From NCBI RefSeq assembly GCF_002112505.1, contig NZ_NEHW01000005.1:186001-250000 (forward strand): a DNA stretch of 64,000 nucleotides, read 5' to 3'. Both the position numbers and the translations under genes were made by a program. The DNA comes from Pseudomonas sp. R28(2017). Its GTDB lineage: Bacteria; Pseudomonadota; Gammaproteobacteria; Pseudomonadales; Pseudomonadaceae. This document shows positions 1 to 64,000 of this stretch, piece after piece; position 1 is the first letter of the stretch; every line of letters begins with the position of its first letter. A model generated the notes under the pieces. That model was not told the DNA's origin and ran no database searches. It saw only the letters and a program-made list of their open reading frames with translations.

Positions 1-14
1 CACAAGGACCTGCC

Positions 15-1016
15 ATGACCCAGACCAACCGCCGCTTCCTGCTTGCCAAACGCCCGGTCGGCGCCGTGCGCCGTGACGATTTCACCTTCGAGACGGTCCC
101 CGCCGAAGCCCCCGCCGCCGGCCAGATCCAGGTACGCAACCTGTACCTGTCGCTGGACCCGGCCATGCGCGGCTGGATGAACGAAGGCAAGTCGTACATC
201 CCGCCCGTCGCCCTCGGCCAGGTAATGCGCGCCCTGGGCGTCGGCGAAGTGGTCGCCTCCAGCCACCCGGACTACAAGCCCGGCGACCATGTCAGCGGCG
301 CCCTCGGCGTGCAGGACTACTTCACCGGCGAGCCCCAGGGCCTGCACAAGATCGACCCCAACCTCGCGCCCCTGCCCCGCTATCTCTCCGCCCTGGGCAT
401 GACCGGCATGACCGCTTACTTCGCCCTGCTCGAGGTCGGCCAGCCCAAGGCCGGCGACACCGTGGTCATCTCTGGCGCAGCGGGCGCGGTGGGCAGCATC
501 GTCGGGCAGATCGCCAAGCTCAAAGGCTGCCACGTGGTCGGCATCGCCGGCGGCGCGCAGAAATGCCAGTACCTCAAGGACGAACTGGGCTTCGACGGCG
601 TGATCGACTACAAGGCCGAAGACGTGCTGGCCGGCCTGAAACGCGAATGCCCGAAAGGCGTTGACGTCTACTTCGACAACGTCGGCGGTGAAATCCTCGA
701 CGCCGTGCTCACTCGCATCAACTTCAAGGCACGCATCGTCATCTGCGGCGCCATCAGCCAGTACAACAACAAGGAAGCCGTCAAAGGCCCGGCCAACTAC
801 CTGGCGCTGCTGGTGAACCGCGCACGCATGGAAGGCTTCGTGGTGATGGACCACGCCAAGGACTATGGCAAGGCCGCGCAGGAGATGGCCGGCTGGCTGG
901 CCACAGGCAAGGTCAAGAGCAAGGAGGACGTGGTGGACGGGCTGGAGACATTCCCCGAGACCCTGCTCAAGCTGTTCAGCGGGGAGAATTTCGGCAAGTT
1001 GGTACTCAAAGTTTGA
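15..1016 (+). CDS. NADP-dependent medium-chain oxidoreductase
   Basis: A 333-residue member of the zinc-independent medium-chain dehydrogenase/reductase family, close to NADP-dependent leukotriene B4 12-hydroxydehydrogenase / curcumin reductase types, which reduce the double bond of alpha,beta-unsaturated ketones with NADPH in the cytoplasm. The N-terminal GroES-like half carries the SLDPAMRGWM stretch seen in this subgroup. The Rossmann half has the glycine-rich nucleotide motif SGAAGAVGS near residue 155, followed by GCHVVGIAGG and the YFDNVGG motif. No structural-zinc cysteine cluster is visible. The ATG at 15 is preceded by AAGGA at a good distance, so the gene is complete. It is transcribed toward the acyltransferase but separated from it by 89 bp with its own promoter candidate. 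The true substrate cannot be told from sequence. Confidence 0.88.
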   Translation: MTQTNRRFLLAKRPVGAVRRDDFTFETVPAEAPAAGQIQVRNLYLSLDPAMRGWMNEGKSYIPPVALGQVMRALGVGEVVASSHPDYKPGDHVSGALGVQDYFTGEPQGLHKIDPNLAPLPRYLSALGMTGMTAYFALLEVGQPKAGDTVVISGAAGAVGSIVGQIAKLKGCHVVGIAGGAQKCQYLKDELGFDGVIDYKAEDVLAGLKRECPKGVDVYFDNVGGEILDAVLTRINFKARIVICGAISQYNNKEAVKGPANYLALLVNRARMEGFVVMDHAKDYGKAAQEMAGWLATGKVKSKEDVVDGLETFPETLLKLFSGENFGKLVLKV

Positions 1017-1041
1017 ATATGCCCAGGCTAAGGTAAATATC

Positions 1042-1070
1042 GTGACGCTGGGATTATGCTTAGGTATAAA
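1042..1070 (+). promoter_or_regulatory. Sigma-70-like promoter before the acyltransferase
   Basis: GTGACG (1042-1047), a 17-bp spacer and TATAAA (1065-1070) lie 36 bp upstream of the ATG at 1106. The match is four of six and five of six to consensus. Read by eye only. Confidence 0.4.
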
Positions 1071-1105
1071 GTGGCAAACCCGTAGCACCCTGACCCTGAG
1101 CACTC

Positions 1106-2239
1106 ATGACAACGCAACATAGCAGCCCTAAAAACCTCGATATAGAGGTGCTCCGAGCCTATGCAATATCAATCACGCTTGTCGCTCACCTGGGTGTCCT
1201 GCATCCAGACTGGTACCGCTGGACCAGTTATTTCTGGCTGGGCGGTGGAGTAGATCTGTTCTTTGCAATCTCCGGTTTTCTAATAACGGCGACATTGCTG
1301 AAGGCATTTTCCACCGGCCAATCCTTCCGGATGATCGCGGGAACCTTTTGGGTGCGCCGGCTGTTCAGGTTATGGCCAGCCGCGCTCACCTGGTCAACGT
1401 TGACGCTGCTTTTGACACTAGGCTTCGATGTCTCCAGAACCTTCGGTCCTGAACAGGCGATGTTCGACTCCTGGCTCTATGGTGCACTCAACCTGCAGAA
1501 CTTACATATCTGGTCAGTCGGCAATTCCGGAGGAGTTGCCACGCCGCTATGGCACTATTGGAGTCTGTCATTGGAGGAGCAATTCTATCTATTGCTGCCC
1601 ATTGTGCTCGCGCTGGTCACCAATAGGAAAGCGCTGATTATTCCAGTGATCATGATTGCCTTGTATCAATCGATACAGATTCGGCCCTGGGGAACACTTC
1701 TGTGGTTCATTCGCAGCGACGCCCTGCTGCTAGGCGTGGCCATCGCCCTGGCCTGGCACTATTACGCTGACCGCGTCTCGTCCTTGTTCAAGACCTTGGG
1801 GAAAAAGACAGTGACGGTTGTTTTCGTCCTGAGCCTACCCCTGCCCATTGTCCTTGCCAACGCGAACTGGTTCTCGTTCTACATGGGGCTGGTCGCTATC
1901 AGCGCCGGTGCGGTCGTGTTCATTGCATCAGCCAATTCGAACCTCAGCGAGCCTGCAGGAAGGTTGCAGGAACTGGCGATTTACCTCGGCTCACGCTCCT
2001 ACTCCATCTATCTCATCCACAACCCTATGTTTGCATTGACCAGAGAACTCTGCCTGAATTCGGGGCTCACCGACCTGACATCGACGGCAGCCAGGCTGGG
2101 CGCATTGGCAATAGCACTTGTGATGACAATCCTGCTTGCCGAATGCTCATTCCGCATCATCGAGAACCCACTCAGGCATTACGGGGCAACGCTTTCAAAG
2201 CGACTCACTGATAAAGCCGGCGAAGCAGTCACCAGTTGA
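1106..2239 (+). CDS. Membrane acyltransferase, acyltransferase-3 (OafA/YrhL) family
   Basis: A 377-residue inner-membrane protein of the acyltransferase-3 family, whose members move acetyl or other acyl groups onto sugars of O-antigen, peptidoglycan or glycolipids. Diagnostic features are the N-terminal NLDIEVLRAYAI, the GGGVDLFFAISGFLI segment (residues about 46-60), the RRLFRLWPA stretch, and HYWSLSLEEQFYLLLP around residue 150, followed by a series of hydrophobic helices to the C terminus. There is no C-terminal SGNH domain: the protein stops shortly after the last helix with ECSFRIIENPLRHYG. Codon use looks less GC-biased than the preceding gene, with more ATA and TTG codons, suggesting transfer. 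Proximity to the O-antigen island makes O-antigen acylation a reasonable guess but not shown. Confidence 0.88.
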   Translation: MTTQHSSPKNLDIEVLRAYAISITLVAHLGVLHPDWYRWTSYFWLGGGVDLFFAISGFLITATLLKAFSTGQSFRMIAGTFWVRRLFRLWPAALTWSTLTLLLTLGFDVSRTFGPEQAMFDSWLYGALNLQNLHIWSVGNSGGVATPLWHYWSLSLEEQFYLLLPIVLALVTNRKALIIPVIMIALYQSIQIRPWGTLLWFIRSDALLLGVAIALAWHYYADRVSSLFKTLGKKTVTVVFVLSLPLPIVLANANWFSFYMGLVAISAGAVVFIASANSNLSEPAGRLQELAIYLGSRSYSIYLIHNPMFALTRELCLNSGLTDLTSTAARLGALAIALVMTILLAECSFRIIENPLRHYGATLSKRLTDKAGEAVTS

Positions 2240-2435
2240 TATCAAGCCCTGAGGGGCTGACCATGCCTTGGATTATTTACCGAGCAGAAATGGTGAAGCT
2301 GTCTCAGTGGCTCGTGCATCGCGATGGTGCAACGGAGAACACCACCGTATCGAGGGTTTCACCTTGCAGCTCACGCGGGTTGCCCCTGTGCCGCCTGAAT
2401 CTTGTAAGATTGCCCATCGCCACTGAAACCAGTGA

Positions 2436-3299
<864 letters not shown>

Positions 3300-3321
3300 T
3301 TCAACGTTGCACAATGCAAGA

Positions 3322-3356
3322 AGGGCCGGCATGCACTGCATACCGGCCCTTTTTTT
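3322..3356 (+). terminator. Rho-independent terminator of kdsA
   Basis: AGGGCCGG (3322-3329) pairs with CCGGCCCT (3343-3350) and is followed by a run of seven T. The stop codon of kdsA lies just over 20 bp upstream. Confidence 0.9.
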
Positions 3357-3375
3357 CAGCCTCTGAATGATCGCT

Positions 3376-3547
3376 TCATCTGGCCATGCCCAGCTCAGCA
3401 TCATCCATCAGTGCCTTGGCCATCGCGCTCAGTTAGTGCGAGGCCCGGATCATCATTGGCTTTTCATCCATCAGGCCGATGATGGCCAGTTCGCGGACAT
3501 AGCCCATCAATTCCGAGGCCTGCTCGCGGTCGGGGACGATTTTTCAT
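3376..3547 (-). pseudogene. Broken small gene, possibly DUF3077-like
   Basis: Read on the minus strand, an ATG at 3547 is followed within a few bases by a frame beginning KIVPDREQASELMG, continuing through YVRELAIIGLMDEKPMM to RASH and a TAA stop, then in the same frame LSAMAKALMDDAELGMAR and a TGA at 3376. The ATG is out of frame with this reading, so a frameshift right after the start and one nonsense codon would explain the break. The start KIVPD and the helical C terminus recall the small DUF3077-type proteins that occur in several copies in Pseudomonas putida genomes, but the piece is shorter than those and the assignment rests on memory of the family. Confidence 0.45.
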
Positions 3548-3930
3548 AAAGAATCCTGAACGCTTGGGACTGCCGCTTCCGTTTCCACAGGAAGGGTGGC
3601 AGCTGTACACGGAGTGGAAACCCGAGTGCATTCAGGAAAACTCGGTAGGCACAGGCCTTCCGGGTACAGCCGCCATTAACGACAAACCCAAAATGCTTGA
3701 TGCGGGTTTCCACACCCGATCACTGAACTATCAGCGACCCAGAGAGGCTAAAGGGCAGCGTATTCAGGAACAATCAGACGCGAGTCGACAGGGCTTGTAG
3801 GATATTTCCAGCAGCTAGATGCCGCCAGCCTAAACGTGTAGGACTCTTCTGAAAATACAGTAGGAGGAGCCATTTAGACCCACGCTCATTCCGCTGCATC
3901 CCCTCCGAAGCCTCAAACCCCATAAAACGA
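3548..3930 (-). other. Intergenic stretch with inverted repeats, possible leader of the broken gene
   Basis: No convincing gene is visible between the broken small gene and the pyrF terminator. GTGGAAACCCG (3614-3624) is matched by its reverse complement CGGGTTTCCAC (3703-3713), enclosing a shorter hairpin CCGAGT/ACTCGG (3622-3645). The segment lies immediately upstream of the broken gene on the minus strand and may be its structured 5' leader. The remaining 200 bp toward pyrF shows nothing I can name. Confidence 0.4.
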
Positions 3931-3957
3931 AAAAGGGCTGCATCGCAGCCCTTTTCG
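3926..3957 (-). terminator. Rho-independent terminator of pyrF
   Basis: GGGCTGC (3935-3941) pairs with GCAGCCC (3945-3951) around a three-base loop, extended by four A-T pairs. On the minus strand it is followed by TTTTTCGTTTTAT, about 15 bp after the pyrF stop. Confidence 0.88.
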
Positions 3958-3967
3958 TTGATTCGGT

Positions 3968-4669
3968 TTAGCCGCGTATTTCAGCGACAACTGCGGCCAG
4001 TGCCTGGGCCGGGTCCGCCGCCTTGCTGATCGGGCGACCGATCACCAGATAATCCGAGCCAGCATCCAGTGCCTGGCGCGGCGTCAGGATGCGGCGCTGG
4101 TCATCCAGGGCACTACCGGCCGGGCGAATGCCTGGGGTCACCAGCTGTAAGCCAGGGTGAGCAGCCTTCAACGCCGGTGCTTCCAGCGCCGAGCACACCA
4201 GCCCGTCCATGCCCGCCTTCTCGGCCAGCGCGGCAAGGCGCAGTACCTGCTCTTGTGGGTCCACATCCAGACCAATGCCGGCCAGGTCTTCACGCTCCAT
4301 GCTGGTCAGCACGGTAACACCGATCAGCAGTGGTTGCGGGCCGCTGCGCTTGGCCAACTCTTCACGGCAGGCCGCCATCATGCGCAGGCCACCGGAGCAG
4401 TGGACGTTGACCATCCACACACCCATTTCCGCGGCAGCTTTAACGGCCATGGCGGTGGTGTTCGGAATATCATGAAACTTGAGGTCGAGGAACACCTCGA
4501 AGCCTTTTTCGCACAGGGTCTCGACGATGCCTGCAGCACTGCTGGTAAACAGCTCCTTGCCCACCTTCACCCGGCACAGTGCAGGATCGAGCTGGTCGGC
4601 CAGCTTGAGGGCGGCATCACGAGTGGGGAAATCCAGGGCGACGATCAGGGGCGTCTGGCAGGCGGACAT
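3968..4669 (-). CDS. pyrF: Orotidine 5'-phosphate decarboxylase
   Basis: A 233-residue cytoplasmic enzyme that decarboxylates OMP to UMP, the last step of pyrimidine synthesis. The start [15 protein letters not shown] gives the normal family length; an open frame extends further upstream but has no family sequence there. The barrel signature [13 protein letters not shown] contains the catalytic Asp-Lys-Asp set, and the C-terminal phosphate-binding region is LVTPGIRP followed by [10 protein letters not shown]. It is a single gene, convergent with kdsA across about 670 bp and divergent from the DUF2897 gene, with its own terminator. Confidence 0.97.
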
Positions 4670-4752
4670 GGTCAGGGTCTCTTTGGTAATTCGTAAACGG
4701 CGCGCATTGTAAACGAAGTGAGCGTGCCTTTGGGGCCAGGACGCCATCAGAA

Positions 4753-4781
4753 TTGGCCCAGACAGGTACGGCTCCTATAAT
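4753..4781 (+). promoter_or_regulatory. Sigma-70 promoter for the DUF2897 gene
   Basis: TTGGCC (4753-4758), a 17-bp spacer and a perfect TATAAT (4776-4781) lie 71 bp upstream of the ATG at 4853, inside the divergent region shared with pyrF. Confidence 0.6.
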
Positions 4782-4852
4782 TGAACCAACGGATAAGGCC
4801 ATCGCTCAAAATTTATACAAGCGAAACCGTCAAAGCCCATAGGAGAACGACA

Positions 4853-5020
4853 ATGCCCTGGTATGCCTGGCTGATACTCATCATAGCCCTCGGCTCGATC
4901 GTGGGCGGGTTGATGATGTTGCGCGATACGGCGAAGAAACTGCCGCTGACGGAAGAACAGCTGAGCAAGGTGCATGAACGCAATGCCGAGGCGGATGCCA
5001 AGGATGCGCAGGATCGATAG
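4853..5020 (+). CDS. DUF2897 family small membrane protein
   Basis: A 55-residue protein with one N-terminal membrane helix (WYAWLILIIALGSIVGGLMM) followed by a short charged tail rich in Lys, Glu, Asp and Ala. Length and layout match the DUF2897 family of gammaproteobacteria, for which no function is established. The ATG at 4853 has AGGAGAA eight bases upstream, a strong ribosome binding site, and is preferred over the upstream in-frame ATG at 4781. It is a monocistronic gene with a near-consensus promoter, convergent with the ComEA-like gene. Confidence 0.82.
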   Translation: MPWYAWLILIIALGSIVGGLMMLRDTAKKLPLTEEQLSKVHERNAEADAKDAQDR

Positions 5021-5035
5021 TTTGCAGGCAATGGC

Positions 5036-5063
5036 GCCGGGGCAGACAGTCGCCAGCCCCGGC
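5036..5063. terminator. Hairpin between convergent DUF2897 and ComEA-like genes
   Basis: GCCGGGGC (5036-5043) pairs perfectly with GCCCCGGC (5056-5063) around a 12-base loop in the 51-bp gap between two convergent genes. No clear T run, so a bidirectional terminator is likely but not certain. Confidence 0.5.
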
Positions 5064-5071
5064 CGGTTACC

Positions 5072-5404
5072 CTACTCCACTACCAGTTTGCCCCGATTGC
5101 GCTCCAGCAGCGCGTTGCCTATCCCTTTGATCTCCAGCAGCTCGTCAACCGAAGCGAATGGCCCGTTGGCATCGCGATAAGCCACGATCGCCTCAGCCTT
5201 CGCCTTGCCGATGCCATTGAGCTCTCTTTGCAAGGTCGGCGCATCTGCTGTGTTCAGGTTCAACATGCCAGATGACGTTTGCGCCTGGCTTACCACGGGC
5301 ACCGGTTCCTTCGGCGCGGTGGCAGTTATTGGCGCAGCGCTCAGGGAGAAGGACAACCCGGCGAACAGCGGCAACAGCAAGTAATTGAGGACGGTATTAC
5401 GCAT
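5072..5404 (-). CDS. ComEA-like helix-hairpin-helix DNA-binding protein
   Basis: A 110-residue protein with an N-terminal signal peptide (MRNTVLNYLLLPLFAGLSF then AAPITA) and a C-terminal tandem helix-hairpin-helix domain of the ComEA type: LNLNTADAPTLQRELNGIGK, AEAIVAYRDANGPF, and LLEIKGIGNALLERNRGKL. Such domains bind DNA without sequence preference; ComEA proteins hold incoming DNA in the periplasm during natural transformation. In Pseudomonas this small protein sits beside the wbpM end of the O-antigen locus, as it does here beyond rmlBA. The ATG at 5404 is chosen because it begins the signal peptide; the frame is open further upstream. A role in DNA uptake is inferred from the domain only. 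Confidence 0.88.
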   Translation of the reverse strand: MRNTVLNYLLLPLFAGLSFSLSAAPITATAPKEPVPVVSQAQTSSGMLNLNTADAPTLQRELNGIGKAKAEAIVAYRDANGPFASVDELLEIKGIGNALLERNRGKLVVE

Positions 5405-5590
5405 GAAGGTCACTCCTGTGAGTTGAGTTTTAAGGCAGCAAGATCCTTGGCTGCCCACTCAAGCTAGCGGCTCACAGGCCATTCTCCCAGCATTTGACGC
5501 AAGGGAATGGTTACCAGATTAGACGTCACAGCATGTTGCACGCCCACCAGGAGAAGCATCCCACAGCAGGCGTGCTAAGTACCTACAAGT

Positions 5591-6481
5591 TCAGAAGATC
5601 GTATCGCGCAGCACCCGTTGCAGATACTGCCCATAGCCGTTCTTCATCAGCGGCGCGGCGAGCCTTTCCAACTGCTCGGCACCGATCCAGCCCTGGCGGT
5701 AGGCGACCTCTTCAGGGCAGGCAACTTTCAAGCCCTGCCGACGCTCGATGGTGGCGATATAGCCGCTGGCTTCGAGCAGCGAATCATGGGTACCGGTATC
5801 CAGCCACGCATAGCCGCGCCCCATCACCTCGACAGACAGCTGTTCGCGCTCAAGGTACAGGCGGTTGAGGTCGGTGATTTCCAACTCGCCGCGAGGTGAA
5901 GGCTTGAGACCCTTGGCCATCTCGATCACGTCTTGGTCGTAGAAGTACAACCCTGTGACGGCATAGTTGGACTTGGGCTTGGCCGGTTTTTCCTCCAGGC
6001 TGATGGCCTTGCCACGGCTGTCGAACTCCACTACGCCGTAACGCTCGGGGTCGGTCACATGGTAGGCGAACACACTCGCTCCCTTATCGCGGCCCATCGC
6101 ATCGAGCAGCAGCGACTGGAAGTCATGGCCGTAGTAGATATTGTCACCCAGTACCAGCGCCGACAGGTCGTTACCAATGAAGTCCTCACCAATGATAAAG
6201 GCCTGGGCAAGGCCATCCGGCGAGGGTTGCACGGCGTAGGTGATGTTGATGCCCCACTTGTCGCCATTGCCGAGTAACTGCTCGAAACGTGGCGTGTCTT
6301 GTGGGGTGGAGATGATCAGGATGTCGCGAATCCCGGCCAGCATCAGCGTGGTCAGCGGGTAATAGATCATCGGTTTGTCGTACACCGGCAAAAGCTGTTT
6401 TGAAATCGCCAGCGTGGCCGGATGCAGGCGGGTACCAGAGCCGCCCGCCAGAATGATGCCTTTACGGTTGCTTGCGCTCAT
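5591..6481 (-). CDS. rmlA: Glucose-1-phosphate thymidylyltransferase
   Basis: A 296-residue enzyme that joins glucose 1-phosphate and dTTP to give dTDP-glucose, the first step of dTDP-L-rhamnose and related deoxysugar routes. The nucleotide-binding signature [15 protein letters not shown] is at residues about 7-21, followed by [29 protein letters not shown], the [20 protein letters not shown] segment and a C-terminal [15 protein letters not shown]. The start MSASNRKG gives the normal length although the frame stays open upstream. It follows rmlB on the same strand after 82 bp, so the two probably form an operon. No rmlC or rmlD lies in the window. Confidence 0.96.
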
Positions 6482-6563
6482 GTCGAGTAGATCTCTGTCA
6501 GGCGTGCGGTCATTCAGTTGATGTTTTTTTGCCACTATAGGATAGGCATTCGGATGCGCACTT

Positions 6564-7634
6564 TCATACGGAGCGCCCGGCGTAGTTCTTCTCGACCCAC
6601 TCGCGATAGCTACCCGACAGCACACCCTGCACCCATTCCTGATTGTCCAAGAACCACTGGACAGTTTTACGGATACCGGTTTCGAAGGTTTCCGCAGGTT
6701 TCCAGCCCAGTTCACGCTCCAGCTTGCGCGCGTCGATGGCGTAACGGCGATCATGGCCAGGACGATCGGTGACGAAGCTGATCTGGCTGGCATAGGGTTG
6801 CCCGTCAGCACGAGGGCTCAGCTCGTCGAGCAGCGTGCAGACATGATGGACGATGCTCAGGTTAGGCATTTCGTTCCAGCCACCTACGTTGTATACCTCC
6901 CCTACCCGACCTGCTTCCAGTACACGGCGGATGGCACTGCAATGGTCCTTCACATATAGCCAGTCACGGATCTGCTGGCCGTCACCATAGACGGGCAGCG
7001 GCTTACCGGCCAAGGCGTTGACGATCATCAACGGAATCAGTTTTTCGGGGAAATGGTATGGCCCGTAATTGTTCGAACAGTTCGTGGTCAGCACCGGCAG
7101 GCCGTAGGTGTGGTGGTAGGAGCGAACCAGGTGATCGCTGGCCGCCTTACTTGCCGAATAGGGGCTGTTGGGCTGGTACTGGTGTGTTTCGGTGAACGCC
7201 GGTTCGCTAGCTTTGAGCGAACCGTAGACCTCGTCCGTGGAGACATGCAGGAAGCGGAAATTCGCCTGCCTCTCTGCACCTAAATCTTGCCAGTACGCGC
7301 GTACCGCTTCGAGCAACTGGAACGTCCCGACCACGTTTGTTTCGACGAATGCTCGAGGGCCATGAATGGAGCGGTCGACGTGGGATTCAGCAGCGAAGTT
7401 GAGCACGGCTCGCGGCAGGTGTTTCGCTAGAAGTCGCTGCAGCAATGGCCCATCACCGATGTCACCATGCATGAACACGTGTTGCGGGTTGCCCTCGAGA
7501 CTCGCAAGACTTTGCAGGTTGCCGGCGTAGGTCAGCTTGTCGAGGTTGATGATCGTCTCGCCTGACTGGTTTACCCAATCGAGGACGAAATTCGCTCCGA
7601 TGAAGCCGGCACCGCCGGTAACCAGGATAGTCAT
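6564..7634 (-). CDS. rmlB: dTDP-glucose 4,6-dehydratase
   Basis: A 356-residue extended short-chain dehydrogenase that converts dTDP-glucose to dTDP-4-dehydro-6-deoxyglucose. Seen are the NAD-binding motif [11 protein letters not shown] at the N terminus, [11 protein letters not shown], the catalytic [10 protein letters not shown]-type segment (here [12 protein letters not shown]), and the active-site [10 protein letters not shown] with Tyr and Lys in place, then [17 protein letters not shown]. Upstream of rmlA on the same strand. Together they make only the branch-point 4-keto sugar, so rmlC and rmlD elsewhere, or another enzyme, must finish the sugar. Confidence 0.97.
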
Positions 7635-7876
7635 AGGGTCAGATCATTCTCGCTTGTGTTCAATAATGGCACGTTCGCACGTGTGCACGCGTGGTCGCTA
7701 CAGACGTTATCGGCAAACAATCCTGTAGGAGCATAGCTGGACATGCAAAATTTGAGAAAAGAGCACGTAAAGTCCACATTTGCCCACATGGGGGTAACGT
7801 GCTGGACAGGACGGAGGTAAAGCCCAGAGACTCGTGAAGCAATGCGGCGCCAGAGAAACGCCGCAATGGCGTCCGA

Positions 7877-8458
7877 TCAGTTGATTTCTTGCAATTTCTT
7901 TTGAGCAGCTTCGACACCAGCGTTTGCCGATTCGACCAGCAGTGCCTTGCCCGATACAGGGTCACGCTTGGGGTTGTCTTCTGCCAGCAGAACTTCTGCC
8001 AGGTAGAACTTGGCCACCGACGCCTTTTTCAGTGCAGGGCTGCCGAGAATACTTGCAGCCTTGTCATAATCCTTGGTCACAAAACGCCCGGTCTTGTATT
8101 CAAGACCCGCACGGTTTGCCAAGATCGGATCATTTTTTACAATGAAACCCTGCTCGGCAATAAACACAGCCAGCTTGTTGTCCTGCTTGTCGCGAGTTTT
8201 GTAAATGAGCTCATCAGCCAGTTGCTTAATGAAAGGGAGGTCCCGCGTTTTCACCAAGGCACTTGCCAGTTTGTTCAGCTCGTCTTCGTTGAACGTTTTG
8301 GCTTCTTGATGAAGATAGAGCGCAGCCTCAGTTGCGGTGGACGGTGCCGACTCGGACACTTTGTCCCAGGCGCTTTTGTTTTCACACGCAGTCAACAAGG
8401 CTGTCGCCCCCACTACCGCACTCATCACAAAAGCGTTGAGGTAGTTACTCTTTTTCAC
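7877..8458 (-). CDS. Putative lipoprotein with Sel1-like C-terminal repeats
   Basis: A 193-residue predicted lipoprotein read from GTG at 8458, which has AAGGAA at a good distance upstream. The signal peptide VKKSNYLNAFVMSAVV runs into a lipobox LLTAC, so Cys would be lipidated at the membrane. The mature part is mostly helical; its second half (LANRAGLEYKTGRFVTKDY, then AKFYLAEVLLAE and ALLVESANAGVEAAQKKL) resembles TPR/Sel1 repeats found in scaffold lipoproteins such as those of polysaccharide secretion. It stands alone between wbpM copy 1 and rmlB, with gaps of about 340 and 240 bp. I do not recognise a named family, and a role in polysaccharide export is only suggested by place. Confidence 0.72.
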   Translation of the reverse strand: MKKSNYLNAFVMSAVVGATALLTACENKSAWDKVSESAPSTATEAALYLHQEAKTFNEDELNKLASALVKTRDLPFIKQLADELIYKTRDKQDNKLAVFIAEQGFIVKNDPILANRAGLEYKTGRFVTKDYDKAASILGSPALKKASVAKFYLAEVLLAEDNPKRDPVSGKALLVESANAGVEAAQKKLQEIN

Positions 8459-8798
8459 AATCAATTTCCTTATGGGGACGCTGTTGAATCTCTGGACCAC
8501 GCCCAGATTCAAGGGGTCGCAATATTACCATTGTGCCATCGTCGGTGGAGAAAAAAATGCTCTGTCCGGTTAACGATTGATCGACAAGATGTAAGCGAAC
8601 TGTCATGCACAGTCGCGTGAAGGTACTATCGCAAATCAACAAAACGCACACATTAAAGCAATACCTGCTTGCGCAATGATGAAGCGGGCAAGGTTCAAGA
8701 CGGGGCGGCGCTTAGTTCACAGCCCCTGATCAATGAATTGCAAGGTCACAACCGGCGCCGACCAAAAGGGCATGTTCAGCCCGTCAACGCCCCCACTG
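8459..8798. other. Intergenic region between wbpM copy 1 and the lipoprotein gene
   Basis: About 340 bp with no credible reading frame on either strand. It is AT-richer in its left half, where the lipoprotein promoter should lie. I could not identify a confident promoter or terminator. Confidence 0.5.
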
Positions 8799-10796
8799 TC
8801 ACTCCGCCTGCTCCAACCGTTGGCGATAGGCCCAATCCACGATCCCCCCTTCAGGGCGATAACCGCTGACCACTTCACGTAGAATCTGACGCAGCGCTTT
8901 GTGGTCGCTTCCCTCCACCGCCCGGGCAATTTCCGCCAGGCGATCTTTAAGATCGCCCCAGCTCAGGCAATCTTCGTTGGCTCTCATGATCATCGGGTGC
9001 TGGGTAGACGACACATTGTCACCGATCAGCAGTTCCTCGTAGAGCTTTTCACCTGGGCGCAACCCGCTGAACTCAACTGCGATATCACCATGAGGGTTGG
9101 TGTCGGAGCGCACACTGAGCCCTGACAGATGGATCATCTTTTCTGCCAACGCCACGATTTTCACAGGTTCGCCCATATCGAGCACGAATACATCACCGCC
9201 TTGCCCCATGGAGCCAGCCTGGATCACCAATTGTGCGGCTTCAGGGATTGTCATGAAATAACGGGTGATGCTTGGGTGGGTAACTGTCAGCGGCCCCCCA
9301 GCCTTGATCTGCTTGTGGAACAGGGGAATGACTGACCCTGAGGAACCTAGCACATTGCCGAATCGCACCATGGTGAAACGCGTTTTGCGCACATGCGCGA
9401 CCTTGGCCCGCTCGCCATACAGCACCGGGGCCTGCTCGCTACTCAGGGCCTGAAGCAGCATCTCCGCCAGGCGCTTGGTGCTACCCATGACATTGGTCGG
9501 ACGTACGGCCTTGTCAGTCGAGATCAAGACGAAGTTGGGTACATTGGCTTCCAGTGCCGCCTGAGCAGTATTCAATGTGCCGAAGACATTGTTGAGTACG
9601 CCTTCTGCCATGTTGTGCTCGACCATTGGCACATGCTTGTAAGCCGCCGCATGATAGACCGTGTCCACCCGCCACTGAATGAGCGTATCAACCAGTAATT
9701 GGGGGTTGCGGATCGACCCCAGCAAAGGCACCAGCCGAACAGCCAGCGACTCAACCTGCATCCGATGCTCTAGTTCGGCGTGAATACTGTAAAGGTTGAA
9801 TTCACTGTGTTCGAACAACAATAGCGCTCTGGGCTTGAGCATCAGGATCTGCCGGCAGAGTTCCGAACCGATGGACCCCCCAGCGCCGGTAACCATCACC
9901 ACCTTGCCCTCGATGCAGTGCGCCAGCAGGTCTGCCTGGGCTGGCACGGCGTCGCGCCCCAGCAGGTCGGCAATATCGACCTCCTGGATATCTTCGACCT
10001 TCACCCGACCGCTCGCCAGATCAAGGAAGCTGGGCACACTGCGAACATGCAGCGGGAAAAGTTCGAGTGCGCTTAGTACTTCCCGACGACGAGCCCTGCT
10101 GGCAGACGGTATGGCCAGAAGCACCTGCTCTGCACCTGTAACGTTTATCATGCGCTGGATATCGCTGCCACTAAACACTTGCAATCCAGAGATCGCCCGG
10201 TCAGTGATCGACTCTTCATCGTCGATGAATGCCACTGGGTGCATGGTGCGGCTCATGCGTAAACCTGCCAGCAACTGATTGCCTGCTGCGCCGGCGCCAT
10301 AGATGGCTACCTTCGGCAAACCGTTGTCGCGGCTGGCGAACGGCACATGCTGCCGTGTAGCATACCAATCCCCCAGAAAGTACTGCCGCATGATCAGGCG
10401 CATGCCGCCGACCATCAGAAGGCTCAGCCACCAGTAGTTGAAAATGATCGACCTCGGCACTACAGCACCGTGGCCGCTGCTCCAATATACGACCAATGAC
10501 AGGATCAGCGCCGACAGGCTGACTGCCTTGAAGATGGTGATCAGCGCATCATTGCCAAAATATCGCATCACCGCCCGATAAAGGCCGAAACGAATGAAAA
10601 TCGGGATCGCAAGCAGCGGCGCGGTCAAGAACAACCAAAGATGCCCCTGCAGTGGGTTGTTCAGTTCATCAAGGCCCAAGCGGACGACAAACGCCATCCA
10701 TAATGCCAGCCAGACTAGCCCAATGTCAGTGACAACCTGTAACGCACGCTTGTAGTGACGTGGCAGCGCAAGCAGGCGCTTTCTCAATCTGTCCAT
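8799..10796 (-). CDS. wbpM: Membrane UDP-GlcNAc 4,6-dehydratase, WbpM type (copy 1)
   Basis: A 665-residue protein of the WbpM/FlaA1/CapD group. WbpM removes water from UDP-GlcNAc to give the 4-keto-6-deoxy intermediate for D-QuiNAc and D-FucNAc in O-antigen. Four N-terminal hydrophobic helices (residues about 15-130) precede a first Rossmann fold (VAIYGAGAAGNQL) and the catalytic domain with GAGGSIGSELCRQI, YHAAAYKHVPMVE, ISTDKAVRPTNVMGSTKRLAE. The active site carries Met in place of the usual Tyr (MGSTK), as known for this group. As in P. aeruginosa loci it ends the gene set wbpV-wbpL-wbpM. A near copy lies at 25617-27605. Confidence 0.95.
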   Translation of the reverse strand: MDRLRKRLLALPRHYKRALQVVTDIGLVWLALWMAFVVRLGLDELNNPLQGHLWLFLTAPLLAIPIFIRFGLYRAVMRYFGNDALITIFKAVSLSALILSLVVYWSSGHGAVVPRSIIFNYWWLSLLMVGGMRLIMRQYFLGDWYATRQHVPFASRDNGLPKVAIYGAGAAGNQLLAGLRMSRTMHPVAFIDDEESITDRAISGLQVFSGSDIQRMINVTGAEQVLLAIPSASRARRREVLSALELFPLHVRSVPSFLDLASGRVKVEDIQEVDIADLLGRDAVPAQADLLAHCIEGKVVMVTGAGGSIGSELCRQILMLKPRALLLFEHSEFNLYSIHAELEHRMQVESLAVRLVPLLGSIRNPQLLVDTLIQWRVDTVYHAAAYKHVPMVEHNMAEGVLNNVFGTLNTAQAALEANVPNFVLISTDKAVRPTNVMGSTKRLAEMLLQALSSEQAPVLYGERAKVAHVRKTRFTMVRFGNVLGSSGSVIPLFHKQIKAGGPLTVTHPSITRYFMTIPEAAQLVIQAGSMGQGGDVFVLDMGEPVKIVALAEKMIHLSGLSVRSDTNPHGDIAVEFSGLRPGEKLYEELLIGDNVSSTQHPMIMRANEDCLSWGDLKDRLAEIARAVEGSDHKALRQILREVVSGYRPEGGIVDWAYRQRLEQAE

Positions 10797-10878
10797 TTTC
10801 CCTCTACGATTTCCATGATTTCACCCCCACTTCCCCACTACTCTGCAACTTCCGGGTAGCAGCCTCGCGAGCCGGCGC

Positions 10879-11895
10879 TCAACGCACTTCGGCTTGACCT
10901 GCCTTGAACTTGACCGCCAGCAGGATGAGCGGGGCATAGGCCAGCAAAGTGGCTACCCAACCGTCCATAACATCCAAGGCAACGGCACAGGCCAAGGGCA
11001 GAAGCCACACCAGGTTGATCAAGAGTACGGCCAGCGTGACCGGCAAATGCCGGCCGTACTGGCGAGTGGCAAATTGATACGCGTGACTGCGGTGTGCTTC
11101 GTACACTTTCTCACCTCGCAACAGCCTGTGGATAAGTGTCACGGTCGCATCGACGATGAACACGCCAAGCAGTATCAACCACCCTGGCAATAATTTCGGC
11201 TCGACCCAAGCGGCTTGAAGGGAGAGAACCCCCAGTGCGATACCGAGGAAGCCACTGCCAGCATCGCCCATGAAAATCCGAGCTGGCGGAAAGTTCCAGA
11301 ACAGGAACCCCAGCACCGCACACGCCAGCATCAATGGGCCCCACACCGCCCCGTACGCGCCCACCAGCCAATAGAGCACGGCCCCACCCACACAGGCGCA
11401 AATCGCTTCGACACTGGCCAGCCCGTCGATACCATCCATGAAGTTGTAGAGGTTGAGCAGCCAGACCAGATAGAACAGCGCCAATACATTGCCGATCATC
11501 CCCAGGTCGAAGGTATAACCGAACACACTCAAAGCCGGCAGGCCACCTAGCCAGAACAACACCCAAGCAGCGCCGGCGAAGTGACCCAGCAGACGCCAAC
11601 GCGCTGCGATATGGCCATGATCGTCAAGGAAGCCGAGCACGGCGATACCGGTACCGGCGCCTACCAACGCGCAAGCAGGGCCGCTATCGAGCAAGCCGCT
11701 CCAAGCCATTACCGGCACAGCAAGCAGAAAACCAATCACGATGGCTACCCCACCGCCACGCGGAGTCGGCACGGTATGCGAGCTTCTGGCATTGGGCACA
11801 TCGATGATGCTGCGGGCCAGTGCGTAGCGCCGCAATACGCCGGTCATGCACCAGGTCAGCAGCACCAGCACAGGTAGAATGGACCAGTAGATCAT
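10879..11895 (-). CDS. wbpL: Initiating undecaprenyl-phosphate sugar-1-phosphate transferase
   Basis: A 338-residue polytopic membrane protein of glycosyltransferase family 4 of the WecA/MraY superfamily. It transfers a sugar 1-phosphate (D-FucNAc or D-QuiNAc in P. aeruginosa WbpL) to undecaprenyl phosphate at the cytoplasmic face, starting O-unit assembly. Seen are ARSSHTVPTPRGGG near residue 40, FLDDHGHI, NLYNFMDGIDGLAS with the catalytic Asp cluster, and RIFMGDAGSGFLG. About ten hydrophobic helices are apparent. Its ATG overlaps the stop of the preceding wbpV gene by four bases (ATGA), indicating translational coupling. Confidence 0.95.
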   Translation of the reverse strand: MIYWSILPVLVLLTWCMTGVLRRYALARSIIDVPNARSSHTVPTPRGGGVAIVIGFLLAVPVMAWSGLLDSGPACALVGAGTGIAVLGFLDDHGHIAARWRLLGHFAGAAWVLFWLGGLPALSVFGYTFDLGMIGNVLALFYLVWLLNLYNFMDGIDGLASVEAICACVGGAVLYWLVGAYGAVWGPLMLACAVLGFLFWNFPPARIFMGDAGSGFLGIALGVLSLQAAWVEPKLLPGWLILLGVFIVDATVTLIHRLLRGEKVYEAHRSHAYQFATRQYGRHLPVTLAVLLINLVWLLPLACAVALDVMDGWVATLLAYAPLILLAVKFKAGQAEVR

Positions 11896-12857
11896 GCGCT
11901 CAAACTCTTCAGATATTCATGGGCGGTGAGTTGCAAGGCCTTGTCGACACTGAGTGGAGGGTTCCAGTCGAGCAGGTTTCTGGTTTTGGCAATGTCGACC
12001 TGCAATGAACCACACAACCTCGCCGCCACGCCTGGGCGCCGCAACGCCGCGGCAGCAGCCTTGAGCATGAAGGCCGGGACGGGTAGCAGGAAGGCTTTGG
12101 TACCTAGCGCCTTGGCGGTGCGTTTCAACAGATCGGGCGTTGCCAGATCTTCACCATCACTGACCAAGAACACTTGGTTGGCCGCGCGCGCATGGTGCAA
12201 GCAAACCACGATGAGGTCGACCAGATTGTCCAGGGCAACCATGCTCCGCCGGTTGCGGATAGCCCCCAGCGGCAGTGGCAGCTTTTTGTGCAGGCATTTC
12301 ATCATGGACTGGAAATTGGCCTTAACCCCCGGCCCATAGACCAGCACCGGGCGGATGATCACTACCTGCATGCCGGTTTCGGCAGCCAGTGCGAGCAGTG
12401 CTTGTTCGGCCTCAAGCTTTGAGATGCCGTAAGGGTCCGCAGGTGATGGCTCCTCATCAGCCGAGTAAGGTTGGCGATCGTCAGTACCTTCCCCGTTCAC
12501 CTTGATCGAACTGATGAACACGAAGCGCTGCGCACCTGCTTCGACCGCGCGCCTTGCAAGGTCCAGCGTCCCCTTGACGTTGATTTGCCGAAATTCTGCC
12601 AGGGGCTCCTGAGCAACATCATTCATGATGTGGACACGCGCCGCGCAGTGAATAACGGCATGGATGCCATCAAGAGACGGCAGCTCGTGGCGGCCGTCCA
12701 GCTCACCAGTCAAGAAGGCCTGAGCCCCTGCTGGAAGTGCCTTGCCGATTAGTCGCAAGCCACCGAGCACTTCGATCTCGGGGTTGCGCAGCAGATGCTC
12801 CACCACCCGCGAGCCGACGAAGCCTGTTGCACCTGTAACCAGTACTCGCTGTCTCAC
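11892..12857 (-). CDS. wbpV: UDP-4-keto-sugar reductase / NAD-dependent epimerase, WbpV-like
   Basis: A 321-residue extended SDR. It has TGATGFVGSRVVEHLL at the N terminus, HCAARVHIMND, FISSIKVNGEGT and an intact catalytic YGISK (about residue 147). WbpV of P. aeruginosa O6 reduces the WbpM product to UDP-D-QuiNAc; WbpK in O5 gives UDP-D-FucNAc. Place between a GT4 gene and wbpL, and the shared wbpV-wbpL-wbpM order, support this role. It overlaps both neighbours by four bases. Whether the product is D-QuiNAc or D-FucNAc cannot be read from the sequence. Confidence 0.85.
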   Translation of the reverse strand: MRQRVLVTGATGFVGSRVVEHLLRNPEIEVLGGLRLIGKALPAGAQAFLTGELDGRHELPSLDGIHAVIHCAARVHIMNDVAQEPLAEFRQINVKGTLDLARRAVEAGAQRFVFISSIKVNGEGTDDRQPYSADEEPSPADPYGISKLEAEQALLALAAETGMQVVIIRPVLVYGPGVKANFQSMMKCLHKKLPLPLGAIRNRRSMVALDNLVDLIVVCLHHARAANQVFLVSDGEDLATPDLLKRTAKALGTKAFLLPVPAFMLKAAAAALRRPGVAARLCGSLQVDIAKTRNLLDWNPPLSVDKALQLTAHEYLKSLSA

Positions 12858-13984
12858 TCGTTGCTCTCCAGTGTCCGGTAAACCGCCATATGCTGAGCGA
12901 CAATACTTTCGATGGCAAAGGCACGCTCGGCCAATGCCCGGCCAGCCCTGCCCATGCGCTGGCGCAGCCCTTCATCTTCAAGCAGGCGCTGAATCGCGTC
13001 TGCCAATGCGTATGCATCGCGTACCGGAACCAGCAACCCGGTTACATCAGCCTCGATCGCGTCGCGGCAACCCGGTACATCAGTGGTGACCACCGCGCGC
13101 CCGCAGGCAGCCGCTTCAACCAGCACCTTGGGCAACCCCTCCCGGTACGACGGCAATGTCACGATATGCGATTGCCTTAGCACCTCTGCGACATCGGCCC
13201 GGTAACCCACACAGTCGACTATACCCTCCGCCGCCCAGCGCTCCAGGTCATCGGCGTCGATGCTGGTGGGGTTACCCGGGTCCGGGTCGCCAACTAATTG
13301 GAATGTCGCCCGAACACCACGGCCATCGAGAATGCGCGCGGCCTCGACAAACTCGCTAACACCCTTGTCGCGCAACAGGCGGGCGACCAGGGTGACCACG
13401 GGGGTGCCTGGTGCTTCGGGATATGGCAGATACTGCTGCAAGTCCACACCAGAACCGCGAATCAGCACACTCTTGTCATCGGTAATGGCGCCAATGGCAG
13501 CCAAGGCTTGTTGATCATCCGGGTTCTGAAACACCGCGCGCAGGTTACGCTTACCCAGCGCCACTCGATAGAGTAGCGTGATGATGTTACGCAGGATCGC
13601 CGCCTTTCTACCCCTTGCCATGAACACGAAGCCCAGGCCGGAAATTGCCGCCAGTACACCTTTGACCGGCGAAAGACGCGCAACGATGCCGCCGTACAGA
13701 ACCGGCTTGATGGTGACGATGTGGAGCACGTCAGGCCGCAACCGCCAGCACAGCAGCCATAGTGAAAACAACGCCTTCAACTCGCTGAACGGGTTCTTGC
13801 CACTACGTGTCAGCGAAAGCTCATGGTGCTTGAAGCCGCAACGGGTAATCTCCTCCACTGCCGCGCCATTTCGAGTGGCGACATGTACCTGGTACCCCTG
13901 CTCCCTTGCCGACTCTGCGACAGGCAGCCGGTGAGAAAGGAAGAATGCCGGATCATTGATCACCATCAGTAAAACCGCTTTCAT
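12854..13984 (-). CDS. Family 4 glycosyltransferase
   Basis: A 376-residue GT-B fold enzyme. The start MKAVLLMVINDPAFFLSHRL gives the usual N-terminal Rossmann strand; the frame stays open upstream without homologous sequence. The C-terminal half has TLVARLLRDKGVSEFVEAA, FQLVGDPDPGN, and the nucleotide-sugar binding E-x7-E segment SYREGLPKVLVEAAACGR. It is translationally coupled to wbpV and wbpL, so it likely adds a sugar to the lipid-linked D-QuiNAc/FucNAc made by WbpL, probably as the second residue. Donor and linkage are unknown. Confidence 0.88.
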   Translation of the reverse strand: MKAVLLMVINDPAFFLSHRLPVAESAREQGYQVHVATRNGAAVEEITRCGFKHHELSLTRSGKNPFSELKALFSLWLLCWRLRPDVLHIVTIKPVLYGGIVARLSPVKGVLAAISGLGFVFMARGRKAAILRNIITLLYRVALGKRNLRAVFQNPDDQQALAAIGAITDDKSVLIRGSGVDLQQYLPYPEAPGTPVVTLVARLLRDKGVSEFVEAARILDGRGVRATFQLVGDPDPGNPTSIDADDLERWAAEGIVDCVGYRADVAEVLRQSHIVTLPSYREGLPKVLVEAAACGRAVVTTDVPGCRDAIEADVTGLLVPVRDAYALADAIQRLLEDEGLRQRMGRAGRALAERAFAIESIVAQHMAVYRTLESNE

Positions 13985-14396
13985 GCCACCCCTAATGCCC
14001 TTGAATGATTGGCCCGAAAAATTCTTGCATCGCATTGATGCCTTGAATGACCCTGGCGTATATGGGCCTTGTGGTAACGCTGGCCCTTTGTTCTCCCGCA
14101 CTCTCACGCACAGGTCATTTCCTTCCGGCAGGCAGGTCTGCAGAACAGCAAACTAGGGGCGGATCGACATGTCATTAAGGCAGCCCACGTTGAGAAGGGC
14201 TGCCGGCGTTGACCTGTGATGTACCGTCCATGGCCAGAATTGCCGTGCGTCACGTGCAAATGTTGAAACAGCGAAGCTCTCCACGACCCGATCTTTTGCC
14301 AGCGCGAGCAATACTAACACCAAGTCTGGGTACGCCTTCTGCAAACTGTTGCATCACCCGGCCGGGCGCCCGCGCCGACAACCCAGTTTCACGAGG
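13985..14396. other. Intergenic gap inside the O-antigen cluster
   Basis: About 410 bp lying between the GT4 gene and the WbvB-type dehydratase copy, in a cluster otherwise packed with overlapping genes. I see no homologous coding sequence on either strand, only a hairpin at 14179-14204. It may be the scar of a lost gene. Confidence 0.5.
14179..14204 (-). terminator. Hairpin downstream of the 4,6-dehydratase copy
   Basis: GGCAGCCC (14179-14186) pairs perfectly with GGGCTGCC (14197-14204) around a ten-base loop. There is only a weak T run on the minus strand, so terminator function is tentative. Confidence 0.4.
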
Positions 14397-15407
14397 TCAG
14401 GTGTCGAGTGCCGACCTGACAAATTCGAGTTTCAACAGCAAGGCCTTGATGCCCTCGACATCGAGACGCTCGGTATTGTGGGAAGTGTAATCATCGCCGC
14501 TCGTGATATCCGGCTCGCCTTCGACAAAGTACTTTTTGTAATTGAGGTCACGGTTGTCTGCAGGAATTCGATAGTAACGCCCCATGTCTTCGGACTTGAC
14601 CATTTCTTCGCGGGACAACAGTGATTCATACAGTTTTTCACCGTGTCGCGTGCCGATCACCTTGACCTTTGTCCGCCGCTCAAACAATTGCTGAAGGGCT
14701 TCTGCCAGTTCGCCCACGGTCGAAGCTGGGGCCTTCTGGATAAAGATATCACCCTGCTCGGCATGCTCGAACGCGTGCAGCACCAAGTCTACCGAGTCTT
14801 CAAGCGACATCAGGAAGCGTGTCATTGACGGGTCGGTCACCGTGAGGTGCTCGCCCTGCTTGAGCTGTTCGATGAACAAAGGGATCACCGAGCCTCGCGA
14901 CGCCATTACATTGCCGTACCGGGTCGCGCATACTACGGGCCCACCAACCGGGATTGCCCGGGACTTGGCGACCATTATTTTTTCCGCCATAGCCTTGGAA
15001 ATACCCATGGCATTGATGGGATAAACAGCTTTATCGGTACTGAGCACCACCACCCGTTTCACACCGTTCGCCACAGCGGCGTTCAAAACATTTTCGGTGC
15101 CGATGACGTTGGTCTTAACCGACTCCATCGGATAGAACTCACATGAAGGCACCTGCTTCAACGCGGCTGCATGGAAGACGAAATCGACGCCGACCATTCC
15201 CTGCGCAACACTTTGGTAATCGCGAACGTCACCGATGTGGAATTTGACCTTGTCATTGCCCAAAGCAATGCGCATGTCTTCCTGTTTCTTCTCATCGCGG
15301 CTGAAGATACGAATTTCACGAACACCTGTGTTCAGAAAACGCTTCAGCACGGTATTACCAAAAGAGCCGGTACCGCCGGTGATCATCAAAACCTTGTTAT
15401 CAAACAT
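14397..15407 (-). CDS. UDP-GlcNAc 4,6-dehydratase (5-inverting), WbvB/FnlA/CapE type, copy 1
   Basis: A 336-residue soluble SDR that dehydrates UDP-GlcNAc with inversion at C5, the first step toward UDP-L-FucNAc, UDP-L-RhaNAc or UDP-L-QuiNAc. Seen are TGGTGSFGNTVLKRFL, FHAAALKQVPSCEFYP, LSTDKAVYPINAMGISKAMAEK, and RHGEKLYESLLS. As in the family the usual Tyr is Met. Closely similar to the gene at 37017-38027, with identical blocks throughout and differences mainly at the C terminus. Here it lacks adjacent partner enzymes: a flippase gene lies upstream and a 410-bp gap lies downstream. The reductase and 2-epimerase that would use its product are at 35.9-38.9 kb. Confidence 0.93.
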   Translation of the reverse strand: MFDNKVLMITGGTGSFGNTVLKRFLNTGVREIRIFSRDEKKQEDMRIALGNDKVKFHIGDVRDYQSVAQGMVGVDFVFHAAALKQVPSCEFYPMESVKTNVIGTENVLNAAVANGVKRVVVLSTDKAVYPINAMGISKAMAEKIMVAKSRAIPVGGPVVCATRYGNVMASRGSVIPLFIEQLKQGEHLTVTDPSMTRFLMSLEDSVDLVLHAFEHAEQGDIFIQKAPASTVGELAEALQQLFERRTKVKVIGTRHGEKLYESLLSREEMVKSEDMGRYYRIPADNRDLNYKKYFVEGEPDITSGDDYTSHNTERLDVEGIKALLLKLEFVRSALDT

Positions 15408-15527
15408 GTGCTTCCCATCATGAATAAAGAAAGGAGGCTCGCCACCAAAAAGGCCGAGCGCCCTCTGTCCACCGGTACATCAGACACCCCTCACCCTGTG
15501 CATGCGAGGGACCTGCAACAGCAACTT

Positions 15528-17036
15528 CTACCGCCCGAGCTTACGCTGCGCCCAGCCGATCAGCAGTTTGGTTTCACGTACTCTGCATACGTACAACGCT
15601 GCGAAATAACACCCCGCGAAGGGTACGCACAGCCCCAGCCACAGGCTCGACAGGTATGTATCCAGCACGCGCAACAGGGCAAATGCGAAAGCCAGGCATA
15701 CGATGGCAATGCACAGACTTCCGAGGTTCGGGCGCAACAACGCAATGGCTGCCTCGCGCTTTACGAAATAAGCCCCCAACATGAAGCTCAGGACAGTCGC
15801 AAGCACCACCGCCCATGCAAGCCCCTGCAAACCGAAATGTCGGTAGGCAAGCAGGCTGACGGCCAGGTTCAGGAACAGCGACGCAAGCGAGATGATGAAC
15901 GGCCTAGAGGTATTGCCACGGGAAAAGAAGACGCGATTGAGCAAATCCCGGACCAGGGCGAAAGGAACGGCCAACAGGATCACCGACAAAACGCCCGCGA
16001 CACTGGCAACGTCCGCCTCGGAAAATTTGCCCCGCATAAACAGGAGTTCGACGATCGGGTGGGCGTAGAAGATCATGAACAGCACGACGGGCAACGCACA
16101 GAGGAAGATGATGCGCAGGCAGAGATTCAAGTAATCGTCCAGGCCATCACGGTCATCCCTGGCAACCAGTGCGGCGATCCTTGGGAACAATGTTGCCGTG
16201 AGAAACACCAGAAAAATGGACAGGAAGATAAGGTTCAGCTTGCCTGCATACCCCAACACCGAGATGGCCCCGGCCCCGAGTTGAGAGGCAAAGTACACGC
16301 CCACATAACTGTTGACTTGCTCGACATAGAAGGACAAAGCCGCCGGAACAAATAGCATCAGCAGGCCTGGCCCTTTTAAAGGCTTGGACAATGCGGCAGG
16401 GCTGAGAGCAAAGTAGCTGCGACTAGTCCAGGCATTGACCACCATCAGCAGCAACCAAGCGGCCACGCCCAGGTACAGTGTGTGCGTCAACCCGGACGAA
16501 GCACTAAACAATACAAGCCCCAGGCAGAACATCATATTGTTGACCAGCGGTACGATATAACTGGGCAACGGCTGCTTGTGTACGGTCTGCAGTGCATTGA
16601 GAAATGCCACCACGGTAGACAACGTAAACGTCAACGCCACAATCCCCAGGTAGTCGCCCGCCAACGCCTTCACCTCGCGGCTCGCTGCGCCTGCAAATAA
16701 TTCCACAAGTGACGGCGCGCCCACCGTCACCCCGGCGCCCAACATCACAGAGATAGCCAGGAAAAACGTCAGGATACGCGTCAGATTGGCATCTGTCTGG
16801 GCACGATCATTACCCGACAGCAAGCGGGAGTACATCGGCACGACCAAGACTGGAATTGTTGAGTACACTGCAATGTACAACAGGGACGCAATTGAGTTGG
16901 CCAGGAAGTAACCGTCGGTGACAGCCGACACACCGTAGTAATAGGTGAAAAGAATGTCCTTGAAGAATCCGCTCAGTTTACCGAGCAAGATCAGAAGAAA
17001 GGCCAACAGCGCATAACTGAAGAGGCGCACTTTCAT
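15528..17036 (-). CDS. MurJ-like oligosaccharide flippase (Wzx role)
   Basis: A 502-residue polytopic protein with about 14 hydrophobic helices, of the MurJ/MviN branch of the MOP flippase superfamily: LLGKLSGFFKDILFTYYYG and AVTDGYFLANSIASLLY near the N terminus, LFPRIAAL in the middle, and FALVRDLLNRVFFSRGNT. The true MurJ gene is normally near rpsT/ribF, so this copy inside a polysaccharide cluster most likely moves the lipid-linked O-unit across the inner membrane. It overlaps the upstream polymerase-like gene by four bases, supporting a Wzx/Wzy pair. Confidence 0.85.
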   Translation of the reverse strand: MKVRLFSYALLAFLLILLGKLSGFFKDILFTYYYGVSAVTDGYFLANSIASLLYIAVYSTIPVLVVPMYSRLLSGNDRAQTDANLTRILTFFLAISVMLGAGVTVGAPSLVELFAGAASREVKALAGDYLGIVALTFTLSTVVAFLNALQTVHKQPLPSYIVPLVNNMMFCLGLVLFSASSGLTHTLYLGVAAWLLLMVVNAWTSRSYFALSPAALSKPLKGPGLLMLFVPAALSFYVEQVNSYVGVYFASQLGAGAISVLGYAGKLNLIFLSIFLVFLTATLFPRIAALVARDDRDGLDDYLNLCLRIIFLCALPVVLFMIFYAHPIVELLFMRGKFSEADVASVAGVLSVILLAVPFALVRDLLNRVFFSRGNTSRPFIISLASLFLNLAVSLLAYRHFGLQGLAWAVVLATVLSFMLGAYFVKREAAIALLRPNLGSLCIAIVCLAFAFALLRVLDTYLSSLWLGLCVPFAGCYFAALYVCRVRETKLLIGWAQRKLGR

Positions 17037-18370
17037 TGCTCTGTCGCCTCACCCTGGCGCAACGGCGTGCGCAAGGCAACCGCCCGATTGCGCGAGAGCA
17101 GCCAGCCCAGCATCAGCACCACCAACACCATCACTCCCGACAGGCTGTGCATGAGCTGATTGTTGGAGTAACTGAAAACCAGCCCCATCGAAAGGTAGAT
17201 GAACAGTGGCCCGGAAAAAGGATTGGAGGCGGCCACGGCCTGCAGCCATACTCGCGCATAGGCATAGGCGAAAACTGGCGTGAGCAGCACGACGCCAGGG
17301 AATGTAAAGTCCGATGCCATCCAGGCAAACAACGAGTGCCACTTGTCAAATTCCCAACCATAGACTTCGCCGACTCGATACGGATAGGTGTGCTCCAGCA
17401 CAGCACCGCTGGCCCCCGTGAAAATTTCGACGATTCGCCCGAGCGAGTAGGAGTTACCGACCAGATAAGACCATTCGAAGGGCAATGTCAGGCTCAGGTA
17501 GAGCCCGTTGAGGCCATTGGTGAAGTACCCAAGAAAAATACCCAGGGCCAGTGCATAATCTTCACCGACCACACCAATCACCCAGGAATCGTAGTTCCAG
17601 TAAACGAGGGGGTGAACTTTTTCGTAGATGTTGTCGATGCTGATGCCAGCCGCTTGATAGCGCTGCCGGAGAATTTCAACGAAGAGGAAGAACACCACAC
17701 AGCCAAACATCCCACCCACCACCGCAGACCGCAGTTTCACCCGCTGGCGGCGCGCCGCAGCATTGATGGCCAACAGGAAGAAGCTGAAGATCACCAAGTC
17801 GCCAAGATATTTCTGTTTGCCTACGCCCAGCACGTTGACCAGCAAATAGGTCATCACGATGAATATGAAGGTGGCTTTGCCAAGACGCCCCATCACCGAG
17901 TAATAGTAGAAGCCGAATAGCAACGCCAGGGTAATGAACACCTGGAGGAAGATGTTGAGAATGTAGGCGGCGTCGACCGTCGCCTGGCCGCGCTCATAAC
18001 CCTCATAACCGGCTACATAGCTTTCACCAATACCATCCAGGGACAAACCGCCGCCGGACGAAATGAACCCGTACCACTGAACCACCGAGGCGATTGCGGC
18101 AAACAGCAACAACAGCTTGACGAGGCGGTTGACCCGGGACAACGCGTTGAGCCGCCCAGCCTGGGTATCCACCTGCCGATTGTAATCACCGCGGGCGCCC
18201 AACAAGAAACCGACTGCGAACAGCACCAGCATGGGCAACAGGAAAGTCATCAACAGCACGCTGTCCATACCTTTATATTCGATCGGCCCCAGGAAGAAAC
18301 TGGTGAGCACGAAGACCGAATAGCCGATGTAGATATTGACGGGCAAATAACGGTAACTGAACCATTTCAT
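17033..18370 (-). CDS. Wzy-like oligosaccharide repeat unit polymerase
   Basis: A 445-residue protein with 10-12 hydrophobic helices and a large periplasmic loop in its second half ([20 protein letters not shown] and [20 protein letters not shown]). Such architecture, the place between flippase and glycosyltransferase genes, and four-base overlaps with neighbours at both ends, are typical of Wzy O-antigen polymerases, which are too diverse for motif recognition. It would join O-units on undecaprenyl diphosphate at the periplasmic side under Wzz control. No alternative function is suggested by the sequence. Confidence 0.72.
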
Positions 18371-18903
18371 GGCTTGTTGAAGATCCTTTTATAGGCGTCC
18401 ACTTTCGCCTGGCCATGCAAATGACCGATCTTCAGAGACTTGGCTTGTGCGCGCTGCAAGAAGTCGTCTGTCTGCCCTACCACCCGCGCCGGGTTGCCTG
18501 CAACAATCGCGCCGTCCGCGACTGACCGGGTAACCACCGCATTGGCGCCGACAATGCAATTATTACCGATATTGACGTTGGGCAGAATCAATGCCCCCAT
18601 GCCGATGAAGACATTGTTACCCACAGTAATTTCACCGGCCAATTCCAGGTCTGGTATCTCAGCCCTGAACGGCAAGGTGGCCCCATCATGGCACACGAAA
18701 TGTGCGTTGATACTGATGAAGACATTGTCGCCCAAGGTCACCAGATAAGGCTCGGAGCTAAACATGGCGTAGCTCGAACCATAGATGGTAACGCGCCCTT
18801 TCATATTCACCCCAATGCGTCGGGCATAGGCGCTTGGATCGTAGGCTGCATAGAACCTCCGAAACGGTACAGTGAATACCTTGGAAAGTCTGCCAAGCCC
18901 CAT
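18367..18903 (-). CDS. Hexapeptide-repeat acyltransferase
   Basis: A 178-residue left-handed beta-helix transferase. The repeats run from about residue 35 ([16 protein letters not shown]) through [20 protein letters not shown] and [17 protein letters not shown], ending in the loop [12 protein letters not shown] typical of O-acetyltransferases of the NodL/LacA/WbbJ group. It probably acetylates a sugar of the O-unit in the cytoplasm. One base separates it from the preceding glycosyltransferase gene and it overlaps the next by four, so all belong to one operon. Confidence 0.87.
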
Positions 18904-18904
18904 C

Positions 18905-20098
18905 TCAAGCTCCTACTTCTTGCATGAATTCAGCCACCTGCGGCCGATAATTGTCATAATGGAAGGTCTTCGATTCAAACGCCTGCTGCTTCATGGTGTC
19001 GATCTCGGCACGCGTCATCCCCAAAAGTGTCTCTATCACCCTGAGCTCGTCGCCAGGCTTGGCGAGCACCACGCCGGCGCTGTCGGCAAAAGACTCCAGG
19101 CTGGGCATCTGGTTGGAAACGACCGGCGTCCCTGCACTGATCGATTCGGCCAGCTTGGACGGGAACCCGGCAAGCGTGACGCGAGTACGGTCACGGAAAA
19201 AAATGCTGAAATCACTGCCGGCTATGCAGTCCAACACCTGGTGGTTAGGCTTGCGCCCATGAAATTCCACGCACGCCAGCATCTCACGCAACATCTGTTC
19301 GTGCTCCGGGAACACCCTCAGGTAGTCGGTTTGGGTAATACCGTACACATCGAACCTGAACGCGCTGCCTTTACGGTGCAAGGCATGGAACAGTTGGATG
19401 CAAGTATCCAGCCGCTCCTTCAGGTTGGTACGGGAGCGGTTGACCTTATGTACATCAAACGGCGAACCCACGTAGATGAATCGCACGGCACGCTCTTCGG
19501 CTATCAATGGCGGTGCCTTGAAGCGGTTGCCATCGAACAGCGTGGGTAATTCCACGGTCGCCTTTCCCCGACGCTGGTAAAAATCCGTCAGGTAGCGACT
19601 GGTGGTAATGACCCCTTGGCTACGAGGGTGCACGACATGCATACGCAAGGTGGTGTCGACATACTTGATCAGGCGATAGGAAAGGCTGCCACCCGTGGCG
19701 TCGTACCACTCTGTCGCATCAGCCAAGGCTTTGATATCCAGGCGGCGGCAGGCCTGCTGGATTCGCAGGCTGGCCACTGCCGGATAGTTGTAGCAAATCG
19801 CTGCCACCGGTTTTACATCGCGCTCTGCATTGAGCAGATCGACCACCTCAGGCAACCCAACTAGATATTTCAACCATGCCAGGGTCCCGTTTGGGTAGGG
19901 TACTGCCCAGCATTCGAACCCGGAGTGAACGGAGCGCACAGCAGCGGAGCCGACCGGCAATGTGGTGTCGATCCCAATGAAGACCACCTCGTAGTCAAGG
20001 TTGCGCAGGATCTTGCCATTGGCCAGCACCCTCAGCGCCGCAGCATTCCTGTCTGGCAGTTCAAACCCGCCGATGTAGAAAACGGTACCCTTGCTCAT
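18905..20098 (-). CDS. Glycosyltransferase, GT-B fold (family 4-like)
   Basis: A 397-residue protein from ATG at 20098 ([20 protein letters not shown]). The N-terminal half is an acceptor-type Rossmann domain with [14 protein letters not shown]; the C-terminal half shows [30 protein letters not shown], and the donor-site segment [18 protein letters not shown], equivalent to the E-x7-E region of family 4. Located just before the acetyltransferase and polymerase genes, so it likely contributes one linkage of the O-unit. The donor sugar may be GalNAcA supplied by the neighbouring wbpO/wbpP, which is a guess from proximity. Confidence 0.82.
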
Positions 20099-20175
20099 AT
20101 CTTCCCAAGCTTCCAATCAGTCCGGCAGCGCCTTTACCCGCTCGCCTGCATCCCTATGCCCTGCAGGCGGCGACT

Positions 20176-21198
20176 TCACATCAGCAAGTTGATGTACCAA
20201 GGCATCGCCTTCTGTATCCCTTCCTTGATATTGAACTGAGGCTCATAGCCCAGGAGGTTGCTGGCCTTGCTGATGTCGGCCTGGGAGTGGCGCACATCCC
20301 CCTCGCGGAATTCTCGGTACAGTGGCGCCTTGGTATAAGGAGCACCATTCTCGCCCAGGGCCTGCGCCAGATAGGCGAAAAGATCGTTGAGCGTCGTCCG
20401 GCCTCCCACGGCGACGTTGAACACCTGATTCTGCGCAGCCAGCTCGCTGGTAGCAGCCAGCAGGTTCATCTGAACCACGTTTTCGATGAAACAGAAGTCA
20501 CGACTGGTTTCTCCATCACCGTTGATATACACATCGGCCTGCTCCAACATTGCGGACGTCCACTTGGGGATTACCGCTGCGTAGGCGCCGTTTGGATCTT
20601 GCCGCTTGCCGAAAACGTTGAAATAGCGCAAGCCGATGGACTGGAAACCGTAGGTACGGGCAAACACTTCAGCGTAAAGCTCGTTCACGTATTTAGTCAC
20701 CGCATAGGGTGACAATGGCTTGCCAATACGGTCTTCGACCTTCGGCAACCCTGGATGGTCACCGTAGGTAGAACTGCTCGCGGCGTAGGTGAAGCTTTTT
20801 ACCTGCGCATCCCGAGCGGCGACGAGCATGTTCAGAAAGCCGTCGATGTTGGTGGCATTGGTCGTAATAGGGTCATTGATCGACCGCGGCACCGAACCCA
20901 GAGCAGCTTGGTGCAATACATAATCGACCCCCTCGCAAGCCGTGTGGCAGTCCTGCAAGTTGCGAATATCACCTTCGATGAAATCGAAGGCTGCCCACTG
21001 TTCGGCGGTGACGTGCTGCTTCACCTCATCCAGATTGTGCTGATGACCGGTGGCAAAGTTGTCCAACCCTCTTACCCGCTGCCCCAGAAGGAGCAGGGTT
21101 TCCAGCAGATTGGAACCGATGAAGCCGGCGACGCCAGTGATCAGCCAGGTCCGTGGCGTCAATGGCAATTCAGAGACGAGCGTCTGGTAAGCACTCAT
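20176..21198 (-). CDS. wbpP: UDP-GlcNAc / UDP-GlcNAcA C4-epimerase, WbpP/TviC type
   Basis: A 340-residue extended SDR, the length of P. aeruginosa WbpP. WbpP interconverts UDP-GlcNAc and UDP-GalNAc. The N terminus [20 protein letters not shown] is typical of the WbpP/TviC group, followed by [32 protein letters not shown], and an intact [15 protein letters not shown] at 21198 is preceded by AAAGGTG, so it is preferred over an upstream in-frame ATG. Adjacent to wbpO on the same strand, as in P. aeruginosa O6, where the pair supplies UDP-GalNAcA. Confidence 0.95.
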
Positions 21199-21255
21199 GT
21201 AGGCACCTTTAATTGATATCAATCGAGCAACTGAAAACGACGAGCGCGCACCAAA

Positions 21256-22533
<1,278 letters not shown>

Positions 22534-22748
22534 GTTCATTCCAAGATGTTTTACGAATCCAAGCAGGACGGTATCCAGGCAAGCCGGGTCACGTCCGACA
22601 ACAACTCCCAGCACATCGAATTTTGTAACGACATGTAATTGGCGAGTTATAATTCGGTTGGTTAATTCACCCGCCACTGCGCAAGCGGAAGCTCGTTCAC
22701 AAACAGGCAGGCCATGTCATGTATCAGAGTGCAGCAGGATTTCACGGT

Positions 22749-22775
22749 AGCCGGCATTAACGGGTAATACCGGCT
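22749..22775 (-). terminator. Hairpin between wzz and wbpO
   Basis: AGCCGG-x-ATTA (22749-22759) pairs with TAAT-x-CCGGCT (22765-22775) around a five-base loop, 14 bp after the upstream wzz stop. There is no T run, so it may reduce rather than end transcription into wbpO. Confidence 0.4.
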
Positions 22776-22788
22776 CCAGGCCCTACAC

Positions 22789-24138
22789 TTAAACTTTGGC
22801 GGAAGGCAGCACTTCTGCAGGCAAGATTTGCGCAACTGGCAAAATTTCGCCGCGCAGTGCCTCGTTCTCGCGCATGCGCATGCGCATGGCATGGCGAATG
22901 AGCACGAAGACCATGCCGATCAGCACGCCGATCGCCAGCCCCATGGCAATGATCAGCGACTTCTTGGGGAACACCGCGCGAAGCGGTTCAACTGCAGCTC
23001 TGTCCACGACCACCAGGCGCAGGTCGCTCATGTCAGTGTCGATGCTCAGCAAGCGCCCACGCTCTGCGCGCAAGCCCTCGATATTCTTGAGGAACAGTTC
23101 GTCGTTCTTGCGCTGCTCAAGGGCTTGAATCTTCCGGTTCTGCTCCAGCATCAGCAGTTCCTTGCGAATTTCCGAAACACGCGGAGATACAAAGTCGTCA
23201 GACGATCGATTGCGCAGCGCCTGTTTTTCCGCTTCAAGCGCATCGGTACCCATGAAGTAAAGCGGGATCTGCTGGTTGTTGATTTCGGTACGAATCACAT
23301 TCCCACCACTGTCAGCCTCACTCATCCCCATGGAGGATGGCGTGCTCGGCTTTTTCAGGCCCAGCGTGCGGGCAATCGATATCGCCTCGTTCAGCAACGC
23401 AATCCGATCATCACGACGCTGCTTCAGCTGAACCCTGAGGGCGCGTAGCTCATCATTGAGCTGGGCACGCTTCAGGACATCGTCCTCGCGCAGCACGGCA
23501 ATTCGGCTTTGTTTGTTGGCTTCATAATCGACCCGGACAACGGCCAGCTGACCATCCACTTCCTTGACCCGGTTGTCGATAATGACCTTGAGATCCTGGG
23601 AGATCTGCTCGCGCTCCTTCTGTACTGCATACTGCACCAAGCCGTTGAGTACAGCCTTGCCGTCGACACCGGCAGGATAGCGCATGTCCACGCCGATGAA
23701 CTTCGCCAACAAATTGGTCTTCTTCGGGTCAGGCTGTACGACTTTCAGCGCATTGCGGTTGAAATCCTCAAATGCCTGCTCCTGGGTCCGGCCTGATTCG
23801 AGGTAGGCTGCCTGCAGCTCCTCGTTGGTGCGGAAGTACCCCAGCCGCGTGTCATAGCTGTCGAGCGAAGCTCCCAGCCGGTTGAGCGCTTGCTCCGGCG
23901 GCAGGGTGTAGATGTTGGTGCGGTTCAACGCATCCAGATCATTGATGGCGGCAGTGCGCAACAGCGTGCTGACTTCATATTCTGGCGTGACGAGGAATGC
24001 GTATGCCGCAGCCACCAACCCTGAAGCTGCAACAATGGTGGCGATCTGGGCCTTTTTACGCCAGATCACCTGCAAGAGTGCAAGGAGGTCAACTTCGTCA
24101 CGAACTGAAACGGAGGGAATCGAAGAAATGCTAGTCAC
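22789..24138 (-). CDS. wzz: Wzz-type polysaccharide chain length co-polymerase (first)
   Basis: A 449-residue protein with the Wzz plan: a cytoplasmic N-terminal segment (VRDEVDLLALLQVIWRKK), a first membrane helix (residues about 35-55), a long periplasmic coiled-coil-rich domain, and a C-terminal helix (KKSLIIAMGLAIGVLIGMVF) followed by a basic tail. The periplasmic domain is larger than that of classic Wzz of about 350 residues. GTG at 24138 is proposed as start because no ATG precedes the conserved part closely. It sets the modal length of the O-chain with Wzy. It follows a second wzz gene after 155 bp. Confidence 0.88.
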   Translation of the reverse strand: MTSISSIPSVSVRDEVDLLALLQVIWRKKAQIATIVAASGLVAAAYAFLVTPEYEVSTLLRTAAINDLDALNRTNIYTLPPEQALNRLGASLDSYDTRLGYFRTNEELQAAYLESGRTQEQAFEDFNRNALKVVQPDPKKTNLLAKFIGVDMRYPAGVDGKAVLNGLVQYAVQKEREQISQDLKVIIDNRVKEVDGQLAVVRVDYEANKQSRIAVLREDDVLKRAQLNDELRALRVQLKQRRDDRIALLNEAISIARTLGLKKPSTPSSMGMSEADSGGNVIRTEINNQQIPLYFMGTDALEAEKQALRNRSSDDFVSPRVSEIRKELLMLEQNRKIQALEQRKNDELFLKNIEGLRAERGRLLSIDTDMSDLRLVVVDRAAVEPLRAVFPKKSLIIAMGLAIGVLIGMVFVLIRHAMRMRMRENEALRGEILPVAQILPAEVLPSAKV

Positions 24139-24293
24139 GCTTAAGCCTGCCAGTGAGTGAGTCTCCCCACGGGAAAGGCAAGACAACGCCGGCAATAGAC
24201 AGGCGGAACCCTCCCTGGCCCGAATGGATGGAAGCCGGCATTATGCCATTTCTAGCATTTACTGACCATCGAAACGTGACAGTCAGGTGACCG

Positions 24294-25358
24294 TCACGTC
24301 GCCATGACACGTCCCCGTCGCCACCTACCTGCTTGAATGTCACGCATGACGGCAACAATCCCGCCCAGCACGACACCCAACAAAAGAGACATGGTGACTA
24401 CCAAAACCCTGTTTGGACGGACTGGCCGGTCAGGAGACTCGATTGCCCCATCCTGGCGATATACTGCGATGACTTCAGGGTCGACACGCAACGAGCGATA
24501 GAAACTGATGGATTCCTGGCGTTGACGCAAATCATTGATGAACGGGTCATCCGACTGACGCGCGCGCAGGTTTTCAATTTCCGCTTCCAGCGCCTTGGCA
24601 CCACGCATATAGACCAATGATCCATCCATGCCAGCGGATACTTCGCTGGAAAGGCTATTGGAAATGATCGGCGGCTTCTCAAGCCCAACCGACTCGGCGA
24701 CTTTCAATGCCTCGTTAAGCTGAACCAGTTCATCCTCACGCTGCTTGCGTGCGCTCTCTCGGGCGGCGGTGATCTGCTGCTCAAGGTTATCCGCCCTGAC
24801 AAGTGCATCGGCCCGGGCATCCTTGATCACTTCCCGCTTTGCCCGCTCACCTGCCATTTCAAGATAACGGACGACCCATTGCGCAGCGCTTTGGGAATCG
24901 GGGTTATTGGCAATCACCACAAAGCGATCTGGCGCCTGCTTACTGGCCGGCCCGACCGTCAGTGTTTCCTTGAATTTGTTGTACAGCGCATCCTGCGAGT
25001 CATGACGCTTTTTTTCGGACAGGCTCGGCAGGTAATACGTCCGAAAAAACTCTCGACGCAAGGACTCTGACTGCAGATGGCGAAGATAGACACTGTAGAC
25101 TTCCTTGACCGAGAACGAACTCAAGCCACTACCACCTCCGCGGCCATACTTCAGCTGAGCAATGTCGTTCTGCGAAGGCGGTTGCACGAAGACCTTGGCC
25201 TCGTAGACCGGTGTTGCCAGAAGAACGTAGGCACCGGCGCCTGCCGTTACCAACGCGGCAATGAGGAGGACTAACAGCTTTTGCCGCCAAATACCTTCCA
25301 CCAGCTCGAACAGATCGATTTCATCACTCTCGATCAGGCGTGCATGATCACTCTGCAT
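24294..25358 (-). CDS. wzz: Wzz-type chain length determinant (second)
   Basis: A 354-residue co-polymerase of standard Wzz size. N-terminal DEIDLFELVEGIWRQK leads into helix 1 (LLVLLIAALVTAGAGAYVLL), then the periplasmic domain with VYEAKVFVQPPSQND, a coiled-coil middle, and a Pro-rich segment (SPDRPVRPNR) just before helix 2, a hallmark of Wzz. The tail carries RDIQAGRWRRG. It lies upstream of the longer wzz gene on the same strand. Two different Wzz proteins would allow two O-chain length classes, as known in P. aeruginosa with Wzz1 and Wzz2. Confidence 0.92.
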   Translation of the reverse strand: MQSDHARLIESDEIDLFELVEGIWRQKLLVLLIAALVTAGAGAYVLLATPVYEAKVFVQPPSQNDIAQLKYGRGGGSGLSSFSVKEVYSVYLRHLQSESLRREFFRTYYLPSLSEKKRHDSQDALYNKFKETLTVGPASKQAPDRFVVIANNPDSQSAAQWVVRYLEMAGERAKREVIKDARADALVRADNLEQQITAARESARKQREDELVQLNEALKVAESVGLEKPPIISNSLSSEVSAGMDGSLVYMRGAKALEAEIENLRARQSDDPFINDLRQRQESISFYRSLRVDPEVIAVYRQDGAIESPDRPVRPNRVLVVTMSLLLGVVLGGIVAVMRDIQAGRWRRGRVMAT

Positions 25359-25616
25359 GTGTTCCGATTTTCCTTACTCTGAACGCTCTACTGCGCAGCA
25401 ACATCGGGGGAGCCGAGCGCCGCCTGCAAGCCCTGGCAACCCACAGGCCGCGTACGGGCATGTGTCGCATCAGGTCGGTAGTAGAGGGGATCGGTGCAGA
25501 GAAGTTCCCCGCCTATTGGCGACGGGGAGTGCAAGCGGCCCATATGCAGGGCCGTGGTGACTTCGAGTACAACGCTTGCTAGCAGGCGAATCCGGCTTGC
25601 CTGCCCGCTCCTGAGA

Positions 25617-27605
25617 TTATGGGTCAAGGCGCCGCTGCTGGTAGATCCAGTCGACGATCTCACCATCTGGTGAATACCCGCTGACTGTCTCGCGCAGAAT
25701 CTGGCGCACCCGGGCGAAGTCTTCGGCAGCCACAGCTGCCAGCAATTCAACCAAACGCTCCTTGAGCACATCCCAGGGCAGGTAATCCTCACTGGCACTC
25801 ATGATCATCGGATGCCGCGTGGCCAGGACATTGTCGCCTATCAGCAACTCCTCATACAGCTTTTCGCCAGGCCGCAACCCGGTGAACTCGATGGCGATAT
25901 CGCCCGACGGGTTACGCTCGGAACGAATACTGAAACCGGAAAGGTGAATCATTTTTTCCGCCAGCTCGACGATCCTGACCGGTGCACCCATATCCAACAC
26001 GAACACGTCGCCACCCTGCCCCATGGAGCCAGCCTGGATCACCAACTGAGCGGCCTCAGGAATCGTCATGAAATATCGCGTGATCTTCGGATGGGTAACA
26101 GTCAGGGGCCCGCCCGCCTTGATCTGCTTGTGGAACAGTGGGATCACCGAGCCGGATGAACCCAGCACATTACCGAAGCGCACCATGGTGAAGCGTGTCT
26201 TGTTCACCTGCGAAACATTGCCCCCATCACCGAACAGCACGGGTGCAACTTCACGACTGAGCGCCTGCAAGGTCATTTCCGCCAGACGCTTGGTACTCCC
26301 CATCACGTTTGTCGGGCGTACGGCCTTGTCGGTGGAGATGAGCACGAAGTTCGAGACCCCTGCCTGCACTGCCGCCTGGGCAGTGTGCAATGTGCCAATG
26401 ACATTGTTCAGTACGCCTTCGGCAATGTTGTGCTCAACCATCGGCACGTGCTTGTAAGCCGCTGCGTGATACACAGTATCGACGTGCCAGGCCGTCATGA
26501 TGTCGAGCAACTGTCGCTGATTGCGCACCGACCCCAATATTGGAATGAGCTGCGTCGCCAGCGACTCCCGGGCAATACGTTGCTCAAGCTCGGAAAGTAT
26601 GCTGTACAGATTGAACTCGCTGTGCTCGAACAACAGCAACGTGCGAGGTGCCTGCCCAAGAATCTGCCGGCACAATTCCGAACCGATTGACCCCCCGGCC
26701 CCCGTCACCATGACCGCCTGCTCGACGATGCAATGCTCCAGCAGGTCATGCTGTGCAGGCACGGCATCGCGCCCCAGCAGATCGGCAATATCGACCTCCT
26801 GAATATCATCGACCTTTACCCTGCCGCTCGCCAGGTCCATGAAACCGGGGATACTGCGCACATGCAGCGGAAAACCTTCGAGAAAATTGAGGATTTCACG
26901 ACGCCGGGTACGGCTTGCCGAGGGAATGGCCAAGAGAATCTCCTCTGCCCCGGTAGCATCGATCATCTGTTGCAACCGTTCAGGCTGATAGACCTGCAAG
27001 CCAGAAATCACGCGATCACTGATGCTATGGTCATCGTCAATGAATGCCACCGGGCGCATGGCCCTGTCCATCCGCAGGGCCGTGGCCAGCTGATTGCCCG
27101 CAGCACCCGCACCATAGATGGCCACCTTGGGCAAGCCATTGTCCCGACTGGCGAAAGGCACATGCTGGGCAGCAGCGGCGAACCAGTCACCCAGAAAATA
27201 TTGACGCATTGCCAAGCGCAGACCACCGATCAGGATGAGGCTCAGCCACCAATAGTTGAAGGTGATGGAGCGCGGCACCACATTTTGATGATTGCTGGCC
27301 CAATAGATGATGAAGCCGAGGATCAGCGCCGACAAGGTAACGGCCTTGATGATGGCAATCAACGCATCGTTGCCGAAATAGCGCATGACCGCCCGATACA
27401 AGCCAAATCGAATGAATAACGGAATAGCCACCAAAGGCGCGCAGACGAATAACCACGTGTGATCGATAATCGGATTGGCCAGATCATCGATGCCGAGGCG
27501 TACCACAAATGCCAACCACAAGGCCGCCCATATCAATACGGTATCGGCCACCACCTGTAGCAAGCGCTTATGCCGACGAGGCAGCCCCAGTAATTTTGCG
27601 CGCAC
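25617..27605 (-). CDS. wbpM: Membrane UDP-GlcNAc 4,6-dehydratase, WbpM type (copy 2)
   Basis: A 662-residue near-twin of the protein at 8799-10796, with the same four N-terminal helices, VAIYGAGAAGNQL, GAGGSIGSELCRQI, YHAAAYKHVPMVE and STDKAVRPTNVMGSTKRLAE. Long identical blocks cover most of the catalytic domain, and by eye roughly three quarters of residues match overall. The start is GTG at 27605 with AGGGGG upstream. It stands between the wzz genes and a divergent flippase module, the place a wbpM would have if it ended a separate O-antigen locus reading from ihfB. Both copies keep all visible catalytic motifs, so both may be active. Confidence 0.94.
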   Translation of the reverse strand: MRAKLLGLPRRHKRLLQVVADTVLIWAALWLAFVVRLGIDDLANPIIDHTWLFVCAPLVAIPLFIRFGLYRAVMRYFGNDALIAIIKAVTLSALILGFIIYWASNHQNVVPRSITFNYWWLSLILIGGLRLAMRQYFLGDWFAAAAQHVPFASRDNGLPKVAIYGAGAAGNQLATALRMDRAMRPVAFIDDDHSISDRVISGLQVYQPERLQQMIDATGAEEILLAIPSASRTRRREILNFLEGFPLHVRSIPGFMDLASGRVKVDDIQEVDIADLLGRDAVPAQHDLLEHCIVEQAVMVTGAGGSIGSELCRQILGQAPRTLLLFEHSEFNLYSILSELEQRIARESLATQLIPILGSVRNQRQLLDIMTAWHVDTVYHAAAYKHVPMVEHNIAEGVLNNVIGTLHTAQAAVQAGVSNFVLISTDKAVRPTNVMGSTKRLAEMTLQALSREVAPVLFGDGGNVSQVNKTRFTMVRFGNVLGSSGSVIPLFHKQIKAGGPLTVTHPKITRYFMTIPEAAQLVIQAGSMGQGGDVFVLDMGAPVRIVELAEKMIHLSGFSIRSERNPSGDIAIEFTGLRPGEKLYEELLIGDNVLATRHPMIMSASEDYLPWDVLKERLVELLAAVAAEDFARVRQILRETVSGYSPDGEIVDWIYQQRRLDP

Positions 27606-28057
27606 CTTCCATCCCCCTGAAACCGTTCCTGAATGCTCTGAATCACACGACCATTATCACTTTAGTGCGATTTTTCACTTACTACCTGCAGCACACCACT
27701 CCCTATCTCGTCGATGAGAGCAGGCGAAAAAGCAAATAAATCTCATTAACATCAACCTCTTATTGTTGGTGTGTGTGCAGACAATAGCAATGAGCGCATC
27801 TGGATAATTAACTGTCATCTGTAGGATTTTTCGACAGATATTGGCAACTGAAGAGAACAATCAATAGGCTCCAGCGGGCCACTATAAAGGCAGAAAGGCC
27901 GAATCACTTCAAGCCGCAACGTCAATACAGGCAAAAAAAACGGATGCACCTCTGGCGATCTGAGTGATGACCAATAGCCATCACCGTCAATCGATCGTGG
28001 ACACGATCAGCAAAACCAAACAGAATCCGCCAATTCAATCAGGTAGCAACAAGCGTC
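27606..28057. other. AT-rich divergent intergenic region
   Basis: About 450 bp between the minus-strand wbpM copy 2 and the plus-strand flippase gene. It is clearly richer in A and T than its surroundings and must hold promoters for both directions. GATAAT on the minus strand near 27652 and TATAAA on the plus strand at 27883-27888 are candidate -10 boxes, but neither has a convincing -35 partner. I see no gene in it. Confidence 0.5.
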
Positions 28058-29431
28058 ATGTCGATAGGGAAAGTGAACAACGCGCTGTCATCACCCGTGG
28101 CTGCCAGCATCGCTGCAGTGTTCGGACGCTTTCTGCTATTGGGTTCAGGCGCCCTGACAGGCATCATCATTCCGATGACCATGCCGCAGACGTCAGTCGG
28201 CCTGTTCTTTCTCGCTCAATCCATCATCGCCGCCCTTGCCACGCTAGGCCAGCTCGGTTTGAGCATCACCGCGCCTGCCTGCATTTCCATTGCCCAGGGT
28301 CAGCGTGACAGCGGCAAGGTCAAGCAGGTCATTCGGCGCACCCTGCTCATTGCTCTGGTCTCTACAGTCACGCTGGCTATCGGCTTCAACGTCTTCATGC
28401 ATGTGCTCTCACGCTATGAGGGCGCGGAACTACTGCAACTGCTTCAGCACCTGGCACCTCTGGTATCGGTCAGCATGCTGCTCGCCGCCATGACGACGAT
28501 CCTTTCGGAGCAGCACCGCGCCCTTGGCCATTTTGTCCAGGCCAGCTTCCTGATCACCGGGGCAAGCCTCGCCAGCGCGGCAACCGTTATTCTTGCCTGG
28601 CGCGGCGAATTCCATCTCGATCTCGACATCCTCCTGCTTGCAGGGCTGGTCGGCGCTGGCTGCACGACCTTGCTGGGCGCCTACAGCTTGAGGCACTGGT
28701 ACCGGGCACAGCCTGGCAACAGCCCCATCACGCCAACCTGCTACCGAACACTCCTGCACGAAACGCGCCCCAACGTCACCACCACCGTGGTGCTCTTTGT
28801 CATGTCACAAGCGGACTTGTGGATCATCGCATGGTTTGGAGACACCGCAGGCCTGGCCATTTATGGCTTGGCATCGCGCCTGGCGGCACTCGTGCTCATA
28901 CCATTGGCAGTGATCAACACCGTGGTGGCGCCATCGATCGGTAGAATTTGGGTTCGCGGCAAGAAACGCTACCTGCAACGTGTCCTGGGGGTCGGCGCTG
29001 GTGCAGCAACGATCCTTGGCCTTGCCGGGTATCTTCTGTTCATGCTCAGCGGTAAGTTTGTGCTATCGCACGTGTGGTCCAGCGAGTATGCCGAGGCCTA
29101 TTACATATTCGCCATACTCGGGGTATCGCAACTCACACAGACGTATGCAGGCACTGCTGGGTTCGTACTGATGATGCTGCAGAAGCAGCATGTCGCCATG
29201 CGAATTTCGGTAGCCAGCGGAGTCTGCATGATAGCCGCTGGCCTGGTGGCGATGTGGCTGTATGGAATCATCGGTTTGGCCGTGATATACAGCCTCGGTG
29301 GGGCATGCCAGTCAGTGGCGCAAATTCGTTGCGTCAAGCGAATATTCAATTTGAGCACTACCGCAGATTACAACTCCCTGCGCCGGTTCGTGCGCTTCTA
29401 TTACCGTAAAAAGGTTTCTCATGGACGCTAG
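28058..29431 (+). CDS. Wzx-type polysaccharide flippase (MOP superfamily)
   Basis: A 457-residue polytopic protein with about 12 hydrophobic helices. The start MSIGKVNNALSSP leads into GRFLLLGSGALTGIIIPMTM and SVGLFFLAQSIIAALATLGQLG, typical of polysaccharide-transporter-family flippases, with SQADLWIIAWFGDTAGLAIYG in the middle, the usual central helix pair. It is the first gene of a plus-strand module opposite to the rest of the cluster, overlapping the GT2 gene by 11 bp. It differs in family branch from the MurJ-like flippase at 15.5 kb, so the island encodes two distinct flippases. Confidence 0.85.
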   Translation: MSIGKVNNALSSPVAASIAAVFGRFLLLGSGALTGIIIPMTMPQTSVGLFFLAQSIIAALATLGQLGLSITAPACISIAQGQRDSGKVKQVIRRTLLIALVSTVTLAIGFNVFMHVLSRYEGAELLQLLQHLAPLVSVSMLLAAMTTILSEQHRALGHFVQASFLITGASLASAATVILAWRGEFHLDLDILLLAGLVGAGCTTLLGAYSLRHWYRAQPGNSPITPTCYRTLLHETRPNVTTTVVLFVMSQADLWIIAWFGDTAGLAIYGLASRLAALVLIPLAVINTVVAPSIGRIWVRGKKRYLQRVLGVGAGAATILGLAGYLLFMLSGKFVLSHVWSSEYAEAYYIFAILGVSQLTQTYAGTAGFVLMMLQKQHVAMRISVASGVCMIAAGLVAMWLYGIIGLAVIYSLGGACQSVAQIRCVKRIFNLSTTADYNSLRRFVRFYYRKKVSHGR

Positions 29432-30329
29432 CAGCAGCGCAAAGCCCAAGGTTTCGATCATTATTCCTACCTACAATACCGGGCGTTATGTGCTGGATGC
29501 TATCGACAGTGTCCTGCAGCAGACCTATGACGATATCGAATTGATCGTCGTCGACGACGGTTCTACCGATGAGACGCCGCAACTGCTTGCACAACATGCG
29601 GGCAACTTCACACGCTACCGCCAAACCAACGCCGGCCAGAGTGCGGCGATGAACTTCGGCTGGCAACAGAGCAGCGGGCAATTGCTGGGTTACCTGAGCG
29701 CCGATGATCGCCTTCACCCTGAGGCAGTCGAGACCATTGTCGCGGCGATGCAGCAGCGCCCCGAAGCCGTACTGGCCTATCCGGATTTCTGTGTGATCGA
29801 TGAGCATTCGTCGCTGGTCCGCACTGTTCAGGCGCCCGACTATGAAGAGCGCCTGTTGATAGCCAATTTTCAATGCCTGCCAGGGCCTGGCGCGCTGTTT
29901 CGTCGAAAGGTTTGGGAACAAGTGGGCGGCTGGAACACAACATTGCGCAATATCCCGGACATGGACTTTTTTCTGCGACTTTGCCAGCACGGGCCATTCA
30001 CACGCGTCGCCAGCGCGCTCGCAGATTTTCGCATCCATTCCGGTTCGACCACTTATAACCCGTGCAGCGCAGAACGCTCTGACGAACCGGTACGTGTGAT
30101 AAAAAGCTTTTACCAAGCACATAATCTCTCGCCCTCCATCCTCGGCTGGAAGCGCAAGGCGGTAGCCAATGCACTGATGTTGTCCGGCTTCATGCACGGT
30201 TTCTCAGGGCGCTACACGCTGTTTTGGGCTCGCATGGGGAAAGCCGCACTGCTCCATCCGTCGTCACTGCTGTCACGCAAAATGGCCAGCTATGTGTTGA
30301 CCCTTGTCCGGCCCAAATCCAAAGCTTGA
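29421..30329 (+). CDS. Family 2 glycosyltransferase
   Basis: A 302-residue GT-A fold transferase. The nucleotide-binding start KVSIIIPTYNTGRYVLDAI is followed by SVLQQTYDDIELIVVDDGST, NAGQSAAMNFGWQQSSG and the metal-binding GYLSADDRL. The acceptor half has GPGALFRRKVWEQVGGWN and DMDFFLRLCQHG, typical of O-antigen GT2 enzymes. It is made at the cytoplasmic face and adds a sugar to the lipid-linked unit. It overlaps the flippase gene and precedes two polymerase-type membrane proteins. Confidence 0.92.
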   Translation: MDASSSAKPKVSIIIPTYNTGRYVLDAIDSVLQQTYDDIELIVVDDGSTDETPQLLAQHAGNFTRYRQTNAGQSAAMNFGWQQSSGQLLGYLSADDRLHPEAVETIVAAMQQRPEAVLAYPDFCVIDEHSSLVRTVQAPDYEERLLIANFQCLPGPGALFRRKVWEQVGGWNTTLRNIPDMDFFLRLCQHGPFTRVASALADFRIHSGSTTYNPCSAERSDEPVRVIKSFYQAHNLSPSILGWKRKAVANALMLSGFMHGFSGRYTLFWARMGKAALLHPSSLLSRKMASYVLTLVRPKSKA

Positions 30330-30400
30330 AATAGCTGTCTTCAGCCACCTCGAACACGCGAACGCGCCCTTTGGGTTCATGCAGTATCCGGAGCACTTCC

Positions 30401-32032
30401 ATGAATCAACACATGCACTCGCACTTGTTGGGCAGCAGACCAGTGCAGTTCATTGCAATTCTCGTGGTAGTGGTGGCAACGCTCGCCGCTGCAGTCAATT
30501 ACCCTGCCGCGCTCGGCCCGCTGCTTCTCAACGGCGTACTGACCACCCTGCTTGTGCGAACCGTGCTGACCAATCGCAGCAGCTTTTTTTCCTTTTTCCT
30601 GCTGGCATTCTTGATACTGGGTTGCTGGGCCAAGCTGGTCCTGCACTTCATTCTCGGTACCCAATTCATTGAACCGATTGGCGCCTTTGACGACTCGCCG
30701 AGTGCCTGGAACACCTGCTTGGTCGCATTGAACACAGCCTTCGCCACGCTCTTGACCTGCCAGTACATTGCGTCCCGGACGTTGCACTGGACGAACCATG
30801 AGCGCGCTATCAATACCGAATCCCCGCTGCTGCGCCCTGCGATGTGGTTCTGCATTGTGGTCACCTGCGTGGCCCTCGCCCTCAATTTCAAATACGCTAT
30901 TCTGAAGGTGGGCACCGAACCCGGACTGAGATTGAACAGCTATCTCTATGTGCTGGTGTCATTCATGGTTGCCTGGGGCAACCTGATCCTCCTTGCGACG
31001 GTTGGCTACTGGATGGTCAGGGCGCGCAAGCTTGGCTTGGAGAGCCTTTTCTACATCCTCATCCTGGAGGGGGCGGTCACGGCCGTGTCCATGGGCAGCC
31101 GAGCACAGATGATCCTCCACGTGGCCGCTCCATTTGTGGTCTACCTTACCCATGGCCGCGAGCTGGTGAGCGCCCTGCGCCCTGCTCAGTGGCTGCGAAT
31201 ACTACTGGTGACGGCACTTTTGTTCGTCGCGTCCATACTGCTGGTGTCCGCCGATCGCCTTCACTCGTTTGCCCAGGCACGGCCGATCAACAGTGCAAGC
31301 ATCGCGGAGAATGTGCTACTTGCCCCCCCTTTAAGCCAAACGGCTAGTGCTGATGAGCGATTGCCGCTTGCGCGCCTTGAGCTGTGGGTGGCTGCTTCGG
31401 AAGACGCGACCCTAGCAACCACAGCCTGGCTCGCGCCGGGCGCTCCCGTACTGCGCATGGCTACGGCAACACCCCAGCAGGCAAGCGCTGCACCGCAGGC
31501 GGCAGAGATAACGCCAGCACGTTGGAAAGGCATGCTCATGGAGCTAAGCAAGCTGATAGTAGACAGATGGGTAGGTATCGAGGGCGTGATGGCAGTAACC
31601 AGCCATGTACATACCGGGTGGCCGCTATTTGTCAGTAGCCTCGGTGAACGGCCGGAGAGCGGTACTCAAGCGATTTACCAGCGCATGTCCGATGCTCAGT
31701 ATGCTACCTACGAAAACTTTACGTTCATGACCATTCCCGGCCCCATAGCAATCTTGCTTTACAGCGCAAACTACACCGTGCTGGTAGCAGGCCTTGCATC
31801 GCTGTTCCTTGCAGGAATCCTGGCAGAATGCCTGGCAAGGAAACTGGTAGGCAATATCTTTACGCAGGCGGCCGTGGGCGTGGCCCTCGCCTACCTCGTG
31901 GTGCAGATGAACTTCCCGCGAGTTCAGTTCTTCTTCCTGTTGGAATTGCTTGGTTTCATCGTAGGGCTTTACCTTGCACGCCTTACCCTCAACATACGGG
32001 CGCCAAGTGCGGCAATAGCGGGAAAAGCCTGA
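30401..32032 (+). CDS. Multi-spanning membrane protein, possible polysaccharide polymerase
   Basis: A 543-residue protein read from ATG at 30401, which has CCGGAG at a good distance upstream. It shows 10 or more hydrophobic helices: two or three near the N terminus, a cluster at residues about 150-240, and three at the C terminus (GPIAILLYSANYTVLVAGLA and onward). Between them is a long periplasmic-type loop (about residues 285-430) rich in Ala, Pro and Thr. This is the layout of Wzy-like polymerases, but I recognise no named family. It lies between a GT2 gene and another polymerase-like gene in the plus-strand module. Confidence 0.6.
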   Translation: MNQHMHSHLLGSRPVQFIAILVVVVATLAAAVNYPAALGPLLLNGVLTTLLVRTVLTNRSSFFSFFLLAFLILGCWAKLVLHFILGTQFIEPIGAFDDSPSAWNTCLVALNTAFATLLTCQYIASRTLHWTNHERAINTESPLLRPAMWFCIVVTCVALALNFKYAILKVGTEPGLRLNSYLYVLVSFMVAWGNLILLATVGYWMVRARKLGLESLFYILILEGAVTAVSMGSRAQMILHVAAPFVVYLTHGRELVSALRPAQWLRILLVTALLFVASILLVSADRLHSFAQARPINSASIAENVLLAPPLSQTASADERLPLARLELWVAASEDATLATTAWLAPGAPVLRMATATPQQASAAPQAAEITPARWKGMLMELSKLIVDRWVGIEGVMAVTSHVHTGWPLFVSSLGERPESGTQAIYQRMSDAQYATYENFTFMTIPGPIAILLYSANYTVLVAGLASLFLAGILAECLARKLVGNIFTQAAVGVALAYLVVQMNFPRVQFFFLLELLGFIVGLYLARLTLNIRAPSAAIAGKA

Positions 32033-32229
32033 AAGCCCAGAAAGCCCAGAGGCGTGATAGCAGGCCCGATTTTTGATAATTGCATCAAGTATTCGCAATC
32101 AGATCAAAATAATTGTGCACGTTAGCATCACCCGGCTGTCACAGATGAGTTACTCAACTTTCCAAGCCAGCTGCACGTAACGCCATCCGGCAAAACGTGC
32201 CCGGGCATGATCAGGCAGATCCACTCACA

Positions 32230-33591
32230 ATGAAAATTGCTCTTCGGCATCATCGCGTAGGCGCTTCGCTCGATACGGCCCTCTCGCCGTTGTTCGCATT
32301 GTGTGCCTGGATAACGCTACACCCCTATTTTCTCTGGCACTCACTACGCCATATGGCAATTGCCGGCGCGCTATCAGGCTGCCTGGCAATCCTTGCCCTC
32401 ATGCAGGGTGATCGCCCACGCCGAAGGGAGCTGCCCGGTTTCATCTTGATCTGCCTGTTCGTGCTGTACATCAGCATGCTACCCAAAGTCGACGGAAGTA
32501 CTACACGGTGGTATTTCGTATTGCCAACGATTCTGGCCCTGTCAATCTTCTCGGACGAGCGTCGAGGCAAGGTTCTGCAGTGGTTTGGATGGATATTCGC
32601 GGCCAGCCTGGTGCCAGGCATCCTTGTTTCCATAGCGGCCATCCTTGGCGTTGCGCCGCACATGGAACGGATGCCACTGCTCAACCCGGAAATGGCTGCG
32701 CAAGGCGGGGCGTACCTACATGCGCCTGGAGCCCTGCTGCTCTCGGGCAACAACCTCTCGTTGCCTTGGGGCGGTGAACTTTATCGGCTCTGCGCGGTGT
32801 ATGACGAGCCTGGCATGGTTGGCACGATCGCGGCGTTTCTCCTGGCGGGCAATCGGTTCCGCCTCAAGCCTCTGTCATGCCTGGTGATATTCCTCGGGGG
32901 TCTGCTCTCCTGCTCCCTGGCGTTCATCATCATGGCATTCATCGGCTTTGTGTTTCGCTTGCTGTATTCCAGGTCGCTCCTGACGTTACTACCGCTAGCA
33001 GTGCTGGGCCTGTTCGGGCTTCTGATTCTAGGCATCGTCAAACCCAGCGCTCCGCAACCTGTCAGCGAGGTGCATGTCGAAGTGCCCGCGAAGCAGAGAC
33101 AAGTGTCCCCTGCGATTGCAGATGAGCGTACGGCCACCAGCCCCCCTGCTCCTTCCCCCGAACTCGCGCCTACGCCCAAAAATGAGCAACATCTTCGCCA
33201 GGTTCAGTACATCAATAACCGCTCCCTGCCGGAAATGGACAAGTTGCTCGAACGTTATCGCAACGCGGACACCAAAGGCCTGCTTTTTGGTTTAGGCGCC
33301 GATTCCAGCGTTGTCTATGGTGGCGTATCTCAAGTTGTCACACGCCTATTGACCGACTACGGTCTGATAGGCACGTTCTTGTTCGCCGTGAGCATGATCA
33401 GCCTGACCTTCGCCATCATCAGCAATGCCAAGCGCAAGCTATGGGTTCTGCTCTTCTTCGCGTTATTTGCCCTGAGCATCTATCAACGACCCATCGTCTG
33501 GATGCCCTATGCACTGACGATGTTCATTTGCAGTGCCACCTTGGCGGGGAGGCGCAGGTCCGAACCTGCCGCAGTGCACGTTGCAAGCTGA
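32230..33591 (+). CDS. O-antigen polymerase/ligase-like membrane protein
   Basis: A 453-residue protein with about ten membrane helices. The segment YRLCAVYDEPGMVGTIAAFLL is like the D-E-P-G-x-x-G-T motif seen in many exopolysaccharide and O-antigen polymerases. A low-complexity Pro/Ala/Val loop (residues about 272-325) precedes LFGLGADSSVVYGGVSQV and TDYGLIGTFLFAVSMI, resembling the periplasmic loop and following helices of Wzy/WaaL proteins. ATG at 32230 is chosen over a GTG 33 bp upstream. It could be the polymerase for the unit flipped by the neighbouring Wzx, or a ligase; the sequence does not decide. Confidence 0.68.
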   Translation: MKIALRHHRVGASLDTALSPLFALCAWITLHPYFLWHSLRHMAIAGALSGCLAILALMQGDRPRRRELPGFILICLFVLYISMLPKVDGSTTRWYFVLPTILALSIFSDERRGKVLQWFGWIFAASLVPGILVSIAAILGVAPHMERMPLLNPEMAAQGGAYLHAPGALLLSGNNLSLPWGGELYRLCAVYDEPGMVGTIAAFLLAGNRFRLKPLSCLVIFLGGLLSCSLAFIIMAFIGFVFRLLYSRSLLTLLPLAVLGLFGLLILGIVKPSAPQPVSEVHVEVPAKQRQVSPAIADERTATSPPAPSPELAPTPKNEQHLRQVQYINNRSLPEMDKLLERYRNADTKGLLFGLGADSSVVYGGVSQVVTRLLTDYGLIGTFLFAVSMISLTFAIISNAKRKLWVLLFFALFALSIYQRPIVWMPYALTMFICSATLAGRRRSEPAAVHVAS

Positions 33592-33603
33592 CTCAGGCAA
33601 CGT

Positions 33604-33630
33604 GTATCGGCCCGAACAACGGGCCGATAC
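33604..33630. terminator. Perfect bidirectional hairpin between convergent genes
   Basis: GTATCGGCCCG (33604-33614) and CGGGCCGATAC (33620-33630) form an uninterrupted 11-bp stem with an AACAA loop in the 51-bp gap between the plus-strand polymerase-like gene and the minus-strand GT4 gene. No long T run on either side. Confidence 0.75.
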
Positions 33631-33642
33631 TATCGTTACACT

Positions 33643-34770
33643 TCACTTCATCATTGAGCCCGTGCGTAGCAAGCGGGCGAATTGTTGAAGCATCTTTTGT
33701 ACCGTGACAGTCCAGGTGTAGTTCTGCAGTACATACGTTTTGAGCCGCTCACCACGCTGGGGGAGTTCATCAGGCTGAGCCAGCATGCCCTGCAAGCCTG
33801 AAGCGATACCTTCGACACTGGCCGGTACGACCATGCCACCCTGTACCGCTCCGACCTGGTCGAACCCGCACGTATCGGTGAGCAGCACAGGCAGCCCGAC
33901 TACACCGGCCTCAAGTGCTACCAGCGACATCGCCTCGGACCGGGACGGAATGACCAGCATCATCGCCTTTCGGTAAGCAGTCGTCCTCTGCGCCTCATCA
34001 AGAAACCCGATGAAGTGAATCTGACGCTCTAACCCAGACGCATCGACCAGCGCCTTGAGCTCCTTCTGCATGCCAAAGTCCGGCCCAGCCATGACCAGCG
34101 GGTAACGGTGGGCTGCTGGTGTATCAACATATGCCTGAATCAGCAGATCAGGCCCTTTGACGGGCGCCAGCCTGCCCATGAACAGAATGAATGGTTCGTC
34201 GGGAACCAGGGTGCTCACCGCCGATGACTGTTCAGGCTCCACGACTGCATTGCACACAATTGGAATGTCGGCTTCGTCAACACTTGCCACCTTGGCGATC
34301 AATTCTCGCTCGAGGGCAGTGATAGCGATGAAACCTGAGGCAGCCTTTATCAACCACCGTCCTACGCAAAAATGGAAAGCTTTCTTGATCCGCTGCGGCG
34401 AACCGATCGAACTGAACTCACCAGCCGGACACAAGATGAAAGGTCGCCTGCAAGCCATCGCCATGAACCCCATGGCGACGCTCAGAAGGTTCCAGTAGCC
34501 CATGATGTGTATCACGTCAGCCTCACGTATCGAACGCCAAGCTCGCACTGGGTTCAACAACGGCAGCGGAAACCTGCGGCCGACGCAACCCGTGATGTAA
34601 TAGCTCACGCCTTGCGCCTTGAACTCATGCTGCCACGAGTTGCCAGACATGGCCCAAACTTCACAGGCACTCCCGGCTTTTGCCATGTGCACAGCCAGAT
34701 GTCGCGTGCGTTCGGCAGTACCGCCACCCAACTTTGCGTCAAGCGATATATTGACCAGCAAGACTCTCAT
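33643..34770 (-). CDS. Family 4 glycosyltransferase
   Basis: A 375-residue GT-B enzyme. The N terminus MRVLLVNISLDAKLGGGTAER has the glycine-rich acceptor-domain loop; the donor half has FILFMGRLAPVKGPDLLIQA, YPLVMAGPDFG, IHFIGFLDEAQR and the E-x7-E segment IPSRSEAMSLVALEAGVVG. Its start overlaps the stop of the SDR gene at 34767 by four bases, so both are translated together, downstream of the L-sugar synthesis genes. The donor is plausibly the sugar made by those genes, but this is only proximity. Confidence 0.9.
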   Translation of the reverse strand: MRVLLVNISLDAKLGGGTAERTRHLAVHMAKAGSACEVWAMSGNSWQHEFKAQGVSYYITGCVGRRFPLPLLNPVRAWRSIREADVIHIMGYWNLLSVAMGFMAMACRRPFILCPAGEFSSIGSPQRIKKAFHFCVGRWLIKAASGFIAITALERELIAKVASVDEADIPIVCNAVVEPEQSSAVSTLVPDEPFILFMGRLAPVKGPDLLIQAYVDTPAAHRYPLVMAGPDFGMQKELKALVDASGLERQIHFIGFLDEAQRTTAYRKAMMLVIPSRSEAMSLVALEAGVVGLPVLLTDTCGFDQVGAVQGGMVVPASVEGIASGLQGMLAQPDELPQRGERLKTYVLQNYTWTVTVQKMLQQFARLLRTGSMMK

Positions 34771-35693
34771 GCAGATGCCCTCAGCACGGTCACATAACGC
34801 TGTAACTGCAGGTTGAAATCTGCTGCCTCAGGTTGGCCCCATTCGGCCAGCCGAGTTTCGCAAAAGCGACGCATGGGGTTGACGTTGCTGATCTTGCGCA
34901 TACGCAGCAGCACCGCCAGCGCTGCGGGCGGCAAGTGCGGCAAACGGCCTAGCGATGGCCGAGCAAATGCTTGCAACAATGCATCCTGCAAAAAACCGAA
35001 GTTATTGTCAGCACACGCATCATCGGTAACCAACACCACTTCGCCCTGACGAATGAGGGGAACCTGCGATACGAACAGCAAGGTTTGCACCACCCGCTCG
35101 ACACTGACCAGGTGCATCCTTCTTTGCCCATAAAGCAACCTGCGCAACGCCAGCTTCCAGAGCGGAGCGTGAGCAACTTCATCGACGAACGACGTGATGT
35201 TCATTCCCCCCACTCCAAAAACCGCACCTAACCGCAATACCAGCGCCTCAAAGCCTTCCGCCGGCACATTGCGAACCCGTGCTTCAGCTGCTGCGTGCTC
35301 CCGCTCATAGGGAGTACGCGGCTCAATAGGCGTAGAAGCATAAACGACTGGATCCGGTGCCGAGCCAAATACATCAATGCTCGAGACATGCACATAGCGC
35401 TTGATTCTCGCGCCCTTGCAGGCTTCGAGAATATTGGCAATCGCCCCATCGAACCACCCACTGCCATCAGGCCTGAGTAAGTTGATGACCGTACAACCCG
35501 GGGACAAAATCGAATCCAAGGAGTGTGTTTCATTGACGTCGAAACGCTCCACCTGGACCGAAGATGCAATCAGCCAGTCAGGCTCACTGCGGTGAACTGC
35601 GTAAATCATCTCGGCGTCCGCGAGGCTGCCTTTACAGGCGAGCAAGTGGCGCCCGACAAAACCGCTTCCTCCAATTACCACCAGCTTCTTCAT
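34767..35693 (-). CDS. NAD-dependent epimerase/dehydratase-like SDR with altered active site
   Basis: A 308-residue extended SDR. The cofactor motif VVIGGSGFVGRHLL is at the N terminus, then VINLLRPDGSGWFDG, YVHVSSIDVFGSA and, where the catalytic Tyr-x-x-x-Lys is expected, YEREH: the Lys is replaced by His. The Ser of the VSS segment and the Tyr are present. The later part (LRLGAVFGVGGMN and LVSVERVVQTLL) follows the family. It may use an altered mechanism, be non-catalytic, or have another role such as a reductase of the WbpV kind. ATG at 35693 (MKKLVV) is preferred to the ATG six codons upstream. It is coupled to the following GT4 gene. Confidence 0.8.
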   Translation of the reverse strand: MKKLVVIGGSGFVGRHLLACKGSLADAEMIYAVHRSEPDWLIASSVQVERFDVNETHSLDSILSPGCTVINLLRPDGSGWFDGAIANILEACKGARIKRYVHVSSIDVFGSAPDPVVYASTPIEPRTPYEREHAAAEARVRNVPAEGFEALVLRLGAVFGVGGMNITSFVDEVAHAPLWKLALRRLLYGQRRMHLVSVERVVQTLLFVSQVPLIRQGEVVLVTDDACADNNFGFLQDALLQAFARPSLGRLPHLPPAALAVLLRMRKISNVNPMRRFCETRLAEWGQPEAADFNLQLQRYVTVLRASA

Positions 35694-35899
35694 GTGTCGT
35701 GAGTTCTCCATTCCGGTGGCCTGGGCAAAACCGCGAACATGGCAACCCTGCGCGGTTCAGCGTCACCACGCGGGATATCGACAGGTATCGGCACAGACAG
35801 ATCGGCATGCGCAAGCGAGCTGCCTGCGCAATTCACCCGCGCGTACTTCAAACCAGGGCCGCCGCCGCTAACTGTGCGGGCAGCCTTGGCTTGAAGATG

Positions 35900-37024
35900 C
35901 TACTTGGACCAGACAGTCCGGTTGATGTAATCGGTGTAGCTGTAGACGATACGCACGACTTGCTTGGATACCGGGCCGCCCAAGTAATCGTCGACTACCG
36001 GGACCACGCGTCGATTGCGATCATGCTGGCTGACAACCACACGCACAGCATCCAGCACACGCTGAGGGGTCAGGCCGCACATGATCAACGTGCCTTCATC
36101 CATGCCCTCTGGACGCTCATGGGCGTTGCGGATGGTAACTGCAGGAAGGTTCAGCAGCGATGCTTCTTCGGTGATGGTACCGCTGTCGGAGAGCACGCAA
36201 CGTGCGCCCATCTGCAACTTGATGTAATCGAGCAAGCCGAATGGTTTGACAAAGCGGATCAACGGATGATCAATCGATTCACCCAGGTCCTCGAGGCGCT
36301 TGCGCGTACGCGGGTGGGTAGACACCACGATCGGGTAGTCATAGGCGTCCGCCAAGGCGCGCAACGACGCCAGCAGATCACGCAGATTCTGTGGCGTATC
36401 GACGTTCTCTTCACGGTGCGTGCTGACAACGAAGTACTGCCCTTCGACCAGACCTTCCCGCTCCAGTACTGTCGACGCGTCGATACGCGGACGGTAGTAG
36501 TTGAGCACTTCGTCCATATGCGAACCGGTCTTGATGATGGTCTCAGGGCGGATCCCCTCGGCCAACAAGTAACGCCGTGCATGCTCGGTGAGCACCATAT
36601 TTATATCGCTAAGGTGGTCAAGTACCTTGCGATTGAGCTCTTCTGGTACACGCTGATCAAAACAGCGATTACCAGCCTCCATGTGGAATACCGGTATCTT
36701 GCGACGCTTGGCTGCAATCACTGCCAAGCATGTGTTGGTGTCGCCGTAAAGCAGCAAAGCATCTGGCTTTTCCAGCTCGAAAATCTCATCGGACTTGGCG
36801 ATCACTTCGGCAATCGTGCCCGCAGCAGTTCCTGCGACCGCACCCAGAAAGTGGTCAGGCTTGCGAATACCCAGGTCATCGAAGAAAACCTGATTGAGTT
36901 CGAAGTCGTAGTTCTGACCAGAGTGCACCAGTACATGATGAGTCTGCTCATCCAGCTCGGCGATGACACGGCTCATCTTGATCAGTTCGGGACGAGTACC
37001 GACCAGCGTCATGACCTTAAGCAT
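35900..37024 (-). CDS. wbvD: UDP-sugar 2-epimerase, WbvD/FnlC (WecB superfamily) type
   Basis: A 374-residue enzyme of the UDP-GlcNAc 2-epimerase superfamily: MLKVMTLVGTRPELIKMSRV, LVHSGQNYDFELN, DALLLYGDTNTCLA, FHMEAGNRCFDQRVPEE, STHREENVDTP, and SDSGTITEEASLLNLPAVT. In UDP-L-FucNAc and UDP-L-QuiNAc synthesis the third enzyme (WbjD/FnlC or WbvD) inverts C2 of the reduced L-sugar. It overlaps the 4,6-dehydratase gene by eight bases and follows the reductase, so the three enzymes are co-translated. The longest gene of the set in agreement with family length (about 375). Confidence 0.92.
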   Translation of the reverse strand: MLKVMTLVGTRPELIKMSRVIAELDEQTHHVLVHSGQNYDFELNQVFFDDLGIRKPDHFLGAVAGTAAGTIAEVIAKSDEIFELEKPDALLLYGDTNTCLAVIAAKRRKIPVFHMEAGNRCFDQRVPEELNRKVLDHLSDINMVLTEHARRYLLAEGIRPETIIKTGSHMDEVLNYYRPRIDASTVLEREGLVEGQYFVVSTHREENVDTPQNLRDLLASLRALADAYDYPIVVSTHPRTRKRLEDLGESIDHPLIRFVKPFGLLDYIKLQMGARCVLSDSGTITEEASLLNLPAVTIRNAHERPEGMDEGTLIMCGLTPQRVLDAVRVVVSQHDRNRRVVPVVDDYLGGPVSKQVVRIVYSYTDYINRTVWSK

Positions 37025-38027
37025 TGAGTTCTTCCTGAATGTAGTCGAGTTTCAGCAGCAGCGCCTTGATACCATCGATATCGAGGCGCTCGGTATTGTG
37101 GGAGGTATAGTCATCCAGCTCGGAGATATGTTGCTCGCCCTCAACAAAATATTTCTTGTAGTTAAGGTCACGGTTGTCTGCGGGAATCCTGTAATAGCGG
37201 CCCATGTCGTCAGCCTTGGCCATCTCCTCGCGGGAAATCAGTGACTCGTAAAGCTTTTCACCATGGCGAGTACCGATAACCTTGACTGTGTTGTCACGCC
37301 CGAACAACTGCTTCAGTGCTTCGGCGAGAGCTTCAACAGTGGACGCAGGAGCCTTCTGCACAAAGATATCGCCCTGTTCGGCATGCTCGAAGGCATGCAG
37401 AACCAGATCCACGGAATCTTCCAGAGACATGAGGAAACGCGTCATGTTCGGATCGGTCACGGTCAATTCACTACCCGACTTCAACTGCTCCACGAACAAC
37501 GGAATCACCGAGCCGCGCGAGGCCATCACGTTACCGTAGCGGGTAGCGCAGATGACCGGGCCGCGGGCGGGAATCATGCGCGACTTTGCAACCATCAGCT
37601 TTTCAGCCATGGCCTTGGAAATGCCCATGGCATTGATCGGGTAGACAGCCTTGTCAGTACTCAATACCACCACCCGTTGCACGCCGCTGGCAATCGCTGC
37701 GTTGAGCACATTTTCGGTACCGATGACGTTGGTCTTGACGGCTTCCATCGGGTAAAACTCGCAGGACGGTACCTGCTTCAGTGCAGCCGCATGAAAAATG
37801 TAGTCGACGCCAATCATCGCCTCGGCCACGCTTTGATAATCGCGGACATCACCGATGTAAAACTTGACCTTGTCGTTGGACAAGGCAATGCGCATATCTT
37901 CCTGCTTCTTCTCGTCGCGGCTGAATACGCGGATTTCTTTCACATTCGTGTTGAGGAAACGCTTGAGCACGGTATTACCGAATGAGCCAGTGCCACCGGT
38001 AATCATCAGAATCTTGTTGTCGAACAC
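37017..38027 (-). CDS. wbvB: UDP-GlcNAc 4,6-dehydratase (5-inverting), WbvB type, copy 2
   Basis: A 336-residue SDR, near-identical in layout to the copy at 14397-15407: TGGTGSFGNTVLKRFL, FHAAALKQVPSCEFYP, STDKAVYPINAMGISKAMAEK, RHGEKLYESLIS. It makes the 4-keto L-arabino intermediate from UDP-GlcNAc. Here it is flanked on the same strand by its expected partners, the RmlD-like reductase (21 bp upstream) and the 2-epimerase (8-bp overlap). This is therefore the copy within an intact pathway. Confidence 0.94.
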   Translation of the reverse strand: MFDNKILMITGGTGSFGNTVLKRFLNTNVKEIRVFSRDEKKQEDMRIALSNDKVKFYIGDVRDYQSVAEAMIGVDYIFHAAALKQVPSCEFYPMEAVKTNVIGTENVLNAAIASGVQRVVVLSTDKAVYPINAMGISKAMAEKLMVAKSRMIPARGPVICATRYGNVMASRGSVIPLFVEQLKSGSELTVTDPNMTRFLMSLEDSVDLVLHAFEHAEQGDIFVQKAPASTVEALAEALKQLFGRDNTVKVIGTRHGEKLYESLISREEMAKADDMGRYYRIPADNRDLNYKKYFVEGEQHISELDDYTSHNTERLDIDGIKALLLKLDYIQEELNA

Positions 38028-38048
38028 GGGTCCTCTCCTTGATATGGG

Positions 38049-38909
38049 TTATTGACGCTGTGCGTGCATGAATTCGATGAGTGCACGCCAGGAGGGCGGC
38101 GTGTAACCTGTCGCTGCTCGGAACCGGGAGGAATCGAGCGAACGGTCGATCACCAGTCTGTCATCGGGCACGATCTCGATGTCCTTCTCATAGACGTCTG
38201 CGACTGTTTTGAGCAGCTCATATTTGTTGATCGGCTCAGCAGACACATGGTAAAGCCCTTTCAATGAAGCATCAGGGATAACATGCTCCAAAATCACTCT
38301 GGCCAGTTCGGCAGTGGGCAGTCCCGAGAAGATGGCCTTGTTGAACCCCTTGACGCTGCCTTGCTGAGCAAGGAACCAGTCGATCAGCGAAGCGCTGCTC
38401 TGCAATTCATGCCCGATGATGGAGGTCCGCAGGGTCACCACGTTATCACAGCCATGCAATTCGCCGATGTACTTCGACTTACCGTACAGGTCGGTGCAGT
38501 CTGACTCATCCTCCTCCCGATACATGCCCTTATCCCCAGAAAACACGCAATCGGTGCTGACATGAATCAGGCGGGCACCAGAGACCTGGCACAAAGTTGC
38601 CAGGCGGTGCGGGAGCATGGCGTTCAGGGGCAGGGCTGTCAGTGGGTCTTTGGCATCGGCAAGCTGCTTGATCAAACCTACGCAGTTGATCACGACATCC
38701 GGTCGAGACTTGACGAATGCGGCCATCAGGGCATCGGGATCAAGGACATCCACACCTGACAGCAGGAAGTCGGCCTGCTGCGGAGGGAAGAACTTGCGTC
38801 CGAAATCTGAGCGCAAAGTGCCATAGACCTGATGAGTGGAGTTGGCCGAGATATACCGGATTACGGCATTGCCCAGCATGCCCGTTGCGCCCAATACCAA
38901 TATCTTCAT
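38049..38909 (-). CDS. wbvR: RmlD-like UDP-4-keto-L-sugar reductase, WbvR type
   Basis: A 286-residue SDR resembling dTDP-4-dehydrorhamnose reductase: KILVLGATGMLGNAVIRY, DVVINCVGLIKQLADAKDP, IHVSTDCVFSGDKGMY and an intact YGKSKYIGEL. The protein is about 85 residues shorter than FnlB/CapF/WbjC, which carry a C-terminal cupin domain, so it fits WbvR, the 4-reductase of the UDP-L-QuiNAc route in Vibrio cholerae O37. With the neighbouring dehydratase and 2-epimerase the likely product is UDP-L-QuiNAc rather than UDP-L-FucNAc. Its ATG overlaps the stop of the preceding GT gene by one base. Confidence 0.88.
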   Translation of the reverse strand: MKILVLGATGMLGNAVIRYISANSTHQVYGTLRSDFGRKFFPPQQADFLLSGVDVLDPDALMAAFVKSRPDVVINCVGLIKQLADAKDPLTALPLNAMLPHRLATLCQVSGARLIHVSTDCVFSGDKGMYREEDESDCTDLYGKSKYIGELHGCDNVVTLRTSIIGHELQSSASLIDWFLAQQGSVKGFNKAIFSGLPTAELARVILEHVIPDASLKGLYHVSAEPINKYELLKTVADVYEKDIEIVPDDRLVIDRSLDSSRFRAATGYTPPSWRALIEFMHAQRQ

Positions 38910-40162
38910 TACTGTGTTTTATCCTGTTGAATCCGTTGTTCGAACTTCTGTACCAGCGCCTTGCATTGGGCGCGCAGTTCAAAATGTTTCAGAAAGTAGC
39001 TTCTTCCGTGGTTACCCATCTGCTCACGCTTGGCGGCAGACAGGCCTTGAATTGACTCTATACATGCGGCCAGCCCCGCGCCGTCTTCAGCTGCACAGGT
39101 TACGCCGGCACCTGAATCGTTGATCACCCGAGCGCCCTCCCCATCCAGCGAGCCGATAATCGGCCGTCCTGCAGCCAGGTATGCCTGTACCTTGCTGGGA
39201 ATCGTACAACCAAAAATCTCGTCTCGCTTCAGTGTCACCAGCAACGCGGCACTACGGTCGAAGAGTTCGGCCATTGCAGAGCGGGGGAAAGCACCAGTGA
39301 TCACCAGGTTATCCAGGCCCAACCTGTGTTTCTCCTCCAACAACCATTGTGCTTTGCTGCCCGTGCCGACCATTACAATCCTCGCAGGCGAGTTTGACGC
39401 TTTCAGCAACCGTGCCGCTTCGACGACGGTAGCCAAACCCTGAGCATTCCCCAGGTTACCGGCAAACACCACACAGAAATGAGCCTGCAACAGGCTTGTG
39501 AGTGTATCTGGCAATGCTCCCACCGCCCGGACATCATCCTGGAGATAGGAGTTGGGGTAGTAGCTGATCTTGTCAGCACGCGCGTAACGCCTGACAGGCT
39601 CGATAAAGGCTCGAGACTGCACGAGAATAGCATCGACAGACCAGTAGAGGCCACGAACCAGCACACCAACGAGGCGCAGCAGCAGCTTGTTGTGAATGAA
39701 GCCGGTCGCCTCGAGGCTCTCCGGCCACAGATCCTGCACCCACAGGAAAACCGGTGCACGATGAACCCGTTTCATTGCCAACGCTGGAATCACGGAAAGG
39801 ATTGGGGAAGGCGCAAAGACGAAATAGATATCAAATTTTCCACGCCTGGCCTTTTTCCTGAAGTAGCGGGCACCGTTGAAAACAAAAGACCAGTAATTGA
39901 GAATGAGATTCTTTGCACCACCCTGTTTACGCGGACGAAGCGGCACGCGATGAACAGTGACATCGTCACCAAATCGTTCCTCTACACACCCCTGTGCCTG
40001 ATAACCAGGAAAAATCTCACCACTTGGGTAGTTGGGCTTGCCGGTGAACACCTCAACGTGAACGCCTAACGCCGCCAACTCCTTAACTATTTCGTTAATA
40101 ATAAAGTTTTCTGGAAAGAAATACTGGCTTACAACAGCAACTTTCAATGAGGTTCGCGTCAC
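38909..40162 (-). CDS. Family 4 glycosyltransferase, WbuB-like
   Basis: A 417-residue GT-B enzyme read from GTG at 40162, which has AAGGAAA seven bases upstream. LKVAVVSQYFFPENFIINEI, FTGKPNYPSGEIFPGY, WVQDLWPESLEATGF and the C-terminal FGCTIPSKVQAYLAAGRP with IIGSLDGEGARVI are typical of WbuB, the L-FucNAc transferase of E. coli O26, and its relatives. As the first gene of the L-sugar operon it most likely transfers L-QuiNAc or L-FucNAc. It is followed by wbvR with a one-base overlap. Confidence 0.9.
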   Translation of the reverse strand: MTRTSLKVAVVSQYFFPENFIINEIVKELAALGVHVEVFTGKPNYPSGEIFPGYQAQGCVEERFGDDVTVHRVPLRPRKQGGAKNLILNYWSFVFNGARYFRKKARRGKFDIYFVFAPSPILSVIPALAMKRVHRAPVFLWVQDLWPESLEATGFIHNKLLLRLVGVLVRGLYWSVDAILVQSRAFIEPVRRYARADKISYYPNSYLQDDVRAVGALPDTLTSLLQAHFCVVFAGNLGNAQGLATVVEAARLLKASNSPARIVMVGTGSKAQWLLEEKHRLGLDNLVITGAFPRSAMAELFDRSAALLVTLKRDEIFGCTIPSKVQAYLAAGRPIIGSLDGEGARVINDSGAGVTCAAEDGAGLAACIESIQGLSAAKREQMGNHGRSYFLKHFELRAQCKALVQKFEQRIQQDKTQ

Positions 40163-40257
40163 GCAGGCATTTCCTTCTGGCTTGGTGTCGTCTCGAGTAG
40201 GGGCACAGCCCACCCTGCAACGGCAGAGGCTCTTCCGAACGCATAGCTTGGCTCACC

Positions 40258-40263
40258 ATTATA
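40258..40263 (-). promoter_or_regulatory. -10 box of the L-sugar operon
   Basis: A perfect TATAAT on the minus strand at 40258-40263, about 95 bp upstream of the GTG at 40162, preceded by a TTGCT and, further upstream, an A/T-rich run like an UP element. No good -35 hexamer is visible. Confidence 0.4.
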
Positions 40264-40543
40264 AGCAACATGCCAGCCAGGGATTAAAAAAAATACATGA
40301 AAAATCAATGAGTTGCAGGCATAAAAGACTCGCTGCATTTGCATCCGGATCCTGCCCTGAACTTGTTGCATACTTTTATAGTTATCCAAAAATCGCCATC
40401 CTTTGGCTCCCCCCAGTGCCGCAGCGACCTAAATTCAAGGTCACCCCCTGATTTTCCCCAGCTCATATGACAGTGACCCGTGCACAGCTCCTGCCAGGCA
40501 CCGTACAAAAAGCCTTCACACTCAGTGATACTGCGCTGAAAAT

Positions 40544-40951
40544 AGCCTCGAAATGATCATTTACAGCCCGTAAAGTCGAGCGCAACTCCGACCGTTCCTT
40601 GGCTGTTTTCGCCTTGCCTGACCTTCGTCGCAAGACTTTTGAAGGCCTGATTTAAGGCTCCGGCCGTCATAGGTAGTTCCTTTGCAACGCCTGAAAAGCA
40701 CGACCACTTATCGGTTTAGCGAAAAGCTTAGCTGTTTGACGTCCAGCATATCCATGATTGTACATCGCAGCCAGATGCCGAAAATTAAATTATGCATAAC
40801 GTGGTACCGAACACACAGGATTAGGGTTTTTATGAAAAGTCTTCAGACGCAGGCAAGGCAAGGCAAGGCAAGGCAAGGCAAGGCAAAAATAGCCAAGGAA
40901 CGGTCGGAGTTGCGCTCGACTTTACGGGTTGTAAATGAGCAATCCGAGGCT
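40544..40951. repeat. Long imperfect inverted repeat enclosing about 195 bp
   Basis: The left arm (40544-40640) and the right arm (40835-40951) are reverse complements over nearly their whole length, with blocks such as CGTAAAGTCGAGCGCAACTC and GACCGTTCCTTGGCT matched on the other side. The right arm is about 20 bases longer owing to the pentamer array. The central 195 bp is AT-rich and has no long frame. It resembles a MITE-like or transposon-derived element. Confidence 0.7.
40851..40885. repeat. Seven-copy AGGCA tandem array
   Basis: AGGCA repeats seven times without error, inside the right arm of the inverted repeat. The matching place in the left arm has only one to two units, so the array has expanded on one side. 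Confidence 0.95.
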
Positions 40952-41415
40952 TTCTTGTCACCGTGCACCGGTAACACCACCCTGGCCCGGCCGACGCGTA
41001 CCGTCGCAAAATATACCAACTCGGTTTGGCCTGCATGAGCGGAGTAGCCATGCTTTAACGCAACTTCAAGCATCAACGGCAGCAGCCTTGCTGAAGACTT
41101 GCGACACAGAAGTGGCCACGATAGCCAGCAGCCAGCAACACTGGAATTTGGCCGACGTGATCAAGATAAACGTCAGTGACGATAAGCGCCTCGATATCGA
41201 AGCCAATCGGCGCGACCTCCGACCCCGGCTACGAATCCGTCCAACATACAGGCCGCACTCGATCAGCAGACTGGTGACCTGGTCGAGAACCGGTTACTTC
41301 TTGAGTACCACCATGATGGGAAAGGGCGGGAAATTCCATACCACTGCACACTCACCAAAGCCGAAAATGAAGTACCAATTACTCCATTTCGGTGGACGTG
41401 CGCATAGATGAAACA

Positions 41416-41433
41416 ATCCTACATGATCGTAGG
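41416..41433 (-). terminator. Hairpin downstream of lapA
   Basis: TCCTAC (41416-41421) pairs with GTAGGA (41428-41433) around a six-base loop, eight bases after the lapA stop, with TTGTTT following on the minus strand. Confidence 0.6.
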
Positions 41434-41441
41434 AATTTTCA

Positions 41442-41705
41442 TCAGCTGCCGCTCAGGACCGCCTGACGTGCCGATGCGCGAATCTTGCGCTTGCTGCGTT
41501 GCACACCGTAGGCGCCGAGCAGCGGACCCACCGCCAAGCCGATGACCAAAGCAGCCAGTACAGGCACTGCCACTGGCATTGCCGGCGCTGACCAGCCAAA
41601 CAGTACCAGCGCCACTGCCTGCTGGTTCTCCAATACGAAGAACAGCACCACAGCCGCCAGCAGCAGCACGAACAACGCCGCCAAGGCGCGCTTGAGGTTA
41701 CGCAT
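41442..41705 (-). CDS. lapA: LapA-domain membrane protein (YciS/DUF1049)
   Basis: An 87-residue inner-membrane protein with two hydrophobic helices: LAALFVLLLAAVVLFFVLEN and VPVLAALVIGLAVGPLLGAY, followed by a basic tail (RSKRKIRASARQ). LENQQAVALVLFGWS between them is the family signature. In E. coli LapA works with LapB in lipopolysaccharide assembly and LpxC control. Here it follows ihfB by 21 bp and no lapB gene lies next to it. Neighbouring the O-antigen island is in keeping with an envelope role. Confidence 0.88.
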   Translation of the reverse strand: MRNLKRALAALFVLLLAAVVLFFVLENQQAVALVLFGWSAPAMPVAVPVLAALVIGLAVGPLLGAYGVQRSKRKIRASARQAVLSGS

Positions 41706-41726
41706 CCGATTGCTCCTTTCTATGAC

Positions 41727-42023
41727 TCAAGGGTGTTCGTGCTCTTCTTCATTGACCCGGTCACGCAGCTCTTTACCTGGCTTGAAATGAGGCACGAACT
41801 TGCCTTCGAGCTCCACCGACTGGCCGGTCTTGGGATTGCGGCCAACCCGCGGTGCGCGATAGTGCAAGGAAAAACTGCCAAAGCCACGAATCTCGATGCG
41901 ATCGCCAGTGGCCAGGCATTGGGACATCTGCTCGAGCATGGTCTTGATAGCCAACTCCACGTCTTTTGACGAGAGCAGCCCTTGATGGGTGACAATACGT
42001 TCGATCAGCTCCGACTTCGTCAT
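41727..42023 (-). CDS. ihfB: Integration host factor, beta subunit
   Basis: A 98-residue DNA-bending protein that forms IHF with Ihf[21 protein letters not shown] is the N-terminal helix, [13 protein letters not shown] the second; [20 protein letters not shown] and [17 protein letters not shown] form the beta arm with the intercalating proline. IHF binds specific sites and shapes transcription and recombination. It lies downstream of rpsA, and in Pseudomonas the O-antigen locus begins right beside this gene. Confidence 0.97.
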
Positions 42024-42236
42024 ATTTTTCCCTTCGTTATCAAGCAGCTAGATCATTGCTTAATCAGTTTGTAGCACGCTCGGAGGGATTTGAACAGGGC
42101 GGTTCTTGACTTAATAAAAAAATTCAAGATAGGAGTGTTAAGAAATAAGACCTATTGGAACAGCGGCTGCTTCGCCCCCATCGCAAGCACGCCAGCGCCC
42201 ACAGGGGTTGCGCTTGGCCCGGATAAAAATGCGGGC

Positions 42237-42270
42237 ATAAAAAAGGGTGGCCCGAAGGCCACCCTTTTTT
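42237..42270 (-). terminator. Rho-independent terminator of rpsA
   Basis: GGGTGGCC (42245-42252) pairs with GGCCACCC (42257-42264) around a CGAA loop (TTCG on the minus strand, a stable tetraloop). A T run follows on the minus strand, about 20-30 bp after the rpsA stop. Confidence 0.9.
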
Positions 42271-42288
42271 CTACCGATCAAACAGAAC

Positions 42289-43965
42289 TCAGTTCTGCTT
42301 GGCCATTGCTTCGCGCAGCAGCGCAGCCATGGTGGTGTCGGCAGCCGCTTCCGGAGCGTTTTTCAGGCTCTGGATGGCTTCACGCTCTTCAGCGTCGTCT
42401 TTCGACTTGATCGACAGGCTGATGACGCGCGATTTGCGGTCAACGCTGATGATCTTGGCTTCGATCTCTTCGCCTTCCTTCAGGACGTTACGCGCGTCTT
42501 CAACGCGGTCACGGCTGATTTCGGAAGCTTTCAGAGTGGCTTCGATGTCGTCGGCCAGGGTGATGATGGCGCCTTTGGCGTCAACTTCTTTCACGATGCC
42601 CTTGACGATAGCGCCCTTGTCGTTGACAGCAACGAAGTTGGAGAACGGATCGTCTTCCAGCTGCTTGATGCCCAGGGAGATGCGCTCGCGCTCTGGGTCA
42701 ACCGACAGGATGACGGTTTCCAGCTCGTCGCCCTTCTTGAAACGACGTACGGCTTCTTCGCCGGTTTCGTTCCAGGAGATGTCGGACAGGTGAACCAGGC
42801 CGTCGATGCCGCCGTCCAGACCGATGAAGATACCGAAGTCGGTGATCGACTTGATGGTACCGGTGATCTTGTCACCCTTGTTGAACTGGCCGGAGAAGTC
42901 TTCCCATGGGTTGGACTTGCACTGCTTGATGCCCAGGGAGATACGACGACGCTCTTCGTCGATGTCCAGAACCATGACTTCCACTTCGTCGCCAACCTGA
43001 ACGACTTTCGACGGGTGGATGTTCTTGTTGGTCCAGTCCATTTCGGAAACGTGTACCAGACCTTCAACGCCTTCTTCCAGCTCAGCGAAGCAGCCGTAGT
43101 CGGTCAGGTTGGTCACGCGAGCCTGTACACGGGTACCTTCTGGGTAACGTGCAGTGATAGCTACCCACGGATCTTCGCCCATCTGCTTCAGACCCAGCGA
43201 AACGCGGTTGCGCTCGCGGTCGAACTTCAGAACGCGTACGTCGACTTCGTCGCCAACGTTAACGATTTCCGATGGGTGCTTGATGCGCTTCCAGGCCATG
43301 TCGGTGATGTGCAGCAGGCCGTCGATACCGCCCAGGTCCACGAATGCGCCGTAGTCGGTGAGGTTCTTGACGATACCTTTGACTTGCTGGCCTTCCTGCA
43401 GGGTTTCCAGCAGGGCTTCGCGCTCGGCGGAGTTCTCGGCTTCCAGCACGCTGCGACGGGAAACGACAACGTTGTTGCGCTTCTGGTCCAGCTTGATGAC
43501 CTTGAATTCCAGCTCTTTGCCTTCCAGGTGGGTGGTGTCGCGCACTGGGCGGACATCAACCAGGGAGCCCGGCAGGAACGCACGGATGCCGTTAACGTCG
43601 ACAGTGAAGCCGCCCTTAACCTTACCGTTGATAACGCCCTTGACCACTTCTTCGGCGGCGAAAGCTGCTTCCAGAACAATCCAGCACTCGGCGCGCTTGG
43701 CTTTTTCACGGGACAGTTTGGTTTCGCCAAAGCCGTCTTCGACCGCGTCCAGCGCAACGTGAACTTCGTCACCGACCTTGATGGTCAGCTCGCCAGCTTC
43801 GTTGTAGAACTGCTCGAGCGGGATGACGCCCTCGGACTTCAGGCCAGCGTGTACGGTAACCCAGTCGCCGTCGATGTCGACAACGATACCGGAGATGATG
43901 GCACCCGGCTGAAGATTGAGGGTTTTCAGGCTTTCTTCAAAGAGTTCTGCAAAGCTTTCGCTCAT
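42289..43965 (-). CDS. rpsA: 30S ribosomal protein S1
   Basis: A 558-residue protein, the normal length for Pseudomonas. Six S1 RNA-binding repeats are visible: two N-terminal ribosome-contacting ones (starting [20 protein letters not shown] and [18 protein letters not shown]) and four nearly canonical ones with [57 protein letters not shown] and a shorter last one. S1 brings mRNA to the 30S subunit. ATG at 43965 ([12 protein letters not shown]) is the family start. Located downstream of cmk as in E. coli, with its own terminator. Confidence 0.98.
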
Positions 43966-44089
43966 TTTAATTCCTGTAGATTCGGGCGAAACAGACGCCC
44001 ATCGCCACATTCCAGACAATGTGGGTTTGTTTTAAGTAAAGGAAAGCCGGCAGGACGTTGACTGGTGCCCCTGCCTGCTCTCCTGGCTA

Positions 44090-44776
44090 TCAGACCAAGT
44101 CGCGCTGGGCGAGCTCGCTCCTGATACGTTGCAACACCTGCTCGATGGACAACTCGGTAGAGTCCAGCTGAATGGCATCGGCCGCTGGCTTCAGCGGGGC
44201 CACTGCGCGCTGGGTGTCACGCTCATCGCGCGCACGAATCTCATCTAGCAGACTCGAAAGACTAACATCTTCACCCTTGCCCTTCAACTGCAGGTAGCGG
44301 CGGCGGGCACGCTCCTCGGCGCTGGCGGTGAGGAAGACCTTCAGCGGCGCGTCCGGGAACACCACGGTACCCATGTCGCGACCATCTGCGATCAGGCCCG
44401 GCGCTTCACGGAAGGCGCGCTGACGCTGCAACAGTGCTTCACGCACCGCCGGCAGCGAGGCGACCATCGAGGCGCCGGCACCGACCGTTTCGGTACGGAT
44501 GACGTTACTGACGTCCTCGCCCTCGAGGATGATTTGTTGCAGCTTACCCGGCTCGGCAGCGATGAACTGCACATCCAGATGGGCGGCCAGGGCCTTGAGC
44601 AGCTCTTCGTTGGTCAGGTCGACACCGTGGTTGCTGGCGTTGAACGCCAGCAAGCGGTACAGCGCGCCGGAATCGAGCAGCTTCCAGCCCAGCTCGCGAG
44701 CGAGGATGCCGGCCACGGTCCCCTTGCCCGAGCCGCTTGGGCCGTCGATGGTGATGACCGGTGCAGGCGAATTCAC
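44090..44776 (-). CDS. cmk: Cytidylate kinase
   Basis: A 228-residue P-loop kinase that phosphorylates CMP and d[22 protein letters not shown] is the P-loop, followed by [13 protein letters not shown], the CMP-binding [20 protein letters not shown] and [14 protein letters not shown]. The start is GTG at 44776, overlapping the stop of the upstream tyrA-aroA fusion (GTGA), which agrees with the family N terminus ([14 protein letters not shown]). It is part of the aromatic supraoperon of Pseudomonas, between tyrA-aroA and rpsA. Confidence 0.97.
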
Positions 44777-47013
44777 GACTTGCCCTCTTCGGCGACGCGG
44801 ATACCGACATCGGCGCACAGTTTGAGGAAGTTCGGGAACGAGGTGGCGACGTTGGCGCAATCATGGATGCGGATCGACGCGCTGGCACGCAGCGAAGCGA
44901 CGCTGAAGGCCATGGCGATACGGTGGTCTCCATGACCGTGCACTTCGCCACCGCCGAGCTGACCGCCCTCGATGATGATGCCATCCGGGGTCGGCTCGCA
45001 CTTGATGCCCAGGGTGATCAGGCCGTCGGCCATGACCTGGATGCGGTCGGATTCCTTCACCCGCAGCTCTTCGGCGCCACGCAGCACGGTACGCCCTTCG
45101 GCGCAGGCAGCGGCAACGAACAGCACCGGGAATTCGTCGATGGCCAGTGGCACCAGCGCTTCAGGGATGTCGATGCCCTTGAGCCTGGCACCGCGCACGC
45201 GCAGGTCGGCCACTGGCTCGCCACCGACTTCACGCTGGTTTTCCAGGGTGATGTCGCCGCCCATCAGGCGCAGGATGTCGATCACGCCGGTGCGGGTCGG
45301 GTTGATGCCGACGTGCTCGAGCACCAGCTCGGAGCCTTCCGCGATCGATGCGGCCACCAGGAAGAACGCTGCAGACGAGATGTCTGCCGGCACTTCGATA
45401 CGGGTCGCGGTGAGCTTGCCACCGGACTGCAGCGAAGCGACCGGGCCGTTGCTCTCGACCGCGTAGCCGAAGCCGCGCAGCATGCGCTCGGTGTGGTCAC
45501 GGGTCGGCGCCGGCTCGGTGACGGTGGTCTTGCCCTCGGCGTACAGGCCCGCCAGCAGCAGGCAGGATTTGACCTGGGCACTGGCCATCGGCAGCGTGTA
45601 GGTCAGTGCCTTGAGCTTGCTGCCACCGCGGATGGTCAGCGGCGGGCGGCCGTCGGGGCCAGTCTCGACCACGGCACCCATTTCGCGCAGCGGGTTGGCC
45701 ACGCGGTTCATCGGGCGCTTGGACAGCGAGGCGTCGCCGGTCATGGTCACGTCGAACGGCTGGCCGGCCAGCAGGCCGGAGAGCAGGCGCATCGAAGTGC
45801 CGGAGTTGCCGACGTACAGCGGACCTGGCGGCGGCTTGAGGCCGTGCAGGCCAACGCCGTGGATGGTCACGCGGCCGTGATTCGGACCCTCGATGACCAC
45901 ACCCATGTCACGGAATGCCTGCAGGGTCGCCAGGGCGTCCTCGCCTTCGAGGAAACCTTCGACTTCGGTCGTGCCTTCGGCCAGCGAGCCGAGCATGATC
46001 GAACGGTGGGAAATCGACTTGTCGCCCGGTACGCGGATTCGCCCGGTCAGGCGGCCACCCGGTTGGGCCAGGAAAATCAGATCGTTGGCGTTCATAGCGT
46101 CCACATAGGCCCGGCGGGCCAGGATTTTACTGAAATGCTCGCGGGCAACGCGTGCACGGGTGAAAACACCCAGCAGCTGGTGCCCGTCCCCAGCATCGAC
46201 CGCGTCGCGCAAGGCGTCGAGGTCGCTGCGAAATGTGTCCAGGGTGCGCAGGACCGCCTCGCGGTTGGCGAGGAAGATGTCGTGCCACATGGTCGGGTCG
46301 CTGCCGGCGATTCGTGTGAAATCGCGGAAACCTCCCGCAGCGTACCGGAAGATGTCGAGGTTTTCATTGCGCTTGGCCAACGAATCGACCAGGCCGAAGG
46401 CCAGCAGGTGCGGCAGGTGGCTGGTGGCAGCCAGCACTTCGTCATGGCGCTCCACCGGCATGTGCTCGACATCGGCGTCCAATGCACGCCACAGGCGATC
46501 GACCAGGGCCAGGGCGGCCGGGTCGGTTTCTTCCAGTGGCGTGAGGATGACCTTGTGGCGCCGGAACAGGGTGGCGTTGGCAGCCTCTACCCCGCTCTGC
46601 TCGGAGCCGGCGATCGGGTGGCCGGGAACGAAGCGCGGCAGGCGCTCACCGAAGACGGCACGCGCCTCACGCACGACGTTGCCCTTGGCACTGCCGACGT
46701 CGGTGATGATCGCATCGCCAATGTCGAGCTGGGCCAGGCGGGCCAGGACCTTTTCCATGGCCAGGATCGGCACGGCGAGCTGAATGACATCGGCGCCGAC
46801 ACAGGCGGCGGCGAGGTCGGCTTCGCAGCGATCGACCACGCCCAGGTCCACGGCCAGCTTGCGCGACGGGGCATCGAGGTCGACACCGACCACCTCGCGG
46901 CACAGGCCGCTTTCACGCAGGCCCTTGGCAAAGGAGCCGCCGATCAGGCCAAGGCCGACCACGACCAGGCGATCGATGATTGGCGCGGGTTTGGTTTTTG
47001 CTGCATTTACCAC
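44773..47013 (-). CDS. tyrA-aroA: Fused prephenate dehydrogenase / EPSP synthase
   Basis: A 746-residue fusion. Residues about 15-295 form prephenate (arogenate) dehydrogenase of tyrosine synthesis: [45 protein letters not shown]. From about residue 302 the 5-enolpyruvylshikimate 3-phosphate synthase begins: [38 protein letters not shown], and [13 protein letters not shown]. The latter makes EPSP from shikimate 3-phosphate and PEP. This fusion is known in pseudomonads. Both activities draw on one supraoperon with pheA and serC upstream and cmk downstream. Both domains look full length. Confidence 0.97.
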
Positions 47014-47060
47014 TGGTGCGAACCCTGTTCAGAAATCTAGGCAGTCTGTGAGGCCCCTTG

Positions 47061-47162
47061 GGGCCGCTTCGCGCCCCTTCGCGGGCTTGCCCGCTCCCAC
47101 AGGGGGGATGTGCATTACACCTGTGGGAGCGGGCAAGCCCGCGAAGGGGCGCGAAGCGGCCC
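47061..47162. repeat. Paired REP element (43-bp inverted repeat)
   Basis: Arms 47061-47103 and 47120-47162 are perfect reverse complements with the P. putida REP core CGCGGGCTTGCCCGC. The pair fills the gap between pheA and tyrA-aroA. Confidence 0.9.
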
Positions 47163-47174
47163 AAAGGGCCTGAA

Positions 47175-48269
47175 TCAAAGCACCGCCTTCGGATAGGACC
47201 CCAGCACCTTGAGCGCCACGGCCTCCTGACTGATCTTCTCCAGCACCGCCTTGATCAGCGGGTCGCGGTGGTGGCCGACGAAGTCGATGAAGAACACGTA
47301 GGTCCACTTGCCGCTGCGCGACGGACGGGTCTCGATACGGGTCAGGTCGATGCCGTTTTCGTGGAACGGCACCAGCAGCTCGTGCAGCGCACCTGGCTTG
47401 TTGCTCATCGAGACGATGATCGAGGTCTTGTCGTCGCCGGTCGGCGGCACTTCCTGCTGACCGATCATCAGGAAGCGCGTGGAGTTGTCCGGGCGGTCTT
47501 CGATCTTTTCAGCCAGGCGGGTCAGGCCATACAGGTTGGCCGCCATGTCGCCGGCGATCGCCGCCGAGTTCCACTCGCCCTTGACCCGCTTGGCCGCCTC
47601 GGCGTTGCTCGAAACAGCCACACGCTCGACGTTCGGGTAGTGCGCGTCCAGCCACTTGCGGCACTGGGCCAGCGACTGGGCGTGGGAGTAGATGCGGGTG
47701 ATGCTGTTGGTCTTGGTGTTCTCGCCCACCAGCAGGTGATGGTGGATGCGCAGCTCGACTTCACCGCAGATCACCATGTCGTGCTCGAGGAAGCTGTCCA
47801 GGGTGTGGCTGACGGCACCCTCGGTGGAGTTTTCCACCGGCACCACGCCGAAATTGACGGCACCGGCGGCCACTTCGCGGAACACTTCGTCGATGGCCGC
47901 CATCGGGCGGCTGACCACGGCGTGGCCGAAGTGCTTCATGGCCGCTGCCTGGGTGAAGGTACCTTCCGGGCCGAGGTAGGCAACCTTGAGCGGCTCTTCC
48001 AGGGCCAGGCAGGACGACATGATTTCGCGGAACAGCCGCGCCATCTCTTCGTTGCCCAACGGCCCCTTGTTGCGCTCCATCACGCGCTTGAGCACGGCGG
48101 CTTCACGCTCGGGGCGGTAGAACACCGGCTTTTCGCCTTCGGCCAGGGAGGCAGTCTTGACCCGCGCCACTTCTTCGGCGCAGCGGGCGCGATCGCTGAT
48201 CAGCTCGAGGATCTTCTCGTCGAGGCTGTCGATGCGCACGCGCAGGGCTTTGAGTTCCTGTTCGGACAT
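47175..48269 (-). CDS. pheA: Bifunctional chorismate mutase / prephenate dehydratase
   Basis: A 364-residue P-protein of phenylalanine synthesis. The N-terminal AroQ chorismate mutase (ELKALRVRIDSLDEKILELI and FYRPEREAAVLKRV, residues about 5-85) is followed by prephenate dehydratase (VAYLGPEGTFTQAAAMKHFG, GVVPVENSTEGAVSHTLDSF, and NSTRFLMIG) and a C-terminal ACT domain for feedback inhibition by phenylalanine (NKPGALHELLVPFHENGIDL, then the IETRPSR segment). The stop of serC and start of this gene overlap at 48269, so they are coupled. Confidence 0.97.
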   Translation of the reverse strand: MSEQELKALRVRIDSLDEKILELISDRARCAEEVARVKTASLAEGEKPVFYRPEREAAVLKRVMERNKGPLGNEEMARLFREIMSSCLALEEPLKVAYLGPEGTFTQAAAMKHFGHAVVSRPMAAIDEVFREVAAGAVNFGVVPVENSTEGAVSHTLDSFLEHDMVICGEVELRIHHHLLVGENTKTNSITRIYSHAQSLAQCRKWLDAHYPNVERVAVSSNAEAAKRVKGEWNSAAIAGDMAANLYGLTRLAEKIEDRPDNSTRFLMIGQQEVPPTGDDKTSIIVSMSNKPGALHELLVPFHENGIDLTRIETRPSRSGKWTYVFFIDFVGHHRDPLIKAVLEKISQEAVALKVLGSYPKAVL

Positions 48270-49354
48270 CAGCCGTGCTCCTTCTCGAATTCGGCCATGT
48301 AGGCCACCAGGCCTTCCACTGCTTCCAGGCCCAGGGCGTTGTAGATCGAAGCGCGCATGCCGCCAACCGAACGGTGGCCCTTGAGGTTGAGCAAGCCACG
48401 GGCGTCGGCGCCGGCCAGGAAGGCCTTGTCCAGGCGCTCGTCAGCCAGGCGGAACGGCACGTTCATCCACGAACGGGCGTTGTGGCTGATCGGGTTGGTG
48501 TAGAACTCGCTGGCGTCGATGAAGCCGTACAGGCGGTCTTTCTTGGCGCGGTTGCGCTGCTCCATGGCCTCGACGCCACCCTGTTCCTTGAGCCACTCGA
48601 ACACCAGGCCCGAGAGGTACCAGGAATAGGTGGCCGGGGTGTTGTACATCGAGCCATTGTCGGCCGCGACCTTGTAGTCGAGCATGGTCGGGCAGCTGCT
48701 GCGGGCGCGACCGAGCAGGTCTTCACGGACGATCACCACCACCAGGCCGCTCGGGCCGATGTTCTTCTGTGCGCCGGCGTAGATCATGCCGTACTGCGAG
48801 ACGTCGATCGGGCGCGAAAGGATGTCGGAAGACATGTCGACCACCAGCGGTACATCGCCGGTTTCTGGAACCCAGTCGAACTGCAGGCCACCAATGGTCT
48901 CGTTGGACGCATAGTGGACGTAGGCAGCGTTCTTGGTCAGCTTCCACTCGTTCTGGCCAGGGATAGCCAGGTAATCGTAGGGCTTGGCGCTGGCGGCGAC
49001 GTTGACGGTGCCGAAGCGGCGCGCTTCTTCGATGGCCTTTTTCGACCAGATGCCGGTTTCGACGTAGTCGGCCGTGCCGTTTTCCGGCAGCAGATTCAGC
49101 GGAATTTCGGCGAACTGCTGGCTGGCACCGCCCTGCAGGAACAGGACCTTGTAGTTGGAGGGGACGGACAGCAGGTCACGCAGGTCCTGCTCGGCCTTTT
49201 CGGCGATGGCCACGTAGTCGTCGCTGCGATGGCTCATCTCCATCACCGACAAGCCCTTGCCGTTCCAGTCCAGCATCTCGGCCTGGGCGCGCTGCAACAC
49301 AGCGTCAGGAAGCGCGGCAGGGCCTGCGCAGAAGTTAAAGGCTCGTTTGCTCAC
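48269..49354 (-). CDS. serC: Phosphoserine aminotransferase
   Basis: A 361-residue PLP enzyme that converts 3-phosphohydroxypyruvate to phosphoserine (serine and pyridoxine synthesis). Seen are KRAFNFCAGPAALPDAVL, MEMSHRSDDY, LFLQGGASQQFAEIPLNLL, and the PLP-lysine region MIYAGAQKNIGPSGLVVVIV. The GTG at 49354 (MSKRAFNF) is preferred over the GTG two codons upstream because of spacing to GAGAG and family length. First gene of the serC-pheA-tyrA/aroA-cmk set; a REP pair separates it from gyrA. Confidence 0.96.
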   Translation of the reverse strand: MSKRAFNFCAGPAALPDAVLQRAQAEMLDWNGKGLSVMEMSHRSDDYVAIAEKAEQDLRDLLSVPSNYKVLFLQGGASQQFAEIPLNLLPENGTADYVETGIWSKKAIEEARRFGTVNVAASAKPYDYLAIPGQNEWKLTKNAAYVHYASNETIGGLQFDWVPETGDVPLVVDMSSDILSRPIDVSQYGMIYAGAQKNIGPSGLVVVIVREDLLGRARSSCPTMLDYKVAADNGSMYNTPATYSWYLSGLVFEWLKEQGGVEAMEQRNRAKKDRLYGFIDASEFYTNPISHNARSWMNVPFRLADERLDKAFLAGADARGLLNLKGHRSVGGMRASIYNALGLEAVEGLVAYMAEFEKEHG

Positions 49355-49400
49355 ATCCACTCTCGCTCTAATAGATCTAAACAGCTAGTTCTGCAGAACC

Positions 49401-49489
49401 CTGTGGGAGCGGGCTTGCCCGCGAACACCGGCAAAGCCGGTGCCGTGCACCGCGCTGCCTGCTTCGCGGGCAAGCCCGCTCCCACAGGG
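49401..49489. repeat. Paired REP element between serC and gyrA
   Basis: A 26-bp arm (49401-49426) beginning CCTGTGGGAGCGGGC and its reverse complement (49464-49489), enclosing a short hairpin CACCGGC/GCCGGTG. Confidence 0.88.
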
Positions 49490-49518
49490 CCAGGCATTGC
49501 CTGGCCTAATCAGTCAAA

Positions 49519-49540
49519 CGGGGCGACCTTGGTCGCCCCG
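49519..49540 (-). terminator. Hairpin downstream of gyrA
   Basis: CGGGGCGACC (49519-49528) and GGTCGCCCCG (49531-49540) form a perfect stem about 20 bp after the gyrA stop. There is little T run. Confidence 0.6.
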
Positions 49541-49558
49541 CTCGGGTTTCACGCTTGC

Positions 49559-52321
<2,763 letters not shown>

Positions 52322-52565
52322 GAGAAGCCTGATTCCTTTTTCTGGTGAAACTTCGCAGCTCCATCAAGGGCCGAACGAAGCTCGCCGCCGCAGCGCATAG
52401 GGGTGCGACGACTTACGACAAATCAATGAGTTGTAGCATGGATCTGCGCAATGAAGGCCGCCTTCGTGGGCGGTCTTGGAAACTGCCGGATGTTATCACA
52501 AAGGCGGGGCGGTGGGGAGAGCTGGCAGGTTGCCTCAGGCCGGAGCAAATCTCGGGATTTCCATG

Positions 52566-52677
52566 GCCTGTGCCGGCCTCTTCGCGGGCTTGCCCGCTCC
52601 CACAGGTACATCATCGCCCTCAGGCCTTGTGATATCCCTGTGGGAGCGGGCGTGCCCGCGAAGAGGCCGGTACAGGC
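52566..52677. repeat. Paired REP element between mtnA and gyrA
   Basis: 41-bp arms 52566-52606 and 52637-52677 with the core CCTCTTCGCGGGC(T/A)(T/C)GCCCGC and a 30-bp spacer. The spacer is nearly the same as that of the pair at 56150-56247. Confidence 0.88.
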
Positions 52678-52682
52678 AATGA

Positions 52683-53759
52683 TCAATGCAACCGCTTGCG
52701 GCACATCAACTGGGCCAGCTTGGCGGCATCCGGCCGTTCGACGATGCCGCGCTCGGTGACGATCACGTCGATCAGGTCGGCCGGGGTCACGTCGAACACC
52801 GGGTTGAAGGCCTCGACCTGTGGCGCCACACGGGTGCCGGCGTAGTCCAGCAGCTCGTCGGCCTCGCGCTCTTCCAGCGGAATGTCCTCGCCAGTGGCCA
52901 GGTTGAGGTCGATGCTGGTGCTCGGCGCCACCACCATGAAGCGCACACCATGGTGCATGGCGCTGACGGCCAGCTGGTAGGTGCCGATCTTGCTGGCCAC
53001 GTCGCCGTTGGCGGCGATGCAGTCGGCGCCGACCACCACCCAGGTGATCCCTTTGGTCTTCATCAGGTGAGCCAGCGCCGAATCGGCGCACAGGGTTACC
53101 GGGATGCCTTCGTTGGCCAGCTCCCAGGCCGTCAGGCGCGAGCCTTGCAGCCAGGGGCGGGTCTCACCGGCATACACCCGCTCGACCATGCCCTCCAGAT
53201 AGCCCGCGCGAATCACCCCAAGCGCCGTGCCGATACCACCACTGGCCAGGGCACCGGCGTTGCCGTAGGTCAGCAAGGTCTGCTCGTTGCCCTGGTGGCG
53301 GCGGATCAGCTCGATGCCATGCTGGGCCATGGTCAGGTTGGCCTCGCGGTCGCTTTCATGGATGGCAATCGCTTCGGCTTCCAGCGCGGCCAGCACGTCT
53401 TCTTCGCCGCGTACACGCAGCAGGCGCTCGCGCATGCGGTTCAGCGCCCAGAACAGGTTGGCCGCGGTGGGCCGGGCCTCGGCCAGGCTGAGAAAGTCCT
53501 CTTCCAAGTCCATTTCCCAGTCGCCACCCTGGGCCAGGCGCTCTTCCAGGGCCAGGACCAGGCCGTAGGCCGCTGCGATGCCAATGGCGGCGGCACCGCG
53601 CACGGCCATGTCGCGGATCGCCGCCACTACCTGCGCGACATTGTCGCAGGTCAGCCAGCGTTCTTCCGACGGCAGCAGGCGCTGGTCGAGCAGGTGCAGG
53701 GCGCCGCCTTGCCAGCGCATCCCGGTCACCTTCTCCGCCGCCAAAAGTCGCTCGCGCAT
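52683..53759 (-). CDS. mtnA: S-methyl-5-thioribose-1-phosphate isomerase
   Basis: A 358-residue member of the eIF2B-alpha-like family that isomerises methylthioribose 1-phosphate to methylthioribulose 1-phosphate in methionine salvage. [20 protein letters not shown] is the family start; [20 protein letters not shown] follows, then [56 protein letters not shown] and the C-terminal [12 protein letters not shown]-type region ([15 protein letters not shown]). It is divergent from ubiG. The position beside ubiG and gyrA is the usual Pseudomonas one. Confidence 0.96.
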
Positions 53760-53795
53760 TGCCTCTCCCCGTCGTTCGGATATCAAAAGCCGGCG

Positions 53796-53801
53796 ATTAT
53801 A
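53796..53801 (-). promoter_or_regulatory. -10 box for mtnA
   Basis: TATAAT on the minus strand, 37 bp upstream of the mtnA ATG. No clear -35. Confidence 0.35.
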
Positions 53802-53827
53802 GCGACCCTCGGCCGCAGACGCTCGGG

Positions 53828-53833
53828 TATACT
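53828..53833 (+). promoter_or_regulatory. -10 box for ubiG
   Basis: TATACT on the plus strand, 44 bp upstream of the ubiG ATG. No clear -35. Confidence 0.35.
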
Positions 53834-53871
53834 GCGCCCCATTTGAAGTGCAAGTTCCAGAGGATTGTTCA

Positions 53872-54570
53872 ATGAGCAACGTCGACCACGCCGAAATCGC
53901 CAAGTTCGAAGCCTTGGCCCACCGCTGGTGGGACCGTGAAAGCGAGTTCAAGCCGCTGCACGACATCAACCCGCTGCGCGTCAACTGGATTGACGAGCGC
54001 GTCGGCCTGGCTGGCAAGAAAGTGCTGGACGTCGGCTGCGGCGGCGGCATCCTCAGCGAAGCCATGGCCCTGCGCGGCGCCAGCGTCACCGGCATCGACA
54101 TGGGCGAGGCGCCACTGGCCGTTGCCCAGTTGCACCAGCTGGAGTCGGGCGTCGAGGTCGAGTACCGGCAGATCACCGCCGAAGCCCTGGCCGAAGAGAT
54201 GCCCGAGCAGTTCGACGTGGTCACCTGCCTGGAGATGCTCGAACACGTGCCCGACCCGTCCTCGGTCATCCGCGCCTGCTACCGCATGGTCAAGCCTGGC
54301 GGCCAGGTGTTCTTCTCGACCATCAACCGCAACCCCAAGGCCTACCTGCTGGCCATCGTCGGCGCCGAGTACATCCTCAAGATGCTGCCGCGCGGCACCC
54401 ACGACTTCAAGAAGTTCATCCGCCCGTCCGAGCTCGGCGCCTGGAGCCGCGTTGCCGGCCTCGAGGTCAAGGACATCATCGGCCTGACCTACAACCCGCT
54501 GACCAAGCACTACAAGCTGAGCAGCGACGTTGACGTCAACTACATGATCCAGACCCTGCGCGAGGAATGA
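53872..54570 (+). CDS. ubiG: Ubiquinone biosynthesis O-methyltransferase
   Basis: A 232-residue SAM-dependent methyltransferase that makes both O-methylations of ubiquinone. The family motif [20 protein letters not shown] is at residues about 21-40, the SAM site [20 protein letters not shown] follows, then [16 protein letters not shown] and [19 protein letters not shown] at 53872 ([12 protein letters not shown]) has AGAGGA upstream. Followed by mupP, whose ATG overlaps the ubiG stop (ATGA), so they are translationally coupled. Confidence 0.97.
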
Positions 54571-55244
54571 GCATGCGTTTGCGAGCAGTACTCTTCGACA
54601 TGGACGGCACCCTGCTCGACACGGCGCCGGACTTCATCGCCATCTGCCAGGCCATGCTCGCCGAGCGCGGCCTGCCGGCCATCGACGACCAGCTGATCCG
54701 CGACGTGATCTCGGGCGGCGCCCGCGCCATGGTTGCGGCCACCTTCGCCATGGCCCCCGAGGCCGAAGGCTTCGAAGCCCTGCGCCTGGAGTTCCTCGAG
54801 CGCTACCAGCGTGACTGCGCCGTGCACAGCAAGCTGTTCGACGGCATGGGCGAGCTGCTGGCCGACATCGAAAAGGGCAACCTGCTGTGGGGCGTGGTGA
54901 CCAACAAGCCGGTGCGTTTCGCCGAGCCGATCATGCAGCGACTGGGCCTGGCCGAGCGCTCGGCACTGCTGATCTGCCCAGACCACGTGAAGAACAGCAA
55001 GCCCGACCCGGAGCCTCTGATCCTCGCCTGCAAGACCCTGGACCTGGACCCTGCCAGCGTGCTGTTCGTCGGCGACGACCTGCGCGACATCGAGTCCGGC
55101 CGCGACGCCGGCACCCGCACGGCGGCAGTGCGCTACGGCTATATTCATCCAGAGGACAACCCGAACAACTGGGGCGCCGATGTGGTGGTGGACCACCCGC
55201 TGGAACTGCGCAAGGTGATCGACAGCGCCCTGTGCGGCTGCTGA
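54567..55244 (+). CDS. mupP: N-acetylmuramic acid 6-phosphate phosphatase (HAD)
   Basis: A 225-residue HAD hydrolase, homologous to phosphoglycolate phosphatase. MupP of P. putida dephosphorylates MurNAc 6-phosphate in the cell-wall recycling pathway that bypasses MurA. HAD motifs are [20 protein letters not shown], the Lys of SKPDPEPL, and [16 protein letters not shown]. Placement directly after ubiG matches mupP in P. putida. ATG at 54567 is used; the ATG two codons later is also possible. Confidence 0.92.
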
Positions 55245-55266
55245 TCCATAACGACTGACGGCTGAC

Positions 55267-55355
55267 CCTGTGAGAGCGGGCAAGCCCGCGAAGCAGACAC
55301 CTCGGTGGCTGGCACGGGCTGCGCCCGTGTTCGCGGGCTCGCCCGCTCCCACAGG
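55267..55355. repeat. Paired REP element between mupP and yciK
   Basis: Arms 55267-55292 and 55330-55355 with REP cores (GCGGGCAAGCCCGCGAA and TTCGCGGGCTCGCCCGC), slightly imperfect match. Confidence 0.82.
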
Positions 55356-55391
55356 GATCGCATTCGCCCTCACGAACACAGGGAAATTTCA

Positions 55392-56132
55392 ATGTTCGAT
55401 TACACCGCCCGCCCCGGCCTGCTCGCCGGCCGCGTCATCCTGGTCACCGGTGCCGGCCGCGGCATCGGCGCCGCTGCCGCCAAGGCTTATGCCGCCCTGG
55501 GCGCCACCGTGCTGCTGCTGGGCAAGACCGAGGCCAACCTCAACGAGGTCTACGACCAGATCGAGGCCGCCGGCCACCCGCAGCCGGTGGTCATCCCGTT
55601 CAACCTGGAAACCGCCCTGCCGCACCAGTACGACGAGCTGGCAGTGATGATCGAAGAGCAGTTCGGCCGCCTCGACGGCCTGCTCAACAACGCCTCGATC
55701 ATTGGCCCACGCACACCGCTGGAGCAGCTGTCGGGCGACAACTTCATGCGCGTGATGCACATCAACGTCGATGCCACCTTCATGCTCACCAGCACCCTGC
55801 TGCCGCTGCTCAAGCTGTCCGAGGACGCTTCGGTGGTGTTCACCTCCAGCAGCGTCGGGCGCAAGGGCCGGGCCTACTGGGGGGCCTACGGGGTGTCGAA
55901 GTTCGCCACCGAAGGGCTGATGCAGACCCTGGCCGATGAGCTGGAAGGCGTGGCGCCGGTGCGCTCCAACAGTATCAACCCGGGCGCCACGCGCACGGCG
56001 ATGCGGGCGCAGGCATATCCGAGCGAGAACCCACAGAACAACCCGCTGCCGGAAGAGATCATGCCGGTCTATCTGTACCTGATGGGGCCGGATAGCAAAG
56101 AGGTGAACGGGCAGGCCTTCAACGCCCAGTGA
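55392..56132 (+). CDS. yciK: YciK-family short-chain oxidoreductase
   Basis: A 246-residue classical SDR. NAD(P) motif VILVTGAGRGIGAAAAKAYA, NNASIIGPRTPLEQL, and the catalytic SSSVGRKGRAYWGAYGVSKF with intact Ser-Tyr-Lys. Closest by recall to E. coli YciK, whose physiological substrate is unknown. ATG at 55392 is preceded by a poor ribosome site but starts the family N terminus (MFDYTARPGLLAGRVI). It sits between two REP pairs. Confidence 0.9.
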   Translation: MFDYTARPGLLAGRVILVTGAGRGIGAAAAKAYAALGATVLLLGKTEANLNEVYDQIEAAGHPQPVVIPFNLETALPHQYDELAVMIEEQFGRLDGLLNNASIIGPRTPLEQLSGDNFMRVMHINVDATFMLTSTLLPLLKLSEDASVVFTSSSVGRKGRAYWGAYGVSKFATEGLMQTLADELEGVAPVRSNSINPGATRTAMRAQAYPSENPQNNPLPEEIMPVYLYLMGPDSKEVNGQAFNAQ

Positions 56133-56149
56133 GCCTCGCGTTGCCCGTT

Positions 56150-56247
56150 CCGGCCTCTTCGCGGGCAAGCCCGCTCCCACAGGAACATCACCGCCCTCAA
56201 GCCTTGTGATTTCCCTGTGGGAGCGGGCATGCCCGCGAAGAGGCCGG
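56150..56247. repeat. Paired REP element between yciK and the TenA-like gene
   Basis: 34-bp arms 56150-56183 and 56214-56247, with a 30-bp spacer almost identical to that at 52607-52636. Lies between convergent genes. Confidence 0.88.
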
Positions 56248-56255
56248 TACAGGAC

Positions 56256-57041
56256 TCAGCCGGCGGCCAAGGCCGGGCGTATGCGCCCTTGCTGGCGCCC
56301 TTCCAGCTGCATGCACCGCTCCAGGAACAGGTACATGCAGTCATAGCTCTTGCAGATCGCCTTGCGCAGATCGTTGCGCAGCCCCAGGGTCGGGTTCTCG
56401 CCCGCCAGCGTGCAGATGATCTCCAGCGCCTCCCACGGGTGCGCGTCGTCATACTGGGCATGCATCTTCAGCCACTTCATCGCCCGCTTGCGCTGGTCTT
56501 CCGGGAAGCCCATGGCATAGGTGTCCTCGGCGCACACCACCGCCGACCACTCGCCGGTTGCCCCCTCGATCGCATAGTTGGTCGCCGCCATGGCAATCGC
56601 CAGTGACTCGGTGGTGCACACGCGCCAGCACCAGTCGTTGAGGCCGTTCAGCTCCGGCGGAACATCCTGGGCCTGCAGCTGGTGCAGGTGCACGCCATGG
56701 GCCTGGCACCAGTTGACCCAGTAGTCGGCATGGTTGAGTTCGACGCGGATGTTGCGCATCAGCCAGCGCCGCGCCATGTCCTCGCCAGGGTGGCGGGCAT
56801 AGCGGGTCTTGGTCAGGTTATGCGCCATGTACAGTGAAAACTGCTCGACCACCGGCCAGCCACCGATCAGGTACTGGCGAATGGTGGACTGGCGCAGCTC
56901 GCCATCGCGCAGGCGCTGGTAGAACTCATGTTCGACCACCCGGCGCTTGCTCTCACGGCAATCCTCGATCAGCTGCTGGGCCCACTGGGGGTAACTGGCC
57001 GGGTCCATCAAGGGCCCGATACGTACGAATGCATCAATCAC
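56256..57041 (-). CDS. TenA-like / PqqC-like helical protein
   Basis: A 261-residue all-helical protein of the TenA/heme-oxygenase-like fold. FYQRLRDGELRQSTIRQYLI near the N terminus, YARHPGEDMARRWLMRNIRV, ELNHADYWVNWCQAHG, and a C-terminal DDAHPWEALEIICTL are typical of iron-containing redox enzymes of the TenA/PqqC superfamily (His and Glu residues for metal). It is not a true thiaminase: the catalytic Cys of TenA is not clearly in place. It is transcribed toward yciK and shares the intergenic REP pair with it. Function is unknown. Confidence 0.82.
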   Translation of the reverse strand: MIDAFVRIGPLMDPASYPQWAQQLIEDCRESKRRVVEHEFYQRLRDGELRQSTIRQYLIGGWPVVEQFSLYMAHNLTKTRYARHPGEDMARRWLMRNIRVELNHADYWVNWCQAHGVHLHQLQAQDVPPELNGLNDWCWRVCTTESLAIAMAATNYAIEGATGEWSAVVCAEDTYAMGFPEDQRKRAMKWLKMHAQYDDAHPWEALEIICTLAGENPTLGLRNDLRKAICKSYDCMYLFLERCMQLEGRQQGRIRPALAAG

Positions 57042-57080
57042 TTTCAGCTCCTTGATCCTTGTGATTTTGCGGACGTGTAT

Positions 57081-59537
57081 TCAGCGAAAAGTACCTGGCG
57101 CCCGATGCAGCAAGGGCCGCGCAGCAATCCGTTGGCGCTGCAGACTGTCACAGGTGAACACCTGTGGCCGTTCAATCAGATAGCCCTGGGCATAATCCAC
57201 GCCGATCTCCTGCAAGGCCTGCTCGATCAACGGTGTTTCGACGAACTCGGCGATGGTCCGCTTGCCCATGACATGGCCGATGTGATTGATCACCTCGACC
57301 ATGGCACGGTTGACCGGGTCGTCGAGCATATCTTTGACAAAACTTCCGTCGATCTTCAAGAAGTCGACGGGCAAATGTTTCAAATAGGCAAATGACGACA
57401 TTCCGGCACAGAAGTCGTCCAGGGAGAACTTGCAACCCAGCCCTTTCAATTCATTGATGAAGCGGATGGCACTGCCCAGGTTGGCAATGGCACTGGTCTC
57501 GGTGATCTCGAAACAGATCATGCGCGGTGGAATGGCGTACTCGACGAACAACCGTTGCAGGTACTCGAGGAAATTGTCGTCGCCGATGCTCGTCCCGGAC
57601 AGGTTGATCGCGCACATCGCCAGCGGCCCTCCGCGCTCTTCATCCAGGCATTGGCGGATGACCTGGAACACGTTGCGCACCACCCAACGGTCAAGCGCCG
57701 TCATCAGGCCATAGCGCTCGGCGGCCGGGATGAAACTGTCCGGCAGGATGGTGCGACCGCTTTCGTCATGCAGGCGCAGCAAGATCTCGATATGGCCCGG
57801 CCCCTCGATGGCCTTCAGCGCGGCGATTTCCTGGCAATACAGGCAGAAGCGGTTTTCCTCCAGGGCCACATGCAGGCGCTGGATCCAGGCCATTTCACCA
57901 AAGCGCATGGACAGCTCGCTGTCGTCGGCGTGGTACACCTGCACCCGGTTGCGGCCCTTCTCCTTGGCCATGTAGCAGGCCATGTCGGCCGCCCGCAGCG
58001 AGGCCTCCAGGGTGCCCGGGGCCTGCGCCATGTGTACCAGGCCGATACTGACGGTGGTCACGAACGGCCTGCCCTTCCACACGAAGTGCAGGCTCTGCAC
58101 AGCCTGGCGCAGGCCTTCGGCGATGCGCTCGGCCTGTTCGGCCGGGCAGTTTTCCAGCAGCACGCCGAATTCGTCGCCGCCCAGGCGGGCCAGAGTATCG
58201 CCTTCGCGCAGCACCGACTGCAGCACCGCACAGATGTGCCTGAGCAGTTCGTCGCCAGCGGCATGGCCGCAGGTGTCGTTGACCAGCTTGAACTGATCGA
58301 GGTCGAGGAACATCAGCGAATGCCGCCCGGCCTGGCGCGCCAGGCCATTGAGCGCCTGTTCCAGGCGGTATTCGAATTCGCGGCGGTTGGCCAGGCCGGT
58401 CAAGGCGTCATGGGTGGCCTGCCACGACAGGTTGGCGATGTACTGGCGCTCCTGGGTCATATCGTGCAGCACCAGCACGATACCGGCCACCTGGTCGTTG
58501 TTGATGATCGGCGAACCGACCAGGTTGACCGACACCGTGCTGCCATCCAGGCGCTGGATCAGCCGGGCATGCTCGGCACCGCCCTTGAGGCTGCCACTGA
58601 GCACCTGTTCGACCAGCGTGCAGCCTTCGCCATCCTCCTGCTCGTCGAGCAGGCTGAACAGCGCCCCCAGCGGCAGGCCCAGCGCCTGGCCGGACTGCCA
58701 GTGGGTGAGCTGCTCGGCAGCGGGGTTCATGTAGCCGATGTTGCCCTCGACATCGGCGGTGATCACCGCATCGCCAATCGCTTCGAGGGTGATCTGCGCC
58801 CGCTCCTTCTCTTCGCGCAGGGCATTGGCAAAGGCCTGGCGCTGGGCCAGCAGCTTGCTCGAACGGCGCCAGGCAATGGTGATGAGGAACAGTGCGGTCA
58901 GCAGGTTGGTGACCAGCAGCACCCGCAGCAGCATCCGCGAACCTTCGCCCAGGGCATCACTGAAGGCCCTGGCGGCCGGCGTGACGCCTTCGTTGATCGC
59001 GACGATGCGGGCCTTCCACTCATCGAGCTGGGCGGCGCCGACTTGCCCGGCGGCGAAACCCTCGTGCATCTCGCTGGCCAGTACATCGAGCTTGATGAGG
59101 TAGTCATCGCCGATGTTCCAGTATTCGATCGCCGTCTGCATGTAGCTGACCTGGCGGAAGTTGCGGTAGAACCAGATGATGCGGTCGACATCGTCCGGGT
59201 GGTTGCCGCCCTGCAGCACGGCCAGGCGGGCGCCTTCCAGGTCCGGGCTGGCCTGGTCGAGCAGTTCGCGCAGTTCGTGGTCGCCTTCAGGCACCAGGAT
59301 GGCCTGGCGATAGCGCTGATAGGTGCGCTCGTCGCGGTCATCGGCATACAGGTTGAGGTAGTAGATGGCGTCTTTCTGCGCCTTGGACCACAGGCTCTCG
59401 CCGGCCACGTAGGCACGGACCGCCGACAATGCATAAAGGCTGAGGCTACCCAGCAATACCTGGAACACGACAACGGCGATGAAGGGCCAGATGATGCCTA
59501 CCAACCTTGGCGCTTCTTGAGTGCGATTTCCCTTCAT
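57081..59537 (-). CDS. Membrane GGDEF-EAL protein with PAS domain (cyclic di-GMP turnover)
   Basis: An 818-residue sensor. A membrane helix (residues about 14-38) and a second (about 204-222) flank a periplasmic domain of about 165 residues. A PAS domain (TLEAIGDAVITADVEGNIGY to MTQERQYI) follows, then GGDEF (DALTGLANRREFEYRL, LARLGGDEFGVLL, intact active site) and EAL. The EAL signature reads EILLRL; NLSGTSIGD, FEITETSAI and LDDFCAGMSSFAYLKHLPVD follow, the last having Cys where Gly is usual. Both enzymatic halves look plausible, with GGDEF intact. It is located as PP_1761 is in P. putida. Confidence 0.93.
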   Translation of the reverse strand: MKGNRTQEAPRLVGIIWPFIAVVVFQVLLGSLSLYALSAVRAYVAGESLWSKAQKDAIYYLNLYADDRDERTYQRYRQAILVPEGDHELRELLDQASPDLEGARLAVLQGGNHPDDVDRIIWFYRNFRQVSYMQTAIEYWNIGDDYLIKLDVLASEMHEGFAAGQVGAAQLDEWKARIVAINEGVTPAARAFSDALGEGSRMLLRVLLVTNLLTALFLITIAWRRSSKLLAQRQAFANALREEKERAQITLEAIGDAVITADVEGNIGYMNPAAEQLTHWQSGQALGLPLGALFSLLDEQEDGEGCTLVEQVLSGSLKGGAEHARLIQRLDGSTVSVNLVGSPIINNDQVAGIVLVLHDMTQERQYIANLSWQATHDALTGLANRREFEYRLEQALNGLARQAGRHSLMFLDLDQFKLVNDTCGHAAGDELLRHICAVLQSVLREGDTLARLGGDEFGVLLENCPAEQAERIAEGLRQAVQSLHFVWKGRPFVTTVSIGLVHMAQAPGTLEASLRAADMACYMAKEKGRNRVQVYHADDSELSMRFGEMAWIQRLHVALEENRFCLYCQEIAALKAIEGPGHIEILLRLHDESGRTILPDSFIPAAERYGLMTALDRWVVRNVFQVIRQCLDEERGGPLAMCAINLSGTSIGDDNFLEYLQRLFVEYAIPPRMICFEITETSAIANLGSAIRFINELKGLGCKFSLDDFCAGMSSFAYLKHLPVDFLKIDGSFVKDMLDDPVNRAMVEVINHIGHVMGKRTIAEFVETPLIEQALQEIGVDYAQGYLIERPQVFTCDSLQRQRIAARPLLHRAPGTFR

Positions 59538-59650
59538 TTAGTCCCTGTCGCAGAGCAGATAAGACTTTGCATCAACCCAGACAAGCACAGCGTAGGCCAT
59601 TTGCCATCTGAGTGGAGGGGAATTTCATACCTTCATGGACAGCGCTGGAT

Positions 59651-59736
59651 TCTTCGCGGGCGCGCCCGCTTCCACAGGTACTGCATTAATTTCAGATTCA
59701 GTGCAGTACCAGTGGGAGCGGGCGTGCCCGCGAAGA
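59651..59736. repeat. Paired REP element between the GGDEF-EAL gene and the ABC exporter
   Basis: Arms 59651-59677 and 59710-59736, imperfect; an inner hairpin GGTACTGCA/TGCAGTACC is visible. Confidence 0.82.
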
Positions 59737-59751
59737 GGCCGGAACAGGCGA

Positions 59752-61584
59752 TCAGGTCTGCTGCAGATGCCCATACAACTTGGCATACAAGCCACCTTCG
59801 GCAATCAGCTGCTGATGGTCGCCATCCTCGGCCACATGCCCGCCGTCGAACACCAGCACGCGGTCGGCCTGCTTCACTGCCGACAGGCGGTGGGCAATGA
59901 TCAGCGTGGTCCGGCCACTGAGGAAACGCGCCAATGCCTGGTGCAGGTTGTACTCGGTGGCGGCATCCAGCGCCGAGGTGGCTTCATCGAGAATCACCAC
60001 CTTGGGCTCGGCCAGGACCATGCGCGCAATCGCCAGGCGCTGGCGCTGGCCACCCGACAGGCGCACCCCCGAACGGCCGACCACGCTGTCCAGCCCTTGC
60101 GGCAAGGCGGCGATGGTGGCGTCCAGCTGGGCGATACGCAGCGCCTGCCAGCAGGCCTCGTCGCTGCACTCGCGGCCCATGGTCAGGTTGGCGCGCACGC
60201 TGTCGTTGAACAGCGACGGGTGCTGCAGCACCACGGCGACGTTCTCGCGCAGGGGCTCGAGGCCGATTTCCTGCAGGCTGGCACCGCCAAAGCGGATGGT
60301 CCCGGCCTGGGCGCTGTACAAGCCCAGCAGCAGCTGCACCAAGGTGCTCTTGCCGCCACCACTGGCACCGACGATGGCCACCTTCTCACCGGGGGCGATG
60401 GCCAGGTTCAACTGGTCGAGCACCGGCTCATCGGCATAGGCGAAGCGCAGGTCGCGCACCTCGATGCCCACGGTCTCACGGCCGGCGAACGGGTCGCTGG
60501 CGGCCGGGTACTGCGGCTCGTCAGCCCGCGACAGCAGCTCGTTGAGCCGGCTCAGCGCGCCGCCAGCGGCGTAGTAGGCATATTGCAGGTTGAGCAACTG
60601 CTCCACCGGGCCGATCATGAACCACAGGTAGCTGAACACGGCCAGCATCTGGCCGATCGACAGGTCGGACAACAGCACGGTCAGCATCGCCGCCGCACGG
60701 AAGATATCGATACCGAACTGGAACAGCAGGCCGCTGGCACGCCCACTGGCGTCGCTCTTCCATTGCGACTCCACGGCGTAGTCGCGCACTTCACGGGCGC
60801 GCAGGCCGAGGCGCCCGAGGAAGTAGCCCTGGCGGTTGCCGGCGCGGATTTCCTGGATGGCATCCAGGGTTTCCGAAAGCGCCTGGGTAAAGCGCGAGGT
60901 GCTGTCGTTCTCGAGTTTCTTCAGGTGCTTGACGCGCTTGCCCAACTGCACGGTGAAGTAGATCACCAGCGGGTTGAACAACAGGATCAGCAACGCCAGC
61001 TTCCAGTGCATCCAGATCAGGATCGCCGCCGTGCCGGTGAGGGTCAGCATGGCCACCAGGAAGCGGCTCAGGGTCTCGCCGACAAACTTGTCGAGGGTAT
61101 CCAGGTCGGTGACCAGGTGAGTGGTCACGGTGCCGCTGCCAAGGCTTTCGTATTCCTTGAGCGAGATGCGCTTGAGGCGCTCGATCAGGCGAATGCGCAG
61201 GCGGTAGACGATGTCCTTGGCCAGCCCGGCGAACAGCTTGGCCTGCACCACGTTGAAGGCCAGCGCCGCCAGGCGCAGGCACAGCGTGGCCGCCAGCATC
61301 AGGCCGATGTAACCCGCCGCTACCTGCCAGCCGCTGGGCAGCAGGTGGTTCATCCATTTCAGCGCGGCATCGCCGTGGCCCAGCAGCACTTCGTCGACCA
61401 GCAACGGCAGCAGCAACGGGATCGGCACGCTGCAACAGGCTGCCAGCACGGCAACCAGGTTGGCGGTCCAGAGGTTTTTCTTGTGGTGCAGGGCCAGGCG
61501 GCGGATTTCCGCCCAGCTCAGGCGATCAGGCACAGCGGGGGGCTTCCCTGGCACAGGGTCTGGCGACCCTGGCAGGTCAAGCAC
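59752..61584 (-). CDS. ABC exporter, fused permease and ATPase (MsbA type)
   Basis: A 610-residue half-transporter. Five to six membrane helices occupy residues about 30-315, and the nucleotide-binding domain has Walker A GASGGGKST, the Q-loop, signature RLSGGQRQRLAIAR, Walker B VVILDEATSALD and the switch HRLSA. It exports a hydrophobic or amphipathic substrate, unknown here. The start is proposed at GTG 61584, overlapping the end of the DsbA-family gene by eight bases; a TTG 27 bp upstream is less likely. It is downstream of that gene, so the three genes dsbA-like/ABC/trhO may be an operon. Confidence 0.9.
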   Translation of the reverse strand: MLDLPGSPDPVPGKPPAVPDRLSWAEIRRLALHHKKNLWTANLVAVLAACCSVPIPLLLPLLVDEVLLGHGDAALKWMNHLLPSGWQVAAGYIGLMLAATLCLRLAALAFNVVQAKLFAGLAKDIVYRLRIRLIERLKRISLKEYESLGSGTVTTHLVTDLDTLDKFVGETLSRFLVAMLTLTGTAAILIWMHWKLALLILLFNPLVIYFTVQLGKRVKHLKKLENDSTSRFTQALSETLDAIQEIRAGNRQGYFLGRLGLRAREVRDYAVESQWKSDASGRASGLLFQFGIDIFRAAAMLTVLLSDLSIGQMLAVFSYLWFMIGPVEQLLNLQYAYYAAGGALSRLNELLSRADEPQYPAASDPFAGRETVGIEVRDLRFAYADEPVLDQLNLAIAPGEKVAIVGASGGGKSTLVQLLLGLYSAQAGTIRFGGASLQEIGLEPLRENVAVVLQHPSLFNDSVRANLTMGRECSDEACWQALRIAQLDATIAALPQGLDSVVGRSGVRLSGGQRQRLAIARMVLAEPKVVILDEATSALDAATEYNLHQALARFLSGRTTLIIAHRLSAVKQADRVLVFDGGHVAEDGDHQQLIAEGGLYAKLYGHLQQT

Positions 61585-62209
61585 AGACGGCCTGCTGCAG
61601 CCAGCGGCCAAGCAGCGGTTGCAGGCTGGCCAGCGGCTGGTAGCCGTTGGTCAACAGGGCCAGTTGGCCATTGCGTTCGGCCAGCAGGGTCGGGAAGCCG
61701 GCGATGCCAAGGTCCTGCGCCCAAGCGAAATCGGCTGCGGTGGCGGCGCGGATGTCATGGCTGGCGAACTGCTGGGCGAAGCGCTCGCGGTCGAAGCCGG
61801 CCTGTTCGGCCAGCTCGACCAGTTGCGGGGCGCGGGTAACATCCACACCCTGCTCGTAGAACGAACGCTGGATCAGCGCCAGCAGCGGCCAGACACGCTC
61901 GGCGTCCAGCTCGCGGGCCGTGACCAGGGCGCGGCAGGCAGGCTCCGTGTCATAGACAAAGCCGTCAGGCATGGCGCCGTCGAAACGGAACGGCTGCCCG
62001 GTGGCTTCGGCCACCGCCTGCCAATGCTCGAGGATGTACTTGCGGGTCGAGCCGTCCAGCGCACTGCCGCCAGTACGCAAGCCGCCCGGCACCAGGCGGG
62101 TGCTGACACCCGCCTCGGCGGCCTGGGCGATCAGGGCCGCGGCCACTGGCGCGAAACCCCAGCACCAGGAGCACATCGGGTCCATCACGTAGATCAGGCG
62201 GGCAGTCAT
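61577..62209 (-). CDS. DsbA-family thioredoxin-fold protein
   Basis: A 210-residue thioredoxin-fold protein with IYVMDPMCSWCWGFAPVAAA, including the CSWC redox pair, at the N terminus, and a C-terminal GIAGFPTLLAERNGQLALLT with the cis-proline. There is no signal peptide, so it is cytoplasmic and related to FrnE/2-hydroxychromene-2-carboxylate isomerase-type proteins rather than periplasmic DsbA. A disulfide-exchange role is likely. Transcribed right after trhO, with only a few base pairs between. Confidence 0.88.
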   Translation of the reverse strand: MTARLIYVMDPMCSWCWGFAPVAAALIAQAAEAGVSTRLVPGGLRTGGSALDGSTRKYILEHWQAVAEATGQPFRFDGAMPDGFVYDTEPACRALVTARELDAERVWPLLALIQRSFYEQGVDVTRAPQLVELAEQAGFDRERFAQQFASHDIRAATAADFAWAQDLGIAGFPTLLAERNGQLALLTNGYQPLASLQPLLGRWLQQAVCA

Positions 62210-62212
62210 GGT

Positions 62213-63145
62213 TCAAGCCTCGGCTTTGTAGTTGTAACCGATCGGGTGCGGCTGGTTGCGGGCCTTGGCCAGCTCGATCTGCTTCTGCCGGTCGATGGCG
62301 CTGCGCCGAGTCTTTTCGCTCAGGCTGTCCCAGCAATGCGGGCAGCTCACGCCTGGCGAATAGTGCTCGGACTCGCGATCCTTGGCATCGACCGGGTGGC
62401 GGCAGGCATGGCACTGGTCGTACTCGCCTTCGCTCAGGTCATGGCGCACCGTGACGCGGTTGTCGAAGACGAAGCAGTCGCCGTCCCAGAGGCTTTGCTC
62501 CTGAGGCACTTCCTCGAAGTACTTCAGGATGCCACCCTTAAGATGATAGACCTCCTCGAAGCCTTCACCGAGCATGTAGCTGGAGGCTTTTTCGCAACGG
62601 ATACCGCCGGTGCAGAACATCGCCACCTTCTTGTGCTTGCTCGGGTCGAAGTTGGCCTTGATGTACTCGGGGAACTCGCGGAAGGTCTCGGTCTTAGGGT
62701 CGATGGCGCCCTTGAAGGTGCCAATGGCCACTTCGTAGTCGTTGCGGGTATCGATCAGCAGCACCTCGGGGTCGCTGATCAGGGCGTTCCAGTCCTTGGG
62801 CTCGACATAGGTACCGACGGCCTGGTTCGGGTCGACGCCCGGCACGCCGAGGGTGACGATCTCTTTCTTGAGCTTGACCTTGGTGCGGTAGAACGGCTGC
62901 TCGTCGCAGTAGGATTCCTTGTGGTCGACATCGACCAGGCGCGGGTCGTTGCGCAGCCAGGCGAGCAGGCCGTCGATGCCTTCGCGGGTGGCCGAAACGG
63001 TGCCGTTGATGCCTTCGTGGGCCAGCAGCAAGGTGCCTTTGACGCCGTTGTCGAGCATGGCCTTGAGCAGCGGCTCACGCAGCTCGACGTAGTTTTCCAG
63101 GGTGACGAACTTGTACAGCGCCGCCACGACGATAGCTTGGGACAT
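62213..63145 (-). CDS. trhO: Rhodanese-related tRNA uridine hydroxylase
   Basis: A 310-residue member of the YceA/TrhO family that hydroxylates U34 of certain tRNAs with oxygen (cmo5U synthesis). The N-terminal domain ([37 protein letters not shown]) is followed by a rhodanese domain with the active cysteine in [17 protein letters not shown], and a C-terminal zinc-type cysteine set ([16 protein letters not shown]). Length and motifs match the long family form. Upstream lies a REP pair. Confidence 0.95.
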
Positions 63146-63205
63146 ACAGGTGGATCTCCAGGTGGTTGCCCTCGTAAGGGGCGGACCGGGTTTGACAAAA
63201 AACAG

Positions 63206-63323
63206 GGGGCTGCTGCGCAGCCCATCGCAGGCAAGCCAGCTCCCACAGGGTCAGCAAAACATTCAAGGAATGCGCTGTACCTGTGGGAGCTGGCTTGCCT
63301 GCGATGGGCCGCGCAGCGGCCCC
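63206..63323. repeat. Variant REP pair between bolA and trhO
   Basis: Arms 63206-63249 and 63280-63323 with a different core (GCTGGCTTGCCTGCGATGGG), imperfect near the outer ends (CTGCTGCGCAG versus CCGCGCAGCGG). Confidence 0.82.
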
Positions 63324-63363
63324 CTTGGGATGTTGCGGATTGTACCAGAACGACGGAAAGGAT

Positions 63364-63660
63364 TCAGTGCCCGCCGCCTGCACACACCGGCGAGGCCGGT
63401 GCCACGCCCACCTTGGCCCACTCCTCGGCCGTGTAGGTATGGATGGCCAGGGCGTGGATCTCGCCCATCAGCTCACCCATGGTGGCGTAGACCTTCTGGT
63501 GGCGCTTGACGCTGTTGAGCCCGGCGAACTGCTCGCTGACGATCACCGCCTTGTAGTGGGTTTCCTGGCCACGGCTGTGCATGTGGCTTTCGTTGAGCAC
63601 TTCAAGGTGTTGCGGGGCCAGCGCGGCCAGTTGCTGCTCGATGCGTTGCTGCATGCTCAT
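63364..63660 (-). CDS. bolA: BolA-family protein
   Basis: A 98-residue BolA protein: MQQRIEQQLAALAPQHLEVL, SHMHSRGQETHYKAVIVSEQ with the conserved helix-turn, FAGLNSVKRHQKVYATM, and GEIHALAIHTYTAEEW. The H of the RHQ segment and of HALAIH are candidate iron-sulfur ligands shared with glutaredoxin. Cytoplasmic; affects morphology and stress response. Its ATG at 63660 is one of two close ATG codons. It follows the DUF2059 gene by ten bases. Confidence 0.93.
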   Translation of the reverse strand: MSMQQRIEQQLAALAPQHLEVLNESHMHSRGQETHYKAVIVSEQFAGLNSVKRHQKVYATMGELMGEIHALAIHTYTAEEWAKVGVAPASPVCAGGGH

Positions 63661-63670
63661 CGGCTATGAC

Positions 63671-64000
63671 TCACTTCTTGGCCGGGGCGGCGGCCTTGCC
63701 AGCGTTCGGGTCCAGCTCCTTGGTCATGTCGTCGAGCAGCTTGTTGACCACCGGTACGGCCGGTTCCAGGCTGGTCTGGGTCAGCTGGGCCGACTGCTGG
63801 GTGACCTTGGGCATTTCACGCAGGACTTTCTTGCCCAGCGGCGACTCGTAGAACTTGACCAGGTCCTTGAGCTCCTGCTCGGTGAAGGTCTGGGTGTACA
63901 GGTCGACCATCTTCGGCTTCAGCTTGTTCCAGCCGATGGCGTTGTCCAGCGCGGCGTTGGCCTTGGCCTGGTAGCTCTCGAGCACCGGCTGCTTGGAGGC
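63671..64000 (-). CDS. DUF2059 domain protein (3' part only)
   Basis: The C-terminal 109 residues of a gene running off the window. The visible VDLYTQTFTEQELKDLVKFY and ESPLGKKVLREMPKVTQQSA are the DUF2059 motif of small secreted or periplasmic proteins of proteobacteria. The tail is Ala/Lys/Pro-rich (NAGKAAAPAKK). The N terminus, expected to hold a signal peptide, is beyond the window. Function unknown. Confidence 0.88.
   Translation of the reverse strand, partial: ASKQPVLESYQAKANAALDNAIGWNKLKPKMVDLYTQTFTEQELKDLVKFYESPLGKKVLREMPKVTQQSAQLTQTSLEPAVPVVNKLLDDMTKELDPNAGKAAAPAKK

What the first reader, a model, noticed from the sequence alone, without database searches (positions are those of the whole stretch)
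8799..40162. A composite O-antigen island with two stacked gene sets, each ending in wbpM
Read on the minus strand from the ihfB side, the canonical O-antigen order (sugar synthesis and glycosyltransferase genes, ending in wbpM) occurs twice: once from 40.2 to 25.6 kb and again from 25.4 to 8.8 kb. Flippase, polymerase-type, Wzz and WbpM functions are all represented more than once (two flippases of different branches, three polymerase-type proteins, two Wzz, two WbpM). Such doubling in one strain could give two O-antigens, one O-antigen with side branches, or a locus in transition between serotypes.
Basis: partly seen in the sequence, partly recalled or inferred. Interest (0 to 1): 0.78.

Follow-up and report, generated by a model that had tools for sequence, protein, structure and literature searches.

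The report
Two fused, interdependent O-antigen gene sets
A Pseudomonas genome carries two surface-sugar gene sets, which relatives carry singly, joined end to end; each joined set has lost genes that only the other still has, so both probably now work only as a pair.

Summary
The doubling is real. Two O-antigen gene sets lie in tandem between ihfB and rmlB, each ending in an intact wbpM (76% identical).

Relatives explain it. Set B (25.6-40.2 kb) is the single ihfB-wbpM locus of P. capeferrum WCS358 and G163, where wbpV and wbpL precede wbpM. Set A (8.8-25.4 kb) is the single locus of G376 and, as far as its contig reaches, G311, with a full fnlA-qnlA-qnlB trio (names by homology). In the window B lacks wbpV-wbpL and A lacks qnlA and qnlB: reciprocal loss, no remnants found. 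P. faucium has the same stack; 2 of 398 sampled genomes, the window's included. All 24 genes are under purifying selection between the two (omega 0.007-0.205).

Best reading: halves that depend on each other, sharing one initiating transferase (WbpL) and one L-QuiNAc route, probably making two O-polysaccharides. Chemistry is untested. One WbpL serving two O-polysaccharides is known in P. protegens; my searches found no report of reciprocal loss in one stacked locus.

The parts
8799..10796 (-). set A: wbpM1 (membrane UDP-GlcNAc 4,6-dehydratase)
   Evidence: PF02719 409 bits; in a 12-row clade (100/100) that holds A-only relative G311; omega 0.044
10879..11895 (-). set A: wbpL, the only WbpL match of the genome (initiating glycosyl-phosphate transferase)
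   Evidence: PF00953 121 bits; genome scan finds one other PF00953 protein, which I read by eye as MraY; one WbpL match at E<=1e-5
11892..12857 (-). set A: wbpV-like 4-reductase
   Evidence: PF01370 122 bits; same place in G376, G127, G015; name from synteny and recall
12854..14107 (-). set A: glycosyltransferase gtA1 (GT4)
   Evidence: PF13692/PF00534; 60-76% in G376, G127, G015, 39% in G311
14397..15407 (-). set A: lone fnlA (UDP-GlcNAc 4,6-dehydratase/5-epimerase), without qnlA/qnlB beside it
   Evidence: FnlA model 557 bits, below cut-off 730; residues 1-332 of 336 aligned to 4j2o; groups with G311 and G376 FnlA; omega 0.048
15528..17036 (-). set A: wzxA, MurJ/MATE-type flippase
   Evidence: PF03023 183 bits; 56% and 47% in G311 and G376
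17033..18370 (-). set A: wzyA, putative polymerase (445 aa, 8 hydrophobic segments)
   Evidence: no family; relatives beside wzx in G311 and G376; segments
18367..18903 (-). set A: hexapeptide acyltransferase
   Evidence: PF00132
18905..20116 (-). set A: glycosyltransferase gtA2
   Evidence: PF13692 28.7 bits, just above cut-off 27
20176..21222 (-). set A: wbpP/TviC-type UDP-HexNAc(A) 4-epimerase
   Evidence: NF011728 526 bits, below cut-off 760
21256..22677 (-). set A: wbpO/TviB-type UDP-GlcNAc 6-dehydrogenase
   Evidence: NF011729 704 bits, above cut-off 592
22789..24195 (-). set A: second Wzz/GNVR chain-length protein (wzz2)
   Evidence: PF02706 and PF13807
24294..25358 (-). set A: wzz1 chain-length determinant
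   Evidence: PF02706 67.5 bits; next to ihfB in A-only G376
25359..25616 (.). junction between the sets (wbpM2 end to wzz1 start)
   Evidence: matches only G278/P. faucium among loci L025-L053
25617..27605 (-). set B: wbpM2
   Evidence: PF02719 411 bits; 7-row clade (100/99) with the B-only WbpM, G057 and one G340 copy; omega 0.040
27606..28057 (.). site where wbpV-wbpL stand in B-only relatives; now 452 bp, no remnant found
28058..29431 (+). set B: wzxB, MATE-type flippase
   Evidence: PF01554 20.8 bits, below cut-off 24.9; 10 hydrophobic segments
29421..30329 (+). set B: glycosyltransferase gtB3 (GT2)
   Evidence: PF00535 110 bits
30371..32032 (+). set B: 553-aa membrane protein, most likely Wzy (stands with wzxB and gtB3 also in G137)
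   Evidence: no family
32197..33591 (+). set B: 464-aa membrane protein, second polymerase- or ligase-like candidate
   Evidence: no family; not found in the 40-kb stretch of G137
33643..34770 (-). set B: glycosyltransferase gtB2 (GT4)
   Evidence: PF00534 95 bits
34767..35711 (-). set B: SDR-type sugar reductase/epimerase (sdrB)
   Evidence: PF01370 55 bits
35900..37024 (-). set B: qnlB/fnlC-type UDP-HexNAc 2-epimerase (only close copy in the genome)
   Evidence: TIGR00236 243 bits, above cut-off 210; second genome match only 32%
37017..38027 (-). set B: fnlA
   Evidence: FnlA model 576 bits, below cut-off 730; groups with B-only FnlA
38049..38909 (-). set B: qnlA, RmlD-type reductase (only close copy in the genome)
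   Evidence: TIGR01214 101 bits, below cut-off 224, no match to the WbjC model NF047837; second genome match 35% over 101 residues
38909..40213 (-). set B: glycosyltransferase gtB1
   Evidence: PF13579/PF13692
41727..42023 (-). ihfB, boundary gene
   Evidence: TIGR00988 173 bits

Best explanation
Two alternative, normally single O-antigen loci were joined in tandem at the ihfB site: B next to ihfB, then A. Redundant copies were then lost reciprocally: B lost wbpV-wbpL, A lost qnlA and qnlB. The halves now lean on each other. WbpL (with WbpV) of A is inferred to start the O-units of both sets on undecaprenyl phosphate with a D-QuiNAc/FucNAc-type sugar made through WbpM. QnlA/QnlB of B, with either FnlA, are inferred to supply UDP-L-QuiNAc to both sets. 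Each set keeps its own glycosyltransferases, flippase and polymerase candidate, so the likely output is two O-polysaccharides on one cell, with the Wzz proteins of A available to both. Shown: the two sets in tandem, the missing genes, one WbpL, one QnlA and one close QnlB in the genome, and purifying selection on both halves. Inferred: the order of events, the sugars, the sharing of enzymes, and two separate polymers.
For: Set B is the whole ihfB-wbpM locus, with wbpV-wbpL, in WCS358, G163 and G072:C74. Set A with a full qnlA-fnlA-qnlB trio is the locus of G376 and G311. FnlA_A groups with FnlA of G311 and G376 (95/99) and FnlA_B with that of WCS358, G163 and G072:C74 (94/89); WbpM2 lies with the B-only WbpM plus G057 and one G340 copy (100/99), WbpM1 in the other large clade; the window's WbpL lies outside the clade of the B-only WbpL. 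No remnant of the missing genes found in six gaps. One WbpL, one QnlA with only a 35% partial second hit, one close QnlB with a second hit at 32%. Same stack in P. faucium/G278. Omega 0.007-0.205 and no stops in 24 of 24 genes, while four flank ORFs that I take for non-coding frames give 0.98 to 9. The four lost genes all have a partner kept in the other half (four random single losses: 240 of 20475 = 0.012; one adjacent pair plus two singles: 192 of 8450 = 0.023). Precedent: deletion of wbpL in P. protegens CHA0 removes both OSA and OBC3 O-polysaccharides (PMC10715155, passages), and single-gene mutants in Pf-5 OBC4 or OBC5 affect the other polymer (PMC9213528, passages).
Against: No expression, LPS gel or sugar data. 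A-only G311 lacks WbpL, so not every A-type relative has wbpV-wbpL; its contig ends before wzz1 and ihfB. The WbpM of A-only G376 falls in the WbpM2-side clade, and the window's WbpV is a long branch of weak placement, 76/94. In WCS358 the wbpV match comes in two overlapping pieces, so that copy may be frameshifted in the draft. A PF02397 transferase exists on contig C19 and could in principle start one unit. The loss statistic rests on parental gene lists that I set up (wzz2 is not seen in G376) and is modest. WbpV copies outside the window were not searched. The lone fnlA of set A, conserved although both neighbours are gone, is not explained by simple redundancy.
Confidence: 0.6

Rival explanations
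1. One polysaccharide needs both sets: one set builds the backbone and the other adds side branches or a second block, so the stack is a single serotype locus.
For: Shared WbpL and shared L-QuiNAc route; the stack is kept whole in two species; no wzz in set B.
Against: Each set keeps its own wzx and polymerase candidate, each under purifying selection, and each set alone fills the ihfB site in other species. A branch pathway would not need a second Wzx/Wzy pair.
Confidence: 0.2
2. The halves are independent: the missing functions are supplied otherwise (set B is started by the PF02397 transferase on contig C19 or needs no WbpV; the lone FnlA of A feeds another L-sugar through a different reductase).
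For: The PF02397 protein exists; fnlA_A is kept without its partners at omega 0.048; the window's WbpV is very divergent from the others.
Against: The C19 transferase sits among ORFs that look like a polysaccharide cluster of their own, judged from ORFs only, without a family search; B-only relatives carry wbpV-wbpL inside the set.
Confidence: 0.15
3. Serotype locus in transition: one half is silent or decaying after a recent insertion.
For: An MBL-fold gene between ihfB and set B has decayed; in three other genomes with doubled wbpM the second copy is broken or partial (G046, G178, G337).
Against: No stop and omega at most 0.205 in 24 of 24 genes against G278; dS 0.175-0.253 is near the background of nearby genes.
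Confidence: 0.05

Closest known systems
OSA (Wzx/Wzy-type) O-antigen locus between ihfB (himD) and wbpM in Pseudomonas
   Same: site, boundary genes, wzz/wzx/wbpL/wbpM content of set A (PMC6804347 and PMC13101481, passages)
   Different: two sets in the slot, two wbpM, and the genes missing from each set are present only in the other
P. capeferrum WCS358 O-antigen biosynthetic locus
   Same: the genes of set B in the same order and on the same strands (locus described in PMC4509608, passages)
   Different: WCS358 has wbpV-wbpL in front of a single wbpM and no set A
Two co-displayed O-polysaccharides that need WbpL in P. protegens CHA0 (OSA + OBC3); shared proteins proposed for OBC4/OBC5 in Pf-5
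   Same: one WbpL needed for two O-polysaccharides; cross-dependence of clusters (PMC10715155, PMC9213528, passages)
   Different: there OBC3 lies at its own site (between aer_2 and a CPBP protease gene); here two OSA-type sets share one site and show reciprocal loss against single-set relatives
Nine other sampled Pseudomonas genomes with two close intact wbpM (G079, G129, G205, G210, G281, G290, G314, G340, G341)
   Same: second wbpM within 12 kb; one WbpL in 7 of 9, none in 2
   Different: no second set with both a flippase and a polymerase candidate seen between the wbpM genes (judged by ORFs of 150 aa or more and hydropathy)

Membership tests
Wzx/Wzy-type OSA locus (set A) | lies in the ihfB-wbpM slot, ends with wbpL-wbpM | tested here: met
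   same frame in G376, G127, G015
Wzx/Wzy-type OSA locus (set A) | Wzx flippase and Wzz present | tested here: met
   PF03023 183 bits, PF02706
Wzx/Wzy-type OSA locus (sets A and B) | Wzy polymerase | tested here: inconclusive
   multi-spanning proteins only; no Pfam family even at E 10; model of the 553-aa protein weak (pLDDT 54) and without fold match at E<=0.001; model of the 464-aa protein useless (pLDDT 34); the 445-aa protein was not modelled
Self-sufficient O-antigen locus (set A alone) | complete set of sugar enzymes seen in single-locus relatives | tested here: not met
   qnlA and qnlB absent from set A; only close copies lie in set B
Self-sufficient O-antigen locus (set B alone) | own initiating transferase | tested here: not met
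   no PF00953 or PF02397 match in set B; wbpV-wbpL missing compared with WCS358, G163 and G072:C74
Self-sufficient O-antigen locus (set B alone) | Wzx flippase | tested here: inconclusive
   MatE 20.8 bits against cut-off 24.9, 10 hydrophobic segments
OBC3-type second O-antigen cluster | second cluster at a separate chromosomal site | tested here: not met
   both sets lie between ihfB and rmlB
UDP-L-FucNAc route (FnlA-WbjC/FnlB-FnlC) | WbjC-type reductase of about 372 aa | tested here: not met
   the 286-aa reductase of the window, and those of G376 and WCS358, have no NF047837 match; the 372-aa protein of G046 scores 719 bits
UDP-L-QuiNAc route (FnlA-QnlA-QnlB) | FnlA + RmlD-type reductase + C2-epimerase | tested here: met
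   family-level matches in set B, only the epimerase above its cut-off; route as described in PMC6467956 and PMC9614988 (passages); activity not tested
Two O-polysaccharides on one cell | two O-chain populations | not testable with these tools
   needs LPS gels and NMR

The most novel reading that the evidence does not exclude
A stable, fused O-antigen locus held together by reciprocal gene loss: neither ancestral serotype can be made without genes of the other half, so a cell that takes the whole stack gains two O-antigens at once, while exchange of one half alone (the usual route of serotype switching) would cripple both.
Probability: 0.4. Interest if true: 0.72.

Novelty: new variant of a known kind. 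Interest (0 to 1): 0.56.

Why it matters
O-antigen loci are usually pictured as alternative cassettes swapped at one site. Here two cassettes seem to have become one inseparable unit, with complementary losses readable against living single-cassette relatives. It makes testable how a cell shares one initiating enzyme, one lipid carrier and one chain-length control between two polymers, and whether interdependence protects a double serotype from being broken up. O-polysaccharides are receptors for a phage and a tailocin in P. protegens (PMC10715155, PMC9213528, passages), so two on one cell would matter for host range.

Tried and rejected
Chance or artefact: rejected, because the stack lies inside single contigs in the genomes of two species.

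Recent insertion moved as one block by horizontal transfer: my first reading (locus dS 0.175-0.253 against pyrF 0.76, rmlB 0.42, ihfB 0.485). Dropped as unproven after more flank genes were added (aroA 0.24, gyrA 0.24, 62213-63145 0.20, the acyltransferase at 1106 0.19).

L-FucNAc as product of the trio: replaced by L-QuiNAc after the WbjC model failed on the window's reductase and hit a control.

Remnants of lost genes in six gaps: apart from two matches (E 1.6e-8 and 3.4e-5) that lie in the padding holding the start of fnlA, nothing reached E 0.005 or better except one tblastn hit of the G163 WbpL at E 0.005 in the wbpM1-rmlB gap, which I take for chance.

ops/JUMPstart element (motif recalled): GGCGGTAG with up to one mismatch gave 75 matches against a mean of 51 in shuffles (1 of 100 shuffles reached 75); none of the seven exact matches lies in the intergenic stretches upstream of the sets. 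Promoter-like (7 against 9.1) and terminator-like sites (19 against 16.9) were near the shuffled means.

Structure route for the B membrane proteins: models too weak, fold search of one without a match, no PDB relatives.

Family trees of FnlC and RmlB did not finish. G072 is probably a mixed assembly (7% contamination, two ihfB loci); I did not count it as a stack, but used its contig C74 as a B-only example. G333 and G389 are one wbpM in pieces.
Full report
WHAT IS THERE. The window is G000:C37:186001-250000 of a 5.99-Mb genome; that it is a Pseudomonas of the P. putida kind is inferred from its named relatives. Between ihfB (41727-42023) and rmlB lie two O-antigen gene sets. Set A, all minus strand: wzz1, wzz2, wbpO, wbpP, gtA2, acyltransferase, wzyA, wzxA, fnlA, gtA1, wbpV, wbpL, wbpM1. 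Set B: gtB1, qnlA, fnlA, qnlB, sdrB, gtB2 on minus; wzxB, gtB3 and two membrane proteins on plus (28058-33591); then wbpM2 on minus. Gene names follow homology and gene order; wbpV, wbpO and wbpP are partly recalled usage.

EACH HALF EXISTS ALONE. A protein search with the 464-aa membrane protein of B found two named genomes: P. faucium BML-PP048 (92%) and P. capeferrum WCS358 (71%). With the 553-aa protein, 17 of 398 sampled genomes of the genus match; besides the window only G278, G072, G163 and G137 match in one piece over most of its length (47-92%), the other 12 partially or in pieces at 23-35%. In WCS358, G163 and G072:C74 set B is the whole locus: ihfB, gtB1-qnlA-fnlA-qnlB-sdrB-gtB2, the convergent four-gene block, then wbpV-wbpL-wbpM. 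G163 has one further ORF (412 aa, 9 hydrophobic segments) after gtB2, and in WCS358 the wbpV match comes in two overlapping pieces, perhaps a frameshift of the draft. WCS358 and G163 have a single wbpM. With the set-A polymerase candidate, 6 of 398 match; besides the window and G278 (96%), G311 and G376 (68% and 61%) carry set A alone with a full qnlA-fnlA-qnlB trio, and two more match at 25-26%. G376 also has gtA1-wbpV-wbpL-wbpM; G311 has no WbpL match and its contig ends before wzz1 and ihfB. G127 and G015 show the outer frame of set A (ihfB, wzz1, wzz2, wbpO, wbpP ... gtA1, wbpV, wbpL, wbpM, pyrF) around other middles. Only the window and G278 match both polymerase queries: 2 of 398. G278 and the P. 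faucium record match at identical positions, so I treat them as one genome.

RECIPROCAL LOSS. Against these relatives, B in the window and in P. faucium lacks wbpV-wbpL (452 bp remain between wbpM2 and wzxB in the window), and A lacks qnlA and qnlB on either side of its retained fnlA (gaps of 120 and 289 bp). Sensitive searches of six gaps found no remnant. The genome holds one WbpL match; the only other PF00953 protein reads by eye as MraY. It holds one QnlA with a 35% partial second hit, and one close QnlB with a second hit at 32% on contig C19, beside ORFs that recall an nfrAB-type cluster (from ORF layout and recall, no family search). One PF02397 transferase lies on C19. WbpV copies outside the window were not searched.

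ORIGIN OF THE PARTS. Trees: WbpM2 lies in a 7-row clade (100/99) with the B-only WbpM, G057 and one G340 copy. WbpM1 lies in a separate 12-row clade (100/100) with G311, G127 and others. FnlA_A lies with G311 and G376 (95/99), FnlA_B with WCS358, G163 and G072:C74 (94/89). The window's WbpL groups with G127 (95/76), apart from the clade of WCS358, G163, G072:C74 and G057 (99/97). Against a tidy story: the WbpM of G376 falls on the WbpM2 side, and the window's WbpV is a long branch with weak placement (76/94; WCS358 was too short to enter). The FnlC and RmlB trees did not finish.

AGE AND SELECTION. Between the window and G278, 24 of 24 genes of the two sets have no stop, with omega 0.007-0.205 and dS 0.175-0.253. 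Flank genes give dS 0.19-0.76. Left out of that range are rpsA (0.058, which I put down to codon bias) and four ORFs that I take for non-coding frames after seeing their omega of 0.98-9. The stack is therefore about as old as the species split, or a little younger, and both halves are maintained, including the lone fnlA of A (0.048). Whether it was inherited vertically or exchanged early is open.

HOW RARE. wbpM is present in 387 of 398 genomes; 21 of 398 give more than one match (three candidates per genome were scored there, so 21 is a lower bound). Of the 21, 11 have two intact copies within 20 kb on one contig (G000, G278, G079, G129, G205, G210, G281, G290, G314, G340, G341). The other 10 are far apart (G018), on two contigs (G026, G284, G370, and the mixed G072), broken or partial (G046, G178, G337) or one gene in pieces (G333, G389). 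Of the 21, 18 have one WbpL, one has two (G284, 86% complete) and two have none (G129, G340). ORF maps of the nine other close pairs (ORFs of 150 aa or more, hydropathy only) show no second set with both flippase and polymerase candidates between the wbpM genes. G079 has eight ORFs there, one multi-spanning, and two wbpL fragments. G281 and G314 have a protein of 612-619 aa with 10 hydrophobic segments, and G314 also an acyltransferase-like one with 6.

FUNCTION. Set A: a 6-dehydrogenase above its cut-off and a TviC-type epimerase below it point to a HexNAcA sugar. Both single-locus types have FnlA with an RmlD-type reductase and a WecB-type epimerase. The reductases of the window, G376 and WCS358 fail the WbjC model that a control from G046 passes, so UDP-L-QuiNAc (FnlA-QnlA-QnlB; PMC6467956 and PMC9614988, passages) is more likely than UDP-L-FucNAc. 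The O-antigen of WCS358 was reported to contain glucose and quinovosamine (De Weger 1987 as cited in PMC4509608; original not read), which would fit a QuiNAc-containing set B; but PMC4509608 itself finds the locus not clearly related to those sugars and doubts so simple a composition (passages). FnlA_A aligns over 332 residues with the solved enzyme 4j2o and with CapE. The polymerase roles are inferred from topology and synteny only; in G137 the 553-aa protein stands with wzxB and gtB3 while no relative of the 464-aa protein was seen in the 40-kb stretch, so the former is the likelier Wzy.

COMPARISON WITH THE LITERATURE. One WbpL serving two O-polysaccharides is known (P. protegens CHA0, PMC10715155; P. 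aeruginosa OSA and CPA, PMC6804347), and shared proteins between two clusters were proposed for Pf-5 (PMC9213528); all from passages. P. gelidaquae strains can carry a second O-antigen cluster at a separate site, and 43 related strains had their OSA variant between ihfB and wbpM (PMC13101481, passages). Searches for doubled wbpM, two O-antigen clusters or two wzx/wzy listed nothing that I recognised as a stacked ihfB-wbpM locus with reciprocal loss; most listed papers were not opened, and the library lacks most subscription papers.

VERDICT. A tandem of two allelic O-antigen loci that has probably become interdependent by complementary gene loss, kept intact in two species. The genetics are strong; that it makes two O-antigens is likely but untested.

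Noticed in passing
window 40214-41400: Decayed copy (with stops) of an MBL-fold protein gene (name recalled from its HxHxDH-type motif) between ihfB and set B; an intact 475-aa ORF stands at that place in WCS358, and only pieces match in G278.
   Followed up: partly
window 40544-40625 and 40870-40951: 82-bp inverted repeat, 90% identical, 244 bp apart, next to a run of GGCAA units upstream of set B. Whether it is invertible was not tested.
   Followed up: no
window 47.1, 49.4, 52.6, 55.3, 56.2, 59.7 and 63.2 kb: Recurrent palindromic repeats related to each other, REP-like (name recalled).
   Followed up: no
window 7877-8512 (-): Putative small lipoprotein (by eye) between wbpM1 and rmlB, no family match, conserved in G278 with omega 0.095.
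   Followed up: partly
G205, G210, G281, G290, G314, G341 (L108-L112, L114): wbpL followed by two wbpM genes; the six copies next to wbpL form a divergent clade of their own (branch 0.42, 100/100), a second wbpM type kept beside the usual one.
   Followed up: partly
L128 (G189:C1:786000-805999), 8403-10379: wbpM lies inverted next to ihfB instead of at the far end of the locus.
   Followed up: no
G072 contigs C74 and C75 (L033-L036): Two ihfB-wbpM loci of different type on two contigs and 7% contamination: probably a mixed assembly.
   Followed up: partly
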